64,000 nucleotides of DNA from Neorhizobium sp. NCHU2750 (GTDB lineage: Bacteria > Pseudomonadota > Alphaproteobacteria > Rhizobiales > Rhizobiaceae). The notes under the pieces were generated by a model. It did no database searches. It worked only from the letters and a program-made list of their open reading frames with translations, and was not told the origin of the DNA. The stretch is from the NCBI RefSeq assembly GCF_003597675.1, contig NZ_CP030828.1, positions 570,001 through 634,000 of the forward strand. The letters run 5' to 3'. Below, piece after piece: positions 1 through 64,000 of the stretch. The translations under genes were made by a program, and so were the position numbers. Each line of letters begins with the position of its first letter. Position 1 is the stretch's first letter.

Positions 1-1181
1 CCATTGTTGACGTGCAATATGTCTGAAAGCCCGCTTTGTAGGATTTCCTGAAACGCCTCGAGGTCCGTTATGAGATCCTTCAACCCGGTGGCATTGAGGC
101 GGCCCGTCTCCACCTTGCCCATTACCCGGATTGCGGCAAGTCCAAGCGCCAGCCTCTTCATCTCTGATGCGCGGTCGAAAAAGCTCTTCAGCTCTCGTTC
201 CATATCGCCAAGGCTCTTCAAGGCGTGAGCTTGGAAGGTCGATAACTGGTCTCGTAGAAGAGCTTGCTCCCGCGGGTGATCGACGCCGACGATCGGCTCT
301 TCGTTCTGAAAACCGTTAACGACTTCCTGCTGGAGGTAGGAGGTTGCCAGCAGAAACGCACCGATATGGATCGTGTGCGCCACCCTGACGGCCGCATCCA
401 GAAAATCCCGCAGGCCCTGCTGAATCTGGTCGGAGAGAAGATTGTAGTTGTTGGAGATTGTCGCGATGGCAGCGCCGGCATCGCCCATCTGGCCCGCGTG
501 CACGAGCAGGTTGAGCGGTACGAAACGATAAGCCTGGTACCCCTCGGTGATTACGCGTGCGGCGCGCAGAAGTCGGCCGGTCGATGGTATCAGACGAGCA
601 TAGAGCGGTAGGGTCTGCTTGCCGCGCCGTTCGAGTTGCTCCTCTCTGGATGCGAACTCCGCCACGAGGCTTTCCGCCATGAAGGCGTCGTAACTGTCAA
701 ACCCGAGCTCAGAAAGGCGCGCCAACAATAGCCTTGCACTTTCAGCGGGGGACAGTTCCTCCTCGCCTTCTGCGCGCAGCAGCTTTGCATATTCCGCCTG
801 AACGACATCGAACAGGGCGCTGCCAGGTTTCAATCGCACCGAGAGAAAGCCGCCTTCGCAGGGTGTAATAATGGCATATACCCAGTAGAATCGCCCGTCC
901 TTGGCGCGATTTTTAACATAGGCGCCAGTCGGTAGCCCCTTTTTCAACCTGTCCCAGAGCAACCAGAAAACGGCACGTGGCATCGCTGGATGGCGAATGA
1001 TATTATGTGGCCTCCCAGCCAGTTCGCTCCATGAATATTGGCTGATCCGCTGAAATACTTCATTGCCGGATTGGATCTTTCCCCGCCCGTCCGTCCGGGA
1101 GAAGAACAACTCGTTAAAATAGAATGGAGACTCTATTTCGATTGAAACATCTGTCTCGCTGATATGCTTTTTGAGTTTCAT
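1..1181 (-). CDS. Aer-type PAS-domain sensory protein (3' end outside window)
   Basis: The gene runs off the left edge; about 393 codons are visible from the ATG at 1181 and there is no stop in the window. Residues ~25-125 form a PAS domain with the tract RPHNIIRHPAMPRAVFW, the signature seen in Aer and related redox/energy-taxis sensors, then KNRAKDGRFYWVYA. The remainder is helical and charged (for example EGEEELSPAESARLLLARL) and shows no transmembrane segment in the visible part. Members of this group are either soluble chemoreceptor-like proteins with a C-terminal MCP signalling domain or PAS-only proteins; the domain that would decide this is outside the window. A role in energy or redox sensing is inferred from the PAS domain only. 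Confidence 0.8.
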   Translation of the reverse strand, partial: MKLKKHISETDVSIEIESPFYFNELFFSRTDGRGKIQSGNEVFQRISQYSWSELAGRPHNIIRHPAMPRAVFWLLWDRLKKGLPTGAYVKNRAKDGRFYWVYAIITPCEGGFLSVRLKPGSALFDVVQAEYAKLLRAEGEEELSPAESARLLLARLSELGFDSYDAFMAESLVAEFASREEQLERRGKQTLPLYARLIPSTGRLLRAARVITEGYQAYRFVPLNLLVHAGQMGDAGAAIATISNNYNLLSDQIQQGLRDFLDAAVRVAHTIHIGAFLLATSYLQQEVVNGFQNEEPIVGVDHPREQALLRDQLSTFQAHALKSLGDMERELKSFFDRASEMKRLALGLAAIRVMGKVETGRLNATGLKDLITDLEAFQEILQSGLSDILHVNN

Positions 1182-1278
1182 GTATTAATCCGTCAAATCG
1201 CGAGAATACCCTCCCGTATTCGTGACATGGATTTGTTGCATCGGATTTTCACGTTGTCATTACTGATTTCAGCTGCTT

Positions 1279-1292
1279 TTGACGATCGTCAA
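1279..1292. promoter_or_regulatory. 14-bp perfect palindrome upstream of the PAS gene
   Basis: TTGACGATCGTCAA is a perfect 14-bp palindrome about 100 bp upstream of the PAS-sensor start, in the 288-bp gap (1182-1469) between that gene and the 3' end of the MarR gene. It looks like a dimeric-regulator operator. No cognate regulator can be named and no second copy was noticed in the window. The rest of the gap holds nothing else recognisable. Confidence 0.35.
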
Positions 1293-1469
1293 GCATGCGA
1301 CGAGAATTTCAAATTTTAGCGAAATTGTTCCTGGAAAGAATGATGGAGCGCGGCGCAGACCATCAGGGCAAGCGCTCTTTGAATGTTCAATTGCCTACAG
1401 CAGCGCCGTAGACTCGGCTCGGACGGGCGGAACAGCCAGGCCGATACGCGCGGATGACAGGATCCGTCG

Positions 1470-1919
1470 CTATTCGTCGACGCGATCGGTTATTGAGGCG
1501 GAAATTGTCTCATGAAGCCGAACGATCGCTTCAAGATCGGAATCGGCGGCGTCGACCAGAACCTTGTCACGCAGGCCGACGAGAATCTCTTCTGCGCGAG
1601 CTGCCATGATCTCGCCTTCAACCGTGAGCCATATGGCATTGGCACGGCGATCCTTTTCGTCCGGCTTGCGTTCGATAAGATTTGCCGCGCTTAATTCATC
1701 GAGCAGGCGGACAAGCGCATTGCTTGATTGTCCTATAGCGTCAGCAAGCTGAACCTGTCGAAGGCCGCCGCCCAACCTGTAAAGCCAGATCAGCACATCC
1801 GCACGGGCGGCCGATATGCCTTCGTCCGCCAAGGCGCGCTCCGCCAACCGCCGCCAAAGGTTGGCGCCGCGCAATATGGCTGCGGTAGCTTTGCGCTTGA
1901 GTATCTGCCGGCTGTCCAT
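1470..1919 (-). CDS. MarR-family transcriptional regulator
   Basis: A 149-residue MarR-type winged helix protein from the ATG at 1919 (MDSRQILKRK). The DNA-binding part is clear: ISAARADVLIWLYRLGGG leads into LRQVQLADAIGQSSNALVRLLDEL (recognition region), then LIERKPDEKDRRANAIWLTVEG, the wing. It is transcribed divergently from the FUSC/DUF1656/HlyD efflux operon, the usual arrangement for a MarR repressor of an exporter induced by its aromatic substrate. An in-frame ATG at 1988 would add 23 residues, but the shorter start gives a typical MarR length and has an AAGAG ribosome site. Ligand unknown. Confidence 0.85.
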   Translation of the reverse strand: MDSRQILKRKATAAILRGANLWRRLAERALADEGISAARADVLIWLYRLGGGLRQVQLADAIGQSSNALVRLLDELSAANLIERKPDEKDRRANAIWLTVEGEIMAARAEEILVGLRDKVLVDAADSDLEAIVRLHETISASITDRVDE

Positions 1920-2002
1920 CGGGCTGCTCTTCAGTGTTTCGAGGCAATCTGTCTGAACCTTTCGGATCACAAAATGGGCTCTACACAATTTGATGACTTG
2001 AG

Positions 2003-2024
2003 AATAGTACGCATGTGAACTATT
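2003..2024. promoter_or_regulatory. Candidate MarR operator between marR and the FUSC operon
   Basis: Inverted repeat AATAGT-N10-ACTATT in the 273-bp divergent intergenic region (1920-2192). It overlaps a second dyad, CATGT at 2012-2016 with ACATG at 2026-2030. The location between the two divergent starts fits a shared operator bound by the MarR protein. The assignment rests on symmetry and position only. Confidence 0.4.
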
Positions 2025-2192
2025 TACATGACGTAAAGCAAATCCCGACAGGAAATCGCGGAGGCCGGTCAGCCGGCAATCCTACCGTTCTCGCCTCGGC
2101 CTGATGCAGCATTCGCGCGTTGGTTATGCGCGCTCGGCTGCAGGTCTGCGGTTTCGTGAACGTCCGATGGAGCCCGCCGGGAATCGTTGGTA

Positions 2193-4280
2193 ATGAGCAA
2201 AAGAATGGCAGTGCTATCACAATTACTGAATCCGACTTCTGACGATGTCGTCTTCTCGGTGAAGACCTTCGCCGCTGCCGTTCTTGCCCTCTTGATCTGC
2301 TACACTTTCGACTTGCAGGGGCCGCAATGGGCCTTCACAAGCGTCTATATTATTGCAAATCCTTTGGCGGGCGCCAGCGGATCCAAAGCGCTTTACCGGC
2401 TGATCGGGACTGCCGTCGGTGGCGCTGCCACCGTCGTCTTCGTTCCCAACCTCGTCAATTCGCCCGAGATCCTGACGATTGCCATTTCGTTATGGGTAGC
2501 AACCTGCCTCTATATAAGCCTGATGGATCGTTCGCCGCGCGGTTATGCCTTCATGCTGGCAGGCTATACCGCGGCGCTGACGAGTTTTCCCGTCGTTGAT
2601 GCGCCGGACACGGCTTTCACCTATACGACGGCGCGGACGATGGAGATCGGCGTCGCCATCATCTGCACTCTCTTCTTTAATGTCGTGTTTTTCCCCAAAT
2701 CGGCCAGCAGCGTCCTCGCAAGACGCGTCGATGGCTGGCTTGCCGATATGCGCGGGCTGGCCGGCCAGGTGCTACAGGGCGCCGGAGAGCAAAGAGTGGT
2801 GACGCCGCTCTCGCGAAAGCTTGCAGCCGAAGCGATCGACATCCGCCTGTTCACCACGCATGCGTTCTTCGACAGTCCGAGCCTTCGTAGAAAAGCGCAA
2901 CTGTCACGCGAGCTGCAGCGCATGATGGTGGCCATGCTGCCGGTGATCTCTGGGATCGAAGACGTTCTGGCCGCCTTCAAGAGCAGCAAGGCCGGAATTC
3001 CGCCGGAAATCAAGCAACTCGTCGACGACGTGTCTCTCTGGATGAAGGAAGAAACGCCTCTTTCCGGCGAGGATAGAAATACGCTTTGGAACCGCTTGAA
3101 GGCGCTTGCCGAGCGTGGAGCGGATGATGGCAGCTGGTCAGGGATCCTGTCGCGAAACCTGGCGTTCCGCCTCCAGGATCTGGTTCAGACCTGGAGCGAC
3201 TGCCTGGATCTGAAGAATGGCGTCGAACCCAACCGTACCCGGTCACGCCTACTCGTACGTCTTGGCCTGACTGGTTCACAGCGCCCGATGCATCGCGACT
3301 ACACCATGGCAGCGTTTTCCGGTCTCACGGCCGCGCTTACGACGAGCGTCGGCTGCCTCATCTGGATATCGACCGGCTGGTCGTCCGGCTCCGCAATGGT
3401 TCTGATGGGCGCCATCATGATGTGCTTTTTCGCGGCGATGGACAACGCCCAGCCAGTTATCCGAAACTTTATGATGGCGAGCATTTTTACCGGTGTTGCC
3501 GCGTTCATCATTCAATTCGCGTTCACGCCGATGATTACCAGCTTTTCGGCCATGATGGCAGTGCTGGCAGTCGTTTGTATCCCGGTGGGCCTGCTGGCAG
3601 CCAGGCCTCAGACGTTCCTCATCGGGATGTCTGTCGGCACCAGCCTCCCCAACATGCTTGGTCTTCCGGCGCGCCCGACTTTCGATGCGGCAACTTTTCT
3701 GAATTCCAACACTGCAATGATTGCGGGCATGATGCTGGCGTTGGTGGTGACGGTCCTCGTCAAGACCGTTGGGACGGAGTGGAGTGCCAAACGTTTGCTT
3801 CGCGCGGGATGGATCGATATTCGCTCCATTGCCGCGGCGGAATCGGGACGCGATTTTACCCGGCTGCTTCATAAAATGCTCGACCGGCTTGCACTTTTGG
3901 CACCGCGCATCAACGCTTTGCCAAAGACGTCTCACATCCATGGCGAAGATATCCTGAAGGACATGCGCGCGGGCTTCAACCTTATCGAGCTGCAGCGCGC
4001 CATTCAGGGTTTGCCGGGGGGCGATGGCGCTTTTGTTCGGGACGTGGTTCAGGCCATGGCCGGCTATTACGACCGCAAGATCCGTAGCACAGGCCACGTC
4101 GCTCCGGACGAGCATCTTCTGCAGTGCCTGGATCGCTGCCTCGATGCGCTCATCACCGCGCGATCGGATGTTGCCGTCGACGCTTCGCGTGCCTGTGCTG
4201 CGCTGCGTTACACCCTCTTTCCATCTGCCGACGACTTCAAGCCGGTGCCGGCGCGTCAACTCCAGGAGCAGGCCGCATGA
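2193..4280 (+). CDS. FUSC-family (AaeB-like) aromatic acid exporter, inner-membrane subunit
   Basis: A ~695-residue inner-membrane protein with the two-block FUSC architecture: a first bundle of about six helices (residues ~20-170, beginning VFSVKTFAAAVLALLICYTF, with QGPQWAFTSVYIIANPLAGAS), a cytoplasmic helical stretch (~175-355), and a second bundle (~365-520, starting YTMAAFSGLTAALTTSVGCL) followed by a C-terminal soluble region. AaeB/FusC relatives export hydroxylated aromatic carboxylates or fusaric acid using the proton gradient with a HlyD-type partner. The next two genes overlap by ATGA junctions, giving a translationally coupled three-gene unit. ATG 2193 is chosen; a TTG at 2187 and ATG at 2205 are alternatives. 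The substrate cannot be read from sequence. Confidence 0.85.
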   Translation: MSKRMAVLSQLLNPTSDDVVFSVKTFAAAVLALLICYTFDLQGPQWAFTSVYIIANPLAGASGSKALYRLIGTAVGGAATVVFVPNLVNSPEILTIAISLWVATCLYISLMDRSPRGYAFMLAGYTAALTSFPVVDAPDTAFTYTTARTMEIGVAIICTLFFNVVFFPKSASSVLARRVDGWLADMRGLAGQVLQGAGEQRVVTPLSRKLAAEAIDIRLFTTHAFFDSPSLRRKAQLSRELQRMMVAMLPVISGIEDVLAAFKSSKAGIPPEIKQLVDDVSLWMKEETPLSGEDRNTLWNRLKALAERGADDGSWSGILSRNLAFRLQDLVQTWSDCLDLKNGVEPNRTRSRLLVRLGLTGSQRPMHRDYTMAAFSGLTAALTTSVGCLIWISTGWSSGSAMVLMGAIMMCFFAAMDNAQPVIRNFMMASIFTGVAAFIIQFAFTPMITSFSAMMAVLAVVCIPVGLLAARPQTFLIGMSVGTSLPNMLGLPARPTFDAATFLNSNTAMIAGMMLALVVTVLVKTVGTEWSAKRLLRAGWIDIRSIAAAESGRDFTRLLHKMLDRLALLAPRINALPKTSHIHGEDILKDMRAGFNLIELQRAIQGLPGGDGAFVRDVVQAMAGYYDRKIRSTGHVAPDEHLLQCLDRCLDALITARSDVAVDASRACAALRYTLFPSADDFKPVPARQLQEQAA

Positions 4281-4486
4281 AGCCGGAAATCGATCTCTAC
4301 GGCGTATTCATTCCAACCCTCGCGCTTTGGGGGCTAATTGCCTACCTTCTCAGCACCGTTTTGCGCAGGCTGCTTGATAGGGTTGGTTTCTACAATCTCG
4401 TTTGGCACAGGCCGTTGTTCGACCTTGCCATGCTCGTTTGCATTCTGGCCGGCCTCGTCGAGGCTGCCGACAAGGTGACATTATGA
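4277..4486 (+). CDS. DUF1656 (AaeX-like) small membrane protein
   Basis: A 69-residue protein, MKPEIDLYGVFIPTLALWGL at the N-terminus, with two hydrophobic helices (residues ~10-28 and ~48-64) and a conserved RPLFDLAM tract. This is the DUF1656 family found between FUSC permeases and HlyD adaptors. Its ATG overlaps the FUSC stop and its own stop overlaps the HlyD start, so the three products are probably made together. Molecular role in the pump is not established; an accessory membrane subunit is the usual guess. Confidence 0.85.
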   Translation: MKPEIDLYGVFIPTLALWGLIAYLLSTVLRRLLDRVGFYNLVWHRPLFDLAMLVCILAGLVEAADKVTL

Positions 4487-5355
4487 AAACTCTTCTCGCG
4501 GCGTCGGGCCGTGTACTCCTGACATGCGTGTTCGTGTGTATCGCAGGTGTGCTGGGATACCATATCTGGGACTATTATATGAACCTGCCGTGGACTCGTG
4601 ACGGCAAACTTCAGGCAGACGTCGTTCGCTTGACCACGGACGTGTCTGGCATCGTCAGCGAGGTTGACGTGCATGACAACCAGAAGATCAAGATGGGAGA
4701 TGTCATCTTCAAGATCGACAGCGCCCGCTTCGTGCTGGCCAAGCGGGATGCGGAAGCCCAGGTGACCAGTTCACAGGCGGCTTTGCGTCAGGCGAAGGCC
4801 GATCTTGCCCTCTATCAGCGTCTGGGTGATGGCTCGGTTACGCGACAGAAGATTGACCAGGCCCAGACGACCGCCGATCAGGCCGAAGCAACCTATCAGA
4901 CTGCACTGGTTACGCTCGATACGGCAGAGCTCAATCTTGAACGGTCCACTGTCAAAGCACCGGTCAATGGAGTGATCACCAACTTCTCGCTACGGCCGGG
5001 TGACTACGTGACAGCGGGAGCAACGGTTTCGGCCCTGGTTGATAGCGATTCATATTATGTCGATGGCTATTTCGAAGAGAACAAGCTCGACCGGATCAAG
5101 CTCGGCGACAAGGCACATATTGGCTTGATGGGAACAACCGGAGTGCTCAAAGGCCATGTTGTTGGCATCGCCGCTGGTATCGAGGACCGTGAACGTACCG
5201 ATACGACGGATGCGCTGGCCAACGTGACCCCGACATTCACCTGGGTTCGATTGGCACAACGCGTGCCGGTGCGTATAGCGCTGGACGATGTGCCTCAAGG
5301 AACAGTTCTGGTCGCTGGCCGAACTGCGAGCGTCAGCATTGCTGAAACACCCTGA
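4483..5355 (+). CDS. HlyD-family (AaeA-like) periplasmic adaptor of the efflux pump
   Basis: A 290-residue membrane-fusion protein. An N-terminal signal-anchor (residues ~8-28, VLLTCVFVCIAGVLGYHIWDYY) is followed by the typical first lipoyl half (PWTRDGKLQADVVRLTTDVS), an alpha hairpin (~75-150, AQVTSSQAALRQAKADLALY), the second lipoyl half (STVKAPVNGVITNFSLRPGDYV) and a beta-barrel region. It would bridge the FUSC permease to the periplasm or an outer-membrane channel. Start ATG 4483 overlaps the DUF1656 stop. No outer-membrane TolC-type gene is adjacent, so a housekeeping one would be used. Confidence 0.9.
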   Translation: MKTLLAASGRVLLTCVFVCIAGVLGYHIWDYYMNLPWTRDGKLQADVVRLTTDVSGIVSEVDVHDNQKIKMGDVIFKIDSARFVLAKRDAEAQVTSSQAALRQAKADLALYQRLGDGSVTRQKIDQAQTTADQAEATYQTALVTLDTAELNLERSTVKAPVNGVITNFSLRPGDYVTAGATVSALVDSDSYYVDGYFEENKLDRIKLGDKAHIGLMGTTGVLKGHVVGIAAGIEDRERTDTTDALANVTPTFTWVRLAQRVPVRIALDDVPQGTVLVAGRTASVSIAETP

Positions 5356-5497
5356 CGACGACAAATCCGGGACTTCGCTGTCGGCTGATGGCTGGCAGCG
5401 AACCACTGGATCCTGTTGGAGAGATATTCGGCCCAACGGGGCGGAGAATGTGCAGCGCCTGTCGCTACACCTTTCAACCAATGGAATATGAGAAGAA

Positions 5498-5698
5498 ATG
5501 GCATTGGACGGCGCGTCCCTTATGATTGTGCGCCAGACGCTGAATGCGTTCTGCGAACTCCACAACATTTCGTTGGTGGATGAGCTTGCGCTTGAGGCCG
5601 CGGATCAACTCATCAAGATGGTCCTTCGTGGCGAAAGCGGGGTTGACGTACTCAAGTGGAAGCTGGACGACTGGTTTGCCTCAAGCCTTGCGGAGTGA
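5498..5698 (+). CDS. Small hypothetical protein, 66 aa
   Basis: An acidic, helical 66-residue product (starts MALDGASLMIVRQTLNAFCE, ends FASSLAE) preceded by an AGAAGA ribosome site. It has no membrane segment or cysteine motif. It lies 142 bp after the HlyD gene on the same strand and ends 158 bp before the convergent atzF stop. Short proteins of this look are common in rhizobial genomes, but I do not recognise a named family. Function unknown; it may also be an independent transcript rather than part of the efflux operon. Confidence 0.5.
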   Translation: MALDGASLMIVRQTLNAFCELHNISLVDELALEAADQLIKMVLRGESGVDVLKWKLDDWFASSLAE

Positions 5699-5856
5699 CG
5701 CTCTCAGGCCGGGCCAACAATCAGTGCGCTCTATGTTTGACCTGATCGGATCACGCCTTGTGCCTCCCGGCAATCGAGTGATTGATCATAAGGTCGGCCC
5801 GCTTGGCGGGTGCTCGCGCCATGAGGCAATCCAGTTTTCGTGCACCGGGTCCCCAT

Positions 5857-7686
5857 TCAGCCAGCCTTTGCCGCCACGGCACAAAAGGCCCGCCAGCCAC
5901 CGTGATGACTGATATCGATTGCTCCGCTTTCCACGGCGACCTGTTCGCACAGAAAACCTTTGGCAGAGGTTCCATCCGCCAGCGATATCGTCCCTATCCC
6001 CAATGGCGCGGGAATTGCGGCAACGAACCGGCCAAAGGCAGCCGGCGGCAATCGCCAGACTTCTACATCAATCTCTTTGCCTTGCCCGACTTTCGCCCGG
6101 ACCATGCCGGGCTTGGGCGGAACCGTGCCGGCAAGCGCGTATAGTCGGTAGTCCGAGGACGTGCTGGCGACACGGGAGAATTCACCGCCCAGTTCGATGA
6201 GCTGATGATTGAGCTGCATTCCGGAAAGATGCGCGCCGACGACGACGATATCGATCATGTCATCCGCCGAATTTTCCGGCTCGATGATGGCCGGAACCGG
6301 CTGCGCCCAGCCGGTCGCGCCAAGGGGAAGTCCACTTGCGACGTGCAGATCGCGGGCGATTGTCGCCGTCAGCCCGTCCTTGCCCGAAGCGGCAAGCAAG
6401 GTGACGCTCGCCGGAAGGCCATCCTTGCGCGTGCCGGTGGGAACTGCGATGCCGCACATGTCGAGCAGGTTGACGAAATTGGTGTAGGTGCCGAGACGTG
6501 AGTTCTCACGGATCGGTTCTGCCTCGAGTTCGGCGACCGTATAGTGCCGCGGTGCAGTTGGAACGCAAAACAGATCCAGCGCGTCGATGACGGGTTCCAG
6601 TTTTTTCTTCAGCGCCTGAAGCGCATAAAAGCCGTCGAAGGCATCTGCTGCGGAAAGCGCCTTGGCTGCGCCATAGATCTTGCGCGTTACCGGATGGAAG
6701 CTTTCTTCGTGAACGTCGAAAAACTCCTTCACAGCAGCGTAACGCTCGGCGACCCAGGCGCCTTCGTAGAGAAGATCGGCGAGCTTGTAGAAATCGGAAA
6801 AGGAGATTTCCACCAGCCGGTGGCCCAGTTCGGTGAGTGTGGACAGGGCCTCCGCATAGGCCGCCTCCATGGCGGTGTCGCCGAAGAATTTCAGGTCCTC
6901 CTTCGCAGGTACGCCGATCGTCAGTGTTGCCGGCGCAGATCCGAAGCCGATCGCCGGCACTGTCTTCGAATAGGCATCACTTGCATCAGGCCGTGCGGCG
7001 ACGGAAAACACCGCCCAGGCGTCCTCCACCGTCAGCGCAAAAATCGACACGCAATCGAGCGTGCGGCAGGCCGGAATGACACCTGCGGCGGAGAGAGCCC
7101 CGACGCTCGGCTTCAGTCCGACGATATTGTTGAGTCCGGCCGGAATGCGGCCGGAGCCTGCGGTATCGGTACCGAGAGCGAAGCAAACGATGCCCTGCGC
7201 CGTGGCGATAGCCGAGCCGGACGACGAGCCTCCCGGTACAAGTGCGGGGTCGATGGCATTCCTGGGGATAGGGTAAGGAGAACGGACGCCCACCAGGCCG
7301 GTGGCGAACTGGTCGAGGTTGGTCTTGCCGATTACGAGGGCGCCGGCCCGCTTCAACAACCGGACAACAGTGGCGTCGACCGTGGCCGGATAGGCATAGT
7401 CGGGGCAGGCCGCGGTGGTCGGCATGCCGGCGACATCGATATTGTCCTTCACCGCGAAGGGGATGCCGAACAATGGCTTTTGCGGATCGAAAGAGCCGAG
7501 CTTGCCGGCCTCGGCAAGCACGCTTTGCTTGTCTGCGATGTGGATGAATATACCGGGATCATCGACCTCGGCGATCCGGTCGAAGACCCTCTCCACGATA
7601 TCGGCGACGCTGCCGCCATTGCGATAGAAATCCAGCAGCGAACCTATGTCGAAAGCCGGTAGTGAAGCCGACCCAATGCCAGTCAT
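5857..7686 (-). CDS. atzF: Allophanate hydrolase (amidase signature family)
   Basis: A 609-residue cytoplasmic amidase that would hydrolyse allophanate to ammonia and CO2, the last step of biuret, cyanurate and triuret use. The amidase domain (~1-450) carries the Ser-cisSer-Lys triad: Lys80 in PFAVKDNID, Ser154 in PGGSSSGSA and Ser178 in TDTAGSGRIP; their spacing matches the Lys91/Ser165/Ser189 triad of AtzF from Pseudomonas sp. ADP. The C-terminal ~140 residues (IVVVGAHLSGMQLNHQLIELG onward) form the additional domain found only in allophanate hydrolases. The ATG at 7686 overlaps the upstream cupin stop, and a longer in-frame extension has no ribosome site. It is the last gene of the minus-strand ureido operon. 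Confidence 0.93.
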   Translation of the reverse strand: MTGIGSASLPAFDIGSLLDFYRNGGSVADIVERVFDRIAEVDDPGIFIHIADKQSVLAEAGKLGSFDPQKPLFGIPFAVKDNIDVAGMPTTAACPDYAYPATVDATVVRLLKRAGALVIGKTNLDQFATGLVGVRSPYPIPRNAIDPALVPGGSSSGSAIATAQGIVCFALGTDTAGSGRIPAGLNNIVGLKPSVGALSAAGVIPACRTLDCVSIFALTVEDAWAVFSVAARPDASDAYSKTVPAIGFGSAPATLTIGVPAKEDLKFFGDTAMEAAYAEALSTLTELGHRLVEISFSDFYKLADLLYEGAWVAERYAAVKEFFDVHEESFHPVTRKIYGAAKALSAADAFDGFYALQALKKKLEPVIDALDLFCVPTAPRHYTVAELEAEPIRENSRLGTYTNFVNLLDMCGIAVPTGTRKDGLPASVTLLAASGKDGLTATIARDLHVASGLPLGATGWAQPVPAIIEPENSADDMIDIVVVGAHLSGMQLNHQLIELGGEFSRVASTSSDYRLYALAGTVPPKPGMVRAKVGQGKEIDVEVWRLPPAAFGRFVAAIPAPLGIGTISLADGTSAKGFLCEQVAVESGAIDISHHGGWRAFCAVAAKAG

Positions 7687-8036
7687 ACCTTGTCCTCTTC
7701 CAGTATCTTCACCGGCCGGTCCCATTGGATCAGCACGACGCAGCCCGTATCGCTCCACACCGAATGTTCGGTGCCGGCCGCATTGACCACATAGCTCCCG
7801 AGGCCGTAATCGCCGGCCTCGTCGGATTGCGTGCCCTCCAGCACGAGGATCGTCTCAAGCCCCTCGTGACGATGGCGTGGGACGGACGCGCCTGCCTGAT
7901 ACTTCAGCAGCGCTACGCCCGGCTGGTCAGCCTCGAAAGGCTTGATCCAGTGAATAGTCACGTCCTTGCGAAAGGGACCGAATTCGAGAGCCTTCCATCC
8001 TCCGGATGTCAGCATTTCACGCGTCGTTTCAGGCAT
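7683..8036 (-). CDS. Cupin-domain protein (ChrR-like)
   Basis: A 117-residue single-domain cupin. The first motif is seen as SVPRHRHEGLETILVLEGTQSD (His-x-His and Glu metal ligands, residues ~53-75) and the second as NAAGTEHSVWSDTGCVVLI (His ligand ~91). Such small cupins can be metal-dependent enzymes or sensors. It sits between the cysteine hydrolase (8-bp overlap) and atzF (ATGA overlap), so it is co-translated with enzymes of ureido-compound breakdown. A role as an accessory hydrolase or isomerase of that pathway is possible but only inferred from position. Confidence 0.8.
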   Translation of the reverse strand: MPETTREMLTSGGWKALEFGPFRKDVTIHWIKPFEADQPGVALLKYQAGASVPRHRHEGLETILVLEGTQSDEAGDYGLGSYVVNAAGTEHSVWSDTGCVVLIQWDRPVKILEEDKV

Positions 8037-8697
8037 TGCCCAGTCCTTTCAGAATGTCGTCGATATGCGCCGTCCACCCGACGATCGCGCCTTGCGCCCG
8101 GATCATGGCGATTGCCGCAGCCTTGAATTCGGGGAAATAGCTTTCGGTTGCCTCTTCGCAGAGCAGGCATTCGTAACCGCGGTCGTTTGCCTCGCGCATT
8201 GTCGTCTGGACGCAGACCTCGGTGGTAACCCCGGCAAAGACGAGCTGGGTTATGCCTTTTTCTTTCAGTACCTCGCCGAGCTCGGTGGCATAGAAAGCCC
8301 CCTTGCCAGGCTTTTCGATAACCACCTCGCCATCGAGCGGGGCGAGCTCGGGGAGGATTGCGGTTCCGGCCTCGCCTGCGATGAGGATGCGCCCCATCGG
8401 CCCCGGATCGCCGATCCGAAGCTCGGGATTGCCACGGTCGCGTTTGGCCGGCGGCAGATCGGAAAGGTCCGGGCGGTGGCATTCCATCGTGTGGATGACG
8501 GGGAGGCCGGCAGCGCGAAACCCTTCGATCAGCCGCTTCACATCCGGCACGATCTTCGTCACGCGGGACACGTCGTTGCCGAGGCTCGCACCGAAGCCGC
8601 CCGGTTCGGCGAAGTCACGTTGCATGTCGATGACGACGAGTGCAAGTTCGTTCAGCCTTGCCTGAAAGGCGAATGGCTCTGCTGAAATCTCCACCAT
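8029..8697 (-). CDS. Isochorismatase-family cysteine hydrolase (BiuH/TrtA-like amidohydrolase)
   Basis: A 222-residue cysteine hydrolase with the Asp-Lys-Cys triad of the family: Asp24 in VVIDMQRDF, Lys132 in KPGKGAFYAT and Cys162 in [16 protein letters not shown]. It resembles the biuret hydrolase encoded further upstream in the same operon (shared motifs HRPDLxDLP, GDPGPxGRIL and [19 protein letters not shown]) but differs at the N-terminus, lacking the PYPWPYNG segment. In Herbaspirillum a biuH paralogue, trtA, hydrolyses triuret to carboxybiuret; that is a reasonable hypothesis for this gene. Alternatively it duplicates biuret hydrolysis and could cover for the frameshifted biuH. The start overlaps the ABC ATPase stop (TGATG). 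Confidence 0.85.
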   Translation of the reverse strand: MVEISAEPFAFQARLNELALVVIDMQRDFAEPGGFGASLGNDVSRVTKIVPDVKRLIEGFRAAGLPVIHTMECHRPDLSDLPPAKRDRGNPELRIGDPGPMGRILIAGEAGTAILPELAPLDGEVVIEKPGKGAFYATELGEVLKEKGITQLVFAGVTTEVCVQTTMREANDRGYECLLCEEATESYFPEFKAAAIAMIRAQGAIVGWTAHIDDILKGLGNA

Positions 8698-10262
8698 CAG
8701 TGATGCCCTGCCATGTGGGCGCCGATGACCCCGATATCGGCGCCGCGTGCCGGCGTTTCATAGACCAGCCGACCCTCCGATATGACCATGATGCGGTCGG
8801 ACATCTCCAGAAGCTCGTCCAGATCCTCCGACAGCAGCAGGACAGCCGTGCCGGCATTACGGGCCCTCATGATGCGGGCACGAATTTCGGCGACAGCGGA
8901 AAAGTCCAGCCCGAAGCATGGGTTCGACACGATTAGCAGATCGACTGCACCGGTGAGTTCTCGGGCAAGCACCGCTCGCTGCACGTTTCCGCCGGAAAGA
9001 GCCGCAATCGGAGAGGACGAGGAGGCCGTCTTGACCTTGAAGTCGGAAATCAGTGCCGTTGCCCGTTTCTTCATGCCGCCCTTGTTCAGCCAGATTGCGT
9101 CGCGGCCATCGCCCTTCAGGTCGAAAGTGCGGAAAGAGAGATTTTCGATTACCGTCATCTTCGGCGCGCAGGCATTCTGCAGGGGCTCTTCGGGAATGAA
9201 GCGGACATTGTTTCTGCGGGTTTCCGCCCGTGTCGCTCCATAGGCCGCGCCATTGACCAGAACGCTGCCGGCATCGGTCTGCCGCTGGCCGGCGAGGATC
9301 TCCGTAAGCTCCTTCTGGCCATTCCCGGAAATGCCGGCAATGCCGACGATCTCGCCCGATCGGACTGAAAGGTCTTCGATCTCGATGGTCTTCAGGCCGG
9401 AGCGATCCGGCGCCTTGACCTTGCTGACTTTCAGCACGGTTTCTGCGAGGTCCCGCACCGGAGCGCGGCTGTCGAGCTCGGCCAGCTTGACGTCGCCGAT
9501 CATCATTGCCGCCATGTCTGCGGTCGAAAGGTCGCTGACCTTACCGGTTCCAACCAGTTTGCCTCGGCGCAGCACGGAGACTGCATCGGCGAACTTTGTG
9601 ATCTCGTGGAACTTGTGGGATATCATCAGTACGGTCAGTTCGCCGCAATCGGTCATGGCCCGCACGAGGCCCAGCATCTCGTCGGCTTCCGCCGGCGTCA
9701 GTACCGATGTTGGTTCGTCGAGGACCAGAAAAGAGCGGCCGAGATAGAGCTGCTTTACGATTTCGAGCTTCTGCTTTTCGCCTGCCGCCAGTTCACGGAC
9801 GGGCCGGTCGAGCGGGATCTTGAAGGGCATGCCCTGCATGAAGGCGGCGAGTTCGCGGCGCTCCTTCACCCAGTTGATCACGGAGGGGACCTTGGCCCGG
9901 CTGATCACTAGGTTCTCTGCGCCCGTCAAGGACGGTACGAGCGTAAAATGCTGGTAGACCATGCCGAGGCCGTAGGTGGCCGCATCCTTTGGCGAGGCGA
10001 CGGCAACCTCGCGCCCATCCACCGACAGTGAACCCGACGTGGCGTGGTAGAAACCCATGATGCATTTGACAAGCGTCGACTTGCCGGCGCCATTTTCGCC
10101 GAGAAGCGCATGGAAGGAGCCCGCCGGCACGCTGATCGACACGTCGTCCAGCGCCGTGAAGGAGCCGAAGCGCATCGTCATACCGAGTGTCTCGATGCCC
10201 ACCGCCTTGCCGGCCTGGGGGAGGGGTGTATCGCGGATGATGTTGACGGATGATGGGCTCAT
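8697..10262 (-). CDS. Double-domain ABC ATPase of a BMP-type (nucleoside-like) importer
   Basis: A ~521-residue ATPase with two ABC modules, as in RbsA/NupO/YufO-type importers. The first module has Walker [10 protein letters not shown] and Walker [12 protein letters not shown]; the second is the usual degenerate one (GISGNGQKE in place of a full Walker A) with signature [15 protein letters not shown]. It would energise the two permeases encoded upstream together with the Tat-exported BMP-family binding protein. The start at 10262 overlaps the biuH stop by ATGA. In this operon the imported solute is probably biuret or a related ureide rather than a sugar or nucleoside, but that is inferred from neighbours. 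Confidence 0.88.
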
Positions 10263-10986
10263 GGCAATTGGCTCACGAATGTATTGGAATTGGAGACTGC
10301 GCCGAACACGCCGCCCTGCATCTTGACCATCTTGATGGCTGCCAGATGATTGCCGTAGTCGGTGGCGCCGCAGCAATCCTCCAGAAGCAGGCATTCATAG
10401 CCGCGGTCATTGGCTTCCCGCATCGTGGTGGAGACGCAGACATCGGTGGTGATGCCGGTGAGGATGATATTCTCGATGCGCTTCTGGTTGAGTATCAGCT
10501 CCAGGTCAGTTGCGCAGAAAGAGCCTTTGCCGGGCTTGTCGATGATCGTCTCGCCGTCGACCGGATAGAGATCGGGGATAATGTCCCAGCCGGGTTCGCC
10601 ACGGGTAAGAATGCGGCCGCAAGGCCCCGGATCGCCGATGCCGGCGCCGATGCGCTGGGAACGCCAGCGCTTGTTGGCCGGAAGGTCGGCGAGGTCGGGG
10701 CGGTGGCCCTCGCGCGTGTGGATGATGTGGTAACCATGGCACGCATGGCCGAGAGTACGGACTTGATCGGCTCTATCGGCGCCTGAACCAGCGACAGATC
10801 GTAGCCCATATGGTCGACATAGCCGCCTGGCCCACAGAAATCCGTCTGCATGTCGATGATGATGAGGGCGGTGTTGTCGGGCCGAAGCTTGCCGTTATAA
10901 GGCCACGGATAGGGATCGGCCTCGATATAGCTCAAGGTGTTGTCGGTCAGTGGAACGGCGGAAAGGGGGCTTGAAAGGCTGTTCAT
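10259..10986 (-). pseudogene. biuH: Biuret hydrolase with a single-base frameshift
   Basis: The first 84 codons (MNSLSSPLSA... with [10 protein letters not shown] and IIIDMQTDF, catalytic Asp45) and the rest ([55 protein letters not shown]) are in different frames. The break is at ~10734-10735, where the top strand reads TAACCATGG; one extra C there restores a 242-residue protein closely like BiuH of Rhizobium leguminosarum 3841. The span of 728 nt is one short of 243 codons. BiuH hydrolyses biuret to allophanate (then AtzF). Either a true null mutation or a sequencing error in a short C run; both flanks are otherwise intact, including the Lys and Cys of the triad. Confidence 0.92.
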
Positions 10987-10999
10987 CGGGTCTCTCCTC

Positions 11000-11926
11000 T
11001 CACTTCGTCAGGGACAGCTCGCCCGGTGCGCCGGCCAGCGCACGGTTGGGCGATGATGTGGCAATCAGGATGGCGAGCGTCAGCACATAGGGGGCGGCGT
11101 AGAACAGGTAGTAACCCTGGGTGACGCCGACCGATTGCAGGGCAGGGCCGAGAGCACCGGCACCGCCGAAAAGCAGTGCTGCCAGAAAGCAGTTGATCGG
11201 GTTCCAGCGCGCAAAGATCACCAGCGCGACTGCCATCAGCCCCTGGCCTGAAGAAATCCCCTCGTTCCATGAGCCGGGATAGAACAGCGACAGATAGGCA
11301 CCGCCGATCGCGGTCAGCGATCCTCCGATTGCCGTTGCAAGCAGCCGGACACGATCTGGACTGATCCCCATCGCTCGCGCCGCGTCGGTGCTGTCGCCAA
11401 CGACACGCAGGACGAGGCCGAGGCGAGTATTCTTGAAAGCCCAGAACAGGAAGAGCGCCAGCGCCAGGCCGATGAAGAACAGGACATTGATATTCAGCGC
11501 GGCCTGGACCTGCGGCAGAGAGGACCAACTGCCGAGAGGGATCGACGGCAGCTTGGGAGCCGCCGGCTGGATGAACGGCTTTCCGAGGAAAAAGGCGAAG
11601 CCGAGGCCGAACTGCATCATGGCAATGCCGATCGCGATGTCGTTGACCCGCGGGAACTTGCAGATGAAGCCGTGGATCAGCCCGAAGACGCAGCCCGCAG
11701 CCATCGCCGCAAGTACGCCGAGCCATGGAGAGCCCGTGATGACCGCGATCGCATAGGCGGTCATGGCACCGAAGACGAGCGTGCCTTCAAGGCCGAGATT
11801 GATGCGGCCGGAGCGCTCGGTGATCGCCTCGCCCAGCGATACGAAGATGAAAGGGGTCGAAACCCGGATGGCGCCGGCAAGAATCGCCAAAGGCACGCCC
11901 CATAGACCGATACCCGTCTCGTCCAT
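11000..11926 (-). CDS. BMP-type ABC importer permease (second permease)
   Basis: A ~308-residue polytopic permease with about eight to nine helices and the family motif FVSLGEAITERSGRINLGLEG near the N-terminus (residues ~26-46), as in NupQ/YufQ and other BPD_transp_2 proteins. It pairs with the preceding permease. I take ATG 11926 (MDETGIGLWG): it follows AAAGGAG by six bases and overlaps the previous stop; an ATG at 11944 lies upstream of that ribosome site. Transport of ureido compounds or nucleobases is inferred from operon content. Confidence 0.88.
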   Translation of the reverse strand: MDETGIGLWGVPLAILAGAIRVSTPFIFVSLGEAITERSGRINLGLEGTLVFGAMTAYAIAVITGSPWLGVLAAMAAGCVFGLIHGFICKFPRVNDIAIGIAMMQFGLGFAFFLGKPFIQPAAPKLPSIPLGSWSSLPQVQAALNINVLFFIGLALALFLFWAFKNTRLGLVLRVVGDSTDAARAMGISPDRVRLLATAIGGSLTAIGGAYLSLFYPGSWNEGISSGQGLMAVALVIFARWNPINCFLAALLFGGAGALGPALQSVGVTQGYYLFYAAPYVLTLAILIATSSPNRALAGAPGELSLTK

Positions 11927-13059
11927 CACAGGCTCCTTTTCCATAGGTCGGGATTGAAGATCTTGAAGCGACCGTAAAAGGTCTCGCAGAAGAGAATGAC
12001 GATGAAGAGCGTGCCTTGCAGTGCCAGCACCGTGGCATCAGGCAGGCCCATGCGCCGCTGGATGAGGCCGCCGGATGCTTCGAGCCCGCCAAGCAGGAAG
12101 GCGATAGGGATGATGGCCAGCGGATTCTGCCGCGCCAGGAACGCGACGAGAATGCCGGTATAGCCGTAGCCGGCGGCAAGCGAGGCATTGGCGCTTCCCT
12201 GGACGGCAGCGACTTCGAGCATTCCGGCAAGCCCGGCAAACGAGCCCGCGATGGCCGTGAAGCCGACGATCAACCGGCCGACGGGCAAGCCTTGAATCTG
12301 TGCTGCCCGGACATTGCCGCCGGCCATGCGCGCGGCAAAGCCGAAACTCGTCGCCTCGATCAGGGTCCATGAGACGATGCAAGCGACGATGCCGATTGCA
12401 AGACCCCAATGTACATCCATGCCGGGCATGTCGCCGATCATGTAGGCCGTCGGCAACGGCTTGGTGGAAGGCTTGTTCAAGCTCGCTGGATCACGGAGCA
12501 CGCCCTCGACGAGCTGGTTCATCAGGGCGATGGCGATATAGGCAAGAAGAAGCGAAGAGATCGTCTCGTTGACGCCCCTATAGTGCCTCAGGAACCCGGC
12601 GAGGCCGATCCACAAACCTCCGACGATCATGGCGGCCACGGCCATTAGAACGAGGAGTGGAAGAGGCGGAAGGATGCCGGCCAGCGGCACGGCGGTTGCT
12701 GCGGCCGCGACGCCACCGAGTACCAGCGCGCCCTCGCCTCCGATAATGACGAGGCCGAGCCTCGCCGGCAAGGCAACACAGAGCGCCGTCAGGAGTAGGG
12801 GGGCTGCTCGCGACAGGCTGTTCTGGATCGAGAACCAGCTGCCGAAGCCGCCGGCATACATGATCTGAAAGAGGGTGATCGGCGATTTGCCGATCACCAG
12901 GATGAAGATGGAGAATAGCGCCAGGCCGGCCAGGATCGCGGCGAGCCCAATCACGACGGGTTCTGCCCGTCGTGCCAGCCATTCGAGGATCGGGCGGAGA
13001 GAGGTCCTGCCGCCGGCTGCCATGGATAATGCGGGATCGTTTATTTCGACCGTCATCAC
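11926..13059 (-). CDS. BMP-type ABC importer permease (first permease)
   Basis: A 377-residue membrane protein of the BPD_transp_2 (branched-chain/ribose-like) family, with helices from ~35 to ~365, the motif ARLGLVIIGGEGALVLGG (~100-117) and LAGFLRHYRGVNETISSLLL (~155-175) typical of NupP/YufP-like subunits. It heads the permease pair after the binding-protein gene (20-bp gap) and is translationally coupled to the second permease (TGATG). An alternative start is the second Met of the MM pair. Confidence 0.88.
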   Translation of the reverse strand: MMTVEINDPALSMAAGGRTSLRPILEWLARRAEPVVIGLAAILAGLALFSIFILVIGKSPITLFQIMYAGGFGSWFSIQNSLSRAAPLLLTALCVALPARLGLVIIGGEGALVLGGVAAAATAVPLAGILPPLPLLVLMAVAAMIVGGLWIGLAGFLRHYRGVNETISSLLLAYIAIALMNQLVEGVLRDPASLNKPSTKPLPTAYMIGDMPGMDVHWGLAIGIVACIVSWTLIEATSFGFAARMAGGNVRAAQIQGLPVGRLIVGFTAIAGSFAGLAGMLEVAAVQGSANASLAAGYGYTGILVAFLARQNPLAIIPIAFLLGGLEASGGLIQRRMGLPDATVLALQGTLFIVILFCETFYGRFKIFNPDLWKRSL

Positions 13060-13079
13060 GCTTCTCCCTTCAGGTCAAA

Positions 13080-14207
13080 TCAGGAGGTGGAACCGACGAC
13101 ACCCTCGACGAGATAGGCCATGCTTTCGAGATCGATCGCATCCTCGGCATAAGCCTTGTCAGCGGTGATCACGACATTGCCCTTGTTGTCCTTGAGCGGC
13201 CCCTTGAAGACCGAAAGCTTGCCGGCCATTGCCTCGGCCAGCGTCGCCTCGAACTTCTTGCGGGCGTCTGCCGATACGCCGGGACCGAGTGGGCTCATCT
13301 TGACGAAACCGTCTTTCAGGCCGCCGCGGACGAAATTGGGGAGCTTTTCGCCGGCCTGTGCCCTCTTGGCGAAATCGGTATAGACATTGCCCCAGGCCCA
13401 TTCGGCGCCTGTGAGGTACTTTTCGGGCGCAAGCGGGCTCTGATTGGCGTGGTAACCACAGACGAAAGCGCCACGACCGGCGGCAGTCTCGACCACGACC
13501 TTCGGGCTATCGACATGGCAGGTGATGACATCTGCGCCCTGGTCGACCAGTGCGTTGGTGGCTTCGGCCTCCTTGACCGCCAGCGACCATTCGCCGGTGA
13601 AAATCACCTGGCAGGTGATGGCCGGATCGACAGACCGGGCACCGAGCAGGAAGGCGTTGACGTTTTGCAAGACCTGCGGAATGGGTTTGGCGGCGATGAA
13701 GCCGATCTTCTTGCTCTTGGTCGCGTAACCGGCGGTGATGCCGTTCAGATATTGGCCTTGGTGGATATAGCCGAAATAGGAGCCCGTATTGGCAGGGTGC
13801 TTGCCTTCCTGCCACAGGCCGCCGCAATGGCGGAACTGGACGTTCGGATATTTTGCCGCCATCGCCAGCATGTGGGGATCGAAATAGCCGAAGGATGTCG
13901 GGAAGATCAGCGACGCGCCATCGAGATTGATCATCGATTCCATCGTCTTCTGGACATCGACCGTCTCGGGTACGTTTTCCTCTTCGACGATGGTGATGCC
14001 GGGCATGGCCTTGATCACGGCCGCGCCTTCGGCATGTGCCTGATTATACCCGTAGTCGTCCTTCGGGCCGACGTAAATGAAGCCGACGGTCAGTGCCGTC
14101 TGCGCCTGCGCCCGGCTGGCCACAAGGCCCGGTGCGGCGCTGGCGAGAAGTCCGGTGGCGGAGGCATGAAGAAAATTTCGGCGATTCATGGAAAGGAGTT
14201 TGGTCAT
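13080..14207 (-). CDS. BMP-family (PnrA-like) periplasmic substrate-binding protein, Tat signal
   Basis: A ~375-residue precursor whose N-terminus MTKLLSMNRRNFLHASATGL has a twin-arginine motif (NRRNFL) and an Ala-x-Ala cleavage region (ASRAQAQ, ~residues 30-36). The mature part begins ALTVGFIYVGPKDDYGYNQAH, the BMP/PnrA lipoprotein-like fold normally binding nucleosides; here no lipobox is present. It is the first gene of the ureido operon, with GGGAG upstream of ATG 14207. Ligand is most likely a ureide or N-heterocycle given the hydrolases downstream; purine nucleosides remain possible. Confidence 0.88.
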   Translation of the reverse strand: MTKLLSMNRRNFLHASATGLLASAAPGLVASRAQAQTALTVGFIYVGPKDDYGYNQAHAEGAAVIKAMPGITIVEEENVPETVDVQKTMESMINLDGASLIFPTSFGYFDPHMLAMAAKYPNVQFRHCGGLWQEGKHPANTGSYFGYIHQGQYLNGITAGYATKSKKIGFIAAKPIPQVLQNVNAFLLGARSVDPAITCQVIFTGEWSLAVKEAEATNALVDQGADVITCHVDSPKVVVETAAGRGAFVCGYHANQSPLAPEKYLTGAEWAWGNVYTDFAKRAQAGEKLPNFVRGGLKDGFVKMSPLGPGVSADARKKFEATLAEAMAGKLSVFKGPLKDNKGNVVITADKAYAEDAIDLESMAYLVEGVVGSTS

Positions 14208-14549
14208 CGTAATGCTCCCTCGCGGCGCTTGGCCGGTTGTGATTGGGCCGATAGTGATTACATAGTAAAGTGCATGCAATGTGCGTGCCAGAATATTAAG
14301 TATATGAATAATAATGATATTTTGTAGGCGCTTTATGGCGCCGTGATCAAAGTGTATGCAGATTTGGAAGGTGTGTGATTATTAAAATATCATTGATTAT
14401 TTTATCATCGAATAGGGCAGCATCGCAGCCGATAGTGTGGCCAATTGTCAGAAAAATATTATATATTTCAATAATTTGATCACGCAGTTGACTTATTGCT
14501 GTGACCTGCCCATGTGTATGCAGGGCGCGAGCTGGAAGTTAGGATCATC
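14208..14549. promoter_or_regulatory. Divergent intergenic region, BMP-ABC/biuret operon and gntR
   Basis: This 342-bp region is visibly AT-rich compared with its surroundings and must carry the promoters of the minus-strand ureido operon and the plus-strand GntR gene. A 10-bp direct repeat, GTGTATGCAG, occurs at 14352-14361 and 14514-14523; a related GTGCATGCAA lies at 14269-14278. TTGATCA and GTGATCA elements occur near 14475 and 14343. The repeated GTNTATGCA/GCATGCA words are candidate GntR sites. No ORF of interest is present. Confidence 0.45.
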
Positions 14550-15266
14550 GTGACGCAGGCGAGACGAAAGAAGGTTGTAAGAACGGGAACGACGGTCGAG
14601 CAAATGGTTCGGGCCATAGCCGACATGATTGTGACCGGGGCGATGCTTCCGGGCGAGAAGCTTGAAGAGATTGCGCTCGCAAGCCGTTTCGAGGTGTCGC
14701 GCACGCCGGTTCGCGAGGCACTTCGAGAGCTTGGCGCCATGGGGCTGGTCGATCGCGAACCGAACCGAAGTGCCGTCGTCATGAACGTGACGGAGGCCCA
14801 CCTGCATTCCATGTTCGAGGCAATGGCAGAGCTGGAGGGCATATGTGCACGGCTTTCTGCAGAACGGATGACAGTCGAGGAGCGGCGCGCTCTCGACATG
14901 GAACACCGCGCCTCGATGAAGCTCGTCCATTCCGGATCGCCCGAAGACTATTCAGCCTACAATACGGAATTCCATAACCGGCTCTATCGCGGGGCGCATA
15001 ACAATCACCTTCTCGAACTGGTAGTGCAGACGCGGGCGCGTCTGGCACCGTTTCGCCGTGCGCAGTTCCGGCTGTCAGGCCGTCTTTCGAAGTCCTACGA
15101 GGAGCATGACCGGATCGTCACCGCCATCCTGCGGGCAGACCCTGCGGCTGCGGGGCAGGCCGCCTATATGCATGTGTCGATCGTCAGCGATGCGAGTGCG
15201 GTTTTCGCCGCGCCATCGAGTTCGGCGACAGACGGCGACGCCACCGGGCTGAAGCGGCGCTCCTAG
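14550..15266 (+). CDS. GntR-family (FadR/FCD) transcriptional regulator
   Basis: About 238 residues with an N-terminal GntR winged helix (MVRAIADMIVTGAMLPGEKL, then EIALASRFEVSRTPVREALRELG) and a C-terminal all-helical FCD ligand domain containing the metal/ligand residues in YNTEFHNRLYRGAHN (~150-165). It is divergent to the biuret/allophanate operon and probably represses it in the absence of the inducer. GTG 14550 is preceded by AGGA at good spacing; an upstream ATG at 14514 has no ribosome site. The last four bases overlap the convergent hydroxyacid dehydrogenase gene. Confidence 0.85.
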   Translation: MTQARRKKVVRTGTTVEQMVRAIADMIVTGAMLPGEKLEEIALASRFEVSRTPVREALRELGAMGLVDREPNRSAVVMNVTEAHLHSMFEAMAELEGICARLSAERMTVEERRALDMEHRASMKLVHSGSPEDYSAYNTEFHNRLYRGAHNNHLLELVVQTRARLAPFRRAQFRLSGRLSKSYEEHDRIVTAILRADPAAAGQAAYMHVSIVSDASAVFAAPSSSATDGDATGLKRRS

Positions 15267-16165
15267 CCGACCAGCATTTCCACCGCAGTCCTGAGCAGAC
15301 GCCTCGATGCGTCGGCCGTCTTGAACCCGGCATGGGCGGTCAATGTCACATTGGACAGGCTGAACCACGGCGATGTTGCCGGAAGCGGCTCCTCGTCGAA
15401 CACGTCCAGCGCCGCATGGGCAATGCGCCCCTTCTCGAGAGCGTTGCGAAGTGCGGCGCTGTCGATAAGGCCGGCGCGGGCGGTGTTGATGAGGATCGAC
15501 GTCGGCTTCATCAGCGCAAGCCTTGCTGCGCCGATCATCCCGCGTGTGGTGTCGTTGAGTGCAAGATGCAGCGAGATGACATCGCTCTGCGACAGAAGCT
15601 CATCGAGCGGCAGCGCGTGATCGCTCCACCGGGGCGGCAAGGGGCTGCGGTTCCAGATCGATACCGCCATGCCGAGTGCCTCGCCGATCTCGGCAAATGT
15701 CTGGCCGATGCCGCCGAAGCCGATAATCCCGAGCCGGCGACCGGCCAGTTCCATGCCTTCCAGCGGCTCCCAATGTCCAGCGCGCAACTCCCGGTCCATC
15801 GTGGCGATCTTTCGCGTGGCGGCAAACATCAGGGCCGTCGCGTGCTCTGCCACCGAGCGATCACCATAGCCGGAGATGGTGCGGACACGGATGCCCTGTC
15901 GTTCGGCGGCGGCAACGTCGATATAGCTTGTGGCGCCACTGCCGAGAAAGATGATCTCGCGCAGATGAGGCAGGCGGGCAAGCAGAGGCTCGTCCATCAT
16001 CGTATGACCATTGAGAACTGTGGTCGCCTCTGCAGCGAGCGATACGATGCCTTCGGCGTCCGGGTCGCCGACATTCACCACCATCTTCTGCGCACAGTCG
16101 GGCATGACCTCTTGGAGCAGGCCGAGCATGAAGGGCGAGCAATCGATATAGACTGTCTTTGTCAT
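15263..16165 (-). CDS. D-2-hydroxyacid dehydrogenase (glyoxylate/hydroxypyruvate reductase-like)
   Basis: A 300-residue NAD(P)-dependent dehydrogenase. The Rossmann fingerprint GFGGIGQTFAEIGEALGM is at ~150-167; catalytic Arg is in INTARAGLID, Glu in ALDVFDEEPLP and the His in LTAHAGF. It closes the minus-strand operon with the dipeptide-type ABC importer and the FMNH2 monooxygenase, overlapping the ATPase stop by ATGA. Oxidative N-dealkylation of aminopolycarboxylates releases glyoxylate, so a glyoxylate reductase role would fit this context; that is inference. It could equally act on another 2-oxoacid. Confidence 0.85.
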   Translation of the reverse strand: MTKTVYIDCSPFMLGLLQEVMPDCAQKMVVNVGDPDAEGIVSLAAEATTVLNGHTMMDEPLLARLPHLREIIFLGSGATSYIDVAAAERQGIRVRTISGYGDRSVAEHATALMFAATRKIATMDRELRAGHWEPLEGMELAGRRLGIIGFGGIGQTFAEIGEALGMAVSIWNRSPLPPRWSDHALPLDELLSQSDVISLHLALNDTTRGMIGAARLALMKPTSILINTARAGLIDSAALRNALEKGRIAHAALDVFDEEPLPATSPWFSLSNVTLTAHAGFKTADASRRLLRTAVEMLVG

Positions 16166-17802
16166 TGCAGGCGTGCCCCCACCGCACGCGACAACGCACC
16201 TTGTGAGGCGAGCAGCGTGCGTGTGTACTCATGCGATGGTGCGGCGAAGATCTGCTCGGTGGGCCCGATCTCCAGCAGCTTGCCATGCAGCAGGACGGCC
16301 ATCCGGTCGCACATGAAGCGCGCCGCATCGAGATCATGAGTGATGAATACCATGGCCATTCCCGTCTCGGCCTGAATGTCCTTGAACAGGTCAAGGACCC
16401 CGGCGCGAACCGAAACGTCGAGTTTGGAGACTGCTTCGTCGGCCACGATCATGCTGGGTTCTAGCGCGATGGCTCTTGCAACCGCGACACGCTGCAACTG
16501 CCCGCCGGAGAGTTGGTGGACGTAGCGGTCCGCATGGGCCGCAGTCAGTCCGACGCGTTCCAGCAGTGCGATCGATCGCTTCGGTATGTCGACGCGAGGG
16601 CAACCGACCATCACGAGCGCCTCCGCCAAAGAGGCGCCCATGGTCGTGCGAGGGTTGAAGGAGCCACCCGGATCCTGGAAGACCATCTGCAACTGCCGGC
16701 GCATGCCGCGCAATGCCCGTTCGGGCAGATGGGTGATATCGCGCCCGCGATAGACGATCTCGCCGCCGGACGGCGTGTAGAGCCTAAGCAACGTGCGGCC
16801 GAGGGTGGTTTTCCCAGAGCCGGATTCACCGACAAGGCCGAGGATTTCGCCGGGCTGGATATCGAAACTGATGTCATCCAGCGCCTTGAATGCGGCTCTG
16901 GTGCGGGAGCCCGGGAAGGTGACCGACAGGTCCCGGACCTTGAACAATGGTTCCGCTTCACCCTTGGATGCCGCCGCACTTTCTGTCCCGGAGACGACGG
17001 TCTTGGCGCGGCTGTTGGAAAGCTCCAGGGCCGTATCGATCAGCTTCTTGGTGTAGGGATGCTGAGGATCGGTGAATACCGCCTTGGCTTCACCGGTCTC
17101 GACGATTTCGCCGGCATTCATCACGGCAATCCGGTCACAAAGCGATGCCGCGACGGCCATGTCATGGGTGACGAAGATCATCGCTGCCTTCAGCCGGTTG
17201 CGCATGTCGAGGAAGAGTTCGAGAATCTGCGCCTCGACCACCTTGTCGAGATTGGTGGTCGGTTCGTCGGCGACGATCAATGCAGGCCTGAGTGCAATCA
17301 CCAGCGCAATCAACGCGCGCTGCAGCATGCCGCCGCTCAGTTGATGCGGATAGAGATCGATCACCTCGGTCGCACGCTTGACGCCGACTTCTTCCAGCAG
17401 CGTGATACCGCGCTGTCGTCCGTCATTGGCAACGCCGGCCTGTTTCAGGATCTGGTCGAAATGCCAGCCGATCGTCTTGGCTGGATTGAAGGAGCCGACC
17501 GGGTCCTGGAAGATCATCGCCAGTTGCACGCCGCGCAAGCCGGCAAACTGCCCCTCGGACATGGGAGGCAGGTCGACGCCATCGAAGCGCATCTCGTCGG
17601 CTGTGACCTTGGCATTATCGGGCAGGAGCCGTAGCAACGACATGCCCGTCATCGTCTTGCCGGAACCGGATTCGCCGATGACGCCGAGGATCTCGCCCTT
17701 GTTGACCACCATGTCGATGCCGTGAAGGACTTCGTTCTCCCCACGGCCGGTGCGGAAGGCGACGCGAAGATTGCGGATTTGAACGATCGGATGCGTCGTC
17801 AT
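16162..17802 (-). CDS. Dipeptide/nickel-type ABC ATPase, DppD-DppF fusion
   Basis: A 546-residue protein with two complete ABC modules. Module 1 has Walker A GESGSGKTMT and signature LSGGMLQRALIA; module 2 has GESGSGKTTLG and LSGGQLQRVAVARAIAL, each with its own Walker B (IVADEPTTNLD and IVADEAVSKLD). Both sites look catalytically competent, unlike the sugar-type ATPase at 8.7 kb. It replaces separate DppD and DppF subunits and is co-transcribed with both permeases and the binding protein. In the second Walker B the usual DEP is DEA, a mild variant. Confidence 0.9.
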   Translation of the reverse strand: MTTHPIVQIRNLRVAFRTGRGENEVLHGIDMVVNKGEILGVIGESGSGKTMTGMSLLRLLPDNAKVTADEMRFDGVDLPPMSEGQFAGLRGVQLAMIFQDPVGSFNPAKTIGWHFDQILKQAGVANDGRQRGITLLEEVGVKRATEVIDLYPHQLSGGMLQRALIALVIALRPALIVADEPTTNLDKVVEAQILELFLDMRNRLKAAMIFVTHDMAVAASLCDRIAVMNAGEIVETGEAKAVFTDPQHPYTKKLIDTALELSNSRAKTVVSGTESAAASKGEAEPLFKVRDLSVTFPGSRTRAAFKALDDISFDIQPGEILGLVGESGSGKTTLGRTLLRLYTPSGGEIVYRGRDITHLPERALRGMRRQLQMVFQDPGGSFNPRTTMGASLAEALVMVGCPRVDIPKRSIALLERVGLTAAHADRYVHQLSGGQLQRVAVARAIALEPSMIVADEAVSKLDVSVRAGVLDLFKDIQAETGMAMVFITHDLDAARFMCDRMAVLLHGKLLEIGPTEQIFAAPSHEYTRTLLASQGALSRAVGARLQ

Positions 17803-17805
17803 CGG

Positions 17806-18651
17806 TCACGCCCTTTCCTTGAGACGGGGATCGGTCATGTCGCGAATGCCGTCGCCGAGCAGGTTGATGCCGAGAAGCGCAATCGAGATTGCCATGCCGC
17901 TCATCGTCAGAACCCAAGGCGCGCGGCTGAAATATTCCCGGCCATCGGCCATGATGCCGCCCAGAGAGGGGGTCGGTGGCTGCACGCCAAGTCCGATGAA
18001 GCTCAGCCCCGCCTCGAGGATGATCGCAAATGCAAGAGCGACGCTTGCCTGGACCATGATCGGGGCTGCAATATTCGGCAGGATCTGGGTCAGCATGATT
18101 GCGCTCGGCCGCCGGCCCATGAGGCGTGAAGCCTGGACGAAAGGTTCTTCGCGGATCAGCATCGTGGTGTTGCGCGAAATGCGGGCGAAGATCGGCAGGT
18201 AGACGAGTGCGATTGCACCGATGATATTGGCCGTTGAAAAGCCGAACACGACCATCAGCAGCATCGCCAGGATGAAGCTCGGGAATGCGAAGAGCAGGTC
18301 CGAGACACGCATCACGACCTCATCGATCCAGCCACCGAAATAGCCGGACGCCATGCCCATGGCGCAGCCGAACACGGTCGCGATCAGGATGGAGCCGACG
18401 CTGATGGCGATCGATACCTGACCACCGGCCAGAACCCGGGCCAGTACGTCGCGCCCGAAACTGTCCGTGCCGAAGGGATGGGCGAAGGAGGGAGGCGCAA
18501 GAATGGCCATGAAGTCCATGTCTTCCGGGCCAAAGCTCTGGATGTGAGGGCCGATGAAAACCGCAAGCAGCACGAACAGGGTGATGAACAGACCGACTGC
18601 TCCGGTTCGGTGGCGCAACAGGCTGAAGAGGGGGGAGGTCAGGGCGCGCAT
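17806..18651 (-). CDS. Dipeptide-type ABC permease, DppC family
   Basis: About 281 residues, ATG 18651 (MRALTSPLFSLLRHRTGAVG) overlapping the upstream DppB stop as TGATG. It has the N-terminal OppC-type helix, the periplasmic HPFGTDSFGRDVLARVLAGG motif (~65-85) and the cytoplasmic EAA loop around EPFVQASRLMGRRPSAIMLTQ, with about six transmembrane helices. Longer in-frame N-termini are low-complexity and lack a ribosome site. Works with the DppB protein as the heterodimeric channel. Confidence 0.9.
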   Translation of the reverse strand: MRALTSPLFSLLRHRTGAVGLFITLFVLLAVFIGPHIQSFGPEDMDFMAILAPPSFAHPFGTDSFGRDVLARVLAGGQVSIAISVGSILIATVFGCAMGMASGYFGGWIDEVVMRVSDLLFAFPSFILAMLLMVVFGFSTANIIGAIALVYLPIFARISRNTTMLIREEPFVQASRLMGRRPSAIMLTQILPNIAAPIMVQASVALAFAIILEAGLSFIGLGVQPPTPSLGGIMADGREYFSRAPWVLTMSGMAISIALLGINLLGDGIRDMTDPRLKERA

Positions 18652-19667
18652 CAGCGTGTCCTTTTCGGATCGAGAAGCATGCAGATGAAGTCGGTCAGCA
18701 TGTTGACGGCAAGAACGATCGACAGGAACACCACCGTGCAGGTCTGCAGGACCGGGAAATCGCGGGAAAATGCGCCGTCGACCATGAAGGACCCGACGCC
18801 CGGAATGCCGAAAATGCGTTCGACGACGACAACACCACCCAGAATGTAGCGGATCTGTAGTCCGACGACGGTCAAATAGGGCACCATCGCGTTGCGCAGC
18901 ACGAAATGGATGAAGATGAACCATTCATTGAGGCCGAAGGAACGGGCTGCCGTCACATAGGAACGGTTCATCGTCTCGATCAGCACGGCGCGCAGGGTGC
19001 GTGAGAAGACTGCCGCCATGGGAGCGGCGATGGCCAGAGCCGGCAAGAAGCCGGAATAGAGCGCGCCGGCGACGCTGTCGGCAGGCGAAACATAGCCATA
19101 GGTGGGGAAAAGGCCGAGGCTGAGGCCTAACCCGAAGATCAGAACATAGCTCAGCCAGAAATCCGGCATTGAAATGCCGAAAACCGCGAGCGAGGTCGCC
19201 GCCGTATCGATGAGGCGTCCCCGATTCAAGGCGGCAAGGCTTCCGAGGATCAGCGAGATCACCACCGCCAGGGTGAGCGCATAAAGCCCGATGAACAGCG
19301 TTGCCGGTAGTTTTACCGCAAGAAGCAACGCAACCGAACGGCCGGAGGCAACGGCGAGCGACGTGCCGAAGTCACCATGCAGCATGCCGAACAGCCAGTT
19401 CAGATATTGCATCCAGACCGGTTGGTCGAGGCCGTAATGGGCCCGGAAAGCGGCAACGGCGTCAGGCGTTGCCTGTTCGCCGAGTGCGGCAAGCGCCGGA
19501 TCGCCCGGCGCTGCCTTCATGGTGAAGAAGATGACGATTGTGCCGACAAGCAAGACGGCGAGAGCGCCGAGGAGCTTTGCAGCGAAACCGGCCGCAATGC
19601 TTCCAAGACCCTTTCGTGCCGCTCGACGCGCGGTGGTCTGGCCGACCGTTTCGCTTACCGGCGCCAT
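18651..19667 (-). CDS. Dipeptide-type ABC permease, DppB family
   Basis: A 338-residue permease with a first helix at ~28-50 (LLGALAVLLVGTIVIFFTM), the large periplasmic loop (APGDPALAALGEQATPDAV), PVWMQYLNWLFGMLHGDFG typical of OppB/DppB, and an EAA loop (RSYVTAARSFGLNEWFIFIH). About six membrane helices. It begins four bases after the binding-protein gene stop and is coupled to the DppC partner. Confidence 0.9.
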   Translation of the reverse strand: MAPVSETVGQTTARRAARKGLGSIAAGFAAKLLGALAVLLVGTIVIFFTMKAAPGDPALAALGEQATPDAVAAFRAHYGLDQPVWMQYLNWLFGMLHGDFGTSLAVASGRSVALLLAVKLPATLFIGLYALTLAVVISLILGSLAALNRGRLIDTAATSLAVFGISMPDFWLSYVLIFGLGLSLGLFPTYGYVSPADSVAGALYSGFLPALAIAAPMAAVFSRTLRAVLIETMNRSYVTAARSFGLNEWFIFIHFVLRNAMVPYLTVVGLQIRYILGGVVVVERIFGIPGVGSFMVDGAFSRDFPVLQTCTVVFLSIVLAVNMLTDFICMLLDPKRTR

Positions 19668-19671
19668 CTGA

Positions 19672-21234
19672 TCAGCTGACCTTCATGTTGGCGAACTGAT
19701 CACCGAAGTTCGAATAGGGCCTCTGCGAAAAGCCTTCGACACCCTTGCGCATCAGATTCTGGATGTTCGAGCAGAAGCACGGGATGACGGGAACATCCTC
19801 CATGATCATGGCCTCGACATCCTTGTAGATCTTCACGCGGGCGGCCGGATCGAGAGCCGCACGACCGGCTTCGAGTTTGGCATCGACATCCGGGTTGGAA
19901 TATTTGCCGAAGTTGCGCCAGCCGGTGGAATGGAACATGTCGCCGACATATTCGTCCGGGTCGACCATGCCGAGCCAGCCCCAGACACCAGCCTGGAAAT
20001 CACCCGACTTCTGGCGTGCATAGGCCGCGTTGGCATCGGTGACCTCGACCGTGAATTTGGTGCCGAGTACCTGGTTCACCTGGGCGACGAAGATTTCGGC
20101 GAAACGCTTCCACCAGCTGCCGCCCCAGGTGACGACCGCAACCGCGTGTTCATCGGCCTTGTATTTCGACTTGGCGAGCTCCGCCTTGGCTCCGGCGGCG
20201 TCGAATTTGGTGAAGTCGCGCGGGCCGGGGGTGAAGTAGTCACCAAGCAGCGGCGGGAAGGCACCGTTCAAGGGTACGCCCTCGCCGAAGATAACGGCGG
20301 CAACCATGGCCTCGCGCTGGAACGCCATCGAGACGGCGCGACGGAAATGCACGTCGTCGAACGGCGGCTTCGCGAGGTTGACGGAGATGAAGCGGGTATT
20401 GAGGCCCGGCTGGCGCAGAACCGTGATGGCCGGGTTCTTCATCAGCTGCGGAACATCGGCGGCTGGGGCCGTCGAGGTCAGGTCGATCTGGTTGCCGAGC
20501 AGGGCGGTGACGCCGGAGGCTTCTTCGGTGATCAGCGGGATATCGACGGTCTTGATCGCCGGCGCGCCGCCGAAATAATCTTCATGCGCTGCGAGCTTCA
20601 GGCCGGAGCCGGCATTCCATTCCGCAAGCTTGTAGGGCCCGGTGCCGACCGGCGCCTTGCCGAACCCGTCTGCGCCAGCCTTTTCAACGGCCTTGCGCGA
20701 GACGATCTGCGTTCCCGTGCGCGCATTGGTGAGGAAGGTCAAAAGCGGTGCGAAGGGCTTGCTTGTGTGGATGCGAACAGTCAGGTCGTCGACGACCTCC
20801 ACCTTTTCGACGGCCGCCACCTTGCCCTGGTTGGGGGAAGCGAAGGACTTGTCGAGAACGCGTTCGATCGAGAACTTCACGTCATCGGCCGTCATCGGCG
20901 ATCCGTCATGGAACTTGACGCCCGAGCGCAACTTGAATTCGAGTGCGCCGTCCGGCAGCGTCGTATAGGATTCTGCGAGGTCCGGGACGATCTTCATGTT
21001 CTCGTCGAACTTCAGAAGACCGTTGTAAAGCGACCAAATCACATAGAATTCCGGAATGAGCGTCGCCTTTCCGGGATCAAGTGTGTTGATCGTATTGTAG
21101 CCGGTGATGGCGGCGCGCAAATTTGTGGCCGCGGCAAAGGCGGGCGTCATCGGGATGCCGAACCCGGTAACCGTTGCCATGGCTGTAGCGCCCTTCAACA
21201 GGGTGCGTCGACCGATCTTCATATCCGAAATCAT
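19672..21234 (-). CDS. SBP_bac_5 periplasmic binding protein, Tat signal
   Basis: A 520-residue family-5 extracellular solute-binding protein. The N-terminus has a twin-arginine motif (GRRTLLKG), a hydrophobic stretch and a cleavage region PAFAAA, so it is probably exported folded. Diagnostic body motifs include LDPGKATLIPEF, VKFHDGSPMTADDVKFSIERV and GTGPYKLAEWN. ATG 21234 follows AGGAGTGAAGGA. It follows the monooxygenase gene (60-bp gap) in one operon. In Chelativorans sp. BNC1 the family member EppA binds EDTA beside the EDTA monooxygenase; a chelator-like ligand is therefore worth considering, as is an opine or peptide. Confidence 0.9.
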   Translation of the reverse strand: MISDMKIGRRTLLKGATAMATVTGFGIPMTPAFAAATNLRAAITGYNTINTLDPGKATLIPEFYVIWSLYNGLLKFDENMKIVPDLAESYTTLPDGALEFKLRSGVKFHDGSPMTADDVKFSIERVLDKSFASPNQGKVAAVEKVEVVDDLTVRIHTSKPFAPLLTFLTNARTGTQIVSRKAVEKAGADGFGKAPVGTGPYKLAEWNAGSGLKLAAHEDYFGGAPAIKTVDIPLITEEASGVTALLGNQIDLTSTAPAADVPQLMKNPAITVLRQPGLNTRFISVNLAKPPFDDVHFRRAVSMAFQREAMVAAVIFGEGVPLNGAFPPLLGDYFTPGPRDFTKFDAAGAKAELAKSKYKADEHAVAVVTWGGSWWKRFAEIFVAQVNQVLGTKFTVEVTDANAAYARQKSGDFQAGVWGWLGMVDPDEYVGDMFHSTGWRNFGKYSNPDVDAKLEAGRAALDPAARVKIYKDVEAMIMEDVPVIPCFCSNIQNLMRKGVEGFSQRPYSNFGDQFANMKVS

Positions 21235-21294
21235 TCCTTCACTCCTGCCTTGTGCGGCTTTTTCCGCAACGTTTGTTGGTCTTGTCCCTCTGGA

Positions 21295-22590
21295 TCAGTC
21301 GAGGCCGAGATTCTCGCGCAGTGTTCGGCCTGAATATTCGGTGCGGAAAAGGCCGCGATGGCGCATTTCCGGCAGAATGAAGCGCGAGAGGTCTTCCATG
21401 CCCTGCGGCAGCATCGGTGGGCAGATGTTGAAGCCATCGGCGGCCCCAGCCTCGACCCAATGCTGCATGTCATCGACGATTTCCTTGGCGGTGCCGACCA
21501 TGTAACGGCCGGTAAAGCCGGCTGCCGCATTCTCGTACATCTGCCGGATCGTCAGGTTTTCCCGCCTTGCTTTCTGGATCATCGACGCGGAAATGCTGAT
21601 CCTGTCGCTGGTGAAATCCTCCGGGATCGGCTTATCGAGATCGTAGGCGGACAGATCGCCGCAGTAATTATACAGCATGGCGAGCCCGGCCGTGGGGTCG
21701 ATCAACGACTGCATCTCATGGAACTTGGCCTCCGCCTCGGCCTTCGTTTCTCCGACATAGAGCGTGAGGCCCGGCATGATGAGCGGTGCGTTGGCGGTGC
21801 GGCCATATTCGGCAGCGCGGCGTTTCAGATCGGCATAGAAGGTGCGGGCTTCCTCGATATCGAGGGCCACGGTGTAGACCACATCCGCATGCTGAGCTGC
21901 AATATCGCGTCCCTTGTCGGACGCGCCGGCCTGAACGATCAACGGACGCCCCTGCGGAGTGCGCGCGGCTGTCAGCGGCCCGCGAACCTGAAAGAAGCGT
22001 CCGGAGTGATTGAGAACATGGAGCTTTTCAGGATCGTAGAACTGGCCGCTCGCCTTGTCGTGCGTGAAGGCATCGCCCTCGAAGCTGTTCCATAGACCCT
22101 TGACGACTTCGACGAATTCGGCGGCGCGATCGTAGCGCTCGTCCTTCGGCAGCGGCGCGACGCGGTTGAAGTTCAGCGCTTCCTGGTCAGACCAGGAGGT
22201 GACGACGTTCCAGCCTGCGCGTCCGCCGCTGATATGATCGAGCGAGGCGTATTTACGGGCGACGTGATAGGGCTCGTTGTAGGTCGTCGATGCGGTGGCG
22301 ACGAGGCCGATGTTCTTTGTCACTGCGGCAATTGCGGAAAGCAGTGTCAGCGGCTCCAGTTCCGCGTTGCGCACGTCGTGAGACAGGGCGCCTGCAGGTT
22401 TGTCTTCGCCGCGCACGGCCAAGCCATCTGCGAAGAAGATCATGTCAAGCTTCTCGGCCTCCGCCTGCAACGCGACATCGCGATAAGCGGCAAACGACGT
22501 CAGCCAGGATGGATCGAAATCCGGATGCCGCCACGCAGCTATGTGGTAGCCCAGGTAACGCATGGACAGTCCAAGCTTGATGTCGGTCAT
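21295..22590 (-). CDS. FMNH2-dependent monooxygenase, NtaA/SnaA/DszA/EmoA family
   Basis: A 431-residue bacterial luciferase-like monooxygenase from ATG 22590 (MTDIKLGLSMRYLGYHIAAW), preceded by AAGGGA. Family landmarks: RHPDFDPSW near residue 25, LDMIFFADGLAV (~55), ASTTYNEPYHVARKYASLDH with GGRAGWNVVTS (~130-155), and the C-terminal GFTGRYMVGTAKEIVDDMQ. These enzymes oxidise NTA, EDTA, dibenzothiophene sulfone or pristinamycin precursors with FMNH2 from a separate reductase; a flavin reductase is encoded at 24.9 kb, divergently. First gene of the minus-strand operon; probable GntR operator at 22647-22657. Substrate not determinable from sequence. Confidence 0.9.
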   Translation of the reverse strand: MTDIKLGLSMRYLGYHIAAWRHPDFDPSWLTSFAAYRDVALQAEAEKLDMIFFADGLAVRGEDKPAGALSHDVRNAELEPLTLLSAIAAVTKNIGLVATASTTYNEPYHVARKYASLDHISGGRAGWNVVTSWSDQEALNFNRVAPLPKDERYDRAAEFVEVVKGLWNSFEGDAFTHDKASGQFYDPEKLHVLNHSGRFFQVRGPLTAARTPQGRPLIVQAGASDKGRDIAAQHADVVYTVALDIEEARTFYADLKRRAAEYGRTANAPLIMPGLTLYVGETKAEAEAKFHEMQSLIDPTAGLAMLYNYCGDLSAYDLDKPIPEDFTSDRISISASMIQKARRENLTIRQMYENAAAGFTGRYMVGTAKEIVDDMQHWVEAGAADGFNICPPMLPQGMEDLSRFILPEMRHRGLFRTEYSGRTLRENLGLD

Positions 22591-22646
22591 TCTCGTCGTT
22601 CCCTTGTGGCAGATGTTGGCGAACGTGCATCGGCCGCTTCTTATTT

Positions 22647-22657
22647 CGGTATACCCA
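22647..22657. promoter_or_regulatory. GntR-type operator box 1
   Basis: CGGTATACCCA, with the symmetric core GGTATACC, lies 57-67 bases before the monooxygenase start. Its reverse complement, TGGGTATACCG, matches box 2 (TGGGTATACTG) at ten of eleven positions. FCD-type GntR regulators commonly bind GTATAC-centred palindromes. Confidence 0.5.
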
Positions 22658-22848
22658 ATCAATGCATGAGTTGAGTTTTTGCGCAACTGGATTTTGTCAT
22701 TGACTTCGATCAATTTTTGATCTGGCCTGAAAAATGTGCATATTAGCATAAAAAACGTAATATAAACAATGATTATGAAGGATTGAATCGTCAGGAAAGT
22801 TGAATATTGCGTTGTCGGGGATTTCGTCGATTGAAACGGATCTGCGTT

Positions 22849-22859
22849 TGGGTATACTG
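22849..22859. promoter_or_regulatory. GntR-type operator box 2
   Basis: TGGGTATACTG lies 51-61 bases before the chosen gntR start at 22910. It matches the complement of box 1 at ten of eleven positions, which suggests that the GntR protein controls both divergent operons, including its own gene. Confidence 0.5.
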
Positions 22860-22909
22860 AAATGGAAAATTGCGGGGAACGTGTCTCCCGAAATTCCCGG
22901 AGCGGTCAA

Positions 22910-23572
22910 ATGGAAGCACCCTCTACGCCGGATGGCGGTGCTGTATATGTCGGACTGAAGGAGCGTATTCTCAGTCATGAGTTCCTGATGGGGGCGCCGC
23001 TGCGTGAGGAGGATGTTGCCGGCTGGTTCGGCACGAGCCGGGTTCCTGCCCGCGATGCGTTGCGCAGGCTGGCGCAGGAAGGTCTGGTGGAGCGGGTAGG
23101 ACGCCGCTACACCATTCGCAGCTACAGCTACGATGAAATCGTCATCGTCTACCGGCTTCGCGCCGCGCTGGAGCATCTGGCGGTGGAGCAAGCCGTTGCC
23201 AACCGTGCTCGCGGTTTCGACAAGATCGCCTCCGTGCTCGATCGTCAGAGAGAGGCGGTGCAACGCGCCAGCCGCGGCGAATTCAGTGCGCTCGATACCG
23301 AGTTTCATCTTGCCATCGCGGAAGTCAGCGGCCTGCCCATGCTGTCGCAGGAGCTGGAACTTGTTCTCAATCGGGCGCGTCTGATCCGCAGCAACGAGAT
23401 CGGCCGCGATTCCGGCCCTCGTGCCGCCTATGACGATCACTGCCGCATCTTCGCAGCGATGGAGCGCAACGACGCGCGAACCGCCAAGGCGGAGCTCGAA
23501 TACCACTATTCCACGACGCTACGCTGGCATACCGGCGCGGCTATCGCATCAGCGCAGCAGGACAGTCCTTGA
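22910..23572 (+). CDS. GntR-family (FCD) transcriptional regulator
   Basis: About 220 residues from ATG 22910, which follows GGAG by seven bases; an ATG at 22862 would add 16 residues but has no ribosome site and abuts operator box 2. The winged helix reads VGLKERILSHEFLMGAPLRE then DVAGWFGTSRVPARDALRRL; the FCD domain has LDTEFHLAIAEVSG with the ligand-pocket His. The FAD oxidase gene starts two bases after its stop, so the regulator is in the same transcript as the oxidase and flavin reductase. Confidence 0.87.
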   Translation: MEAPSTPDGGAVYVGLKERILSHEFLMGAPLREEDVAGWFGTSRVPARDALRRLAQEGLVERVGRRYTIRSYSYDEIVIVYRLRAALEHLAVEQAVANRARGFDKIASVLDRQREAVQRASRGEFSALDTEFHLAIAEVSGLPMLSQELELVLNRARLIRSNEIGRDSGPRAAYDDHCRIFAAMERNDARTAKAELEYHYSTTLRWHTGAAIASAQQDSP

Positions 23573-23573
23573 T

Positions 23574-24872
23574 ATGACTTACGCCACCGATTGCCTCAAT
23601 CAGTTTCCGACATTGTGGATGGATACCGCGCAGGAGGCCGACCTTTCGACGCCTCTGGATGGGGACGCACGATGCGACGTCGCCATCATCGGCGGCGGAT
23701 ATACCGGCCTTGCCGCGGCTATCACCTTGGCACGCCGCGGCGTGAGTGTTCGCCTTCTCGAAGGCAGCTTTCCCGGTTGGGGTGGCTCGGGCCGCAATAG
23801 CGGTTCGGTCATCCGTGGCTTCAAGAACAGCCGCAGCGATCTCATCCGTACCTATGGCGAGGACCGTGGCCGGGCGATGGCCGATTTCGGCGCCCGTACG
23901 ACAGATGTGGTGATGGACTTCATTTCTGAATACGGGATCGAATGCGATCTAAAGCGTACCGGATGGCTGCTTCCGGCTCACAATGCGGCAGGCATTCGCC
24001 GTGTCGAGGAGCGCGTTCGCACATGGACCGCGGACGGATTTGACGGCCTCGATGTCGTCGGGCGCGATGAACTGGCCGCCATGCTCGGCTCGCAGGCCTA
24101 TATCGGCGGGATGATCGATCGCGAAGGCGCCTCCATCAATCCACTCAGCTATGCGCGCGGTCTGGCCCGTGCTGCAATCGGTCTGGGCGCACATATCCAT
24201 TGCCAGACGCCGGCAACGGCCATCAAGGAGACGGCCGGGGGCTGGTCGGTATCCACGCCGCGCGGCACCGTCACAGCCAAGGCCGTCATTCTGGCGACCG
24301 ACGCCTATTCGCGTGGCCTGAGTGCGGCAGTGGATGACAGTTACGTTTCCATTCACACCTTCATCGTTGCGACCGCGCAATTGCCCGATGCTGTCGCCGA
24401 TACGGTCCTGCCCGGTGAACATGCAGCCTCGGATAGCCGCCGTATTCTCAACTATTGGCATAAGACGCCCGATCGCAGGGTTCTCTTCGGCACCAGGGGG
24501 ACATTGAATGGCCCGCGCCGGGCGCAGGATTTTTCCCATGTCGAGAAGGCCATGCTGAACGTTTACCCACAGCTCGCCGGCCAGCCGATCGAGTATCGTT
24601 GGGCGGGCAAGGTCGGGCTGACGCGTGATTTCATGCCCCATATCGACCAACCCCAGCCGGGCCTGTGGACCGCTCATGGCTATTGCGGGCGTGGCGTCGC
24701 TATGGCGAGCGCCTATGGAACGCTGCTTGGCCAGACGGTGCTGGGCAATGGGTCGTTAGGTGAATTGCCCATTCCGAACACGCCCGCGCCTCGCATGCCG
24801 CCGCTTTTGATGCGCAATGTCAGTGTGGTTGCAGCAACGCAGCTCTATCGCGCATTGGACGTCCGTTTCTGA
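23574..24872 (+). CDS. FAD-dependent amine/amino acid oxidoreductase (DAO family)
   Basis: A 432-residue flavoprotein with an FAD-binding dinucleotide fold, CDVAIIGGGYTGLAAAITLA (~36-55), and a second FAD segment RNSGSVIRGF. The C-terminal DAO motif includes WTAHGYCGRGVAMASAYG. Relatives oxidise gamma-glutamylputrescine, glycine, sarcosine or iminodiacetate at secondary amines. It sits between gntR and the flavin reductase in a cluster with an NtaA/EmoA-like monooxygenase and a peptide-type importer, the same mix as the EDTA-degradation genes of Chelativorans BNC1 where IdaA oxidises iminodiacetate. The specific substrate is inferred, not shown. Confidence 0.87.
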   Translation: MTYATDCLNQFPTLWMDTAQEADLSTPLDGDARCDVAIIGGGYTGLAAAITLARRGVSVRLLEGSFPGWGGSGRNSGSVIRGFKNSRSDLIRTYGEDRGRAMADFGARTTDVVMDFISEYGIECDLKRTGWLLPAHNAAGIRRVEERVRTWTADGFDGLDVVGRDELAAMLGSQAYIGGMIDREGASINPLSYARGLARAAIGLGAHIHCQTPATAIKETAGGWSVSTPRGTVTAKAVILATDAYSRGLSAAVDDSYVSIHTFIVATAQLPDAVADTVLPGEHAASDSRRILNYWHKTPDRRVLFGTRGTLNGPRRAQDFSHVEKAMLNVYPQLAGQPIEYRWAGKVGLTRDFMPHIDQPQPGLWTAHGYCGRGVAMASAYGTLLGQTVLGNGSLGELPIPNTPAPRMPPLLMRNVSVVAATQLYRALDVRF

Positions 24873-24927
24873 CATTTCCGATATTCGCTGCGCTGGCCAT
24901 TGCGCAGGATCTGCCAAGGGATATGAT

Positions 24928-25458
24928 ATGACCAAGAATGCTCCGACTTTGGTGCCGAACGAGCCGGTCTCCCTATCTGCCTATCGGGCCGCCATGGCCC
25001 AGGTGGCGGCGCCCGTCCACATCATCACCACGCGATGCGGTGAGCAGAATTATGGGATGACGGCCACGGCGGTCTGCAGTGTCACCGACACGCCGCCGCG
25101 TCTGCTGGTCTGCATCAACCGTACCGCGCAGTCCTACGAGCATTTCCTCACCTCAAAAGTTCTGGCTGTCAACACAGTCCACGCCGTCGACCAGGAGGTT
25201 GCCGCGGTCTTTGCCGGGGCGGGGGGTATAAAGGACATGGACGTACGTTTCAGCCATGGCCGCTGGGATGTGCTCGAGACCGGCGCGCCGGTCTTGGCCA
25301 GTGCCATCTCAGTCTTCGATTGCAGGATCACCGAAGTGTCGCGGCAGGAGACGCACGATATCCTGCTCTGCGATGTCGTGGGCCTGCGCGTCGCGGAGCA
25401 GCCGGAGCCACTCCTGTATTTCGACCGGCGGTTTACGACGCTTGCGAGCCAAGCCTGA
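24928..25458 (+). CDS. Flavin reductase (FMN-binding, DIM6/NtaB family)
   Basis: A 176-residue flavin reductase-like domain starting MTKNAPTLVPNEPVSLSAYR. The FMN-binding motif is MAQVAAPVHIITT...GMTATAVCSVTDTPPRLLVCIN, then HFLTSKVLAVNTV, and the C-terminus LLYFDRRFTTL with the conserved Phe/Arg. It would supply FMNH2 to the luciferase-like monooxygenase at 21.3-22.6 kb, making a two-component monooxygenase split over divergent operons. ATG 24928 is chosen; an upstream in-frame ATG at 24817 would overlap the oxidase gene. Confidence 0.9.
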   Translation: MTKNAPTLVPNEPVSLSAYRAAMAQVAAPVHIITTRCGEQNYGMTATAVCSVTDTPPRLLVCINRTAQSYEHFLTSKVLAVNTVHAVDQEVAAVFAGAGGIKDMDVRFSHGRWDVLETGAPVLASAISVFDCRITEVSRQETHDILLCDVVGLRVAEQPEPLLYFDRRFTTLASQA

Positions 25459-25930
25459 CCACTTGCCTTGAGTTGCGGGTCCACATTATTGCCGGAAGTA
25501 GTTTGAGAGCTGCCTATCAAGGCGAAGCCCGCACAACGGTCAAGCTGTCGTGCGGGCCTCTAACCGCCATCATGGCGGCTGGGAACAATCGGTGTAGCGT
25601 TGGCCGCCTAGCGTCAAATGAATATTTTGTAATTCACCCTCATGTTCGATTGAAGGCGTGAAAGGCCTCATCCACAGGAATAGTTAGAAATATCTAATGT
25701 TCATTATTCCTGCGATTTGAGCCGCCAAATGCTATTGATCACTTTGCTTCATTCTGCGCTTCGTCTGCGATCAAGCTGTTATTGTCCGGCTCGTGCCGGC
25801 GAGAAGCGGCGGTATCGACACCCACTCGATTACGCCAATGTTTCGGTTGTGCCGAAAGTGGATTGACAGGCGCATGGCCTGCGGCAATCATTTGTGTACG
25901 AACAATGGGCGCCAAGACCCGGGGAACGAC
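25459..25930. promoter_or_regulatory. Intergenic region and promoter of the NicAB-like operon
   Basis: This gap begins with the 3' side of the flavin-reductase transcript and a hairpin at 25527-25557. Its right end has a candidate promoter: TTGACA at 25863-25868, 17 bases, AATCAT at 25886-25891, overlapping the palindrome TTTGTG-TACGAA at 25891-25902. The palindrome matches operators upstream of the fpr, hnr and hyuA genes further right, although here its centre is 33 rather than 36 bases from the -35 start. The middle (25600-25860) shows AT-rich stretches and no supported gene. Confidence 0.5.
25527..25557 (+). terminator. Hairpin after the flavin reductase gene
   Basis: GCCCGCAC at 25527-25534 pairs with GTGCGGGC at 25550-25557 around a 15-base loop, 68 bases after the flavin reductase stop. 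The downstream side is CTCTAACC, without a clear T run, so intrinsic termination would be weak. It may instead be an mRNA 3' end-stabilising structure. Confidence 0.35.
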
Positions 25931-26074
25931 ATGATGATTGCAGCTGGTCGTGGCCGGCTACCGGCCCGGCGGCCGGCGCCTGGTCGTATTTTTCTTCATC
26001 GAAAATGCTGTCGTCGGAGGGCGGACGGCAGGCGCAGTCAGCTCCGCTGCCTTGGCGGGAATTGCTGCCGATGA
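25931..26074 (+). CDS. Possible 47-codon leader ORF coupled to the 2Fe-2S subunit gene
   Basis: An ATGATG start preceded by GGGGAACGAC opens a 47-codon frame rich in Arg and Cys (starts MMIAAGRGRLPARRPAPGR) whose TGA overlaps the ATG of the next gene as ATGA. The following gene has only a weak ribosome site of its own, so translation through this leader could deliver ribosomes to it. The peptide looks unlike a folded protein. It could be a chance frame in a ~170-base mRNA leader; the strong Shine-Dalgarno sequence and exact ATGA junction are the only support. Confidence 0.3.
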   Translation: MMIAAGRGRLPARRPAPGRIFLHRKCCRRRADGRRSQLRCLGGNCCR

Positions 26075-26568
26075 AGACCGGGCGCATTCATCTCAAGGTC
26101 AATGGCCGGGACCATGAATTCGATCTCTCTCCCGACACGCCTTTGCTCTACGTGCTTCGCAACGATCTCTGTCTGAACGGCCCGAAATTCGGCTGCGGGC
26201 TGGGCGAATGCGGCGCCTGTTCCGTGCTTGTGAATGGCAGGACGGTGCGCTCGTGCTCGATCTCGGTGGCTGCTGCGGAGGGCAGGGAGATCGTCACACT
26301 GGAGGGACTTGGCACCGTCGATGCGCCGCATCCCGTGCAACGGGCCTTTGTCGAGCAACAGGCCGCCCAATGCGGTTACTGCCTCAATGGCATGATCATG
26401 GCGGTTGCCGGCCTCCTCAACCGCAATCCGGACCCGGCAGAAGACGATATCCGCGCGGCCCTCAAGGGGCATCTCTGTCGCTGCGGCACCCATATGGAAA
26501 TCCTCGCGGCAGCAAGGCGGGCCAGCCAGTTGATGCGGGAGGCGCAGTTGGTGGAGATACGGTCATGA
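26071..26568 (+). CDS. Molybdenum hydroxylase [2Fe-2S] subunit, NicA/IorA-like
   Basis: A 165-residue small subunit of the xanthine dehydrogenase family. The plant-type cluster ligands are Cys42, Cys47, Cys50 (GCGLGECGAC) and Cys62; the second cluster ligands are Cys101, Cys104 (QCGYCLNGMIM), Cys136 and Cys138 (HLCRCGTHMEI). The length and direct coupling (ATGA) to a large subunit with fused cytochromes c match nicotinate dehydrogenase NicA of Pseudomonas putida (157 residues). It passes electrons from the molybdenum centre towards the haem domains. Start ATG 26071 gives the standard family N-terminus; in-frame extension to 25894 is possible but lacks similarity. Confidence 0.9.
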   Translation: MKTGRIHLKVNGRDHEFDLSPDTPLLYVLRNDLCLNGPKFGCGLGECGACSVLVNGRTVRSCSISVAAAEGREIVTLEGLGTVDAPHPVQRAFVEQQAAQCGYCLNGMIMAVAGLLNRNPDPAEDDIRAALKGHLCRCGTHMEILAAARRASQLMREAQLVEIRS

Positions 26569-29500
26569 CCCAACAGCGCGAAACGATTGTCTCCGCCTAT
26601 TTCGATGCTGCCGGGGCTCTTCTTGTCGTGCGGCAGAATGCGACCGGTGAGCCGGAACTGTTTCTTGCCATCGAGCCGGGCTGTCGGGTTACCGCATTCA
26701 ATGGGCATGTCGACCTTGGTACCGGTATTCGTACCGCCCTCGCGCAGATCGTCGCCGAGGAACTGGATATAGGCTTCGACCGCGTGACCATGGTGCTCGG
26801 CACCACCACCGCCGTTCCGAACCAGGGGCCGACGATCGCCAGCGAAACGATCCAGTTTGCCGCAAAGCCGCTGCGCCAGGCCGCAGCAACGGCGCGCAGG
26901 CACCTGCTGGAGCGCGCCGCGGCATTGCACGCACTGGCGCCCGCCGCCCTGATGATCGAGAATGGCGTGATCCGGCCAAGGGCGGAATCCAACTGGGAGC
27001 TGAGTTTCGACGATCTCATTTCGGATCGCAACGAGCAGATCGAAATCGACCCTATGGCGCCCGTCAAGGCCGCAGGAGATTATCGGCTTGTCGGCCGAGG
27101 ACAGCCGCGCAGCGACATCGCCGCGAAGGCCGCGGGAACCTGGTCCTATGTTCATGACGTTCGCGTACCCGGCATGCTGCATGGGCGCGTCGTGCGCCCG
27201 CCCTATACCGGCTTCGACAGCGGCGATTTCGTTGGCCGCAGTCTGCTTGCGGTCGACGAAGCCTCGATTGCGCATCTCCCGGGTATCGTCTCCATCGTCG
27301 TGGACGGCGATTTCATCGGTATCGTTGCGACACGTGAGGAATTCGCCGCCCAGGCCGCCCGTGAACTCAAGGTGACATGGAGGGAATTGCCGGAGTTCCA
27401 GGACCTTAACGATCCGGAAGAGCCGATCCGAAGGAACAGCGGCAAGCCACGCCTGTTGCGCGACCAGGGCGACGTCGAGCGGGCGCTGGCGGGAGCGGCG
27501 CCGCTGATGGAGCGCACCTATGTGTGGCCTTACCAGATGCATGCCTCGATCGGCCCATCCTGTGCCGTGGCGGACTGGAGGCCCGGCAGCCTGGTGGTCT
27601 GGTCGGGCACGCAGAACCCCTTTCCGATGCGGCGTGACCTGGCACTTCTGCTTGGTATGCCGGAGGGCGAGATTGTTGTCGAACGGCTGGAGGCGGCAGG
27701 CTGTTATGGCCGCAATTGCGCAGACGACGTGACGGCGGATGCCGCACTCCTTTCGCGGGCGGTGGGCAAGCCGGTCCGCGTACAGCTGACGAGGGAACAG
27801 GAACATGCCTGGGAGCCGAAAGGGGCAGCGCAGGTGATCGATGTTCGCGGCGGTCTCGACCTCGAAGGTGGGCCGGCCGGCTATGAATTCGATACCCGCT
27901 ATCCGTCCAATCTATCGCCAACGCTTGCGCTGGTCCTGACCGGGCGTGTGTCGAACATCGCGGATGTCTCCGATATGGGCGACCGTACGGCGATCCCGCC
28001 TTATGCCTTCGGCAATATGCGGGTCACCGTCCACGACATGCCGCCGATCGCCCGTGCCTCTTGGTTTCGCGGCGTCTCAGCCATGCCGAATTCGTTTGCG
28101 CATGAAAGCTTTATCGACGAATTGGCAGCTGCTGCGGGCGTCGATCCCGTCGAATACCGGCTTCGATATCTGACCGAGCCACGCTCCATCGATCTCGTGC
28201 GTGCCGTGACCGAGAGAGCCGGCTGGAAACCACGCACGCGGCCGGGAACCGAGGGCGGCGAGGGTGATCTGCTCTATGGCCGCGGTTTCGCCTATGCCGT
28301 TTATGTCCATGGCAAATTTCCGGGCATCGCCGCAGCCTGGTCGGCCTGGGTCGCAGATGTTGCGGTCAACAGGAAGACCGGCGAGATCGCGGTCACCAAG
28401 ATTACCGTCGGCCAGGATTCCGGGATGATGATCAACCCAGACGGGGTGAAGCATCAGATCCATGGTAATGTCATCCAGTCGCTGAGCCGGGTGTTGAAGG
28501 AAAAGGTCAGTTTCGACGGTGCCAGGGTCGAAAGCCTCGAATGGGGCGGTTATCCGATCATGACTTTCCCGGAAGTGCCGGATATCGATGTGCTGATGGT
28601 GCGGCGCCCGGATGACGAGCCGCTTGGCGTCGGCGAGTCCGCCTCGGTTCCGAGTGCTGCGGCGATCGTCAACGCGGTCTATGATGCGACCGGTCTGAGG
28701 TTCCGCGAACTGCCTTTGACGCCTGACCGAGTTCTGGCCGCGTTGCGCGAACAGCGTGGCGAGCACCTTCCTGCACCGGCAGTCGCGCAGGCGAAGAGGC
28801 GCGGCTGGTGGACACTGCCACTGGCGCTGGCCGGCATTGCCGGTGCAATTGCCGGAGGCATTACGCTCGCATCTCCTATTCGGGGGAGTTTTGCGCCCAT
28901 TCCGCGACCGGATCCCGGCGTCTTCAGTTCGGCGACAATCGAAAAAGGCAGGCTGGTCGCCGCGGCTGCGGGCTGCAACGTCTGTCACGAGGGTACGGAC
29001 GGCACGCCCTTCGCCGGTGGCCACGCATTCGAAACGCCCTTCGGAACGGTCTACTCCACCAATATCTCGCCCGATCCTGTTCATGGGATCGGAAACTGGT
29101 CTTACCCCGCTTTCGCACGGGCTATGCGTGAAGGGGTGGCCCGTGATGGCCGGCATCTCTACCCCGTTCATCCCTACACGTCTTTTGCCGGTGTGGATGA
29201 GGCCGATCTGCAGGCGCTCTACGCTTACCTGATGACGGCGGCACCGTCGGACGCCAAGTCGCCGACGAACGAGCTGAAGCCGCCTTTCAATATCCGCGGT
29301 CTGCTGGCGGGCTGGAATGCGCTTTATCTCGACCCTCAGCCCTTCAAGCCCGATCAGACCCGAAGCGCGAGCTGGAACCGTGGCGCCTATCTGGTGGAGA
29401 CGCTTGGCCATTGTTCCGCCTGTCATACAGAACGCAATATGCTTGGTGCCGAAAGGCAGGGCGAGGCGCATCTTGCCGGTGGTTATGCCGATGGCTGGTC

Positions 29501-30122
29501 GGCACCCTCCATCAATGGAGCAGGGGGTGGTCCCATCGGTTGGACCCGCGCAGCACTCTACGATTATCTTCGTACCGGCCATTCCGCCGAGCACGGCAGT
29601 GCAGGCGGTCCGATGGCCGAGGTGGTCGGTTCGCTTGCAGCCCTCCCGGATGAGGATATCGCCGCAATATCCGAATACCTTGCCGGCCGCGGCGAGGCCG
29701 TTTCGAGTGATGAGGCCAGTCGCCAGAAGGGCTTGAGACTGGCGGCCTCCGAGGCGGCAAAGCCCTCTGCGCTGGAGATCGCACCTGCCGGCGCGCGCAT
29801 ATTCGAAGGTGCCTGCGCTTCCTGCCACGAAAATGGCACGCCACTGGCCAGCCTTGCACTGCGTTCCGGGCTTTCGGCTTCGAGGCCGGATAATGTCGTC
29901 AATGCCATTCTAAAGGGGATGCATGCGCCGGCCGTGCTGACCGAAAAGGCGAGTGCCGAAGATCTGGAGATCATGCAGATGCCCGGCTTCTCCCAGAGCC
30001 TCAGTGATCGCCAGATCAGCGATCTTGCAGCCTATCTGAGGGCACGGTTTGCACCCGGCAAGCCTGCGTGGGAGGGCGTGAAAGAGGCGGTGGCGAGGGC
30101 GAGGGGGCGTGCCGGAGGGTGA
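26565..30122 (+). CDS. NicB/IorB-like molybdopterin hydroxylase large subunit fused to three cytochrome c domains
   Basis: An 1185-residue fusion. Residues ~1-740 are the aldehyde oxidase/xanthine dehydrogenase large subunit in the order seen in IorB-type enzymes: FNGHVDLGTGIRTALAQIV near 45-63 precedes the GRGQPRSDIAAKAAGTWSYV block (~180), and the active-site Glu691 is in LGVGESASVPSA. A membrane anchor follows (~747-768, WWTLPLALAGIAGAIAGG), then three haem-c sites: CNVCH 804-808, CSACH 950-954, CASCH 1084-1088. Size and layout match P. putida NicB (about 1187 residues), which hydroxylates nicotinate at C6 with cytochromes as acceptors. Substrate here could be nicotinate or another N-heteroaromatic acid. 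No Sec signal is seen, so how the haem part reaches the periplasm is unclear, as in NicB. Confidence 0.9.
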   Translation: MTQQRETIVSAYFDAAGALLVVRQNATGEPELFLAIEPGCRVTAFNGHVDLGTGIRTALAQIVAEELDIGFDRVTMVLGTTTAVPNQGPTIASETIQFAAKPLRQAAATARRHLLERAAALHALAPAALMIENGVIRPRAESNWELSFDDLISDRNEQIEIDPMAPVKAAGDYRLVGRGQPRSDIAAKAAGTWSYVHDVRVPGMLHGRVVRPPYTGFDSGDFVGRSLLAVDEASIAHLPGIVSIVVDGDFIGIVATREEFAAQAARELKVTWRELPEFQDLNDPEEPIRRNSGKPRLLRDQGDVERALAGAAPLMERTYVWPYQMHASIGPSCAVADWRPGSLVVWSGTQNPFPMRRDLALLLGMPEGEIVVERLEAAGCYGRNCADDVTADAALLSRAVGKPVRVQLTREQEHAWEPKGAAQVIDVRGGLDLEGGPAGYEFDTRYPSNLSPTLALVLTGRVSNIADVSDMGDRTAIPPYAFGNMRVTVHDMPPIARASWFRGVSAMPNSFAHESFIDELAAAAGVDPVEYRLRYLTEPRSIDLVRAVTERAGWKPRTRPGTEGGEGDLLYGRGFAYAVYVHGKFPGIAAAWSAWVADVAVNRKTGEIAVTKITVGQDSGMMINPDGVKHQIHGNVIQSLSRVLKEKVSFDGARVESLEWGGYPIMTFPEVPDIDVLMVRRPDDEPLGVGESASVPSAAAIVNAVYDATGLRFRELPLTPDRVLAALREQRGEHLPAPAVAQAKRRGWWTLPLALAGIAGAIAGGITLASPIRGSFAPIPRPDPGVFSSATIEKGRLVAAAAGCNVCHEGTDGTPFAGGHAFETPFGTVYSTNISPDPVHGIGNWSYPAFARAMREGVARDGRHLYPVHPYTSFAGVDEADLQALYAYLMTAAPSDAKSPTNELKPPFNIRGLLAGWNALYLDPQPFKPDQTRSASWNRGAYLVETLGHCSACHTERNMLGAERQGEAHLAGGYADGWSAPSINGAGGGPIGWTRAALYDYLRTGHSAEHGSAGGPMAEVVGSLAALPDEDIAAISEYLAGRGEAVSSDEASRQKGLRLAASEAAKPSALEIAPAGARIFEGACASCHENGTPLASLALRSGLSASRPDNVVNAILKGMHAPAVLTEKASAEDLEIMQMPGFSQSLSDRQISDLAAYLRARFAPGKPAWEGVKEAVARARGRAGG

Positions 30123-30182
30123 TTTGACGCAAACCTAACAGGTCGAAACACACGGGTCTGCCCGGCCGAAGGCCGTCGCCTC

Positions 30183-31019
30183 TCACCCCACAAACGCCCG
30201 TTCGACGACGAAGGTGGCAGGCTTGTTGTTGGCGCCTTCGACAAGCCCGAAACCTTCCAGCATGGCGGACGTATCCTTGATCATCGCCATCGAGCCGCAG
30301 ATCATCCCCCGGTCGATCTCCGGATCAATTCGCGGCAGGCCGGTCATCTCGAAAAATCGGCCGTCGGTCATCAGGTCCGTAATCCTGCCCATGCGCGGAA
30401 ACGTCTGGCGTGTCGTGCTGGTGAACAATTTGAGGCGACCCTCCACCAGATCGCCAACCAGAGGGTCGTCCCGCAGGTCTTCGACAAGGCGGGTGATATA
30501 GGTCAGCTCATCCACCTGGCGGCAGGTCTGGACCAGCACGACTTCCTCGAATTTCTCATAGGTCTCGGGATCACGCACGAGGCTGGCAAAGGGGGCAACG
30601 CCAGTGCCGGTCGAAAGCAGATAGAGCCGCTTGCCCGGCAGAAGCGCATCAAGCACCAATGTACCGGTCGGCTTCTTGCGCATCAGCACCGTATCGCCCG
30701 GCTTTATCTTCTGCAGATGTTCCGTCAGCGGCCCATTGGCAACCTTGATCGAGAAGAATTCGATCTCGTCGTCCCAGGAGGGGCTGGCGATCGAATAGGC
30801 ACGGAAAACCGGCTTCTGGGCGTTTGGCAGCCCGATCATCACGAATTCACCGGAGCGGAAGCGAAAGCTCGCCGGACGCGTGATGCGAAAGCGGAACAGA
30901 CGATCGGTGAAATGTTCGACAGCCACGACCTTTTCCGCGAACACATTGTCCGGAACGGCAAAGGTGGCTGCAACTTCCGCGACCGCGTGCATATTCGTGG
31001 CCAAGCCGCCTTCCGTCAT
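30183..31019 (-). CDS. fpr: Ferredoxin-NADP+ reductase (bacterial subclass FPR)
   Basis: A 278-residue FAD-binding reductase. FAD motif RAYSIASPSWDDEIEFFSIKV (~72-92, the RxYS signature), NADP motif LLSTGTGVAPFASLVRDPET (~135-154), and the C-terminal VERAFVG typical of alphaproteobacterial Fpr. It interconverts NADPH and reduced ferredoxin. ATG 31019 follows GAGG at 6 bases; an upstream ATG at 31049 lies inside an operator and before the predicted transcript start. This appears to be a pathway-dedicated copy: its promoter shares the palindrome found upstream of the Hnr-like reductase, a ferredoxin-dependent family, so it likely supplies that enzyme. Confidence 0.9.
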   Translation of the reverse strand: MTEGGLATNMHAVAEVAATFAVPDNVFAEKVVAVEHFTDRLFRFRITRPASFRFRSGEFVMIGLPNAQKPVFRAYSIASPSWDDEIEFFSIKVANGPLTEHLQKIKPGDTVLMRKKPTGTLVLDALLPGKRLYLLSTGTGVAPFASLVRDPETYEKFEEVVLVQTCRQVDELTYITRLVEDLRDDPLVGDLVEGRLKLFTSTTRQTFPRMGRITDLMTDGRFFEMTGLPRIDPEIDRGMICGSMAMIKDTSAMLEGFGLVEGANNKPATFVVERAFVG

Positions 31020-31035
31020 GATGACCTCGTCAAAA

Positions 31036-31081
31036 TCGTTTGCATGCAAATGATATTGCCGTCAAAAGGCCATTCAGTCAA
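31036..31081 (-). promoter_or_regulatory. fpr promoter with TTTGCA-TGCAAA operator
   Basis: On the minus strand TTGACT (31081-31076), 17 bases, CAATAT (31058-31053), then the perfect 12-bp palindrome TTTGCATGCAAA at 31050-31039. The wider 20-bp dyad ATCNTTTGCATGCAAANGAT is nearly perfect. The palindrome centre is 36 bases from the -35 start, exactly as in the hnr and hyuA promoters. A bound repressor would cover the transcription start. Confidence 0.65.
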
Positions 31082-31088
31082 GAATTGT

Positions 31089-32552
31089 TCAGCCAACCGT
31101 GGGCGTCGAGAGAAGCCAAAGGCCGAACACCGTATATCCGACCATGACCAGCGCCAGAGAAATCTGGCTGACGGTCGCGCGTGCAGGGCTTTTCAGGCGT
31201 TGCAACGCAATCATGTGGGCAAGCAGGATGCCGATGCAATGACCGATGGCGATGACTGCCGTCTGGGTGGTCCAGACCGTCTGAACATTATGGATATCGG
31301 TCAGCACCGATCCTGTGACATGCCAATGCGCCGTACCGAACAGATCCCATCCCCGGTGGAATGGGTCGGATATGACCGCATAGAGATACTGACCGTTCAT
31401 CAAAAGTAGGCCGAGATAGTGCGCTGCGTGAAAGGCGACCGAGATCGGCACGATCGAATAGACCAGATGTGTTGCAAGTTGCACCATAACCCGCCAGCCG
31501 CGCTCGCCGACGAGCCATGCGCCGATCAGGACTGCGAAGAAATAGATCGAGGCGAGGATGATGGGTGCCGCGATGAGGCCAAGCGTATTCGGCAGCATCA
31601 CGCCGCTGCGACCGAGAAACTCGAGCGGATTGACCTCAATGGTCGCGAGCCATGTGAAAGTTTCTGCGAAGCCATCAAAAGAGGCCGTCCCGAGCGTCAG
31701 TAGCAGGAATATGGCGGCACTCGGGGAGGGCGGTTCTTCCGTCACGCATCTCTGGCCCGGCCAGGCGAAGTGGACGGTCGCCCATATACCTCCCGATCTG
31801 GGCGGTTCGATCTGAATTGGAGCGATCATGCCGATCATGCGGAAATAGACGGAGAAGGGCTCGCCGCGCCGTGTCCATTCTTCTTCGCCGAAGATCACCA
31901 CCGCCGCGAGATTGCCGAGCCAGTAGAGCGTAACGACCATGGCCAGACCGGGCGGGTCTTCCGGGGCAAGCGAGATCAATTCGAACCATGCAAAGCCAAA
32001 GAAAAGCAGGATGGCCGGCAGATAGCCCAGAGCCGCGGGAAGCTGCGCCATCGGCTCCCGTCCCAGCGGTCGCCCCGTCACCTTTCGCAGCATGGCGAGC
32101 GGTCCGGTCCAGGGATTGAACCACGGCCAGAGGTTTCCGAAAATGGCCTGCACCAGCGTGAACCCTACCCAGAACAGGGTCCAGACGACCAGCGGCAGAG
32201 GGTTTTCCAGTGGATCGGCCGTGGAATACAAGCCCGTTGCCACCAAAGCGGCAAGCACCAGGAAGCTGGCGCTGCTGACGATAACGGTTGGCACAACCGG
32301 CCTGTTGGTCAAGATGAAAACCGCTTTGCTGGCTCGGGAGAACCATGCGGCGGGAACAAGAAGAAGGGCGACGAAAGTAACCGCGACGACGATTGCCCCG
32401 CCGGTCATGTAATAGTCGGTCGGCAGCAGCATCACCATGCCGCGCTCGGTGCCGTGTGCATACGCACAATCAGGCGCAAAAAGGCCGGCTGTGGCTGCGA
32501 CGAAAAATGTTAAAAAAATACCGGGATTTAGGCCGTTGACCTGAAGTTTCAT
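31089..32552 (-). CDS. Polytopic membrane protein of unknown function, His-rich
   Basis: A ~487-residue inner-membrane protein (MKLQVNGLNPGIFLTFFVAA...) with a Sec-type signal (cleavage near CAYAHG) and about eleven or twelve further helices. The region after the signal begins AHGTERG; near the C-terminus several conserved-looking histidines lie in or beside helices (SVAFHAAHYLGLLLM, FGTAHWHVTGSVLTDIHN, IGHCIGILLAHMIAL). Clustered His in helices is typical of haem- or metal-binding membrane proteins, but no family is recognised. ATG 32552 follows GAGGG. It lies downstream of a regulon palindrome and upstream of fpr, suggesting an electron-transfer, transport or metal role in the same pathway. 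Confidence 0.7.
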   Translation of the reverse strand: MKLQVNGLNPGIFLTFFVAATAGLFAPDCAYAHGTERGMVMLLPTDYYMTGGAIVVAVTFVALLLVPAAWFSRASKAVFILTNRPVVPTVIVSSASFLVLAALVATGLYSTADPLENPLPLVVWTLFWVGFTLVQAIFGNLWPWFNPWTGPLAMLRKVTGRPLGREPMAQLPAALGYLPAILLFFGFAWFELISLAPEDPPGLAMVVTLYWLGNLAAVVIFGEEEWTRRGEPFSVYFRMIGMIAPIQIEPPRSGGIWATVHFAWPGQRCVTEEPPSPSAAIFLLLTLGTASFDGFAETFTWLATIEVNPLEFLGRSGVMLPNTLGLIAAPIILASIYFFAVLIGAWLVGERGWRVMVQLATHLVYSIVPISVAFHAAHYLGLLLMNGQYLYAVISDPFHRGWDLFGTAHWHVTGSVLTDIHNVQTVWTTQTAVIAIGHCIGILLAHMIALQRLKSPARATVSQISLALVMVGYTVFGLWLLSTPTVG

Positions 32553-32861
32553 GCGACCCTCGAATTCAGCGGCCAAGCCGGATTTCTACATCACGTTCAT
32601 CTGAAAATTAAGGCCTTCCATGGCCTTTGAACTTCCGCCAGACTGCGGCGAATCCTGCCGTCCGTGGTGCTCGGGAGCATGAAGAAATTATTCGTTGGCA
32701 TACAAACAGGAGGTGGCCCCGTTGTCCATGGTCGATCACCTAATTTTCAACGCTCCCGATGCGGCGCTTGTCAATCATCAAACATCGTGATTTGTTGGTA
32801 GGCGAATGATCTATCGCACAAGAATGACGGACGTTCTTTCCACTAAGAGGGGAAATCTAAA
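32553..32861. promoter_or_regulatory. Divergent region with operator C, membrane-protein gene and ABC operon
   Basis: The 309-bp gap holds TTGGCA-TACAAA at 32695-32706, a looser match to the palindromes at 25.9, 31.0, 38.2 and 42.0 kb. It is ~145 bases from the membrane-protein start and ~155 from the binding-protein start, so it could act on either transcript. No TTGACA lies at the 36-base spacing on either strand. The plus-strand gene has a strong AAGAGGGGAAA ribosome site at ~32845-32855. No small gene seen. Confidence 0.45.
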
Positions 32862-34169
32862 ATGACCGACAAGACCGCAGACCCGAAATCCTCATTGACG
32901 CGCCGCTCGACGCTTCTGGGAATGGGAGCCGCCGCCGGCGCCGGCGTTATCTCTTCCGTGTCGCCCGGCTTCGTTCGCTATGCTCAGGCACAATCGTCCG
33001 AACCGATCAAGCTCGGTTTCGAATGTCACCGCACCGGCATCGGTGCCTCCTATGGACGCTGGTACGAGCGCGTCGCCAATGCCGCAGTGAAGATCATCAA
33101 CGACGAAGGCGGCATCAATGGGCGACCGATCCAGCTGATCGTCGAGGATGACGGCACCGATCCCAAGCGCGGTGCCGAAGTCGTCGAGAAATTCGCCACC
33201 CAGCACAAGGTCGATGCCGTTTTCGGCACGCTTTTCTCGAATGTCGTCGTGGGCGCTGCGCCGCGCGCCGGCGAACTCAAGATGCCGTATCTCGTCGTGT
33301 CCGAAGGCACCCATGTGTCGTCGGGGAGCCTTAATCGCTATTGCTTCCAGCCCGGCATTACCGACGTCCGCAGCCAGGTCATTTCAATGGCGCCGTGGAT
33401 CACCAAGAATCTCGGCAAGAAGGTCACGATGATCTATCCGGACTATGCTTTCGGCTACGATCACCGCGACAACCTTCCGCCGGCGATCAAGGCGCAGGGC
33501 GGCGAAGTGCTGGAACTGATTGCCGTTCCGCCGACGGAAACGTCCTTTACCCGTTATCTGCCGCGTATTCCGAGCGACACGGATGTGCTTTACCACATCA
33601 TGGTAGGCCCCTCGGTGCTGACATTCGTCACCGAACTCGGGCAGTTCTACGGCTCGCAGCGACCGGCGATCTTCGGTTTCATGGACAGTATCGAAGCCGT
33701 CGACCTTGCCACACCGCAGCTCGGCTTTCTCGATGGCACCTATTTCTGGGAAGGCATGCCGCGTTACGCCCAGAAGGACCAGAGCCAGTGGGACAAGCTT
33801 TATCGCGCGGCCGTTGGCGTCAATGAGAACGGTGCCAGCGTCAAGGATCCGAAGGACATCTCCACCTATTCCCATATGTTCGGTGTCTGGGAGACGCTTT
33901 TCGTCATCAAACAGGCCATGCAGGCCGCCGGTTATTCCGGTCCGCAGGACAAGGCGAAGTTCATAGAAGCGCTTGAGGCGATACAAAAGTTCGATGAAGG
34001 TCGCGATCACCCGCAGGGCGACAAGATCTTCAACGGCAAGAACCACCAGGCCTATGGCCACCAGAACATCTCAAAGGTCAATGGTACGCGCCTGGACGTC
34101 GTCCATCGCACCTCGATCGAGGACGGGATGTACGAGTCAAAGACCGACTATACGAAAATGTCTCTCTGA
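32862..34169 (+). CDS. Branched-chain-type ABC substrate-binding protein (Peripla_BP_6), Tat-like signal
   Basis: A 435-residue precursor. TRRSTLLGMGAAAGAG supplies a twin-arginine-like motif and hydrophobic core, with cleavage after YAQAQ (~residues 40-45). The mature protein begins EPIKLGFECHRTGIGASYGRWYERVANAAVKIINDEGGINGRP, the LivJ/AmiC-like type I periplasmic fold (named in pieces: IKLGFECHRTG, INDEGGINGRP). Binding proteins of this class take aliphatic amides, urea and aromatic acids as well as amino acids. It is the first gene of an SBP-LivH-LivM-LivG-LivF operon embedded in the heterocycle regulon, so the ligand is probably the heteroaromatic substrate. Confidence 0.9.
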   Translation: MTDKTADPKSSLTRRSTLLGMGAAAGAGVISSVSPGFVRYAQAQSSEPIKLGFECHRTGIGASYGRWYERVANAAVKIINDEGGINGRPIQLIVEDDGTDPKRGAEVVEKFATQHKVDAVFGTLFSNVVVGAAPRAGELKMPYLVVSEGTHVSSGSLNRYCFQPGITDVRSQVISMAPWITKNLGKKVTMIYPDYAFGYDHRDNLPPAIKAQGGEVLELIAVPPTETSFTRYLPRIPSDTDVLYHIMVGPSVLTFVTELGQFYGSQRPAIFGFMDSIEAVDLATPQLGFLDGTYFWEGMPRYAQKDQSQWDKLYRAAVGVNENGASVKDPKDISTYSHMFGVWETLFVIKQAMQAAGYSGPQDKAKFIEALEAIQKFDEGRDHPQGDKIFNGKNHQAYGHQNISKVNGTRLDVVHRTSIEDGMYESKTDYTKMSL

Positions 34170-34282
34170 CAGAGCCTTGAGCCGAGGGGGCCTCGTGCGG
34201 CGCCCTCGGTGTCTTCCGTGATCCTTTGCCGTCCGAATTATCCGGCAGGGGACGCGTGTGCCCTTGAACCAAGGAGAGAGTC

Positions 34283-35164
34283 TTGGCTTTCGGCCCGTTC
34301 CTGCTGCTTGCGACATTCGAAGGACTGCTCCAGGCCGCCGTTCTCACGCTGACCGCTCTGGGATTGTCGCTCGTCTTCGGCGTCATGCGCGTCGTCAACG
34401 TCGCGCATGGCGAATTCTACATGCTCGGTGCCGTCATCGCTTGGTGGGTGGCGTCGATGTTCGGCATGCATCCGGCGATCGGCTTTTTCGTCGCGCTGTT
34501 TGTCAGTCCGCTCATCGTCGGCGTCATCGCCTTCGCCAGCGAGAGGTTGATCCTCAAGCGGCTGAACTATGATCCGGAATCGACCATTGTTGCGACGATC
34601 GGCATGCTCTACATCATCCAGCAGACGGTGCTCCTGACCTACGGGCCGGATGCAAGACCGGTGCCGGCGCCCTTCTATTATCGCATCCAGCTGCCCTGGT
34701 TCGGCTATTCTGGTTACAATCTCTTTGTCGTTGCCGCGGCGATCGTGCTGCTTGTTGCCGTCTGGTTCGTGCTGGCCCGTACCCGGCTTGGCCTGATCAT
34801 GCGGGCTACCCAGTTCGATCGGGAGACGGCGCAGGCCTTCGGCATACCGATCGAGCGCGTTTATGCCTTCGTCTTTGCAGCGGGCGCGATGCTTGCCGCT
34901 ATTGCCGCCGTGCTGATCGTGCCGATCCGCCAGGCCTATTACCTGATGGGGCTCGATCCGCTGCTCCTGTCCTTTATCGTCGTCATCCTCGGCGGGCTCG
35001 GGAGCCTGAGGGGCACGGTCGTCGCAGCTCTGCTCATCGGCCTCAGCGACGGCATCATCTCTGTCTTCTTTTCGCCGACGCTGGCGAAGATGATTTCGAC
35101 CCTGCTTGTCGCGCTTGTGCTCGTCTTCAAGCCGGAAGGCCTGTTCGGAGCCAAGGCACGATGA
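34283..35164 (+). CDS. Branched-chain-type ABC permease, LivH family
   Basis: A 293-residue permease with about eight helices and LivH signatures TALGLSLVFGVMRVVNVAHGE (~22-41, including NVAHGEFYMLGA) and RATQFDRETAQAFGIP (~175). Translation probably begins at TTG 34283, eight bases after AAGGAGAGAG; no ATG near the start fits. Its TGA overlaps the next start. Confidence 0.9.
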   Translation: MAFGPFLLLATFEGLLQAAVLTLTALGLSLVFGVMRVVNVAHGEFYMLGAVIAWWVASMFGMHPAIGFFVALFVSPLIVGVIAFASERLILKRLNYDPESTIVATIGMLYIIQQTVLLTYGPDARPVPAPFYYRIQLPWFGYSGYNLFVVAAAIVLLVAVWFVLARTRLGLIMRATQFDRETAQAFGIPIERVYAFVFAAGAMLAAIAAVLIVPIRQAYYLMGLDPLLLSFIVVILGGLGSLRGTVVAALLIGLSDGIISVFFSPTLAKMISTLLVALVLVFKPEGLFGAKAR

Positions 35165-36123
35165 CCGCAGCCAATACGATACGCGTCATCGCGCTGCATG
35201 CTGCGGTGCTGGCGGCACTGTTTTTCGTCCAGTTCATCCTGCCGGATTATCATTATCTGGCGATGACCCGGGTCATGGTTCTGGCTGTCTATGCCATGGG
35301 CTATAACATGCTGTTCGGCTATACCGGGTTGCTCAGCCTCGGCCACGCCATGTTCTTCGCCGCCGGTCTCTATGGCGCGGGCATGATAGCCTATTATACG
35401 GATCTCGGCGTACCGCTCGCCTTCCTGATCGGTATCGGCTGCGGTGCGCTCCTGTCGCTGGTGATCGGGCTCATCGCACTGCGCACTACCGGCGTGGCCT
35501 TCATGATCGTCACCATGATGTTTGCTCAGGTGGCTTTCCTGACGACGACCTATTTTACCGATTACACCCGCGGTGAAGAGGGGCTGACGATGCCGACGAC
35601 AGCCCGCAGTTTCGATCTTCTGGGGCTGCATGCCGATCTTACCAATGCCACGCTGCGCTATAATCTCGCGCTCGGAATGCTTGCCATCGCGCTCGTGGTG
35701 ATCCTTTTCATCGCAAGAGGTCCGATGGGCCGAGTGCTGATCGCCATCCGTGAAAACGAACCGCGTACTCTGATGCTGGGCTTCGATACGTTCCGCGCCA
35801 AGCTCGGTGCACTCGTCGTCTCCGGCACAATCTCGGCGATGGCAGGGGCCGCCTATGGCCTGCTGTTTGCCTATATCGGCGCGGGCTTTGCCTCCATTCA
35901 ATATTCGATCGAAGCGCTGCTTTTCACCCTTCTCGGCGGTGCGGGGACAGTGCTCGGCCCGCTTCTCGGCACGATCGTGATGTTCTACATGATCGATATC
36001 GCCAGCGAGTATACGGAAGCCTATCTGCTCGTCACCGGGGTGGCGCTGGTGCTGCTCGTCCTCTTCTTCCCGAAGGGCATTCTCGGAACGATCCGCGAAA
36101 GGTGGTTGCCATGGCTCCCGTGA
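35161..36123 (+). CDS. Branched-chain-type ABC permease, LivM family
   Basis: A 320-residue permease with about ten helices; LivM motifs MGYNMLFGYTGLLSLGHAMF (~43-62) and AIRENEPRTLMLGFDT (~197-212). ATGA overlap with LivH upstream and a 13-base overlap with the LivG-type ATPase downstream show tight translational coupling. It forms the channel with the LivH protein. Confidence 0.9.
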   Translation: MTAANTIRVIALHAAVLAALFFVQFILPDYHYLAMTRVMVLAVYAMGYNMLFGYTGLLSLGHAMFFAAGLYGAGMIAYYTDLGVPLAFLIGIGCGALLSLVIGLIALRTTGVAFMIVTMMFAQVAFLTTTYFTDYTRGEEGLTMPTTARSFDLLGLHADLTNATLRYNLALGMLAIALVVILFIARGPMGRVLIAIRENEPRTLMLGFDTFRAKLGALVVSGTISAMAGAAYGLLFAYIGAGFASIQYSIEALLFTLLGGAGTVLGPLLGTIVMFYMIDIASEYTEAYLLVTGVALVLLVLFFPKGILGTIRERWLPWLP

Positions 36124-36845
36124 CGCTGCTTTCGACCAAGGGGCTCAGCCGTCGGTTCGGTGGATTGAAGGCGGTCAACGACGTCGATTTTTCCATCCGC
36201 GAGGGAGAGATCCGCGCGTTGATCGGCCCGAACGGCGCGGGCAAGACCACTTTCGTCTCGCTGCTTTCCGGCCGCATATCGCCGAGTGGCGGCTCGATCG
36301 AATTCCTCGGAAAGGACATTACCGGCAGGCCCGCCCACAAGCGCGTGCGCGATGGCATCGCCTATACGTTCCAGATCACCAGCATCTATCCGATGCTCAG
36401 CGTGTTCGACAACGTTGCCCTGTCTGCCCAGAGCACGTTGCAACGCAAATCCGGTTCCAGCAGTGCGGCCATCGCCAAAAAGGCAATCGCGGCACTCGAC
36501 CGCGTGGGTTTGACGGACCGTTTGGGGGACAAGGCTGGCACCATGTCCTACGGCCATCAGCGATTGCTCGAAGTGGCCATGGGGCTGGCGCTGGAACCGA
36601 AACTCCTGATCCTCGATGAACCGACGCAGGGGCTTTCAGATGGCGAGATCGACAATTTCTGCCGGTTGGTGAAGGGTATAGCTCGATCGGCAACCGTACT
36701 CCTGATCGAGCATAACATGCCGGTCGTGATGCAGCTTGCCGATACGATCACGGTGCTCAATTACGGCGAAATTCTCGCGGAGGGACCGCCCGCCGATATT
36801 CGTGCCAATTCGGCCGTCCAGGCCGCCTATCTGGGGACTGGCTGA
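36111..36845 (+). CDS. Branched-chain-type ABC ATPase, LivG family
   Basis: A 244-residue ATPase starting at ATG 36111 (MAPVTLLSTKGLSRRFGG). Walker A GPNGAGKTT, Q-loop ITSIYPMLSVFDNVALSAQ, signature MSYGHQRLLEVAMGLAL and Walker B LLILDEPTQGLSD. The signature is the LivG-type SYGxQR rather than LSGGQ. A GTG at 36102 is an alternative start. Pairs with LivF, whose gene starts one base after this stop. Confidence 0.9.
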   Translation: MAPVTLLSTKGLSRRFGGLKAVNDVDFSIREGEIRALIGPNGAGKTTFVSLLSGRISPSGGSIEFLGKDITGRPAHKRVRDGIAYTFQITSIYPMLSVFDNVALSAQSTLQRKSGSSSAAIAKKAIAALDRVGLTDRLGDKAGTMSYGHQRLLEVAMGLALEPKLLILDEPTQGLSDGEIDNFCRLVKGIARSATVLLIEHNMPVVMQLADTITVLNYGEILAEGPPADIRANSAVQAAYLGTG

Positions 36846-36846
36846 C

Positions 36847-37545
36847 ATGTTGGAGATCGACAATCTCGACGTCTATCATGGCAATAGCCAGACCCTCAAA
36901 GGCATGTCGCTGAGCTTGAACAAGGGGGAGGTGCTCTGCCTTCTGGGGCGCAATGGCGCGGGCAAGACGACGACGCTGCGCGCCATCATGGGGCTGGCGC
37001 GTGCAAAGGGCGGCAGCATCCGTTTCGATGGCAAGGAGATATCGGGACTGCCTGCTCACGAAGTTCCCCGTCGCGGCATCGGTTATGTGCCGCAAGGACG
37101 ACGTCTGTTTTCCGAGTTGACGGTGCGCGAAAACCTGGAAATCGGCCTGATGACGCGCAACAGCCCCCGTCACGTACTGGACGAAGCACTGGCTCTTTTT
37201 CCGCGGCTTCAGGAGCGGCTTTCTCAGGTGTCGGGCACGCTGTCCGGCGGTGAGCAGCAGATGCTCGCAACCGCGCGCGCCATGTGCGTCGATCCGTCGG
37301 TCATCCTGCTGGATGAGCCGACGGAAGGGCTGATGCCGTCGATGATCGCCACCATCCGCGATGTGGTGGTGACGCTGCGCGACCGCGGCAAGGCCATATT
37401 GCTCGTCGAGCAGCGCGTCGAGGCGGTTCTATCCGTCGCCGATCGTGTTTGCTTCGTCGAAAACGGCAAGGCGCAGGCGATCCTGCCGGTTCAGGCGCTG
37501 AAGGACGACCCTTCACTGCTGTCCCGCTATGTCGGTGTCGGATAA
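36847..37545 (+). CDS. Branched-chain-type ABC ATPase, LivF family
   Basis: A 232-residue ATPase: LEIDNLDVYHGNSQTLKGMS start, Walker A GRNGAGKTTTLRAIMG, GYVPQGRRLFSELTVRENL (LivF-type Q-loop), signature LSGGEQQMLATARAM, Walker B VILLDEPTEGL. It completes the importer and converges with the MarR gene two bases away. Confidence 0.9.
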   Translation: MLEIDNLDVYHGNSQTLKGMSLSLNKGEVLCLLGRNGAGKTTTLRAIMGLARAKGGSIRFDGKEISGLPAHEVPRRGIGYVPQGRRLFSELTVRENLEIGLMTRNSPRHVLDEALALFPRLQERLSQVSGTLSGGEQQMLATARAMCVDPSVILLDEPTEGLMPSMIATIRDVVVTLRDRGKAILLVEQRVEAVLSVADRVCFVENGKAQAILPVQALKDDPSLLSRYVGVG

Positions 37546-37547
37546 TG

Positions 37548-37982
37548 TCAGGTGATCTTGCGCAGCAGTTCGATGAACATCATGCGCTCAGCCGATGTCA
37601 GAGGGTTGAGCGTGTTCTCGGTTGCCGTGACGGCAGCGGAAAGGTTTGCCGCGATGATGGCGTGGCCGGGCTCGGTGAGCTTCAGCACAAGTCGGCGGCC
37701 GTCATTCGGGTCAGGGGCGGTGCGGATGAAGCCGCGTTTGACCATACGGTCGACGACGCCCTTGATGGTCGCGACATCCATGGCCGTTTCCCGGCCAAGC
37801 TGGTTCTGGGAACACGGTTCGATCTGGCGGAGTTTGGTCAAGGCCGCCCATTGTGTCGTGGTCAGCTTGTCGCCGATCAGCGAGTTGAAAATGGCAACGT
37901 GCCGCTGGTTCGCCTGGCGCAGGAAAAAGCCGATCTGCTGGTCGACCTCATAGTCGGTCGTATCGGATCGTTTGTCATCCAT
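37548..37982 (-). CDS. MarR-family regulator, candidate controller of the heterocycle regulon
   Basis: A 144-residue MarR protein (MDDKRSDTTDYEVDQQIGFF). The winged helix is TTTQWAALTKLRQIEPCSQNQ then LGRETAMDVATIKGVVDRM (recognition helix) and GFIRTAPDPNDGRRLVLKLT (wing). It is divergent from the Hnr-like gene across a region with a TTTGTATACGAA operator. The nicotinate regulators NicR (P. putida) and BpsR (Bordetella) are MarR proteins responding to 6-hydroxynicotinate, so an analogous role is plausible. No other regulator gene lies between 25.5 and 45.8 kb, which makes it the default candidate for the shared palindromes. Confidence 0.85.
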   Translation of the reverse strand: MDDKRSDTTDYEVDQQIGFFLRQANQRHVAIFNSLIGDKLTTTQWAALTKLRQIEPCSQNQLGRETAMDVATIKGVVDRMVKRGFIRTAPDPNDGRRLVLKLTEPGHAIIAANLSAAVTATENTLNPLTSAERMMFIELLRKIT

Positions 37983-38316
37983 CGTTTCGAATTCCTGACG
38001 TATCGCGCTGCGGCCGTGCCTGATCTGCGGCTTCGTTCATCGAAAGGGGTTTAGCCCGCCACCTGGAATTGTCAATCTGGAGGACTGAAGTCGCTGGCTT
38101 GGCAGGCGATGTGGAAAATGAGCGGTGGCTGTCCGTCACGGCTGGGCATATGCTGCATGCGACAATGAGAGCGAGCGAAGGTCGGCTTGACAGGGCGGGG
38201 AAGTCAATCGATACTCATTTGTATACGAACGAAAATCATCTCGATCATAACGCGTTTCTACCGCGCTGCATCCGATGGATCCATCTGATGCGCCGGTCCT
38301 CGGGAAGGAGATTTCC
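37983..38316. promoter_or_regulatory. marR-hnr divergent region with promoter and TTTGTA-TACGAA operator
   Basis: Plus-strand promoter: TTGACA at 38187-38192, 17 bases, GATACT at 38210-38215, then the palindrome TTTGTATACGAA at 38218-38229 over the expected start site, centre 36 bases from the -35 start. A leader of roughly 95 bases leads to AAGGAG at 38305-38310 and the TTG start at 38317. The left part (37983-38150) should hold the marR promoter; nothing else is recognisable there. Confidence 0.65.
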
Positions 38317-39810
38317 TTGGTCAAGCAACAGGTCGAAAGCACGCTGAACGGCAAGATCCGCTGCGATGCCTGTCCGGTGATGTGCTACATCGCCGATGGC
38401 CGCTCGGGCGCCTGCGATCGGTATGCGAATGTTGCCGGCGATCTGATCCGGGTCGATCCGCTGACGATCATCGAAGCGAGCGAAGCCGAGGGCGGCAAGG
38501 TTGTTCCCTTCCTGCCGGCCGGCGGTGCAGGGGACTGGGATGGCGAGATCGTCCAGTCGCGCCACGATTTCGTCACTGCCGTCGGGGCGGGAACGACCTA
38601 TCCGGACTACAAGCCGGCTCCCTTCATCGTCTCCCGCAGGGAAAACGGCGTCGACATGGTCACCGTCGTGACCGAGGGCATATTCAGCTATTGCGGCGTC
38701 AAGGTGAAGATCGACACCGACCGGTTCCTTGGCCCGGAATCGGCGCCCGTCAGGGTCGATGGCGAGCCGATCGGCCATGTCATGACCAGCGAATACGGGT
38801 CGCAGATGCTGTCGCTTGGTGGCGTGCATCACCTGACCGGTGGCTCCAAGAAAGAGGGGCGAGTCACATGCGACAGCCTCTTAAGGCTCTGTAATCGCGA
38901 ATCCGTCGAGATGACCATCGACGGAGGGTCCACATTGGTCGTCGCAGCCGGCAAGGCCCCCATCATCAACGGCGAGCAGGAATACCGCATGCGCGTCGGC
39001 TGTGGTTCGGCGACGATCGGCATGTTCGCCCGCCAGTGGCTCGGCCATGTCGACGAGGTCGTCGTTGTCGACGACCACATTACCGGCGTGCTTTCTGAAC
39101 ATCAGGCCGGCAAATTGCTCGACATTCCGCCGACCGGCATCAGGATCAAGGGCCGCCGCTCGACGCCCGGTCGTTATTTCCAGGTGGCTGAACCCGGAAC
39201 AGGCTGGGGCGGCACGAACATCACGGATCCGCTTTCCATCCTCGGCGATTTCGATGCGAAGACCGCCTATCCCGGCCTTCGCATGCTGATGGTGTCCACC
39301 ACCGGCGAGCAATACGGCTATTACATTCTCGACGGCAATCTGCAGCCGGTTCTGCAGACGGTACTTCCGCCGGCGTTGCAGCAGTCGGTGGAGGTGATTG
39401 AGGAAAATTGCGAACCGGCGCTGGCGTCCGTGCTTTTCATCGGCGGTGCTGGGGGAAGCCTCAGGGCCGGCGTCACCAACAATCCGGTGCGGCTGACCCG
39501 CTCGGTCAAGGATGCGCTGACCCATGTGTCCTGCGGCGGAGCGCAGGCCTATGTCTGGCCGGGCGGCGGTATTACGGTAATGGCCGATGTGATGGACATG
39601 CCGACCAATTCCTTCGGCTATGTTCCGACACCGGCGCTGGTCGCTCCGATCGAGTTCACAATGCGTCTGTCGGATTACGAGGCGCTGGGCGGGCATATGG
39701 AGGCCGTCGTACCGATCGAACAGGCTGTGGCCCTGGCCGAGCGCAAGATCGGCCCCGTCTCGTCTGGTGCATGGCCGACCGATGTTCGCAATTTTCGCTG
39801 GGACGGCTGA
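38317..39810 (+). CDS. 6-hydroxynicotinate reductase-like iron-sulfur protein (Hnr family)
   Basis: A 497-residue cytoplasmic protein. The N-terminus has a cluster-binding cysteine pattern, Cys16, Cys19, Cys23 and Cys33 (RCDACPVMCY, GACDRY). Other landmarks: FSYCGVKVKIDTDRFLG, GGVHHLTGGSKKEGR, GGTNITDPLSIL and a C-terminal GGITVMADVMDMP. I recognise it as the family named after Eubacterium barkeri Hnr, a ~54-kDa iron-sulfur flavoprotein that reduces 6-hydroxynicotinate to 1,4,5,6-tetrahydro-6-oxonicotinate with ferredoxin; that name is from memory. TTG 38317 is preferred because it follows AAGGAG by six bases; an ATG at 38275 has no ribosome site. It fits between the NicAB-like hydroxylase and ring-opening steps. 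Confidence 0.75.
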   Translation: MVKQQVESTLNGKIRCDACPVMCYIADGRSGACDRYANVAGDLIRVDPLTIIEASEAEGGKVVPFLPAGGAGDWDGEIVQSRHDFVTAVGAGTTYPDYKPAPFIVSRRENGVDMVTVVTEGIFSYCGVKVKIDTDRFLGPESAPVRVDGEPIGHVMTSEYGSQMLSLGGVHHLTGGSKKEGRVTCDSLLRLCNRESVEMTIDGGSTLVVAAGKAPIINGEQEYRMRVGCGSATIGMFARQWLGHVDEVVVVDDHITGVLSEHQAGKLLDIPPTGIRIKGRRSTPGRYFQVAEPGTGWGGTNITDPLSILGDFDAKTAYPGLRMLMVSTTGEQYGYYILDGNLQPVLQTVLPPALQQSVEVIEENCEPALASVLFIGGAGGSLRAGVTNNPVRLTRSVKDALTHVSCGGAQAYVWPGGGITVMADVMDMPTNSFGYVPTPALVAPIEFTMRLSDYEALGGHMEAVVPIEQAVALAERKIGPVSSGAWPTDVRNFRWDG

Positions 39811-39829
39811 GACGAGCAGGGAGGTGGCT

Positions 39830-40777
39830 GTGACAGGCGCAAAGGCCTTTTATCTCGATGGAGATGCTGGCGGCAGGCTGCACCTGCAGCACGGCCCGAT
39901 CGATCTCGTCATCGGGGTGGACAGTCTTTCGGCGCGTGCCCGTGATCATCGAGGCGCGGCCTACAAAGCCGCTCACGCTCGGTTCGCGACGATCCTCGAA
40001 GAGTTGGTGTCTGAACTGCCATTGCTGAAACAGCCGGCAATGCGCGGAGGACAGGTGCCCAATGGAGTGACAGCGCGTCGGATGTTTGCAGCCGTCCTGC
40101 CTTTTGCCGACAGCCATTTCATCACGCCCATGGCTGCAGTCGCGGGTTCTGTCGCAGACGAGATCCTCGCTGCAATGCTTCAGGTCTTTCCTGCCGGCGA
40201 CCGCCCGTCGCGCATCTATGTCAACAACGGCGGTGATATCGCCCTGCATCTTGATCCCGGCGCGGAATACCGGATCCGCATGGCGCGGGAGGATAATGTC
40301 GCCCTTGGCGACGTTCTCGTCAGCCATGGCGACGAAAGCCGCGGTATCGCCACAAGCGGCCGCGGGGGACGAAGCCTTTCTATGGGCATTGCCGATTCAG
40401 TCACCGTGATTGCTGCCAACGCCGCGTCTGCAGACGCCGCAGCGACCCTCATCGCCAACGCCGTCGATCTGCCGGATCATCCGTCGATCACGCGATGCCG
40501 TGCGGTCGATGTCGTTGACGACAGCGATCTCGGGGAGCGGCTAGTGGTGACTGGATGTGGACCACTTCTCGCCGAAGACGTCGATGTCGCTCTGGCGGCC
40601 GGCCTTGACGAGGCGGAAGGCTTCATCGCTCGGGGCTTCATTCATCGCGCAGCCCTTTTTCTTGGCGGCGAGGGTCGGCTTGCCTCCGGCCCGCGCAATC
40701 TTGACAATCACTTTATGACACACACAAGCGGAGCATTGCCCCCATGCCTGAACCCGTTGTCCGCAAATATGCGCTAA
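39830..40777 (+). CDS. UPF0280 family protein (ApbE-like fold)
   Basis: About 315 residues from GTG 39830, five bases after GGGAGG. Visible landmarks are LQHGPIDLVIGVD, ADSHFITPMAAVAGSVADEIL (~96-116), IYVNNGGDIALHL (~138-150) and GIATSGRGGRSLSMGIADSV (~183-202), the pattern of UPF0280 proteins, distant relatives of the ApbE flavin transferases (compare NNGGDI with NxGGD in ApbE). It is directly between the Hnr-like gene (19-bp gap) and the AA_synth pair (34-bp overlap). If the Hnr-like enzyme carries covalent flavin, this would be the obvious candidate to attach it; that is a hypothesis. Confidence 0.8.
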   Translation: MTGAKAFYLDGDAGGRLHLQHGPIDLVIGVDSLSARARDHRGAAYKAAHARFATILEELVSELPLLKQPAMRGGQVPNGVTARRMFAAVLPFADSHFITPMAAVAGSVADEILAAMLQVFPAGDRPSRIYVNNGGDIALHLDPGAEYRIRMAREDNVALGDVLVSHGDESRGIATSGRGGRSLSMGIADSVTVIAANAASADAAATLIANAVDLPDHPSITRCRAVDVVDDSDLGERLVVTGCGPLLAEDVDVALAAGLDEAEGFIARGFIHRAALFLGGEGRLASGPRNLDNHFMTHTSGALPPCLNPLSANMR

Positions 40778-41325
40778 CCGTCGAAGAGATCTTTCATGAA
40801 GGCGGCAAGCCCGCCGATGTGCCGCTGAAGAAGGGCGTCATGCTGGCGGTGATCGAAAATCCGTTTGCCGGCAGCTATCACGAGGACATTGCCGGTTTCA
40901 TGAAGGATCTTGAGCCACTCGGCGTGTCGATGGCAAAGCGCCTGGCGGAAGCGCTGGGCGGTGCCGCCGTCATTGAAGGCTATGGCAAGGGCGCCATTGT
41001 CGGCCAGGCCGGCGAGCTTGAGCACGGAGCGCTCTGGCACGTGCCGGGCGGATATTCGATGCGGGAAGTTTTAGGGGACGCCAAGGCGATCGTACCTTCG
41101 ACCAAGAAGGTAGGCGGACCTGGCACGCGTCTCGATGTTCCGGTCACCCATATCAATGCCTCCTATGTTCGCAGCCATTTCGATGCGATGGAAGTCGGTA
41201 TTCCCGACGCGCCGCGCGCTGGCGAAATCGTCCTGGCTCTGGTGATGACCACCGGCGCCCGCGTCCACGCACGCGTCGGGGGCCTCAAGGCCGAGGACAT
41301 CAAGGGTGAGGACGGACTGCGGTGA
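40744..41325 (+). CDS. 'Amino acid synthesis' family protein (PF06684), copy 1
   Basis: A 193-residue cytoplasmic protein, start MPEPVVRKYALTVEEIFHEG. It contains AVIENPFAGSYHEDIAGFM, EGYGKGAIVGQAGELEHGAL, and a C-terminal INASYVRSHFDAMEVGIPDAPRAGE; these blocks match PF06684, whose name does not reflect a proven function. It overlaps the UPF0280 gene by 34 bases and the second copy by GTGA. Two adjacent, diverged copies suggest a heterodimer. Position in a heterocycle-degradation operon suggests a hydrolase or isomerase on a cyclic amide, unproven. Confidence 0.8.
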   Translation: MPEPVVRKYALTVEEIFHEGGKPADVPLKKGVMLAVIENPFAGSYHEDIAGFMKDLEPLGVSMAKRLAEALGGAAVIEGYGKGAIVGQAGELEHGALWHVPGGYSMREVLGDAKAIVPSTKKVGGPGTRLDVPVTHINASYVRSHFDAMEVGIPDAPRAGEIVLALVMTTGARVHARVGGLKAEDIKGEDGLR

Positions 41326-41906
41326 GCGCCGAAATCCGCAAGATCACCGTGGTGCTGGAGGAAGTGCTGAGGGAGGCCGGCGAACCGGTTTCGCCACCAA
41401 CGCGGCGTGCGGCAGCGATGGCCGTCATCCGCAATCCGTTTGCCGGTCGTTACGAGAAGGATCTCTCCGAATTGATCGATCAGGGCGCGGAATTGGGCGG
41501 TATCCTGACGGCCAGATGCATTGAGGCCCTCGGTATCGAGCCATCGCAGGCCGAAAGCTATGGCAAGGGGGCACTGGTGGGGGAAGATGGCGAGCTTGAA
41601 CATGCTGCCGCGCTCTTGCATCCGGCAATGGGCAAGCCGGTGCGTGACGCGCTGGGCGGTGGCGCGGCGCTCATTCCATCCTCCAAGGCGCGCGGTCCGA
41701 TGGGTATGGCCTTTAATATCCCTCTCGGCCACAGGCACGCGGCATTCGTGCGCTCGCATTTCGATGGCATGGTGGTGAAGGTCAGTGATGCACCCCGTGC
41801 GAACGAAATTGTCGTAGCGGTGGCCGTGACGGATAGCGGTCGGCCGCATCCGCGTATCGGCGGGCTGGCGAAAGAGGATGTCGTCGGCAAAGATGGGTTG
41901 CGTTGA
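41322..41906 (+). CDS. 'Amino acid synthesis' family protein (PF06684), copy 2
   Basis: A 194-residue paralogue of the preceding protein (shared NPFAG-Y, YGKGALVGEDGELEHAAALLHP, FVRSHFDGMVVKVSDAPRANE blocks). It starts at GTG 41322, overlapping the first copy's stop. Differences concentrate around residues 50-70 (GGILTARCIEALG against SMAKRLAEALG), leaving conserved Tyr-Gly-Lys and Glu-His positions in both. It ends 65 bases before the HyuA gene, which has its own operator-promoter, so hnr-UPF0280-AA_synth-AA_synth form one unit. Confidence 0.8.
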   Translation: MSAEIRKITVVLEEVLREAGEPVSPPTRRAAAMAVIRNPFAGRYEKDLSELIDQGAELGGILTARCIEALGIEPSQAESYGKGALVGEDGELEHAAALLHPAMGKPVRDALGGGAALIPSSKARGPMGMAFNIPLGHRHAAFVRSHFDGMVVKVSDAPRANEIVVAVAVTDSGRPHPRIGGLAKEDVVGKDGLR

Positions 41907-41922
41907 TCGGTCGGCAGATCGC

Positions 41923-41965
41923 TTGACAGCCTCATGTCGTCAACGCAAATTCATTCGTATACTAA
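41923..41965 (+). promoter_or_regulatory. hyuA promoter with TTCGTA-TACTAA operator
   Basis: TTGACA at 41923-41928, 17 bases, CAAATT at 41946-41951, then TTCGTATACTAA at 41954-41965. The palindrome centre is 36 bases from the -35 start, as in the hnr and fpr promoters. The predicted start site lies inside the palindrome only ~12 bases from ATG 41972, so the mRNA leader is very short. Confidence 0.65.
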
Positions 41966-41971
41966 TAAATA

Positions 41972-44077
41972 ATGGGAACGGTCGTGCAACGGGATTTAGC
42001 TGAAAAGGCAGGCCGCCAGTCGCAGGTGGCGGGTATCGATGTCGGTGGCACCTTTACCGATCTTGTGCTGTTCGATTCCGAGCACGGCACTGTTCGGTTG
42101 GCGAAGACGCCGACGACGCTCGATAATCAGGCAACCGGCGTGCTGAATGCGCTCGATGCCGCCGAAGCCGAGCTGGCTGCGCTGGACCTCATTGTCCATG
42201 GCACGACGACGACGACCAACGCGGTTCTGGAGCGCAATCTCTGCAGGACCGGGCTGATCACCACGATGGGGTTTCGCGACGTGCTGGAGCTTGGCCGGCG
42301 CACGCGGCCGCAAGCCTACGGGATGAAGGGCCATTTCGTTCCGATCATTCCCCGCGATCTGCGGTTGGAAGTTCCAGAACGGATGGATGCCCGTGGCAAC
42401 GTTCTGACGCCGCTCGACGAGGACGCTTTGCGTGCTGCGATGCAGGAGCTGATCGCCAAGGGCTGCGAGGCGCTGGTCATTCATTTTCTGCATTCCTATG
42501 CCAATCCCGCCCACGAGATCCGGGCTGGAGAGATTGCCGCAGAGATCTGGTCGAACGCCAATGTCACGATCGGTCACACGCTTTTGTCGGAGAGCCGGGA
42601 ATTCGAGCGCGGCGTGACGGCGGCAGTCAACGCATCCGTCCAGCCGCTGCTGCGCCGTTATGTCGAGCGACTGGCCGACCAACTTGCGGGGCGCGGCTAT
42701 CGGCATGATGTGCTGGTGATGAACGGCAACGGCGGCATGGTGTCCGCTCGGCACGTGGCCGCGGAAGCAGCCAAGACGGTGATGTCCGGCCCTGCCTCCG
42801 GTGTCATGGCGGCGGCCTATACCGGCCGCCGCGCCGGCATTCCGAACCTCATCACCTACGATATGGGGGGCACCTCGACCGATGTCGCCCTGATCCGCAA
42901 TGCGGAGCCCGCGGTGTCGAACGAGATCGAGATCGAATATGCGATGCCGATCCATGTGCCGATGGTCGATGTGCGCACGGTCGGGGCGGGCGGCGGATCG
43001 ATTGCCCGTATCACGCCGGCCGGTCTGCTTCAGGTCGGACCGGAGAGTGCCGGAGCGACGCCGGGGCCGATCTGTTATGGCCGAGGCGGCGTGCTGCCGA
43101 CCATTTCCGACGCCAACATGCTACTCGGACGGCTCAATCCGGCACGGTTGAATTCCGTGCCGGGTGGCCCGACGATGGAGAGCATCTCGGCCATATTTGA
43201 AGAGAAGCTGGGGCGGGCGCTCGGCGTCGGGGCGATCGAGGCCGCCGCCGCCGTCATCCGTATCGCCAATACGCGCATGGCGGATGCCGTGCGCATGGTC
43301 TCCGTCAGCCTCGGCGAGGACCCGCGGGATTTCGCGCTGTTTGCCTTTGGCGGTGCCGGTCCTCTCCATTCGACTGCAATTGCCCGCGAACTTGGCATCC
43401 CAAGGGTCCTGACCCCGGCGCGTCCGGGCATCACCAATGCGTTGGGCTGCGTTGTTGCCGATCTTCGCCACGACTTCGTCAATACGGTCAACCGGCCGCT
43501 TCACTCCGTTGATATTGCAGCGGTTCATGCGCTGTTCGATAAGCAGTCCACCGAGGGACGACGGTTGATCGACAAGGAAGCCGTGGCGATCCGTGAAGTG
43601 CGGGAAATCTGGTCGGTCGACATGCAGTTCGTCGGCCAGACGCATCTGTTGCGCGTGCCGCTTACCTCGCCGTCGCCGACGATCGACGAATTGCAGGCAC
43701 GTTTCGAGGAGGTCTATTTCCAGCGCTTCCGGGTTGAACTTTCAGACATCCGTGCGAGCCTCGTCAACGTCAACACGTCGGTCATCGGCCGCCGCGCCGA
43801 GATCGATCTGTCGCTGTTGATCGATGGCGCCGGGCGCAAGTCCACGCTGGCCGAAGCTCGCACGGGTAGCCGTAACGTCTGGTTCGGTCAGTGGATGGAA
43901 ACTCCAATCTATTGGCGCGACCATCTTCCTGCCGATGCCGTCGTCAGTGGTCCCGCCATCATCGAGCAGATGGATACGACGATCATCATCGAGCCGGGCG
44001 ATGTGGGTGTGCAGGACCACGACGGCAACATCATCATCACGCTTGGAGCCGCTGAACGTTCGGGAGCCGCAGAATGA
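41972..44077 (+). CDS. Hydantoinase/oxoprolinase family protein, HyuA subunit (locus 1)
   Basis: A 701-residue ATP-grasp-independent, actin-like-fold ATPase subunit of the hydantoinase A/oxoprolinase family. Motifs: AGIDVGGTFTDLVLFD (~20-35), LIVHGTTTTTNAVLER (~72-87), GNGGMVSARHVA, YDMGGTSTDVALIRN and GAGGGSIARITPAG. Family members cleave hydantoins, N-methylhydantoin or 5-oxoproline with ATP, or act as acetone/acetophenone carboxylase subunits. Partner HyuB overlaps by ATGA. ATG 41972 lacks a ribosome site; GTG 41984 preceded by GGGA is an alternative. In this regulon a cyclic amide such as a reduced oxo-nicotinate is a plausible substrate. Confidence 0.88.
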   Translation: MGTVVQRDLAEKAGRQSQVAGIDVGGTFTDLVLFDSEHGTVRLAKTPTTLDNQATGVLNALDAAEAELAALDLIVHGTTTTTNAVLERNLCRTGLITTMGFRDVLELGRRTRPQAYGMKGHFVPIIPRDLRLEVPERMDARGNVLTPLDEDALRAAMQELIAKGCEALVIHFLHSYANPAHEIRAGEIAAEIWSNANVTIGHTLLSESREFERGVTAAVNASVQPLLRRYVERLADQLAGRGYRHDVLVMNGNGGMVSARHVAAEAAKTVMSGPASGVMAAAYTGRRAGIPNLITYDMGGTSTDVALIRNAEPAVSNEIEIEYAMPIHVPMVDVRTVGAGGGSIARITPAGLLQVGPESAGATPGPICYGRGGVLPTISDANMLLGRLNPARLNSVPGGPTMESISAIFEEKLGRALGVGAIEAAAAVIRIANTRMADAVRMVSVSLGEDPRDFALFAFGGAGPLHSTAIARELGIPRVLTPARPGITNALGCVVADLRHDFVNTVNRPLHSVDIAAVHALFDKQSTEGRRLIDKEAVAIREVREIWSVDMQFVGQTHLLRVPLTSPSPTIDELQARFEEVYFQRFRVELSDIRASLVNVNTSVIGRRAEIDLSLLIDGAGRKSTLAEARTGSRNVWFGQWMETPIYWRDHLPADAVVSGPAIIEQMDTTIIIEPGDVGVQDHDGNIIITLGAAERSGAAE

Positions 44078-45777
44078 CGATCGATCCGATTACCCTTTCG
44101 GTCATCCAGTCGGGCCTGCAGCAGGTCTGTGACGAGATGGACCTGACCTTTTCGCGTGCGGCCTTCTCACCGGTCATCGCCGAAGCCAATGACCGCTCGG
44201 ACGGTATCTATTCGGCCGAGGACGGTTCGCTGATCGCTCAAGGGGCGGCCGGCCTGCCGGTCTTTGTCGGTACGATGCAATATTCCACCCGCACGCTGAT
44301 CGAGATGATCAAGGCGGGCAAGGTTGCCGAGCCAAAGGCTGGCGACATCTACATCGTCAATGATCCTTATCTCGGCGGCACGCACCTGATGGATGTGCGC
44401 TTCGCCATGCCGGTCTATCGCGAGGGCGTAATTTTCTGCTGGTTGTCCAATACCGGCCACTGGCCGGATACCGGTGGCGCCGTTCCAGGCGGATTTTCTG
44501 CCTCGGCGACGGCAGTCGAGCAGGAAGGATTGCGGCTCCCGCCGGTCCGGCTTTTCAAGCAGGGCGTGCTTGATCAGGAAATCTATTCGATCATCTGCTC
44601 CAATATCCGTGTTTCCGAACAGCGTATCGGAGATGTGAAGGCCCAGGCTGCGGCTCTACTGGTCGGCGAACAGCGGCTTGCACGGATTCTCGACCGGTAT
44701 GGCGACGTTACGGTGTGTGAGGCAATCGCCGAACTTAGGGTCAGGGCGGCTGATCAGATGCGCGCCTATGCAAGGCTGATCCCGGACGGCGTCTACAACT
44801 CGGTCGCCTATGTCGACAGCGACGGGGTCATCGATGAGCCGCTCGAAATCCGGCTGGCGATCACGGCACAGGACGGTGCGCTGGAATTCGATTTTTCAGG
44901 CTCTTCGAAACCCTGCATGGGGCCGATGAATTCGGTTCTGGCGACAACCATGTCGTCGGTCTATCTCGCCATGCGCCATATATTCCCCGATGTGCCTATC
45001 TCGGCCGGTGCTTTCGAGCCGCTGACGGTGATCAGGCCGGAAGGCACGTTCCTCGATGCGCAATATCCGCGGCCGGTGTCCGGTTGTGCCGCCGAAGTGT
45101 CCCAGCGCATTGCCGAGGCGGTGTTCCGGGCATTGGTCGAGGCTTTGCCGGATCGAGTCACGGCGGCGCCGGCCGGGACGTCCGGCAATTTTGCGCTCGG
45201 CGGTTTCGACCCCGACCGCAATCGCGGCTTTGTCATGTATCAGATTTCCGGTGGCGGCTACGGCGGTAATATCGACAATGACGGGCTGTCGAACGGCTGC
45301 TCAACGATCGGCATTTCCAAGGCGCCGCCGGTGGAGATTATGGAACAGCAGTTCCCGGTTCTCTATCACCGTTATGCGTTGCGGGAGGGCTCGGGCGGTG
45401 CCGGTCGGCATCGTGGTGGTTTCGGGCTCGATTACGAGGTCGAGCTTCTGCGCGGCCATGCGACAGCAAGTTTCGTCATGGATCACGGCCGCTTTGGTCC
45501 GCCCGGTGCGCTCGGCGGCAAAGACGGCATGCCGAATTCCGTGACCGTCTTCAAGGGCGGTGAGACGCTCGTACCGGAGCATCTGTCCAAGGCGCAGGAT
45601 ATCCCGCTTCTGCCGGGCGATCGGGTGAGGGTCGGAACACCGGGTGGCGGTGGCTACGGCGATCCGAAGGCGCGTGATCGGGCCGCAGTGGCCGAGGACG
45701 TCCGATTCGGACGGTACACCGCCGAACAGGCGCATGATCTGTTCGGCGTTGCGATGGACGACATGGCGGCGGAGTGA
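44074..45777 (+). CDS. Hydantoinase B/oxoprolinase family protein, HyuB subunit (locus 1)
   Basis: A 567-residue partner subunit starting MTIDPITLSVIQSGLQQVCDE (blocks IDPITLSVI, MDLTFSRAAFSPVIAEANDRSD). Further landmarks are YIVNDPYLGGTHLMDVRFAMP (metal-associated NDPYxGGTHL), QEGLRLPPVRLF, FSGSSKPCMGPMNS and the Gly-rich C-terminus VGTPGGGGYGDP. HyuB subunits supply the hydrolytic active site together with HyuA. Coupled to hyuA; the next gene is convergent, so this ends the operon. Confidence 0.9.
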   Translation: MTIDPITLSVIQSGLQQVCDEMDLTFSRAAFSPVIAEANDRSDGIYSAEDGSLIAQGAAGLPVFVGTMQYSTRTLIEMIKAGKVAEPKAGDIYIVNDPYLGGTHLMDVRFAMPVYREGVIFCWLSNTGHWPDTGGAVPGGFSASATAVEQEGLRLPPVRLFKQGVLDQEIYSIICSNIRVSEQRIGDVKAQAAALLVGEQRLARILDRYGDVTVCEAIAELRVRAADQMRAYARLIPDGVYNSVAYVDSDGVIDEPLEIRLAITAQDGALEFDFSGSSKPCMGPMNSVLATTMSSVYLAMRHIFPDVPISAGAFEPLTVIRPEGTFLDAQYPRPVSGCAAEVSQRIAEAVFRALVEALPDRVTAAPAGTSGNFALGGFDPDRNRGFVMYQISGGGYGGNIDNDGLSNGCSTIGISKAPPVEIMEQQFPVLYHRYALREGSGGAGRHRGGFGLDYEVELLRGHATASFVMDHGRFGPPGALGGKDGMPNSVTVFKGGETLVPEHLSKAQDIPLLPGDRVRVGTPGGGGYGDPKARDRAAVAEDVRFGRYTAEQAHDLFGVAMDDMAAE

Positions 45778-45891
45778 TGCCACTTACGGCCCGGCGAAGC
45801 CATTTGTTCGCCGAAGCCTCTGACGCGCGCACGGTTTCCTTTGCGGGCGGTGAGCGGGTAGCTCAACTCATCGTACAGGTAATCCGCCCCG

Positions 45892-46458
45892 CTATTTCCC
45901 GCTGTCGGCGTGTCCCAGAACATGCATCAGCCGGTTTGCCCAGCCGAATATCGATACGGCATGAATGAGATCGATGATTTCCTCGTCGCTCAGACCGACC
46001 GCCCTGAGCGCCACAATATCCTCTTGCGTTGCCTTTGACGGCGTAACCGACAGTCGGTGGGCGAAATTGTAGATCGCCTTATCCCTTTCATCGAGCGTTT
46101 CCGGCCGGTCGAGATAGAGAGCGGTGACCACCGCGTCGCTCTTGGTCAGTTCTGCATGGCGGCGCGCATGGACGACTGCGCAATATTTGCAGCCATTGAC
46201 CATCGATGCGCCCAGGGCACCGAGTTCACGGGCCGGTCGGTCGAGGCCGCCTTCGACATACATGATTGCATTGAAAAGCACTGTGCGAGCCACATAGCTT
46301 TCCGGATCATGCGCCAGCGTGCGCACATATTCGGAAACTTTCTTGGCGGACGGCGTCACCTTCATTGCTTCGAGCTGTTCCGGCGTGGCTTCGGAAAGCT
46401 CGACCGGCTCGATATGGGGGTGCCAGGTCAATGGCTTGAGGCGGACTGAGGAAATCAT
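45892..46458 (-). CDS. AhpD-like peroxidase-related protein
   Basis: A 188-residue carboxymuconolactone decarboxylase-like (AhpD fold) protein with the redox motif CKYCAVVHARRH (~92-103; Cys-x-x-Cys and the His of the proton relay). Such proteins are alkylhydroperoxidases or thiol peroxidases. It is last in a three-gene operon with a CMD-like protein lacking the cysteines and a flavin monooxygenase-like protein, joined by ATGA overlaps. The pair looks like the Avi_7169/Avi_7170 families that co-occur with ABC importers and flavin monooxygenases; that name is from memory. Confidence 0.85.
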   Translation of the reverse strand: MISSVRLKPLTWHPHIEPVELSEATPEQLEAMKVTPSAKKVSEYVRTLAHDPESYVARTVLFNAIMYVEGGLDRPARELGALGASMVNGCKYCAVVHARRHAELTKSDAVVTALYLDRPETLDERDKAIYNFAHRLSVTPSKATQEDIVALRAVGLSDEEIIDLIHAVSIFGWANRLMHVLGHADSGK

Positions 46459-46946
46459 GCCGACCTCATCAGCCTGAGACCCGCCGCCACGCGCGTCTGG
46501 AAATTGACGAAGGCGATCAGTTCGGAGAGCGCGACGATCTGCGGATTGCTGAGGCCCGCTGCCTTGAGCCTGGTGATATCGCTCGCCTCGGCCTTGATGG
46601 GCTCGAGCGTGACCAGATCGACATGTCGGGCAATCGTGGCGAGCGGCTCGGCCAGATCTGTGGCTCCTCCTGCCAATGCTGTAATATCCGGTGCCGCGTC
46701 GAGGCTTTGAAATTGGGACTGGTAGTCGGCCGTAAGGGCTTCATCGGCGTTCAGCCGTGCCATGCGAATTGCCAGTGCCAGCCTGAGATCGACCGCAAGG
46801 CCCTGGTCATTCTGCGGCTCCAGCACCGAGACGCGGCACATTTCCGCGCCGTCTACGAATTCCGGCCGGAAACGCCGGGCCTTGAAGACAGCATCGTCCG
46901 GGGAAAGGCCGGCGAGCCTGTCCATGTTGTCTATGGTATCGGTCAC
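46455..46946 (-). CDS. CMD-domain protein without the catalytic cysteine pair
   Basis: A 163-residue all-helical protein (MTDTIDNMDRLAGLSPDDAV) of carboxymuconolactone decarboxylase-like fold. The C-terminal part, LKAAGLSNPQIVALSELIAFVNFQTRVAAGL, parallels the end of the neighbouring AhpD-like protein, but no Cys-x-x-Cys is present and the only cysteine is at ~37. A non-catalytic or heteromeric partner of the AhpD-like protein is likely. Both ends overlap the neighbouring genes by ATGA. Confidence 0.8.
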   Translation of the reverse strand: MTDTIDNMDRLAGLSPDDAVFKARRFRPEFVDGAEMCRVSVLEPQNDQGLAVDLRLALAIRMARLNADEALTADYQSQFQSLDAAPDITALAGGATDLAEPLATIARHVDLVTLEPIKAEASDITRLKAAGLSNPQIVALSELIAFVNFQTRVAAGLRLMRSA

Positions 46947-48412
46947 GGCGCCGTCTCCCTATGCAGCAAAGGTGTGGAATCTGTCCACTCGTCACCCTGG
47001 AGTTCAGGCGTGTTGAATGCGACGAGCTTTGCGAAATGGGCTTCGACATCCTCGGCAAATAGCGATGCTGTGATGCCGCGCACGAGACGGTCTGCACCGG
47101 TGCTGACCGCCGGGATATCTCCGGAAACCTTGCCATGGGTCAGCATGGCCGCATCGTTGAAGCAATGGATATGGCTGAGCATTGGGCACGATCCGGGAAC
47201 GCGCTCCAGGAATTCGAAGGCTGGCCCAAGGTCCGGCGCCTCCAATAGGTTTCCCCGCGCTGGCCCCATGTCCGGGTGATATCGGCCATCTTTCCAGGTG
47301 CGAATGTGAGGCGCCAGCGCTTCGAACTCCGGGCGTCCGTCAAAATTGTTGGAAAAGCCCGTTCCGGCGATGATGAAGTCGTAATGCATCGCGCCCTGGG
47401 TTGTCTCGACGATCAAGCCTTGCGATTCCTCATGAACGGCAACAATTCCGCAATCGAGCAAGAACCGTGCATTCGGATGTTGTGAAACACGTAGTGTCGA
47501 CGATCGAGGCGGCGGGACCTGCGTGGCAGCACCATAATCAGCGAATTTCCATTTCCACGCATCTGGCAGGTGATGCATGCCGAGGACGACGCCCTGACTG
47601 CTGACGCCGGTCATCTTGTTGATGCGCGGCATCTCCTTGCGCCGGATCAGGAGATCGACATTCCCTGCACCGTACTCCAGCGCGGTCGCCGCATTATCCA
47701 TCGAAGACGAACCGGCACCGATCACGGCGACATGCTTTCCCTTGAGTGCATGGAAATCGACCTCATCTGCGGAATGGGCCCAATACTTGCGATCGATGCC
47801 TCGCAAAAAGTCTGGAATATCGCCCCCTCCTAGACCAGAACGGCCAGTTGCGAGAACCAGCCGGCGCGTAAGAACCCGCCCTGTTTCCGCCCCTTTCAGA
47901 TCTATTGCGATCAGGTCCCCGGCCGAGGCGACAGCAGTCATGCGAACATTGTTCCTGACCGGCAGCGCCAGCACCTTGCGATACCAGATCAGGTAGTCCA
48001 TCCACTGGTCCTTGGGGATCTTGTCCAGCGTTTCCCAGGCATCCGCCCCGTATTGCGCCGTGAACCAGGCCCGGAATGTCAGCTGTGGCAGGCCGAGCGC
48101 CGGGCCGGTCAGGCCTTTCGGAGAGCGAAGGGTCTGCATACGGGCAAAGGTTACCCACGGCCCTTCAAGTCCTTCGGGTGCCGCATCGTAGGTCACGATA
48201 TTGGTGATGCCCGTCAGGATAAGTTTGGCGGTTGCCGCCAGCCCGCACATGCCGGCACCGATCACCACCACATCGCGAATGGGCATGCCATCCCGCGTAT
48301 GTTCAGGCACCCACGGCTTGGCGGGAAGTTCCAGAAATTCGAGATCTTGGCGAAGTCGCTCTTCAAGAGCGTCAAGGCCTGGCCGTTCCGGCGATGAGGT
48401 CGTCTGCGTCAT
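46943..48412 (-). CDS. FAD/NAD(P)-binding flavoprotein monooxygenase-like
   Basis: A 489-residue protein with two dinucleotide-binding folds, VVVIGAGMCGLAATAKLIL (~48-66) for FAD and KHVAVIGAGSSSMDNAATA (~222-240) for NAD(P). Between them lies LRSPKGLTGPALGLPQLTF and the ATG motif LVLATGRSGLGG; the C-terminal half has FIIAGTGFSNN. The layout is that of Baeyer-Villiger and N-hydroxylating flavin monooxygenases, though the strict FxGxxxHxxxW fingerprint is not evident (KYWAHSADEVDF instead). First gene of the trio with the CMD/AhpD-like proteins. Substrate unknown. Confidence 0.82.
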   Translation of the reverse strand: MTQTTSSPERPGLDALEERLRQDLEFLELPAKPWVPEHTRDGMPIRDVVVIGAGMCGLAATAKLILTGITNIVTYDAAPEGLEGPWVTFARMQTLRSPKGLTGPALGLPQLTFRAWFTAQYGADAWETLDKIPKDQWMDYLIWYRKVLALPVRNNVRMTAVASAGDLIAIDLKGAETGRVLTRRLVLATGRSGLGGGDIPDFLRGIDRKYWAHSADEVDFHALKGKHVAVIGAGSSSMDNAATALEYGAGNVDLLIRRKEMPRINKMTGVSSQGVVLGMHHLPDAWKWKFADYGAATQVPPPRSSTLRVSQHPNARFLLDCGIVAVHEESQGLIVETTQGAMHYDFIIAGTGFSNNFDGRPEFEALAPHIRTWKDGRYHPDMGPARGNLLEAPDLGPAFEFLERVPGSCPMLSHIHCFNDAAMLTHGKVSGDIPAVSTGADRLVRGITASLFAEDVEAHFAKLVAFNTPELQGDEWTDSTPLLHRETAP

Positions 48413-48618
48413 GATGGAATTCCGTGGGTTGCCGATAGCGGAACTGATATGAATCGTTCGTTCGGTTATCGCCGATCAGGACAACTCTTCTCAACTGCGC
48501 AGCAGGCGCATTCCGCTCATTTTGAATGCGCCCCGTGCAACCATCTCTATGAAGGGTGGAGGAACGCCAGCCGTGACGCCGACGATCCCCTCGATATTAT
48601 GAGGCCGTGCCACCGAAT
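48413..48618. promoter_or_regulatory. Promoter region of the flavoprotein-CMD-AhpD operon
   Basis: A 206-base gap between the 3' end of the SBP gene and the start of the flavoprotein gene, both on the minus strand. It must contain either read-through sequence or a separate promoter. No clear -35/-10 pair, terminator hairpin, or copy of the TTGGCGCCAA or TTTGTATACGAA operators was found. Confidence 0.3.
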
Positions 48619-50127
48619 TTAGTCTGCAGGTTTCATGTCGACGGCGCGAACCCAGTCGTCACCGCGTGCCTGCCAGGTGATGTGCTTGGAAATGCCGTAG
48701 GTTGAGGGCTGAGCGTAGAGGAACAGCGCACCTGCTTGGTCGCATTGCAGCTTGGTGGCTTCGGCATAAATCTTCTTGCGCTCTTCCGGATCGGTCGACG
48801 CACGGCCCTTGTCGAGCAGCTTGCCGAATTCGTCATTATGCCAGTAGTCGTAGACATTGCCCGGAGCAAACATCGTCAGCATGCCGTCGGCGTCGATGGT
48901 CGGCCAGGCAAGACCCTGGACGGCGATCTGCGCCAGGTTGCGTTCCTTCAGCTGCTTGTTCATGAAGGCGCCGAAATCGATCTCGGTGATCTTCACGTTG
49001 AGGCCAACTTCCTGCAACTGCGATGCAATCACCTGCGTGACTTCCTCGCCCTGCAGATAGCTCGCTGTCGGAATTTCGATTTCGATCTGCTGCTTGAGAT
49101 CGACACCGGATTCCTTCAGCAACTTGACCGCCTTGTCGGGATCGTAAGGATAGGCCTTCAGGTCGGGATTATAGCCGAAATAGGCGGGGGTCAGCAGCTG
49201 GCAATCGGAAACCGTAGCCTTGCCGTCGAAGATCGAGGCGACAATGCCATCCTTGTCGACGGCATAGTTGATCGCCTGGCGGAATTTCAGGTTGTCGAAC
49301 GGCTTTTTCTCGAAATTGAATTTGCCGAGCATGGTGCGGATCGAGGGAATGGCATCGGCCTTGGCACGGCCATCCGCGTTGATCGCCTTGATTTCGGTCG
49401 TTGGCACGCCAGTGATGAGGTCTACTTCGCCGGCTTCAAGTGCTGCGGTACGGGCTGCTGATTCCGGGATGATGCGGAAATTGACAGTCTTGAATGCCGG
49501 CTTCTGGCCCCAGTAATCGGGGTTTTGAACCAGGGTAATGTGATCGCCCGGCACGTTTTCCTTGATCATGTAGGGGCCGCCGGACATGGTCTCTGTCGCT
49601 GGCTTGTGGGTCTTCGCCCATTCCGGCGGCAGAAGGAAGAACATCGACAACTGGTCGGCAAATGCCGGGTAGGCGGACGACGTCTTCACTTCGAGCGTGG
49701 TCGGGTTGATGACGTTGGCGCTGGACACGAGGCTGAACCAGCCGGCAATACGGGCGCCGACACTCTTGTCGAGAACGCGGTCGATATTCCATTTCACCGC
49801 AGCTGCATCGATCTTCTCGCCATCTGCGAAATGCGCGCCCTCCACCAGCTCGAACCGCCAGGTATTGGCGTCGACCATCTTCCAGCTCTTGGCCACGTCG
49901 CCCTTCAGCTTCAGGTCCGGTCCGCGCAGGACAAGCGCGGGATAGATATGGCTGATGACGCTGAGATCGGAGCCGACGGACGCGCTCATATGCGGATCAA
50001 GCGTATTGACCGAAACGCGAAGCGCGATCGTTACCGAATCCGTCTGGGAAAATGCCGGTGCAGACAGGCTGGCGATCGAAAGGAATGTCGCGCCGTAAAG
50101 GGCGAGGGCAGTCTTGGTAAAGCGCAT
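48619..50127 (-). CDS. SBP_bac_5 periplasmic binding protein (locus 2), Sec signal
   Basis: A 502-residue precursor with a Sec signal (MRFTKTALALYGATFLSIAS, cleavage after PAFSQ). Family-5 landmarks: TLDPHMSASVGSDLSVISHI, VEGAHFADGEKIDAAAVKWNIDRVLD and GGPYMIKENVPGD. It has no permease next to it; the DppBCDF genes at 56.9-60.7 kb, under the same GntR operators, lack a binding protein, so this is probably their subunit. It follows the alpha/beta hydrolase gene by 11 bases in the same transcript. Confidence 0.9.
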   Translation of the reverse strand: MRFTKTALALYGATFLSIASLSAPAFSQTDSVTIALRVSVNTLDPHMSASVGSDLSVISHIYPALVLRGPDLKLKGDVAKSWKMVDANTWRFELVEGAHFADGEKIDAAAVKWNIDRVLDKSVGARIAGWFSLVSSANVINPTTLEVKTSSAYPAFADQLSMFFLLPPEWAKTHKPATETMSGGPYMIKENVPGDHITLVQNPDYWGQKPAFKTVNFRIIPESAARTAALEAGEVDLITGVPTTEIKAINADGRAKADAIPSIRTMLGKFNFEKKPFDNLKFRQAINYAVDKDGIVASIFDGKATVSDCQLLTPAYFGYNPDLKAYPYDPDKAVKLLKESGVDLKQQIEIEIPTASYLQGEEVTQVIASQLQEVGLNVKITEIDFGAFMNKQLKERNLAQIAVQGLAWPTIDADGMLTMFAPGNVYDYWHNDEFGKLLDKGRASTDPEERKKIYAEATKLQCDQAGALFLYAQPSTYGISKHITWQARGDDWVRAVDMKPAD

Positions 50128-50138
50128 TTCGGACTTCC

Positions 50139-51005
50139 TTATTGGGGTGAATGGTGTGGATCTTGCGGCGCGGTGCGCGCCAGAAATTCGCGGATGGCGG
50201 AAACAACCATGGCATTGGCTTCGATATGCACAGCGTGATTAGCATCGGGCACTTCCAGAAGTTCGGCCTTCGGAATGTGTTCGGCGATATAGCGGGAATG
50301 GTTCAGCGGGCAGATCCAGTCCTTGGCACCGCAGATCACCAGCGTCGGGACATCGATGTCCTTCAGCCTGTCGCGAACGTCATAGATGCGCTCGGCGAAC
50401 AGCGCATTATGGGTCTCTGCGTGCAGATGCATGGTGCGGGTACGTTCAAGTGCCGCGTCGGGATCGAAGTCCTCGTAATAGAGAGGCTGAAGCGCAAGCC
50501 AGATCAGCCGCAGCTCCATATCGTCCTTCACCGTGTCGGAAAACAGCTTTTCCAGCATGCCGATCGAGGCGCTCGGTGCCTTGTGCAGACGTTCCCTGAA
50601 GGTCACGAAAGCGTCGTCCTCGTTGTGATGGCTGGGCGCCGTGCCTCTCAAGATGAGACGTGAGAGGCCATGGGGATGGCGCACTGCGTAAGTCAGGGCG
50701 ATCATGCCGCCGAACGAGCCGCCCTGGAGAATGATCTTCCTGTCGCCGCAGAAATGCAGGCGAAAGGCTTCCAGATCGTCAGCCAGCTGCTCGAACGTGT
50801 AGGGCGGCGTCAGGCTCGTTTCGCCGCATCCTCGCTGGTCATAGGCAATCACGCGATAGCTGTCGGAGAGTGTCTTATAGGCGTTGAACTCTCCCTTGCG
50901 GTCGCCGATCCCGCGGCCGCCGTGAAGGGCGAACACCACTTCGGCATCCCTGTCGCCGATATCGTCATAGACAAATGTCGCTCCGTTGAGCGTGACGGTA
51001 GGCAT
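50139..51005 (-). CDS. Alpha/beta hydrolase (proline iminopeptidase-like)
   Basis: A 288-residue alpha/beta hydrolase. The oxyanion region is VVFALHGGRGIGDRKGEF, the nucleophile elbow ILQGGSFGGMIALTYAVRHP (Ser ~97), with Asp in LVICGAKDWICPL (~234) and His in VPDANHAVHIEAN (~262). VIAYDQRGCGETSLTPPYTFE is typical of proline iminopeptidases and related amidases or lactonases. Probably cytoplasmic, as no signal is present. It is the first gene of the minus-strand transcript whose promoter region carries two TTGGCGCC boxes. It may process an amide or ester form of the imported compound before HyuAB. Confidence 0.85.
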   Translation of the reverse strand: MPTVTLNGATFVYDDIGDRDAEVVFALHGGRGIGDRKGEFNAYKTLSDSYRVIAYDQRGCGETSLTPPYTFEQLADDLEAFRLHFCGDRKIILQGGSFGGMIALTYAVRHPHGLSRLILRGTAPSHHNEDDAFVTFRERLHKAPSASIGMLEKLFSDTVKDDMELRLIWLALQPLYYEDFDPDAALERTRTMHLHAETHNALFAERIYDVRDRLKDIDVPTLVICGAKDWICPLNHSRYIAEHIPKAELLEVPDANHAVHIEANAMVVSAIREFLARTAPQDPHHSPQ

Positions 51006-51072
51006 TCGAAACTGTTCCCATTTCGTTGGGCCGTTTCAGTCGGCCCTGAATTATTGCGAAAATGAGAACACG

Positions 51073-51115
51073 AAATGGCGCCAATTTCAAACCAAAATTT
51101 TTCGCGATTGGCGCC
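51073..51115. promoter_or_regulatory. Two TTGGCGCC operator boxes upstream of the hydrolase-SBP operon
   Basis: AAATGGCGCCAATTT (51073-51087) and ATTGGCGCC (51107-51115) lie between the gntR stop and the hydrolase start. They match the perfect palindrome ATTGGCGCCAAT in front of hyuA2. The two centres (51079/51080 and 51111/51112) are 32 bases apart, about three helical turns, so cooperative binding on one face is possible. Confidence 0.6.
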
Positions 51116-51126
51116 GCGGCTAAAAA

Positions 51127-51768
51127 TCAGTTCTGAATGGGTCGCACGCCGACATGCTTTTCGGTCACCAGGCGCAACCGTTCGGCATCACGGGTGCGCA
51201 GGCACTCGATCATTTCGAAATGCTCGCGTGCCGAGCGTTCGAGTTCGGCCGGGGTGTTGCTGGCTCGCTGGGCTGCGAGCGGGACACGGCGGCGCAGGTC
51301 CCAGATGATGTCGACCATGACGGCGTTCCTGCACGAGGTCAGCAATTCGCGGTGAAAGGCGAGATTGGCTTCGTCCTGATCGGAAAGCGTGCCTGTCTTC
51401 AATGTCTCGGAAAAGACGCTTGCCAGGTAGGAGAGGCGCGCCAGCGATTCGCCGGTTATGTTGGCAATTAGCTCGTCTACGATGGACTTTTCCACATGTG
51501 CGCGGGCGCTGCGGACGTTGTTGGCGTATTCCTGATCCACCGGTGGAACATAATAGCCTCGGTTGGGCACGCGCTGAACGATCTTTCGCGATTGTAACTG
51601 TTCCAAGGCGTGGCGCAGCGTCAGTCTGGCGCATTGGTAGCGCTCTTCCAGATCGATCTGTTTCAGCCACATGCCCGGCGCGAGTTTGCCACTATAGATG
51701 TCGGTCTCGATCTGCTCGATCAATGGCCGCGTGTCTTTTTCGGCGCCCGTTTCAGTTGTCGTAGCCAT
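51127..51768 (-). CDS. GntR-family (FCD-like) regulator of the second hydantoinase locus
   Basis: About 213 residues from ATG 51768 (MATTTETGAEKDTRPLIEQI), preceded by AGGA at seven bases; ATGs at 51774 and 51816 are less well placed. The winged helix is IEQIETDIYSGKLAPGMWLK then DLEERYQCARLTLRHALEQL and VPNRGYYVPPV. The C-terminal FCD-like domain has LAFHRELLTSCRNA. It lies between the hydrolase-SBP operon and hyuA2; matching operator boxes on both sides of it suggest it controls both, and itself. Confidence 0.85.
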   Translation of the reverse strand: MATTTETGAEKDTRPLIEQIETDIYSGKLAPGMWLKQIDLEERYQCARLTLRHALEQLQSRKIVQRVPNRGYYVPPVDQEYANNVRSARAHVEKSIVDELIANITGESLARLSYLASVFSETLKTGTLSDQDEANLAFHRELLTSCRNAVMVDIIWDLRRRVPLAAQRASNTPAELERSAREHFEMIECLRTRDAERLRLVTEKHVGVRPIQN

Positions 51769-51844
51769 CGTCATTTCCTGTCTTGCTCGCCGGCCTATTG
51801 TCTCGGGTCGGTTCATGTTTTTATCCTATCAGCGATTTGATGCG

Positions 51845-51871
51845 TTGACACTATCCAAAATTGGCGCCAAT
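51845..51871 (+). promoter_or_regulatory. hyuA2 promoter with ATTGGCGCCAAT operator
   Basis: TTGACA at 51845-51850 is followed 9 bases later by the perfect 12-bp palindrome ATTGGCGCCAAT (51860-51871), which would sit between -35 and -10. A -10 near 51868-51873 (CAATCT) is weak. A regulator bound here would block polymerase directly. The divergent gntR gene starts 92 bases to the left, so it may share the site. Confidence 0.6.
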
Positions 51872-51910
51872 CTTGTTTCAAATTTCAATCCAGCGGTGGT
51901 TAGTATTATC

Positions 51911-53980
51911 GTGGCACAAAGCGCAGTTTCTCGTTATCGCATCGGCGTCGATTCCGGCGGCACATTCACCGACGTCTGCATTTTCGACGAGACAAAGCAG
52001 GAGATGTTCGTCTGGAAGGTTTCCTCCACCCCTGCCGATCCTTCCGAAGGCATTGCCAATGGTATCGTTCAGGGATTGCAGTCGCTGCCGGAAGGCGGCG
52101 CTCATCCGGATGCGGTCGCCTATTTCGGTCACGGCACCACGGTCGGTACCAACGCCCTCATTCAGGGGCGCGGTGCCGCTTCCGGTCTTATCACCACAGA
52201 CGGTTTCCGTGATGTGCTGGAGATCGGCCGCCAGAAGAGGCCGGACCTCTATTCCTTGCAGACCGTCAAGCCGCCGCTGCTGGCCGCCCGCGACATGCGC
52301 AAGGAAGTGCGCGAGCGTGTCTTGTTCGACGGCACCGTCGCCGTGCCGTTGAACGAAGACGACGTGCGCCAGGCGGTCAAGGAATTGAAGGATGCCGGCA
52401 TCAAGGCGATTGCCATCTGCACCCTATTCTCCTTCGTCGAGCCGGGTCACGAGAAGCGTATCCGCGAGATGGTCGAAGAGGAAATTCCGGACGCTTTCAT
52501 CAGCGTCTCGCATGAGATCGCGCCTGAATTCCGTGAGTATGAGCGTGTCTCGACAACCGTGGTCAATGCCTATCTCGGGCCGATCATGCGCAACTATCTC
52601 GATCGGCTGACGCCGCGCCTGGAAGCTGCGGGTGTCCATGCCGAGCCGCATCTGACGCAGAGCAATGGCGGCGTCATCTCCTGCGATACCGCCAAGAAGC
52701 AGCCCGTCCGCACCGTGCTCTCCGGCCCGGCGGCAGGCGTGACGGCAGCACTTGAGATCGGCAGGGCGACCGGCAGCGACAACCTGATCACGTTCGATAT
52801 GGGCGGAACGTCGAGCGACGTTTCGCTGATCGATGGCGGCAAGCCGCAGATGGCCAACGACATCGTCGTCCACGGCTATCCGTTGAAGGTGCCGATGCTC
52901 GACATCCACACGGTTGGTGCGGGTGGCGGATCTATCGCCTATGTCGACAACGGCCTCCTGAAGGTCGGTCCACGCAGTGCCGGTGCCAATCCGGGACCGG
53001 TCTGCTACGGCCTCGGCAACGAGGAGCCGACGGTGACCGATGCCAATATCGTCCTTGGCGTGCTGAACCAGACTCATCTTCTCAATGGCCGCATGGCAAT
53101 CGATGCGGCGGCGTCCAAGCGCGCCGTCGCGCGTCTTGCTGCCGATCTCGGCATCGACATCATGGATGCGGCCCAGGGCATCATTCGCGTCGTCACCGCC
53201 AACATGGCCAAGGCGATCCGCGTGATCTCCGTCGAACGGGGTTACGATCCGCGTGACTATACGATGCTCGCCTTCGGTGGCGCCGGTCCGATCCATGCGG
53301 CCCGCCTTGCCAAGGAACTGGATATTCCGCGCCTGATGATCCCGAAACATCCGGGCATCATGTGCGCGCTCGGCCTTCTCCAGTCCGATCTGCGCACCAA
53401 TATTTCACTGACCCGCATGGCGCCTCTGTCGGCTTCCTCGCTCTCGGTCATCGAGGATGGTTTTGCCCAGCTCGGCGAACGCGCCGCCGAATGGTTTGAG
53501 CAGGAAAAGATTCCGGCCGCAGACCGTCGCCTGACGCTCGCAATCGACATGCGCTATGGCGGACAGGGCTACGAACTGACGATTGAGCGCCCCGAAGGCC
53601 TGAAGGGTGAGGAACTGCTCGACGCGATGAAGGCCGGTTTCGAACGTGCCCATATGCAGCTTTACGGCTATATCGCTGCCGAAGAGCCGATCCAGATCAT
53701 CACCCTGCGCATCGAGGCAATCGGTCATGTGCCGAAGGCGGAAACCAGTTCCTATCCGCCGGTGACGACAGATGTGAAGGCTGCGATCGTCGGTGAGCGT
53801 ACCGTCTATCTGCCGGAGATCGGCGGTTTTACTCCATGCCCGCTTTATGACCGTACACTGCTCGGACCGGGTCATGTGATTGCCGGCCCGGCTGTGGTCG
53901 AGCAGATGGATTCCACGACGCTCATCCTTCCGAACCAGTCGGCGACCGTCGATACCCAACTCAACCTGATCATCGAGTAA
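51911..53980 (+). CDS. Hydantoinase/oxoprolinase family protein, HyuA subunit (locus 2)
   Basis: About 689 residues from GTG 51911 (VAQSAVSRYRIGVDSGGTF read with Met). Motifs: RIGVDSGGTFTDVCIFDE (~10-27), YFGHGTTVGTNALIQGRG, LTQSNGGVISCDTAKKQ, TFDMGGTSSDVSLIDGG and VGAGGGSIAYVDNG. It is a full-length paralogue of the HyuA at 42.0 kb but clearly diverged (GVDSGGT against GIDVGGT). Likely an ATP-dependent amidase on a cyclic amide or a carboxylase with HyuB2. The true start is uncertain; GTG 51896 is another option. Confidence 0.88.
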   Translation: MAQSAVSRYRIGVDSGGTFTDVCIFDETKQEMFVWKVSSTPADPSEGIANGIVQGLQSLPEGGAHPDAVAYFGHGTTVGTNALIQGRGAASGLITTDGFRDVLEIGRQKRPDLYSLQTVKPPLLAARDMRKEVRERVLFDGTVAVPLNEDDVRQAVKELKDAGIKAIAICTLFSFVEPGHEKRIREMVEEEIPDAFISVSHEIAPEFREYERVSTTVVNAYLGPIMRNYLDRLTPRLEAAGVHAEPHLTQSNGGVISCDTAKKQPVRTVLSGPAAGVTAALEIGRATGSDNLITFDMGGTSSDVSLIDGGKPQMANDIVVHGYPLKVPMLDIHTVGAGGGSIAYVDNGLLKVGPRSAGANPGPVCYGLGNEEPTVTDANIVLGVLNQTHLLNGRMAIDAAASKRAVARLAADLGIDIMDAAQGIIRVVTANMAKAIRVISVERGYDPRDYTMLAFGGAGPIHAARLAKELDIPRLMIPKHPGIMCALGLLQSDLRTNISLTRMAPLSASSLSVIEDGFAQLGERAAEWFEQEKIPAADRRLTLAIDMRYGGQGYELTIERPEGLKGEELLDAMKAGFERAHMQLYGYIAAEEPIQIITLRIEAIGHVPKAETSSYPPVTTDVKAAIVGERTVYLPEIGGFTPCPLYDRTLLGPGHVIAGPAVVEQMDSTTLILPNQSATVDTQLNLIIE

Positions 53981-53985
53981 GCGCC

Positions 53986-55647
53986 ATGAACCAGACTGTT
54001 TCACCCGAGACGAAGCTGCCTGCCGTCGACCCCGTTACGACGGAAGTGATCGGCAGCGCCCTTCAGACGATCGTCGAGGAAATGGGCAAGGCCATCGTAC
54101 GTGCGGCCTATTCGGCCAATATCAAGGAGCGGCAGGATTGCTCCACGGTGATCTTCGACGTGGAGGGGCGCACGCTTGCGCAGGCGGAGCGTATCCCCGT
54201 ACACCTCGGCTCGCTGCTCGGTATCGCCGACTACGTCCTGAAGAACTGTGACCTCTCCACCGTTGAGCCGGGCGATGTCTTCGTCGGCAACGACGCTCAC
54301 ACCGGCGGCGGCACCCACCTGAACGATATCGTCTTTCTCGAACCCGTCTTCTTCGAGGGCGAGATCGTTGCCTGGGTGACGAACCTCGCCCACCATTCGG
54401 ACTTCGTCGATCGCGGCCACGCGCATATCTTCCAGGAAGGCCTGCGCATCCCGCCGATCCGGCTTTACCGCAAGGGCGTGCTGCAGCAGGACATCATGGA
54501 TCTCATCCTGCTGAACTGCCAGGTGCGGCATGAGCGTATCAATGACTTCCGTGCCCAGATGGCGGCAAACCGCCTCGGCGTGCAGCGCTATCAGGCGCTC
54601 TGCCAGAAATACGGCAAGGAGATTGTTGCTGCGGCCGGCGTCGAAGTGCTGAACTATGCCGACCGCAAGACCCGCGCCGGCATCGCTCGCATCCCCGATG
54701 GCATCTACGAACATAGCTGCCGGTTCGACAGCAACCTTGTCGAAGAGGTCATGGACCTCAAGGTGAAGATCGAGGTCAGGGGCGACGAGATCTTCTTCGA
54801 TCTTGCCGGCAATCCCGACCAGGTGCGCGCGCCGATCAACATGGTGATGACGGCAACGCTCGCCACGGTCTATTTCGCCGTGAAGGCGCTTGTCGATCCC
54901 GACATTCCGGCCAATTCCGGTTTCCACCGGGCCATTCACGTCACGGCTCCCGAAGGCTCGCTGTTCAATGCCGTTGCGCCGGCCGCGGTCTACAGCCGCA
55001 CCGATCCCGGCCAGCGTCTCGTCGACCTCATTTTCGCTGCACTTTCGCAGGCGATCCCCGAAGAGGTCTGCGCGGCCTGCACCGGCGGCGGCCTGCTGAC
55101 CTTCAGCGGCACGCATCCCCGTACTGGCCGCTTCTATGTCTATAACGAAATGTGCGGCGGCTCGATGGGAGGACGTGCCCATATCGACGGATTGGACGGC
55201 GTGCAGGTCCATACGACCAATACCGCCAATATTCCGATCGAAGCACTCGAATACGAGCATCCGGTGATGGTTGAACGCTATGAACTGGTGCAGGATTCCG
55301 GTGGGCCGGGCAAGTTCCGTGGCGGCATGACGCTGCGCCGCAAGGTCAAGGTTCTCGATCACACCGCAACCATTTCCGCCGGCGGCACCAATGCAGTGAT
55401 CGCACCCTGGGGCCTGTTCGGCGGCCAGGACGGAACGACGACCAATGTCGAACTCGGCGAAGGCGTGGCACCGTTGAAGCGCCGTGCCGGCATCGTGGGT
55501 GCCGGCCAGACGGTTGCCATGGTCGCATCGTCTGGCGGCGGCTATGGCGATCCGAAGGAGCGTGATCGCGATCTGGTGCGCAAAGATCTGCGCGAAGGGC
55601 GCATTTCGGCAAAGGCAGCTCGGGACATCTACGGCCTGGATATTTGA
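53986..55647 (+). CDS. Hydantoinase B/oxoprolinase family protein, HyuB subunit (locus 2)
   Basis: A 553-residue protein (MNQTVSPETKLPAVDPVTTE). Landmarks: VEEMGKAIVRAAYSANIKER, FVGNDAHTGGGTHLNDIVFL, AHHSDFVDRGHAHIFQEGLR and the C-terminal ASSGGGYGDPKERDRDLVRK. The AHHxDxxG motif here is as in N-methylhydantoinase/acetone carboxylase-type HyuB, whereas the locus-1 HyuB has TGHWPDTGGA. Five bases separate it from hyuA2 and the opine-dehydrogenase-like gene follows by 73 bases with its own ribosome site. Confidence 0.9.
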   Translation: MNQTVSPETKLPAVDPVTTEVIGSALQTIVEEMGKAIVRAAYSANIKERQDCSTVIFDVEGRTLAQAERIPVHLGSLLGIADYVLKNCDLSTVEPGDVFVGNDAHTGGGTHLNDIVFLEPVFFEGEIVAWVTNLAHHSDFVDRGHAHIFQEGLRIPPIRLYRKGVLQQDIMDLILLNCQVRHERINDFRAQMAANRLGVQRYQALCQKYGKEIVAAAGVEVLNYADRKTRAGIARIPDGIYEHSCRFDSNLVEEVMDLKVKIEVRGDEIFFDLAGNPDQVRAPINMVMTATLATVYFAVKALVDPDIPANSGFHRAIHVTAPEGSLFNAVAPAAVYSRTDPGQRLVDLIFAALSQAIPEEVCAACTGGGLLTFSGTHPRTGRFYVYNEMCGGSMGGRAHIDGLDGVQVHTTNTANIPIEALEYEHPVMVERYELVQDSGGPGKFRGGMTLRRKVKVLDHTATISAGGTNAVIAPWGLFGGQDGTTTNVELGEGVAPLKRRAGIVGAGQTVAMVASSGGGYGDPKERDRDLVRKDLREGRISAKAARDIYGLDI

Positions 55648-55720
55648 TAAGCCTGTCGGCGTGCTGCAATCGCCGCGCGCCGACATCGGCACGGATGCCA
55701 ATAAAACAAGGGGAACTGGC

Positions 55721-56740
55721 ATGCGCATTGGTATTGTTGGATGTGGCGGCATCGCGCTTGGCTATGCGGCCTGGCTTGTCGAGGAAGGCCATGATCCCGT
55801 TCTGTGGTCGCCCTCGGGCAAGAGCGCGACCGGCCTTTCGGGTACGGATATCGAGGTTTCCGGCGTGCTGGAGACGCGGTTTCGTCCAGTTCTCGCGAGC
55901 GATCCGCAGGTCCTGATCGACCATGCCGAGGTGGTGATCATTGCCGTACCCGGTTATGGCCACAAGACCGTTATCGATGCGATCGTTCCCTATGCCAAAA
56001 GCTGCCAGACCTTCATCGTCAGTGCCCAATTGTCGTTGAGTGCCCGCTATCTCAAGGAGCAGACGAAGGCGCGAGGTACGGACGCCAACGTCATCGCCTG
56101 GGCAACGACCGCTCTCATGTCGCGGCGCTCCGGTCCTCACAGCATCGCAATCGGCGGTATTCGCGCGCGGCTCGAAGCCGCTGCGCTCCCTGCCGCCGGA
56201 AGCCCGTCGGATATCGGCATCTGCCGCGACCTGTTCGGCGACCGCTTCACGCAAGTCGATGATATTACCGCCATCGCACTCAGCAATCTCAATCCGCCCA
56301 TCCACCTTGCCAGCGCGCTCTGCAACTTCACCCGCATCGAAAAGGCCGAATACTGGGCCAACTATGATGGCATCACGCCTTCGGTTGCCCGGATGGTCGA
56401 GGCGCTGGACGCTGAAAGGCTGGCAGTTGCCACAGCTTACGGAGTGAAGGTGCGGACGGTCTATGATCACTATCACCTGACCTTCGGCTTCGAGCCGGGC
56501 CTGACCCTGGCCGAGATGGCTGCGGCCGTTCATGAAAAGCGCAAGGGGCCGCCCGGTCCGGTTTCACTCGACACGCGCTTCATCACCGAGGATGTGCCCT
56601 TCGGCATCGTGCCTGTCATCGCGCTGGCGGAAAAGCAAGGCGTCCCTGTTCCCCTTCACAAGGCTGGATTGACTGTCGCCAACGCACTCTATGGCCGCAA
56701 TTTCGAAAATGAGAACGATCTAATTTCATGGGTGGCGTAA
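55721..56740 (+). CDS. NAD/NADP octopine/nopaline dehydrogenase family protein
   Basis: A 339-residue dehydrogenase from ATG 55721, after AAGGGGAAC. The N-terminal Rossmann motif is MRIGIVGCGGIALGYAAWLV and the C-terminal domain includes LNPPIHLASALCNFTRIEKA (Asn-Pro-Pro-x-His, the opine dehydrogenase catalytic His) and YDHYHLTFGFEPGLTL. Opine dehydrogenases reversibly join or split an amino acid and a 2-oxoacid. In a catabolic cluster with a peptide-type importer it may oxidise an opine-like secondary amine; synthesis is also possible. Confidence 0.85.
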   Translation: MRIGIVGCGGIALGYAAWLVEEGHDPVLWSPSGKSATGLSGTDIEVSGVLETRFRPVLASDPQVLIDHAEVVIIAVPGYGHKTVIDAIVPYAKSCQTFIVSAQLSLSARYLKEQTKARGTDANVIAWATTALMSRRSGPHSIAIGGIRARLEAAALPAAGSPSDIGICRDLFGDRFTQVDDITAIALSNLNPPIHLASALCNFTRIEKAEYWANYDGITPSVARMVEALDAERLAVATAYGVKVRTVYDHYHLTFGFEPGLTLAEMAAAVHEKRKGPPGPVSLDTRFITEDVPFGIVPVIALAEKQGVPVPLHKAGLTVANALYGRNFENENDLISWVA

Positions 56741-56900
56741 CTGTCTTTCCCCATGGTCTTCTGGAAACTTGCGACGATGATTCCCGTCGCCCGGACGGGC
56801 GCATGCGCCGGGGTGACGTTGAACTGGCAGGCGAGATAGGCATGATATTGAGCAGAACGATGATCCCGGCACTTGCCGGCGCGCAAACGGAAGGTGGTCG

Positions 56901-57818
56901 ATGACACGTTATCTCGTCGTCAAACTGCTGGAAGCCGTTGTCGCCATCTGGGGTGTCGTGACGATCGTCTTCTTCGTCAGCCGCATCCTCGGTGACCCGA
57001 CCGTTTTGCTCCTGCCGGTCGGCGCCGGCGCGCAGGAAATCGAGACGCTGCGCACTGCGCTCGGCCTCGACCGGCCTTTGGCGGAACAATATGTCTACTC
57101 CCTGCTCGCCATGATGAAGGGGGATTTTGGCACCTCTTTCCAGCATGTCCGCCCGGCGCTGGACGTTGTGCTCGAGCGCATGCCGGCGACGGCTTCGCTG
57201 GCGGGCCTTGCTCTTCTTTTCGGCACGCTGATCGGCGCGATTGCAGGGGCAATCGCAGCACTCATGCGTGGCACGGTGGCTGAATTGATCGTCATGATCG
57301 CTGCCCTGCTTGGCCAGGCGACGCCGACCTTCTGGCTCGGCATCATGCTGATCCTTCTTTTCTCCGTCCAGCTCGGCTGGTTGCCGACCGGAGGCGCGGG
57401 AGGTTGGGAGAACTTCGTTCTGCCGGGGCTGACGCTCTCCGTCTTCGTTTCAGCTTCGATTGCGCGTCTGCTGCGCTCATCGCTTCTCGACATCATGCGC
57501 GAGGATTACGTCCGCACAGCCCGCGCCAAGGGTCTGATGCCGCGCACGGTGTTCTTCTGGCATATCGCCCGCAATGCCCTGATCCCGGTCGTCACGATGA
57601 TCGGCATCATCGCAGGTGAGCTGCTTGGAGGGTCTGTCGTCATCGAGACCGTCTTTGCCTGGCCGGGTGTCGGTCGTGTCATCGTGCAGGCGATCCAGGC
57701 GCAGGATTTTCCGGTCATTCAGGCGGGTGTCGCCGTCGTTGCCTCCATCTTCGTTGTCGTCAACCTGCTGGTCGATCTGCTTTACGGCGTGCTCGATCCC
57801 CGTATCCGTCGAGGTTGA
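56901..57818 (+). CDS. Dipeptide-type ABC permease, DppB family (locus 2)
   Basis: A 305-residue permease (MTRYLVVKLLEAVVAIWGVV) with LGLDRPLAEQYVYSLLAMMKGDFGTS split as LGLDRPLAEQYVYSLLAM and KGDFGTSF, and the EAA loop EDYVRTARAKGLMPRTVFFW. About six helices. Start ATG 56901 follows GGAAGG. The 160 bases before it (56741-56900) hold no supported gene. Forms the channel with the next gene product. Confidence 0.9.
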   Translation: MTRYLVVKLLEAVVAIWGVVTIVFFVSRILGDPTVLLLPVGAGAQEIETLRTALGLDRPLAEQYVYSLLAMMKGDFGTSFQHVRPALDVVLERMPATASLAGLALLFGTLIGAIAGAIAALMRGTVAELIVMIAALLGQATPTFWLGIMLILLFSVQLGWLPTGGAGGWENFVLPGLTLSVFVSASIARLLRSSLLDIMREDYVRTARAKGLMPRTVFFWHIARNALIPVVTMIGIIAGELLGGSVVIETVFAWPGVGRVIVQAIQAQDFPVIQAGVAVVASIFVVVNLLVDLLYGVLDPRIRRG

Positions 57819-57827
57819 GGCGCGGTC

Positions 57828-58685
57828 ATGAAAGCTTTCTTCTCTGCTCTCCTTAAAAGCCGTGCCGGTCTCTTCGGCTTCTTGCTGGTCCTGGTCTTCA
57901 TCGCCGGTGCGGCCCTCGCACCCTATCTCGGGCTTCCTTCGCCGACGCGATCGAGCCTGACCGCGCGCATGGTGGCGCCGACCTGGACGGGTCTTCTGTC
58001 ACCCGGTGCCCATCCGCTCGGAACGGACGAACTCGGTCGCGATGTCCTGTCGCGGATCCTTTTCGGCAGCCGGACGACGCTGCTGATCGCGGCCGGCGCC
58101 GTGATACTCGGCGGCGCGGTCGGGACGCTGCTCGGCATCGTTGCCGGCTACTATCGCGGCATCGTCGACCGGATATTGATGCGCATCGTCGATATCCAGC
58201 TCGCACTGCCGCTGATGCTGCTTGCATTGCTGGTCGTTGCCGCCGTCGGTGCATCGGGCCAGAATCTCGTCGTCGTCCTGGCCCTGACCAGCTGGCTGCG
58301 CTACGCGCGCATCATCCGCGGTCAGGTGCTGACGCTGCGCGAGCGCGAGTTCATCCTCTCGGCCCATGCGATCGGCGCCGGCACATGGCGGATCATGATC
58401 AAGCATCTCCTGCCCAATGTCATGACCCCGGTTCTGGTCATCGCTACCTTGGAGCTTGCACGCATCATCATCATGGATGCCGCACTTTCCTTCCTCGGTC
58501 TCGGGGTGCAGCCGCCAAGCCCGAGCTGGGGCCGGATGCTGGCGGACGGTCGTGTCTATATCACGACCGCCTGGTGGATCGTCACCTTCCCCGGCCTCGC
58601 CATTCTGCTGACGGTGCTGAGCGTCAACCTGCTCGGCGACTGGCTCCGCGATTATTTTGACCCGAAACTGAGGACCGCGCGATGA
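57828..58685 (+). CDS. Dipeptide-type ABC permease, DppC family (locus 2)
   Basis: A 285-residue permease with the periplasmic motif GAHPLGTDELGRDVLSRILFG (~62-82, shown in part) and the EAA loop REREFILSAHAIGAGTWRIM, then FLGLGVQPPSPSWGRMLADG. Starts nine bases after the DppB stop. A 52-base gap separates it from the first ATPase gene. Confidence 0.9.
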   Translation: MKAFFSALLKSRAGLFGFLLVLVFIAGAALAPYLGLPSPTRSSLTARMVAPTWTGLLSPGAHPLGTDELGRDVLSRILFGSRTTLLIAAGAVILGGAVGTLLGIVAGYYRGIVDRILMRIVDIQLALPLMLLALLVVAAVGASGQNLVVVLALTSWLRYARIIRGQVLTLREREFILSAHAIGAGTWRIMIKHLLPNVMTPVLVIATLELARIIIMDAALSFLGLGVQPPSPSWGRMLADGRVYITTAWWIVTFPGLAILLTVLSVNLLGDWLRDYFDPKLRTAR

Positions 58686-58737
58686 TTGTCACGAGTTTCT
58701 GCGCCGTCTCCCACCGGTTTTTCGGAGATCTGACGCC

Positions 58738-59751
58738 ATGACACCGCTTCTCGATATCCGCAATCTCACCGTCGTCTTCGATACGCCCGCCGGCACCGTC
58801 CATGCGGTCAACGATGTGTCCTATACGATCGAGGAAGGCGAAACGCTGGGGATCGTTGGTGAGTCCGGCTCGGGCAAGAGCGTCCACGCGCTGTCCATGG
58901 TCGGGCTGATCGCTCGGCCGCCGGGCCGTATCGTCAGCGGCGAAGTCTATTTCAAGGGGCGAGACCTCCTGAAGCTACCCCAGCGGGAACTCTATGATTT
59001 GCGCGGGAAAGAAATCGGTTTCGTCTTTCAGGATCCGATGACGTCGCTCAATCCGGTCTTGACCATCGAACGGCAGATTGCCGAGCCTCTGCGACGGCAT
59101 TTCAATCTGTCCAAGGCGCAAGCGCGTGAACGTGTCGTCGAGTTGTTGGAGCTTGTCGGCATCGCCAATGCGCGCGCCCGTATCGGTCAATATCCACACG
59201 AGTTTTCCGGCGGCATGCGCCAGCGGGTGATGATCGCAATCGGTATTTCCTGCAATCCGAAACTGCTGATCGCCGACGAGGCGACGACGGCACTTGACGT
59301 GACGGTGCAGGCACAGATCCTCGATCTCGTGCGCGACTTGAAGAAGAAGATCGGCACGACGGTTATCTGGATCACCCATGACATGGGCGTCGTCGCAGGC
59401 CTCGCCGATACGATCCAGGTTATGTATGGCGGCAGGATCATGGAGCGCGGCCCGGTGGATGCGGTGTTCGAGGATCCGCGCAGTGCCTATACCTGGGGGC
59501 TGCTGAAATCTCTTCCGCATGGCGGAAAGCGTGGCGTGCAGCGCCTTTATCAGATCCCGGGAAACCCGCCCAACCTTACCCAGAAACCGGTCGGCGATCC
59601 GTTTGCGCCGCGTAACACCTTTGCCACCGAGCGCTGCCGGCGTGAGACGCCACCTCTCAAACAGGTGGAAGGCAGCGTGCCGGGCCACAAGGCGGCCGTC
59701 TGGTACGACCTTCGCGAGGAGTTGACGAAGCAGGAGGATGCGTCGGCATGA
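58738..59751 (+). CDS. Dipeptide-type ABC ATPase, DppD family (locus 2)
   Basis: A 337-residue ATPase: Walker [19 protein letters not shown]-loop [17 protein letters not shown], signature [19 protein letters not shown], Walker [15 protein letters not shown], and the C-terminal oligopeptide-transporter extension with Cys ligand pattern ([15 protein letters not shown]) typical of DppD/OppD. The signature starts FSGG rather than LSGG, common in this group. Its stop overlaps the DppF start. Confidence 0.92.
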
Positions 59752-60668
59752 CGATAGAAATGACGCCGCAAAACCCCCTCGTAACCGTCGACCGCCTGTG
59801 CAAGTCCTTTGGTGGAGGGAAAAGTTTGTTCGGGGGGGGCGTTCCCCCGCTGAAAGCGGTCGATAACGTCAGTTTCGAGATCTTCCCCGGTGAGACGCTT
59901 GGGCTCGTTGGCGAATCCGGATCGGGAAAGAGCACGACCGGACGCGTCCTGCTGCAACTGGAGGAGCCGACCAGCGGAGATATTATCTTCAAGGGGAAAA
60001 ACCTTACCGGCCTCTCCAAGGCACTGTTGAAGCCCTATCGGCGCGACATGCAGATCATCTTCCAGGATCCATATTCCTCGCTCAATCCGCGGATGACGGT
60101 AGGCGAATTCGTCGGCGAACCGCTGATCGTGCATGGCTCCGGCGCGAACAGATCTGAGCGCAATGACCGGGTGGCGGCTTTGTTTCGCAAGGTGGGTCTC
60201 GATCCCGCCTTCATGACCCGCTATCCGCATGAATTCTCCGGCGGCCAGCGTCAGCGTGTTTGTATCGCCCGCGGGATCGCGCTTGATCCGGCCTTCATCG
60301 TTGCTGACGAGCCGATCACTGCGCTCGACGTTTCCATCCAGGCGCAGATCGTCAACCTGTTTCAGGATCTGCAGGACGAGTTGGGCCTGGCCTATCTGTT
60401 CATCGCCCACGACCTGTCGATGATCCGATATCTCTGCCATCGGGTGGCGGTTATGCTTCGCGGTCGCATCGTCGAGATCGGTCCCTGCGAAGCGATCTTC
60501 GAGAACCCGCAGCATCCCTATACCCGGGCGCTTCTCTCCGCGATCCCTGTTCCCGATCCGAAGGTCGAGCGTAATCGCCGGCCGATTGAATTTGATGTCA
60601 ACGCCAATCCGACACCCACTGAGGCGGTGATGAAGCCGGTCGGCGATCGGCATTTCGTGCTGGGATAG
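59748..60668 (+). CDS. Dipeptide-type ABC ATPase, DppF family (locus 2)
   Basis: A 306-residue ATPase: Walker [38 protein letters not shown], signature [17 protein letters not shown], Walker [16 protein letters not shown] Gly-rich insert ([15 protein letters not shown]) precedes the first strand pair, normal for DppF-type proteins that act on transporters of opines or peptides. It ends the plus-strand operon begun at hyuA2. Confidence 0.92.
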
Positions 60669-60718
60669 GCGGCCGCAGAATTTGTACCTGGCGGCACGCC
60701 AAGGCGGAGGCAACCGCC

Positions 60719-61012
60719 TCAGAAGCCTTGGAAGAGGAAATCAGTGGCGGCGGTGATCTCGTCTGCGTGGCGGGCAAGGCTTGTGACCATGGCGCCCAGC
60801 TCTGCGGCGGGGACCGCAGCCAAAAACTCGGTCATCATCACGAATGTGGTGCCGGCAATTTCAAAGCGAGGGTTCAGGCGCTCTGCCGCGCGCTTGATGT
60901 CATGCTCGGCGATGAGCGGTACGACCACCCTTGTATGAAGTCCGTCGAGCAGGTTGCTCTGGATATCCAGAACCAGCCCGCTGCCGAGTTCATGCACCGC
61001 GAAACGCGCCAT
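60719..61012 (-). CDS. ccdB: CcdB-family gyrase-poisoning toxin
   Basis: A 97-residue toxin (MARFAVHELGSGLVLDIQSN) with CcdB features: VLDIQSNLLDGLHTRVVVPL near the N-terminus and a C-terminal EITAATDFLFQGF corresponding to the AINLMFWGI tail that contacts gyrase in F-plasmid CcdB. The penultimate position is Gly as in that toxin, with Trp replaced by Gln two before. The ATG at 61012 overlaps the ccdA stop by one base. Toxin inhibits DNA gyrase when antitoxin is lost. Confidence 0.9.
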   Translation of the reverse strand: MARFAVHELGSGLVLDIQSNLLDGLHTRVVVPLIAEHDIKRAAERLNPRFEIAGTTFVMMTEFLAAVPAAELGAMVTSLARHADEITAATDFLFQGF

Positions 61013-61242
61013 CAAAACATCCGGTGCTTTGCGAGCGGCAGGCCGTGCCTGGCTACATAGTCGTTATGCGCCTCTATTGCGCCGGCATTATCCTCGAGCC
61101 AGCGGCGTTCGCGCTCCGTCCTTACGGCCTGGGCTATGCCATCTTCGGCGGCACGCGAAAGGTTGATATCCAGCGCCCGCGCCTCGGCAAGAAGTTCGCT
61201 GTCCAGTGAGAGGTTGGCTGCTTTCCGAGATGTCACCGGCAT
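61012..61242 (-). CDS. ccdA: CcdA-family antitoxin
   Basis: A 76-residue antitoxin (MPVTSRKAANLSLDSELLAE) with a ribbon-helix-helix N-terminus for DNA binding and a C-terminal toxin-binding tail (ERRWLEDNAGAIEAHNDYVARHG, cited in part as WLEDNAGAIEAHN). ATG 61242 is preceded by GGAGG; the ATG at 61254 is inside that ribosome site region. The operator just upstream implies autoregulation by CcdAB. Confidence 0.9.
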   Translation of the reverse strand: MPVTSRKAANLSLDSELLAEARALDINLSRAAEDGIAQAVRTERERRWLEDNAGAIEAHNDYVARHGLPLAKHRMF

Positions 61243-61250
61243 GGATGCCT

Positions 61251-61285
61251 CCATAATATGCGCAGACTATATGCGCATATTATGG
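61251..61285 (-). promoter_or_regulatory. ccdAB operator: 14-bp perfect inverted repeat
   Basis: CCATAATATGCGCA (61251-61264) and TGCGCATATTATGG (61272-61285) are perfect inverted repeats separated by GACTATA. Each arm also contains the self-symmetric TGCGCA. The left arm reaches the ccdA ribosome site, so CcdA binding would block both transcription and access to the start. Confidence 0.8.
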
Positions 61286-61334
61286 AGGGTCAAGCATTGG
61301 CAACGGTGGCTACGAGCCTTGTTGCCAAAAAGAA

Positions 61335-61360
61335 AGCCCCTCGCAGGGAAACGAGGGGCT
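61335..61360 (-). terminator. Rho-independent terminator for the 38-aa gene
   Basis: AGCCCCTCG (61335-61343) pairs perfectly with CGAGGGGCT (61352-61360) around an 8-base loop. On the minus strand the stem is followed by TTCTTTTTGG, a good T-rich tail. It lies 115 bases past the stop of the small minus-strand gene and could also end read-through from the PotABC-like operon. Confidence 0.75.
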
Positions 61361-61474
61361 ATAAGGCTGGAAAGTCAGATCGGAACTCCAAGAGAACTCC
61401 GTCCTCATGACAGCATAGTTACTTAAGCGAATCGTCACCCAAATAGGGGAGGCGGTTGCAAAAGATGCCGAGCT

Positions 61475-61591
61475 TCACCCCAGGGTGAGGTAGGACAGCG
61501 GCAGGAAAGCGACCGTCACTGCAAGGCAGACGATAGCGACCCTGACGAACCGTGCCCGGCGCGCCTTTCGAGCATCCCACTCATAGACCAT
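61475..61591 (-). CDS. 38-residue single-helix membrane peptide
   Basis: ATG 61591 is preceded by GGGAGAAAAC and opens a 38-codon frame: MVYEWDARKARRARFVRVA, then a hydrophobic helix IVCLAVTVAFLPLSYL and LG. A basic, Arg/Lys-rich N-terminal segment followed by one helix predicts a small inner-membrane protein with cytoplasmic N-terminus. Ribosome site, coding pattern and a strong downstream terminator support it. Short MxxEWDARxAxR proteins seem familiar from rhizobia, but no function is known to me. Confidence 0.6.
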   Translation of the reverse strand: MVYEWDARKARRARFVRVAIVCLAVTVAFLPLSYLTLG

Positions 61592-61744
61592 GTTTTCTCC
61601 CATCTTATGAGACAAACCGGCAGGCCTCAGGCCAGCGGGGTGGCCTCATGTCTTCATCTTCGCAAAGACGGGCGGGTGATAGTAATCGAAGCTTGCGCGA
61701 CGCAAGTTCAGCCCTAGCGAGATATTCCGTTTCGACGCGTCTTT

Positions 61745-61758
61745 GAGTTGATCAACTC
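61745..61758. promoter_or_regulatory. 14-bp perfect palindrome after the PotA-like gene
   Basis: GAGTTGATCAACTC is perfectly symmetric and lies 15-28 bases beyond the ATPase stop. No T run follows on the minus strand, so it is not a typical terminator; it could be an operator upstream of the 38-residue gene. The stretch 61592-61744 otherwise shows nothing identifiable. Confidence 0.3.
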
Positions 61759-61772
61759 ACGAACAGATTGCA

Positions 61773-62831
61773 TCAAGCCTTCGCAGAAAGAATGCAGCAC
61801 TGCTCGGGCACGGGTACAAGCACGGTGTGCGATCCCGGCTCCAGAGGTTCGGACAATGCACTATGGGCGGCGAGATCTCCCGCGGCCGTCACGCATCTAT
61901 ACTGGTAGGCCCGGCCGAGATAGGTACGGGTGCCGAGTATTGCCGGGATGCCGCTGCCCGATTGGCGGACTATCAGGCCGTCAGGGCGGGTCGCGAGCAA
62001 GAAGCTGTCGCCAATCGCGCCGAAACTATCCTGTGACAGGTCCAGCCGCGCTCCACCTGCCATCTCAGCGGTCACGACCGTGCCGTTGCGGGCGATCGCC
62101 TTCATCGGAATGAGGTTTTCGAACCCGACGAAGCCGGCAACGAAGGCATTGGCCGGCTTTCGGTAGAGCACTTCCGGCGTGTCCAGCTGCATGATGCGGC
62201 CGGCATTCATGATCGCGACACGGTCGGATATCGAGAATGCCTCCTCCTGATCATGCGTGACGTAAAGCGACGTGGTGCCGTTCGCCTTCTGGAGCTGGCG
62301 GATCTCGATGCGCATGTCGATCCTCAGCCTTGCATCGAGATTGGACAGCGGCTCGTCGAACATCAGCAGCGGCGGCTCGATGACGAGGGCGCGCGCCAGC
62401 GCCACGCGCTGCTTCTGTCCGCCAGATAAGGCCGAGGGCAGGCGCTTGGCGACGGGGCCGAGCCCGACCCGGTCCAGCATCGCCAGTGCGCGCGCCACCC
62501 GATCGGGCTTTTTGATGCCGCGCTGTTTCAGGCCGAAAGCGACATTGTCCAGCACCGTCAGGTGGGGAAAAAGCGCGTAATTCTGGAAGACGAGGCCGAT
62601 ATCGCGGGCATGGGCCGGCAGGGCGGTCAGGTTCCTGTCCCCCAGCCTGACATGGCCTGATGTCGGTTGCAGGAAGCCTGCCACGATCCGCAGCGTCGTC
62701 GTCTTGCCGCAGCCGGAGGAGCCGAGCAGCGAGACGAGCTCGCCGGCTTTGACGGAGAGCGACAGGTCGTCGAGGACCTGGTTCTGGCCATAGTGGGCGG
62801 AGAGATTTTCGATGGTCAGCGATACGGTCAC
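61773..62831 (-). CDS. Spermidine/putrescine-type ABC ATPase (PotA family)
   Basis: A 352-residue ATPase: Walker A GSSGCGKTTTLRIVAG, Q-loop GLVFQNYALFPHLTVLDNV, signature LSGGQKQRVALARAL, Walker B LLMFDEPLSNLDARLR, H-loop VTHDQEEAFSISD. The C-terminal ~110 residues form the TOBE regulatory domain. It pairs with the PotC- and PotB-like permeases encoded upstream. Substrate (polyamine, iron, phosphonate or other) cannot be told, because the binding protein lies outside the window. Confidence 0.9.
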   Translation of the reverse strand: MTVSLTIENLSAHYGQNQVLDDLSLSVKAGELVSLLGSSGCGKTTTLRIVAGFLQPTSGHVRLGDRNLTALPAHARDIGLVFQNYALFPHLTVLDNVAFGLKQRGIKKPDRVARALAMLDRVGLGPVAKRLPSALSGGQKQRVALARALVIEPPLLMFDEPLSNLDARLRIDMRIEIRQLQKANGTTSLYVTHDQEEAFSISDRVAIMNAGRIMQLDTPEVLYRKPANAFVAGFVGFENLIPMKAIARNGTVVTAEMAGGARLDLSQDSFGAIGDSFLLATRPDGLIVRQSGSGIPAILGTRTYLGRAYQYRCVTAAGDLAAHSALSEPLEPGSHTVLVPVPEQCCILSAKA

Positions 62832-62850
62832 GCGGGATCAAGCCAATCGG

Positions 62851-63648
62851 TTATTTCGTCAGGAAGGTGAGGCCGAGCGTCATTTCGACGATGGCCATGA
62901 CGCCTACGGTCACCAGCATCAGCAAGACGGAGACCGAGGCGATCGTCGGGTCGAAGAACTGTTCCATATGGGCGAGAATCTGGATCGGCAGGGTGGAAAT
63001 GCCGGGGCCGGTCAGGAAGACCGAAATCGATACGTCGTTGATCGAGGTGATGAAGGCGAGGATGAAGGCGGCAAGCACGCCGGCACGAATATTCGGCAGG
63101 ACGACCGTGAGAAAGGTCTTCAGCGGTGGACAACCGAGACTGATCGCGGCCTCCTCGACGGAAAAATCGAAGGAGGCGAGGCTCGCACCGACCACCCGCA
63201 CCGAATAGGGCAGTACCAGCAGCGCGTGCCCGAGGACGAGGCTCGCAAAGATCGGCAGGCCGAGCCCGATCGTGATCGACTTCAACAGTGAGAAACCGAA
63301 AACGATTTCCGGCACGAGGATCGGCAGGACGAACAGAGTACCGAGCCATCTTGGCAGCCCGATGCGATAACGTGACAATGCATAGGCGGCCGGAATGCCG
63401 ATGAGCAGAGACAGCGCGGTGCCGAGGATTGCCACCTGCAGGCTGGTGATTGCCGTCGTCGCAAAGGCCGATATTTCGAAAATATTGGAGAACCAGCGAA
63501 GCGTCAGGCCTCGCGGGGGGAAGGTGAGGTAGCTCGTATCGCTGAGCGAGGCACCGATAATGATGACGAGCGGAGCCAGAAGAAAGACGAATACAAGGGC
63601 GGCGAAAGCGCCAAGGAGCGGATGGATGCGGCCTGCCATGGGTGTCAC
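62851..63648 (-). CDS. Spermidine/putrescine-type ABC permease (PotC family)
   Basis: A 265-residue permease with six helices; PotC hallmarks are LVIIIGASLSDTSYLTFPPRG (helix 1 and loop) and the EAA loop FSVEEAAISLGCPPLKTFLTV (around 160-180; quoted in part). GTG 63648 follows GGAGG at four bases; ATG 63639 is a less well-spaced alternative. Ends 19 bases before the ATPase start. Confidence 0.9.
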   Translation of the reverse strand: MTPMAGRIHPLLGAFAALVFVFLLAPLVIIIGASLSDTSYLTFPPRGLTLRWFSNIFEISAFATTAITSLQVAILGTALSLLIGIPAAYALSRYRIGLPRWLGTLFVLPILVPEIVFGFSLLKSITIGLGLPIFASLVLGHALLVLPYSVRVVGASLASFDFSVEEAAISLGCPPLKTFLTVVLPNIRAGVLAAFILAFITSINDVSISVFLTGPGISTLPIQILAHMEQFFDPTIASVSVLLMLVTVGVMAIVEMTLGLTFLTK

Positions 63649-63658
63649 ACCGCCTCCA

Positions 63659-64000
63659 TCATACGGTCATCGGATTGAGACGGCGGGCCATGCGGCTCAT
63701 GATCGAGACGACCGCGATCGTGATAACCACCATGATTGCCGCAATCGTCGAAGCGCCGACCCAGTCGAACGTGACCATGGCACGCTGATAGAGCAGGGTG
63801 CCCATCATCATCTGCCGCTCTCCGCCCAGAAGCTGCGGCGTGGCGTAGGAAGTAAAGCTGCCGGTGAAAACGAGGACGGCGCCGACGATCAGGCCCGGAA
63901 CGGCAAGTGGCAGGATGACCTGCAGGAAGGTCGCAAACGGCTTGGCTCCGAGCGAAGCGGATGCCTCGACCACATCGCGCGGAATGGCTTCGAGTACACC
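63659..64000 (-). CDS. Spermidine/putrescine-type ABC permease (PotB family), 5' end outside window
   Basis: The last ~113 residues of a permease whose start is beyond the right edge. The EAA loop (VVEASASLGAKPFATFLQVI) is visible near the left end of the fragment, followed by LPLAVPGLIVGAVLVFTGSF and a last helix IAAIMVVITIAVVSIMSRMA. It ends ten bases before the PotC-like start in one operon. Confidence 0.88.
   Translation of the reverse strand, partial: GVLEAIPRDVVEASASLGAKPFATFLQVILPLAVPGLIVGAVLVFTGSFTSYATPQLLGGERQMMMGTLLYQRAMVTFDWVGASTIAAIMVVITIAVVSIMSRMARRLNPMTV

Follow-up and report, generated by a model that had tools for sequence, protein, structure and literature searches.

A Neorhizobium gene cluster of the reductive nicotinate type with HyuAB as the predicted ring-opening enzyme

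Gene content and putative regulatory sites of the cluster

Here we describe a gene cluster of Neorhizobium sp. NCHU2750 that lies in a 64 kb stretch of DNA, hereafter the window, located on contig 2 of a genome of 6.35 Mb; the closest named relative, judged by Hnr, is Neorhizobium alkalisoli (94%). The genes run in the order nicA-nicB on the forward strand, the genes of a ferredoxin-NADP reductase (FNR)-like protein and of a membrane protein on the reverse strand, a Liv-type importer on the forward strand, marR on the reverse strand, and finally hnr, UPF0280, two PF06684 genes, hyuA and hyuB on the forward strand (Table 1), with short overlaps or gaps between the genes from hnr to hyuB. The original prediction listed NicAB, Hnr, FNR, Liv, MarR, UPF0280, two PF06684 proteins and HyuAB, all of which are present across the span of the cluster. 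It made no mention of the membrane protein gene, for which domain searches gave no family match, or of four copies of a palindrome.

Table 1. Genes and operator-like sites of the cluster, in window positions
Feature	Position	Strand	Basis or remark
Operator-like palindrome before nicA	25891..25902	.	1 mismatch
NicA-like [2Fe-2S] subunit, nicotinate hydroxylase	26071..26568	+	Fer2, Fer2_2 domains
NicB-like Mo subunit, three C-terminal c-type haem motifs (CxxCH)	26565..30122	+	Mo-binding domains; NicB identity
Ferredoxin-NADP reductase (FNR)-like, putative electron donor	30183..31019	-	family match
Membrane protein, adjoins importer	31089..32576	-	hydrophobic sequence
Operator-like palindrome, membrane protein gene/importer gap	32695..32706	.	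1 mismatch
Substrate-binding protein, Liv-type importer	32862..34169	+	
Liv-type permeases and ATPases	34283-35164, 35161-36123, 36102-36845, 36847-37545	+	
MarR-family regulator	37548..37982	-	domain match; homologue in L016 plasmid locus annotated NicR
Operator-like palindrome, marR/hnr gap	38218..38229	.	no mismatch
Hnr, 6-hydroxynicotinate reductase-like Fe-S flavoprotein	38275..39810	+	
UPF0280 (COG2122), ApbE-like; proposed Hnr maturation partner	39824..40777	+	above NCBIfam cut-off
PF06684 protein 1	40744..41325	+	domain match
PF06684 protein 2	41322..41906	+	44% identical to PF06684 protein 1
Operator-like palindrome before hyuA	41954..41965	.	no mismatch
HyuA, ATP-binding subunit of proposed THON lactamase	41972..44077	+	domain match, motifs
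HyuB, metal-site subunit of proposed THON lactamase	44074..45777	+	domain match, motifs

The putative nicotinate 6-hydroxylase genes of the cluster encode NicA and NicB domains with three CxxCH motifs and have a palindrome of their own upstream. NicB shares 61-65% identity with the NicB of Bradyrhizobium/Xanthobacter-type hnr loci and only 21-23% with five other molybdenum hydroxylases from its own genome. Hnr, a protein of 511 amino acids, is 73% identical to a Bradyrhizobium Hnr and matches 25 plasmid records at 63-81%, 16 of them annotated as 6-hydroxynicotinate reductase; in an alignment of 24 sequences, eight of its cysteines are each shared by 96% or more. Its AlphaFold2 model was poor (pLDDT 64.6) and had no PDB match at an E-value of 0.001.

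Tetrahydro-oxonicotinate (THON) is the product of ring reduction of 6-hydroxynicotinate. During the nicotinate fermentation of Eubacterium barkeri, Hnr reportedly catalyzes this reduction, as we propose for the window; unlike the window's host, that organism is said to be an anaerobe with a four-subunit selenium hydroxylase and a bifunctional Fe/Zn enamidase, and to form propionate as the end product. In excerpts of PMC3511419, a reductive cluster leading from nicotinate through 6-hydroxynicotinate to THON is described for Azorhizobium, Bradyrhizobium, Rhodopseudomonas and strain SG-6C, the last an aerobic alphaproteobacterium whose growth cultures broke down nicotinate when no other carbon source was supplied. 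As in the window, the excerpted cluster groups a hydroxylase, Hnr, an importer and two proteins of unknown function, which are probably UPF0280 and PF06684. The window differs from this cluster type in its HyuAB, which stands in for the enamidase, in its gene order, and in its importer, which belongs to another score class and adjoins the gene of a membrane protein. Bradyrhizobium-type loci carry NicAB, Hnr, UPF0280, PF06684, Liv and MarR, mostly with an enamidase and often with FNR (L178 has all of these). The gene set of the window represents the Neorhizobium type of this reductive nicotinate cluster, and the pathway itself is therefore not new, since the same cluster type is already in print. 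Some hnr loci also contain a Rieske oxygenase.

The palindrome, TTNGTATACNAA, occurs at four sites in the 64 kb with at most one mismatch, where 0.19 are expected from shuffles, and all four precede units of the cluster. In 21 sister loci we counted 50 sites, where five Markov resamples gave 0-2; of the 50, a single site falls within a UPF0280 gene and the other 49 fall outside query-marked genes, mostly just upstream of one. When 138 loci were scanned and a site was counted if it lay at most 300 bases before a gene, the palindrome stood upstream of enamidase in 31/58, xdhM in 47/99, nicA in 10/18, FNR in 17/29, HyuA in 10/27, the membrane protein in 7/12, the binding protein in 5/16, hnr in 22/134 and marR in 24/99, and never upstream of the operon-internal genes (UPF0280 0/133, PF06684 0/190, HyuB 0/25, XdhLS 0/100, NicB 0/17); random windows contained it in 25/1122 cases. 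For HyuA the site is concentrated near the window's own version, preceding 8/12 of the genes that score above 1000 bits against it and 2/15 of those at 700-1000 bits. From these counts, hyuA here and the enamidase genes of sister loci share a type of site, and we infer that the cluster's MarR binds it.

Exchange of the proposed ring-opening enzyme

As a query for enamidase we used the amidohydrolase of the Sulfitobacter plasmid locus L017, which matches PDB 2VUN, the E. barkeri enamidase, over its full length (E 6.7e-105). It found no E. barkeri-type enamidase in the window's genome at an E-value of 1e-3, so that the absence of an enamidase-like gene, originally noted for the cluster, extends at this cut-off to the whole genome. 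Counts of the two openers cover 61 genomes, the window's included, from the 76 in which we found hnr. At strict cut-offs (at least 64% identity for enamidase and at least 58% for HyuA), enamidase was present in 26 of the 61 (64-77% to the query) and HyuA in 34 (58-100%), both were present in none, and neither was present in a single genome that is 70% complete; this exclusion has a Fisher p of 2e-16, a value that ignores shared descent. Among 80 hnr-less genomes the same cut-offs gave HyuA in none and enamidase in one. Looser cut-offs find the enamidase family in 29/61 hnr and 2/80 hnr-less genomes and HyuA in 34/61 and 2/80 (both at 53%), and at E 1e-20 three HyuA genomes (G039, G055, G348) also hold an enamidase homologue of 37-40%. 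The identity cut for HyuA is narrow, in that there are homologues at 50-53%, including two from genomes that lack hnr.

The same pattern is seen around hnr itself: of 110 loci that span 18 kb or more, 52 hold enamidase, 22 hold HyuAB, none holds both and 36 hold neither. Of the opener-less loci, 25 come from genomes that were searched whole, and each of these has exactly one opener elsewhere or beyond the stretch; the remaining 11 belong to genomes outside the whole-genome search. When the 61 genomes are placed on an Hnr tree, the label changes at least eight times for HyuA and at least seven times for enamidase, and the well-supported branches yield five independent pairs, four opposite and one undecided (sign test p 0.125), so that the descent-corrected exchange falls short of significance because independent events are few. 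A wider tree places the window in a clade of 13 rows (100% support) with HyuAB in 11 and no opener at the locus in two (G008 and G011, both with an 80-81% HyuA beyond the stretch read), and this clade sits in a set of 45 rows whose other members mostly carry enamidase (27/32). With a near-perfect exchange of unrelated enzymes at one step and a common operator, non-orthologous replacement is seen here in an unusually clean form.

The window contains a second HyuAB, so the family by itself is not specific. In the cluster's copy, HyuA has ATP motifs (DVGGTFTD, DMGGT and GATPGP at residues about 23, 297 and 361) that correspond to those reported for caprolactamase in excerpts of PMC8453981. HyuB has the metal-site-like motifs GTHLMD (about 102-107) and GHWPD (about 128-132), its metal tetrad (Asp-His-Asp-His) being judged by motifs and not by residue-by-residue alignment with CapB. 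The top NCBIfam models are the caprolactamase subunits CapA and CapB, both below cut-off (482 of 1000 and 309 of 1000 bits). OplAB, a member of the same family, opens the six-membered lactam delta-valerolactam, according to excerpts of PMC11033972. As far as these two excerpted sources go, CapAB and OplAB resemble the window's HyuAB in having two subunits, ATP motifs and metal-site-like motifs, and they act on unstrained lactams, as proposed for HyuAB; their substrates are different, and the window's proteins score far under the CapA/CapB equivalog cut-offs. In hnr loci, the HyuAB genes bear only the annotations hydantoinase or acetophenone carboxylase, and we found no hydantoinase linked with 6-hydroxynicotinate in the open-licence PMC literature. 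Judging from sequence and distribution, the THON ring is most likely opened by HyuAB in an ATP-dependent reaction, in place of the enamidase of sister clusters, which would give this HyuAB clade a predicted substrate beyond its present annotation. We know of no nicotinate pathway with ATP-driven ring opening.

UPF0280 as a probable partner of Hnr

UPF0280 and Hnr share their distribution across 385 alphaproteobacterial genomes: 68 contain both, and neither is found in the other 317 (one Hnr match, in G241, was set aside). Of 137 loci with at least 1.5 kb of readable sequence behind hnr, including two duplicates, 133 contain UPF0280 and 127 have it directly next to hnr; it is missing at the locus in L143, L160, L167 and L170. 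With such a distribution it looks like a dedicated partner on which Hnr depends and not like an enzyme of a later step.

The protein matches PDB 2O34, which we take to be DVU1097 (COG2122), with an E-value of 7e-6. Its alignment to the ApbE profile by hhalign has a probability of 83% and an E-value of 8.5e-6 over 90 columns, against 0.44 for two unrelated controls, and the Pfam ApbE model gives 11 bits, below cut-off. Motifs in common with ApbE are GGD/GE (40/40), ATSG (38/40) and AD..AT (40/40), the last two of which fall at the Ser and Asp of the ApbE catalytic centre. Excerpts of PMC12052999 describe this centre as conserved Ser241, His257 and Asp285, and excerpts of PMC5655446 report that changing the His abolishes flavin transfer. 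The HxxDP pattern of that histidine is found in 1/40 UPF0280 sequences vs 6/6 ApbE, and the ApbE target motif D-x-x-[ST]-G-A-[ST] in 0/61 Hnr sequences. A search of 30 genomes found PF02424 ApbE in seven and not in the window's; three of the seven have hnr (G008, G039, G045), so that ApbE shows no tie to hnr. The Hnr of E. barkeri reportedly carries a covalent flavin. The co-occurrence of UPF0280 with Hnr, the ApbE likeness without the histidine and this covalent flavin all favour a role in Hnr maturation, most likely one related to flavin, in which UPF0280 would act by something other than canonical ApbE chemistry. UPF0280 by that name had no mention that we found in the open-licence PMC literature, where the matches listed also include no ApbE or flavin transferase linked with hydroxynicotinate.

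It is possible, though less likely, that UPF0280 instead serves Hnr as a sulfur-trafficking or Fe-S factor, as proposed for MA1715. In Desulfovibrio and Methanosarcina, the use of sulfide has been linked to COG2122 proteins together with DUF39 (excerpts of PMC5764234 and PMC12068725), and both the missing ApbE histidine and the missing target motif in Hnr would suit such a function. Several observations weaken the sulfur role: no cysteine is shared by all UPF0280 sequences, with 3/40 having none at all, DUF39 (COG1900) is found in 0/349 genomes of the window's phylum, ATSG and AD..AT are retained, and the ApbE alignment is well clear of its controls. Unlike 2O34 and MA1715, UPF0280 has Hnr and not DUF39 as its partner. 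As for a relation between Hnr and DUF39, PF01837 is absent among the hmmscan hits of Hnr at E-values up to 10, a range in which filters drop most hits above 0.1. Hnr offers a second system in which to study the function of COG2122, which in the excerpted literature is so far tied to homocysteine synthesis with an unsettled role. As a tentative proposal, aerobic alphaproteobacteria may have repeatedly exchanged enamidase for HyuAB as the opener of THON, and UPF0280 may be dedicated to loading the Hnr cofactor by a histidine-less form of ApbE chemistry.

Proposed pathway and alternatives

In the pathway that we propose, nicotinate would be taken up by the Liv importer and hydroxylated by NicAB to 6-hydroxynicotinate, with electrons passing to the haems of NicB, as its family and its identity to other NicB proteins suggest. 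NADPH would then supply electrons through the FNR-like protein and a ferredoxin to Hnr, matured by UPF0280, probably in its flavin, and the ring would be reduced to THON. At the next step HyuA would use ATP to activate the lactam and HyuB would hydrolyse it, opening the ring where sister clusters would employ their bifunctional enamidase; the complementary distribution of the two openers across genomes points to this activity. Unlike the bifunctional enamidase, HyuAB should keep the amino group, so deamination, spontaneous or catalysed, must come next, and the ring-opened enamine would lose ammonia to give 2-formylglutarate. A MarR/NicR-like regulator would control all four units from the palindromes observed before them. 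Taken as a whole, a reductive nicotinate catabolic regulon with HyuAB as its opener is the likely reading of this locus.

NicAB hydroxylation followed by ferredoxin-driven Hnr reduction of a nicotinate-like acid, as first suggested for this DNA, thus draws support from the gene families and from the cluster type in the excerpts of PMC3511419. The accompanying suggestion that the downstream chemistry would be new survives for one step, the probable ring opening by HyuAB; beyond that it does not, as UPF0280 appears to be a partner of Hnr, PF06684 occurs with both openers and the pathway is in print. What is new here is the replacement of enamidase by HyuAB, the palindrome before the genes of both openers and the coupling of UPF0280 to Hnr. 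The HyuAB clade, UPF0280/COG2122 and PF06684 are widespread orphan families that gain a pathway context, and the first two also gain concrete proposed roles.

The same architecture might serve another substrate, such as picolinate, pyrazinoate or a product of trigonelline, with Hnr reducing a hydroxylated ring and HyuAB opening the lactam. The hydroxylases beside hnr do vary (NicB in 18, Xdh in 83 and neither in 9 of the 110 loci), Rieske oxygenases accompany some of them, and the identity of the ring is not fixed by sequence. Nevertheless, we consider this unlikely, given that NicB, Hnr, the operator and the gene set fit the nicotinate cluster type of SG-6C (excerpts of PMC3511419) and that the enamidase complemented by HyuA belongs to the E. 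barkeri enamidase family. For the homarine and pyrazinoate routes, the titles and abstracts among the matches listed contain no hnr.

It is improbable that HyuAB acts later and that the true opener is an unrecognised gene such as PF06684, whose good AlphaFold2 model (90.2) has, beyond DUF1185, only weak matches to Rid/YjgF and to cyclic-amide hydrolases. Returning to HyuAB as the opener, PF06684 as a deaminase that completes its reaction is also disfavoured, because the distribution is the reverse of that expected for a HyuAB helper: PF06684 is present in 52/52 enamidase loci and in 15/22 HyuAB loci (absent in 7/22), and so accompanies either opener.

PF06684 with enamidase homologues

At five sites remote from hnr, the 6-hydroxynicotinate reductase-like gene, PF06684 adjoins an enamidase homologue (39-41% identical), and in one of the genomes holding such a pair, G119, there is no hnr match. 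These pairs perhaps belong to another lactam pathway.

Additional genes of hnr loci

Several hnr loci with xdhM-xdhLS, including L057, L135, L144, L146 and L162 among others, carry a Rieske oxygenase gene within the cluster; at a guess, its product might act as a demethylase on N-methyl pyridinium acids, for example trigonelline. In several hnr loci, the membrane protein gene of the window, whose product has no family match in Pfam or NCBIfam, lies beside a Liv binding-protein gene of the window's type; the palindromic operator precedes the membrane protein gene in 7 of 12 cases.

Second HyuAB pair and flanking genes

The second HyuA is 36.5% identical to the first HyuA of the window; a divergent GntR-type regulator gene precedes the pair, and a palindrome scan of the 64-kb window found no operator near it. 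Immediately left of nicA, the monooxygenase, oxidoreductase and flavin reductase genes are adjoined by a peptide-type ABC transporter. The flavoprotein and peroxidase/CMD-domain genes resemble the TIGR04029/TIGR04030 pair.

Locations of the features (G, genome; C, contig)
Feature	Location	Strand
PF06684 + enamidase homologue	G359:C1:1039468-1041253	
PF06684 + enamidase homologue	G269:C1:100028-101812	
PF06684 + enamidase homologue	G437:C2:602390-604129	
PF06684 + enamidase homologue	G440:C1:344089-345836	
PF06684 + enamidase homologue	G119:C7:28200-29932	
Luciferase-like monooxygenase, DAO-type oxidoreductase, flavin reductase	window 21295-25458	
Membrane protein	window 31089-32576	-
Flavoprotein, two peroxidase/CMD-domain genes	window 45892-48412	-
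Second HyuA/HyuB pair	window 51127-55647
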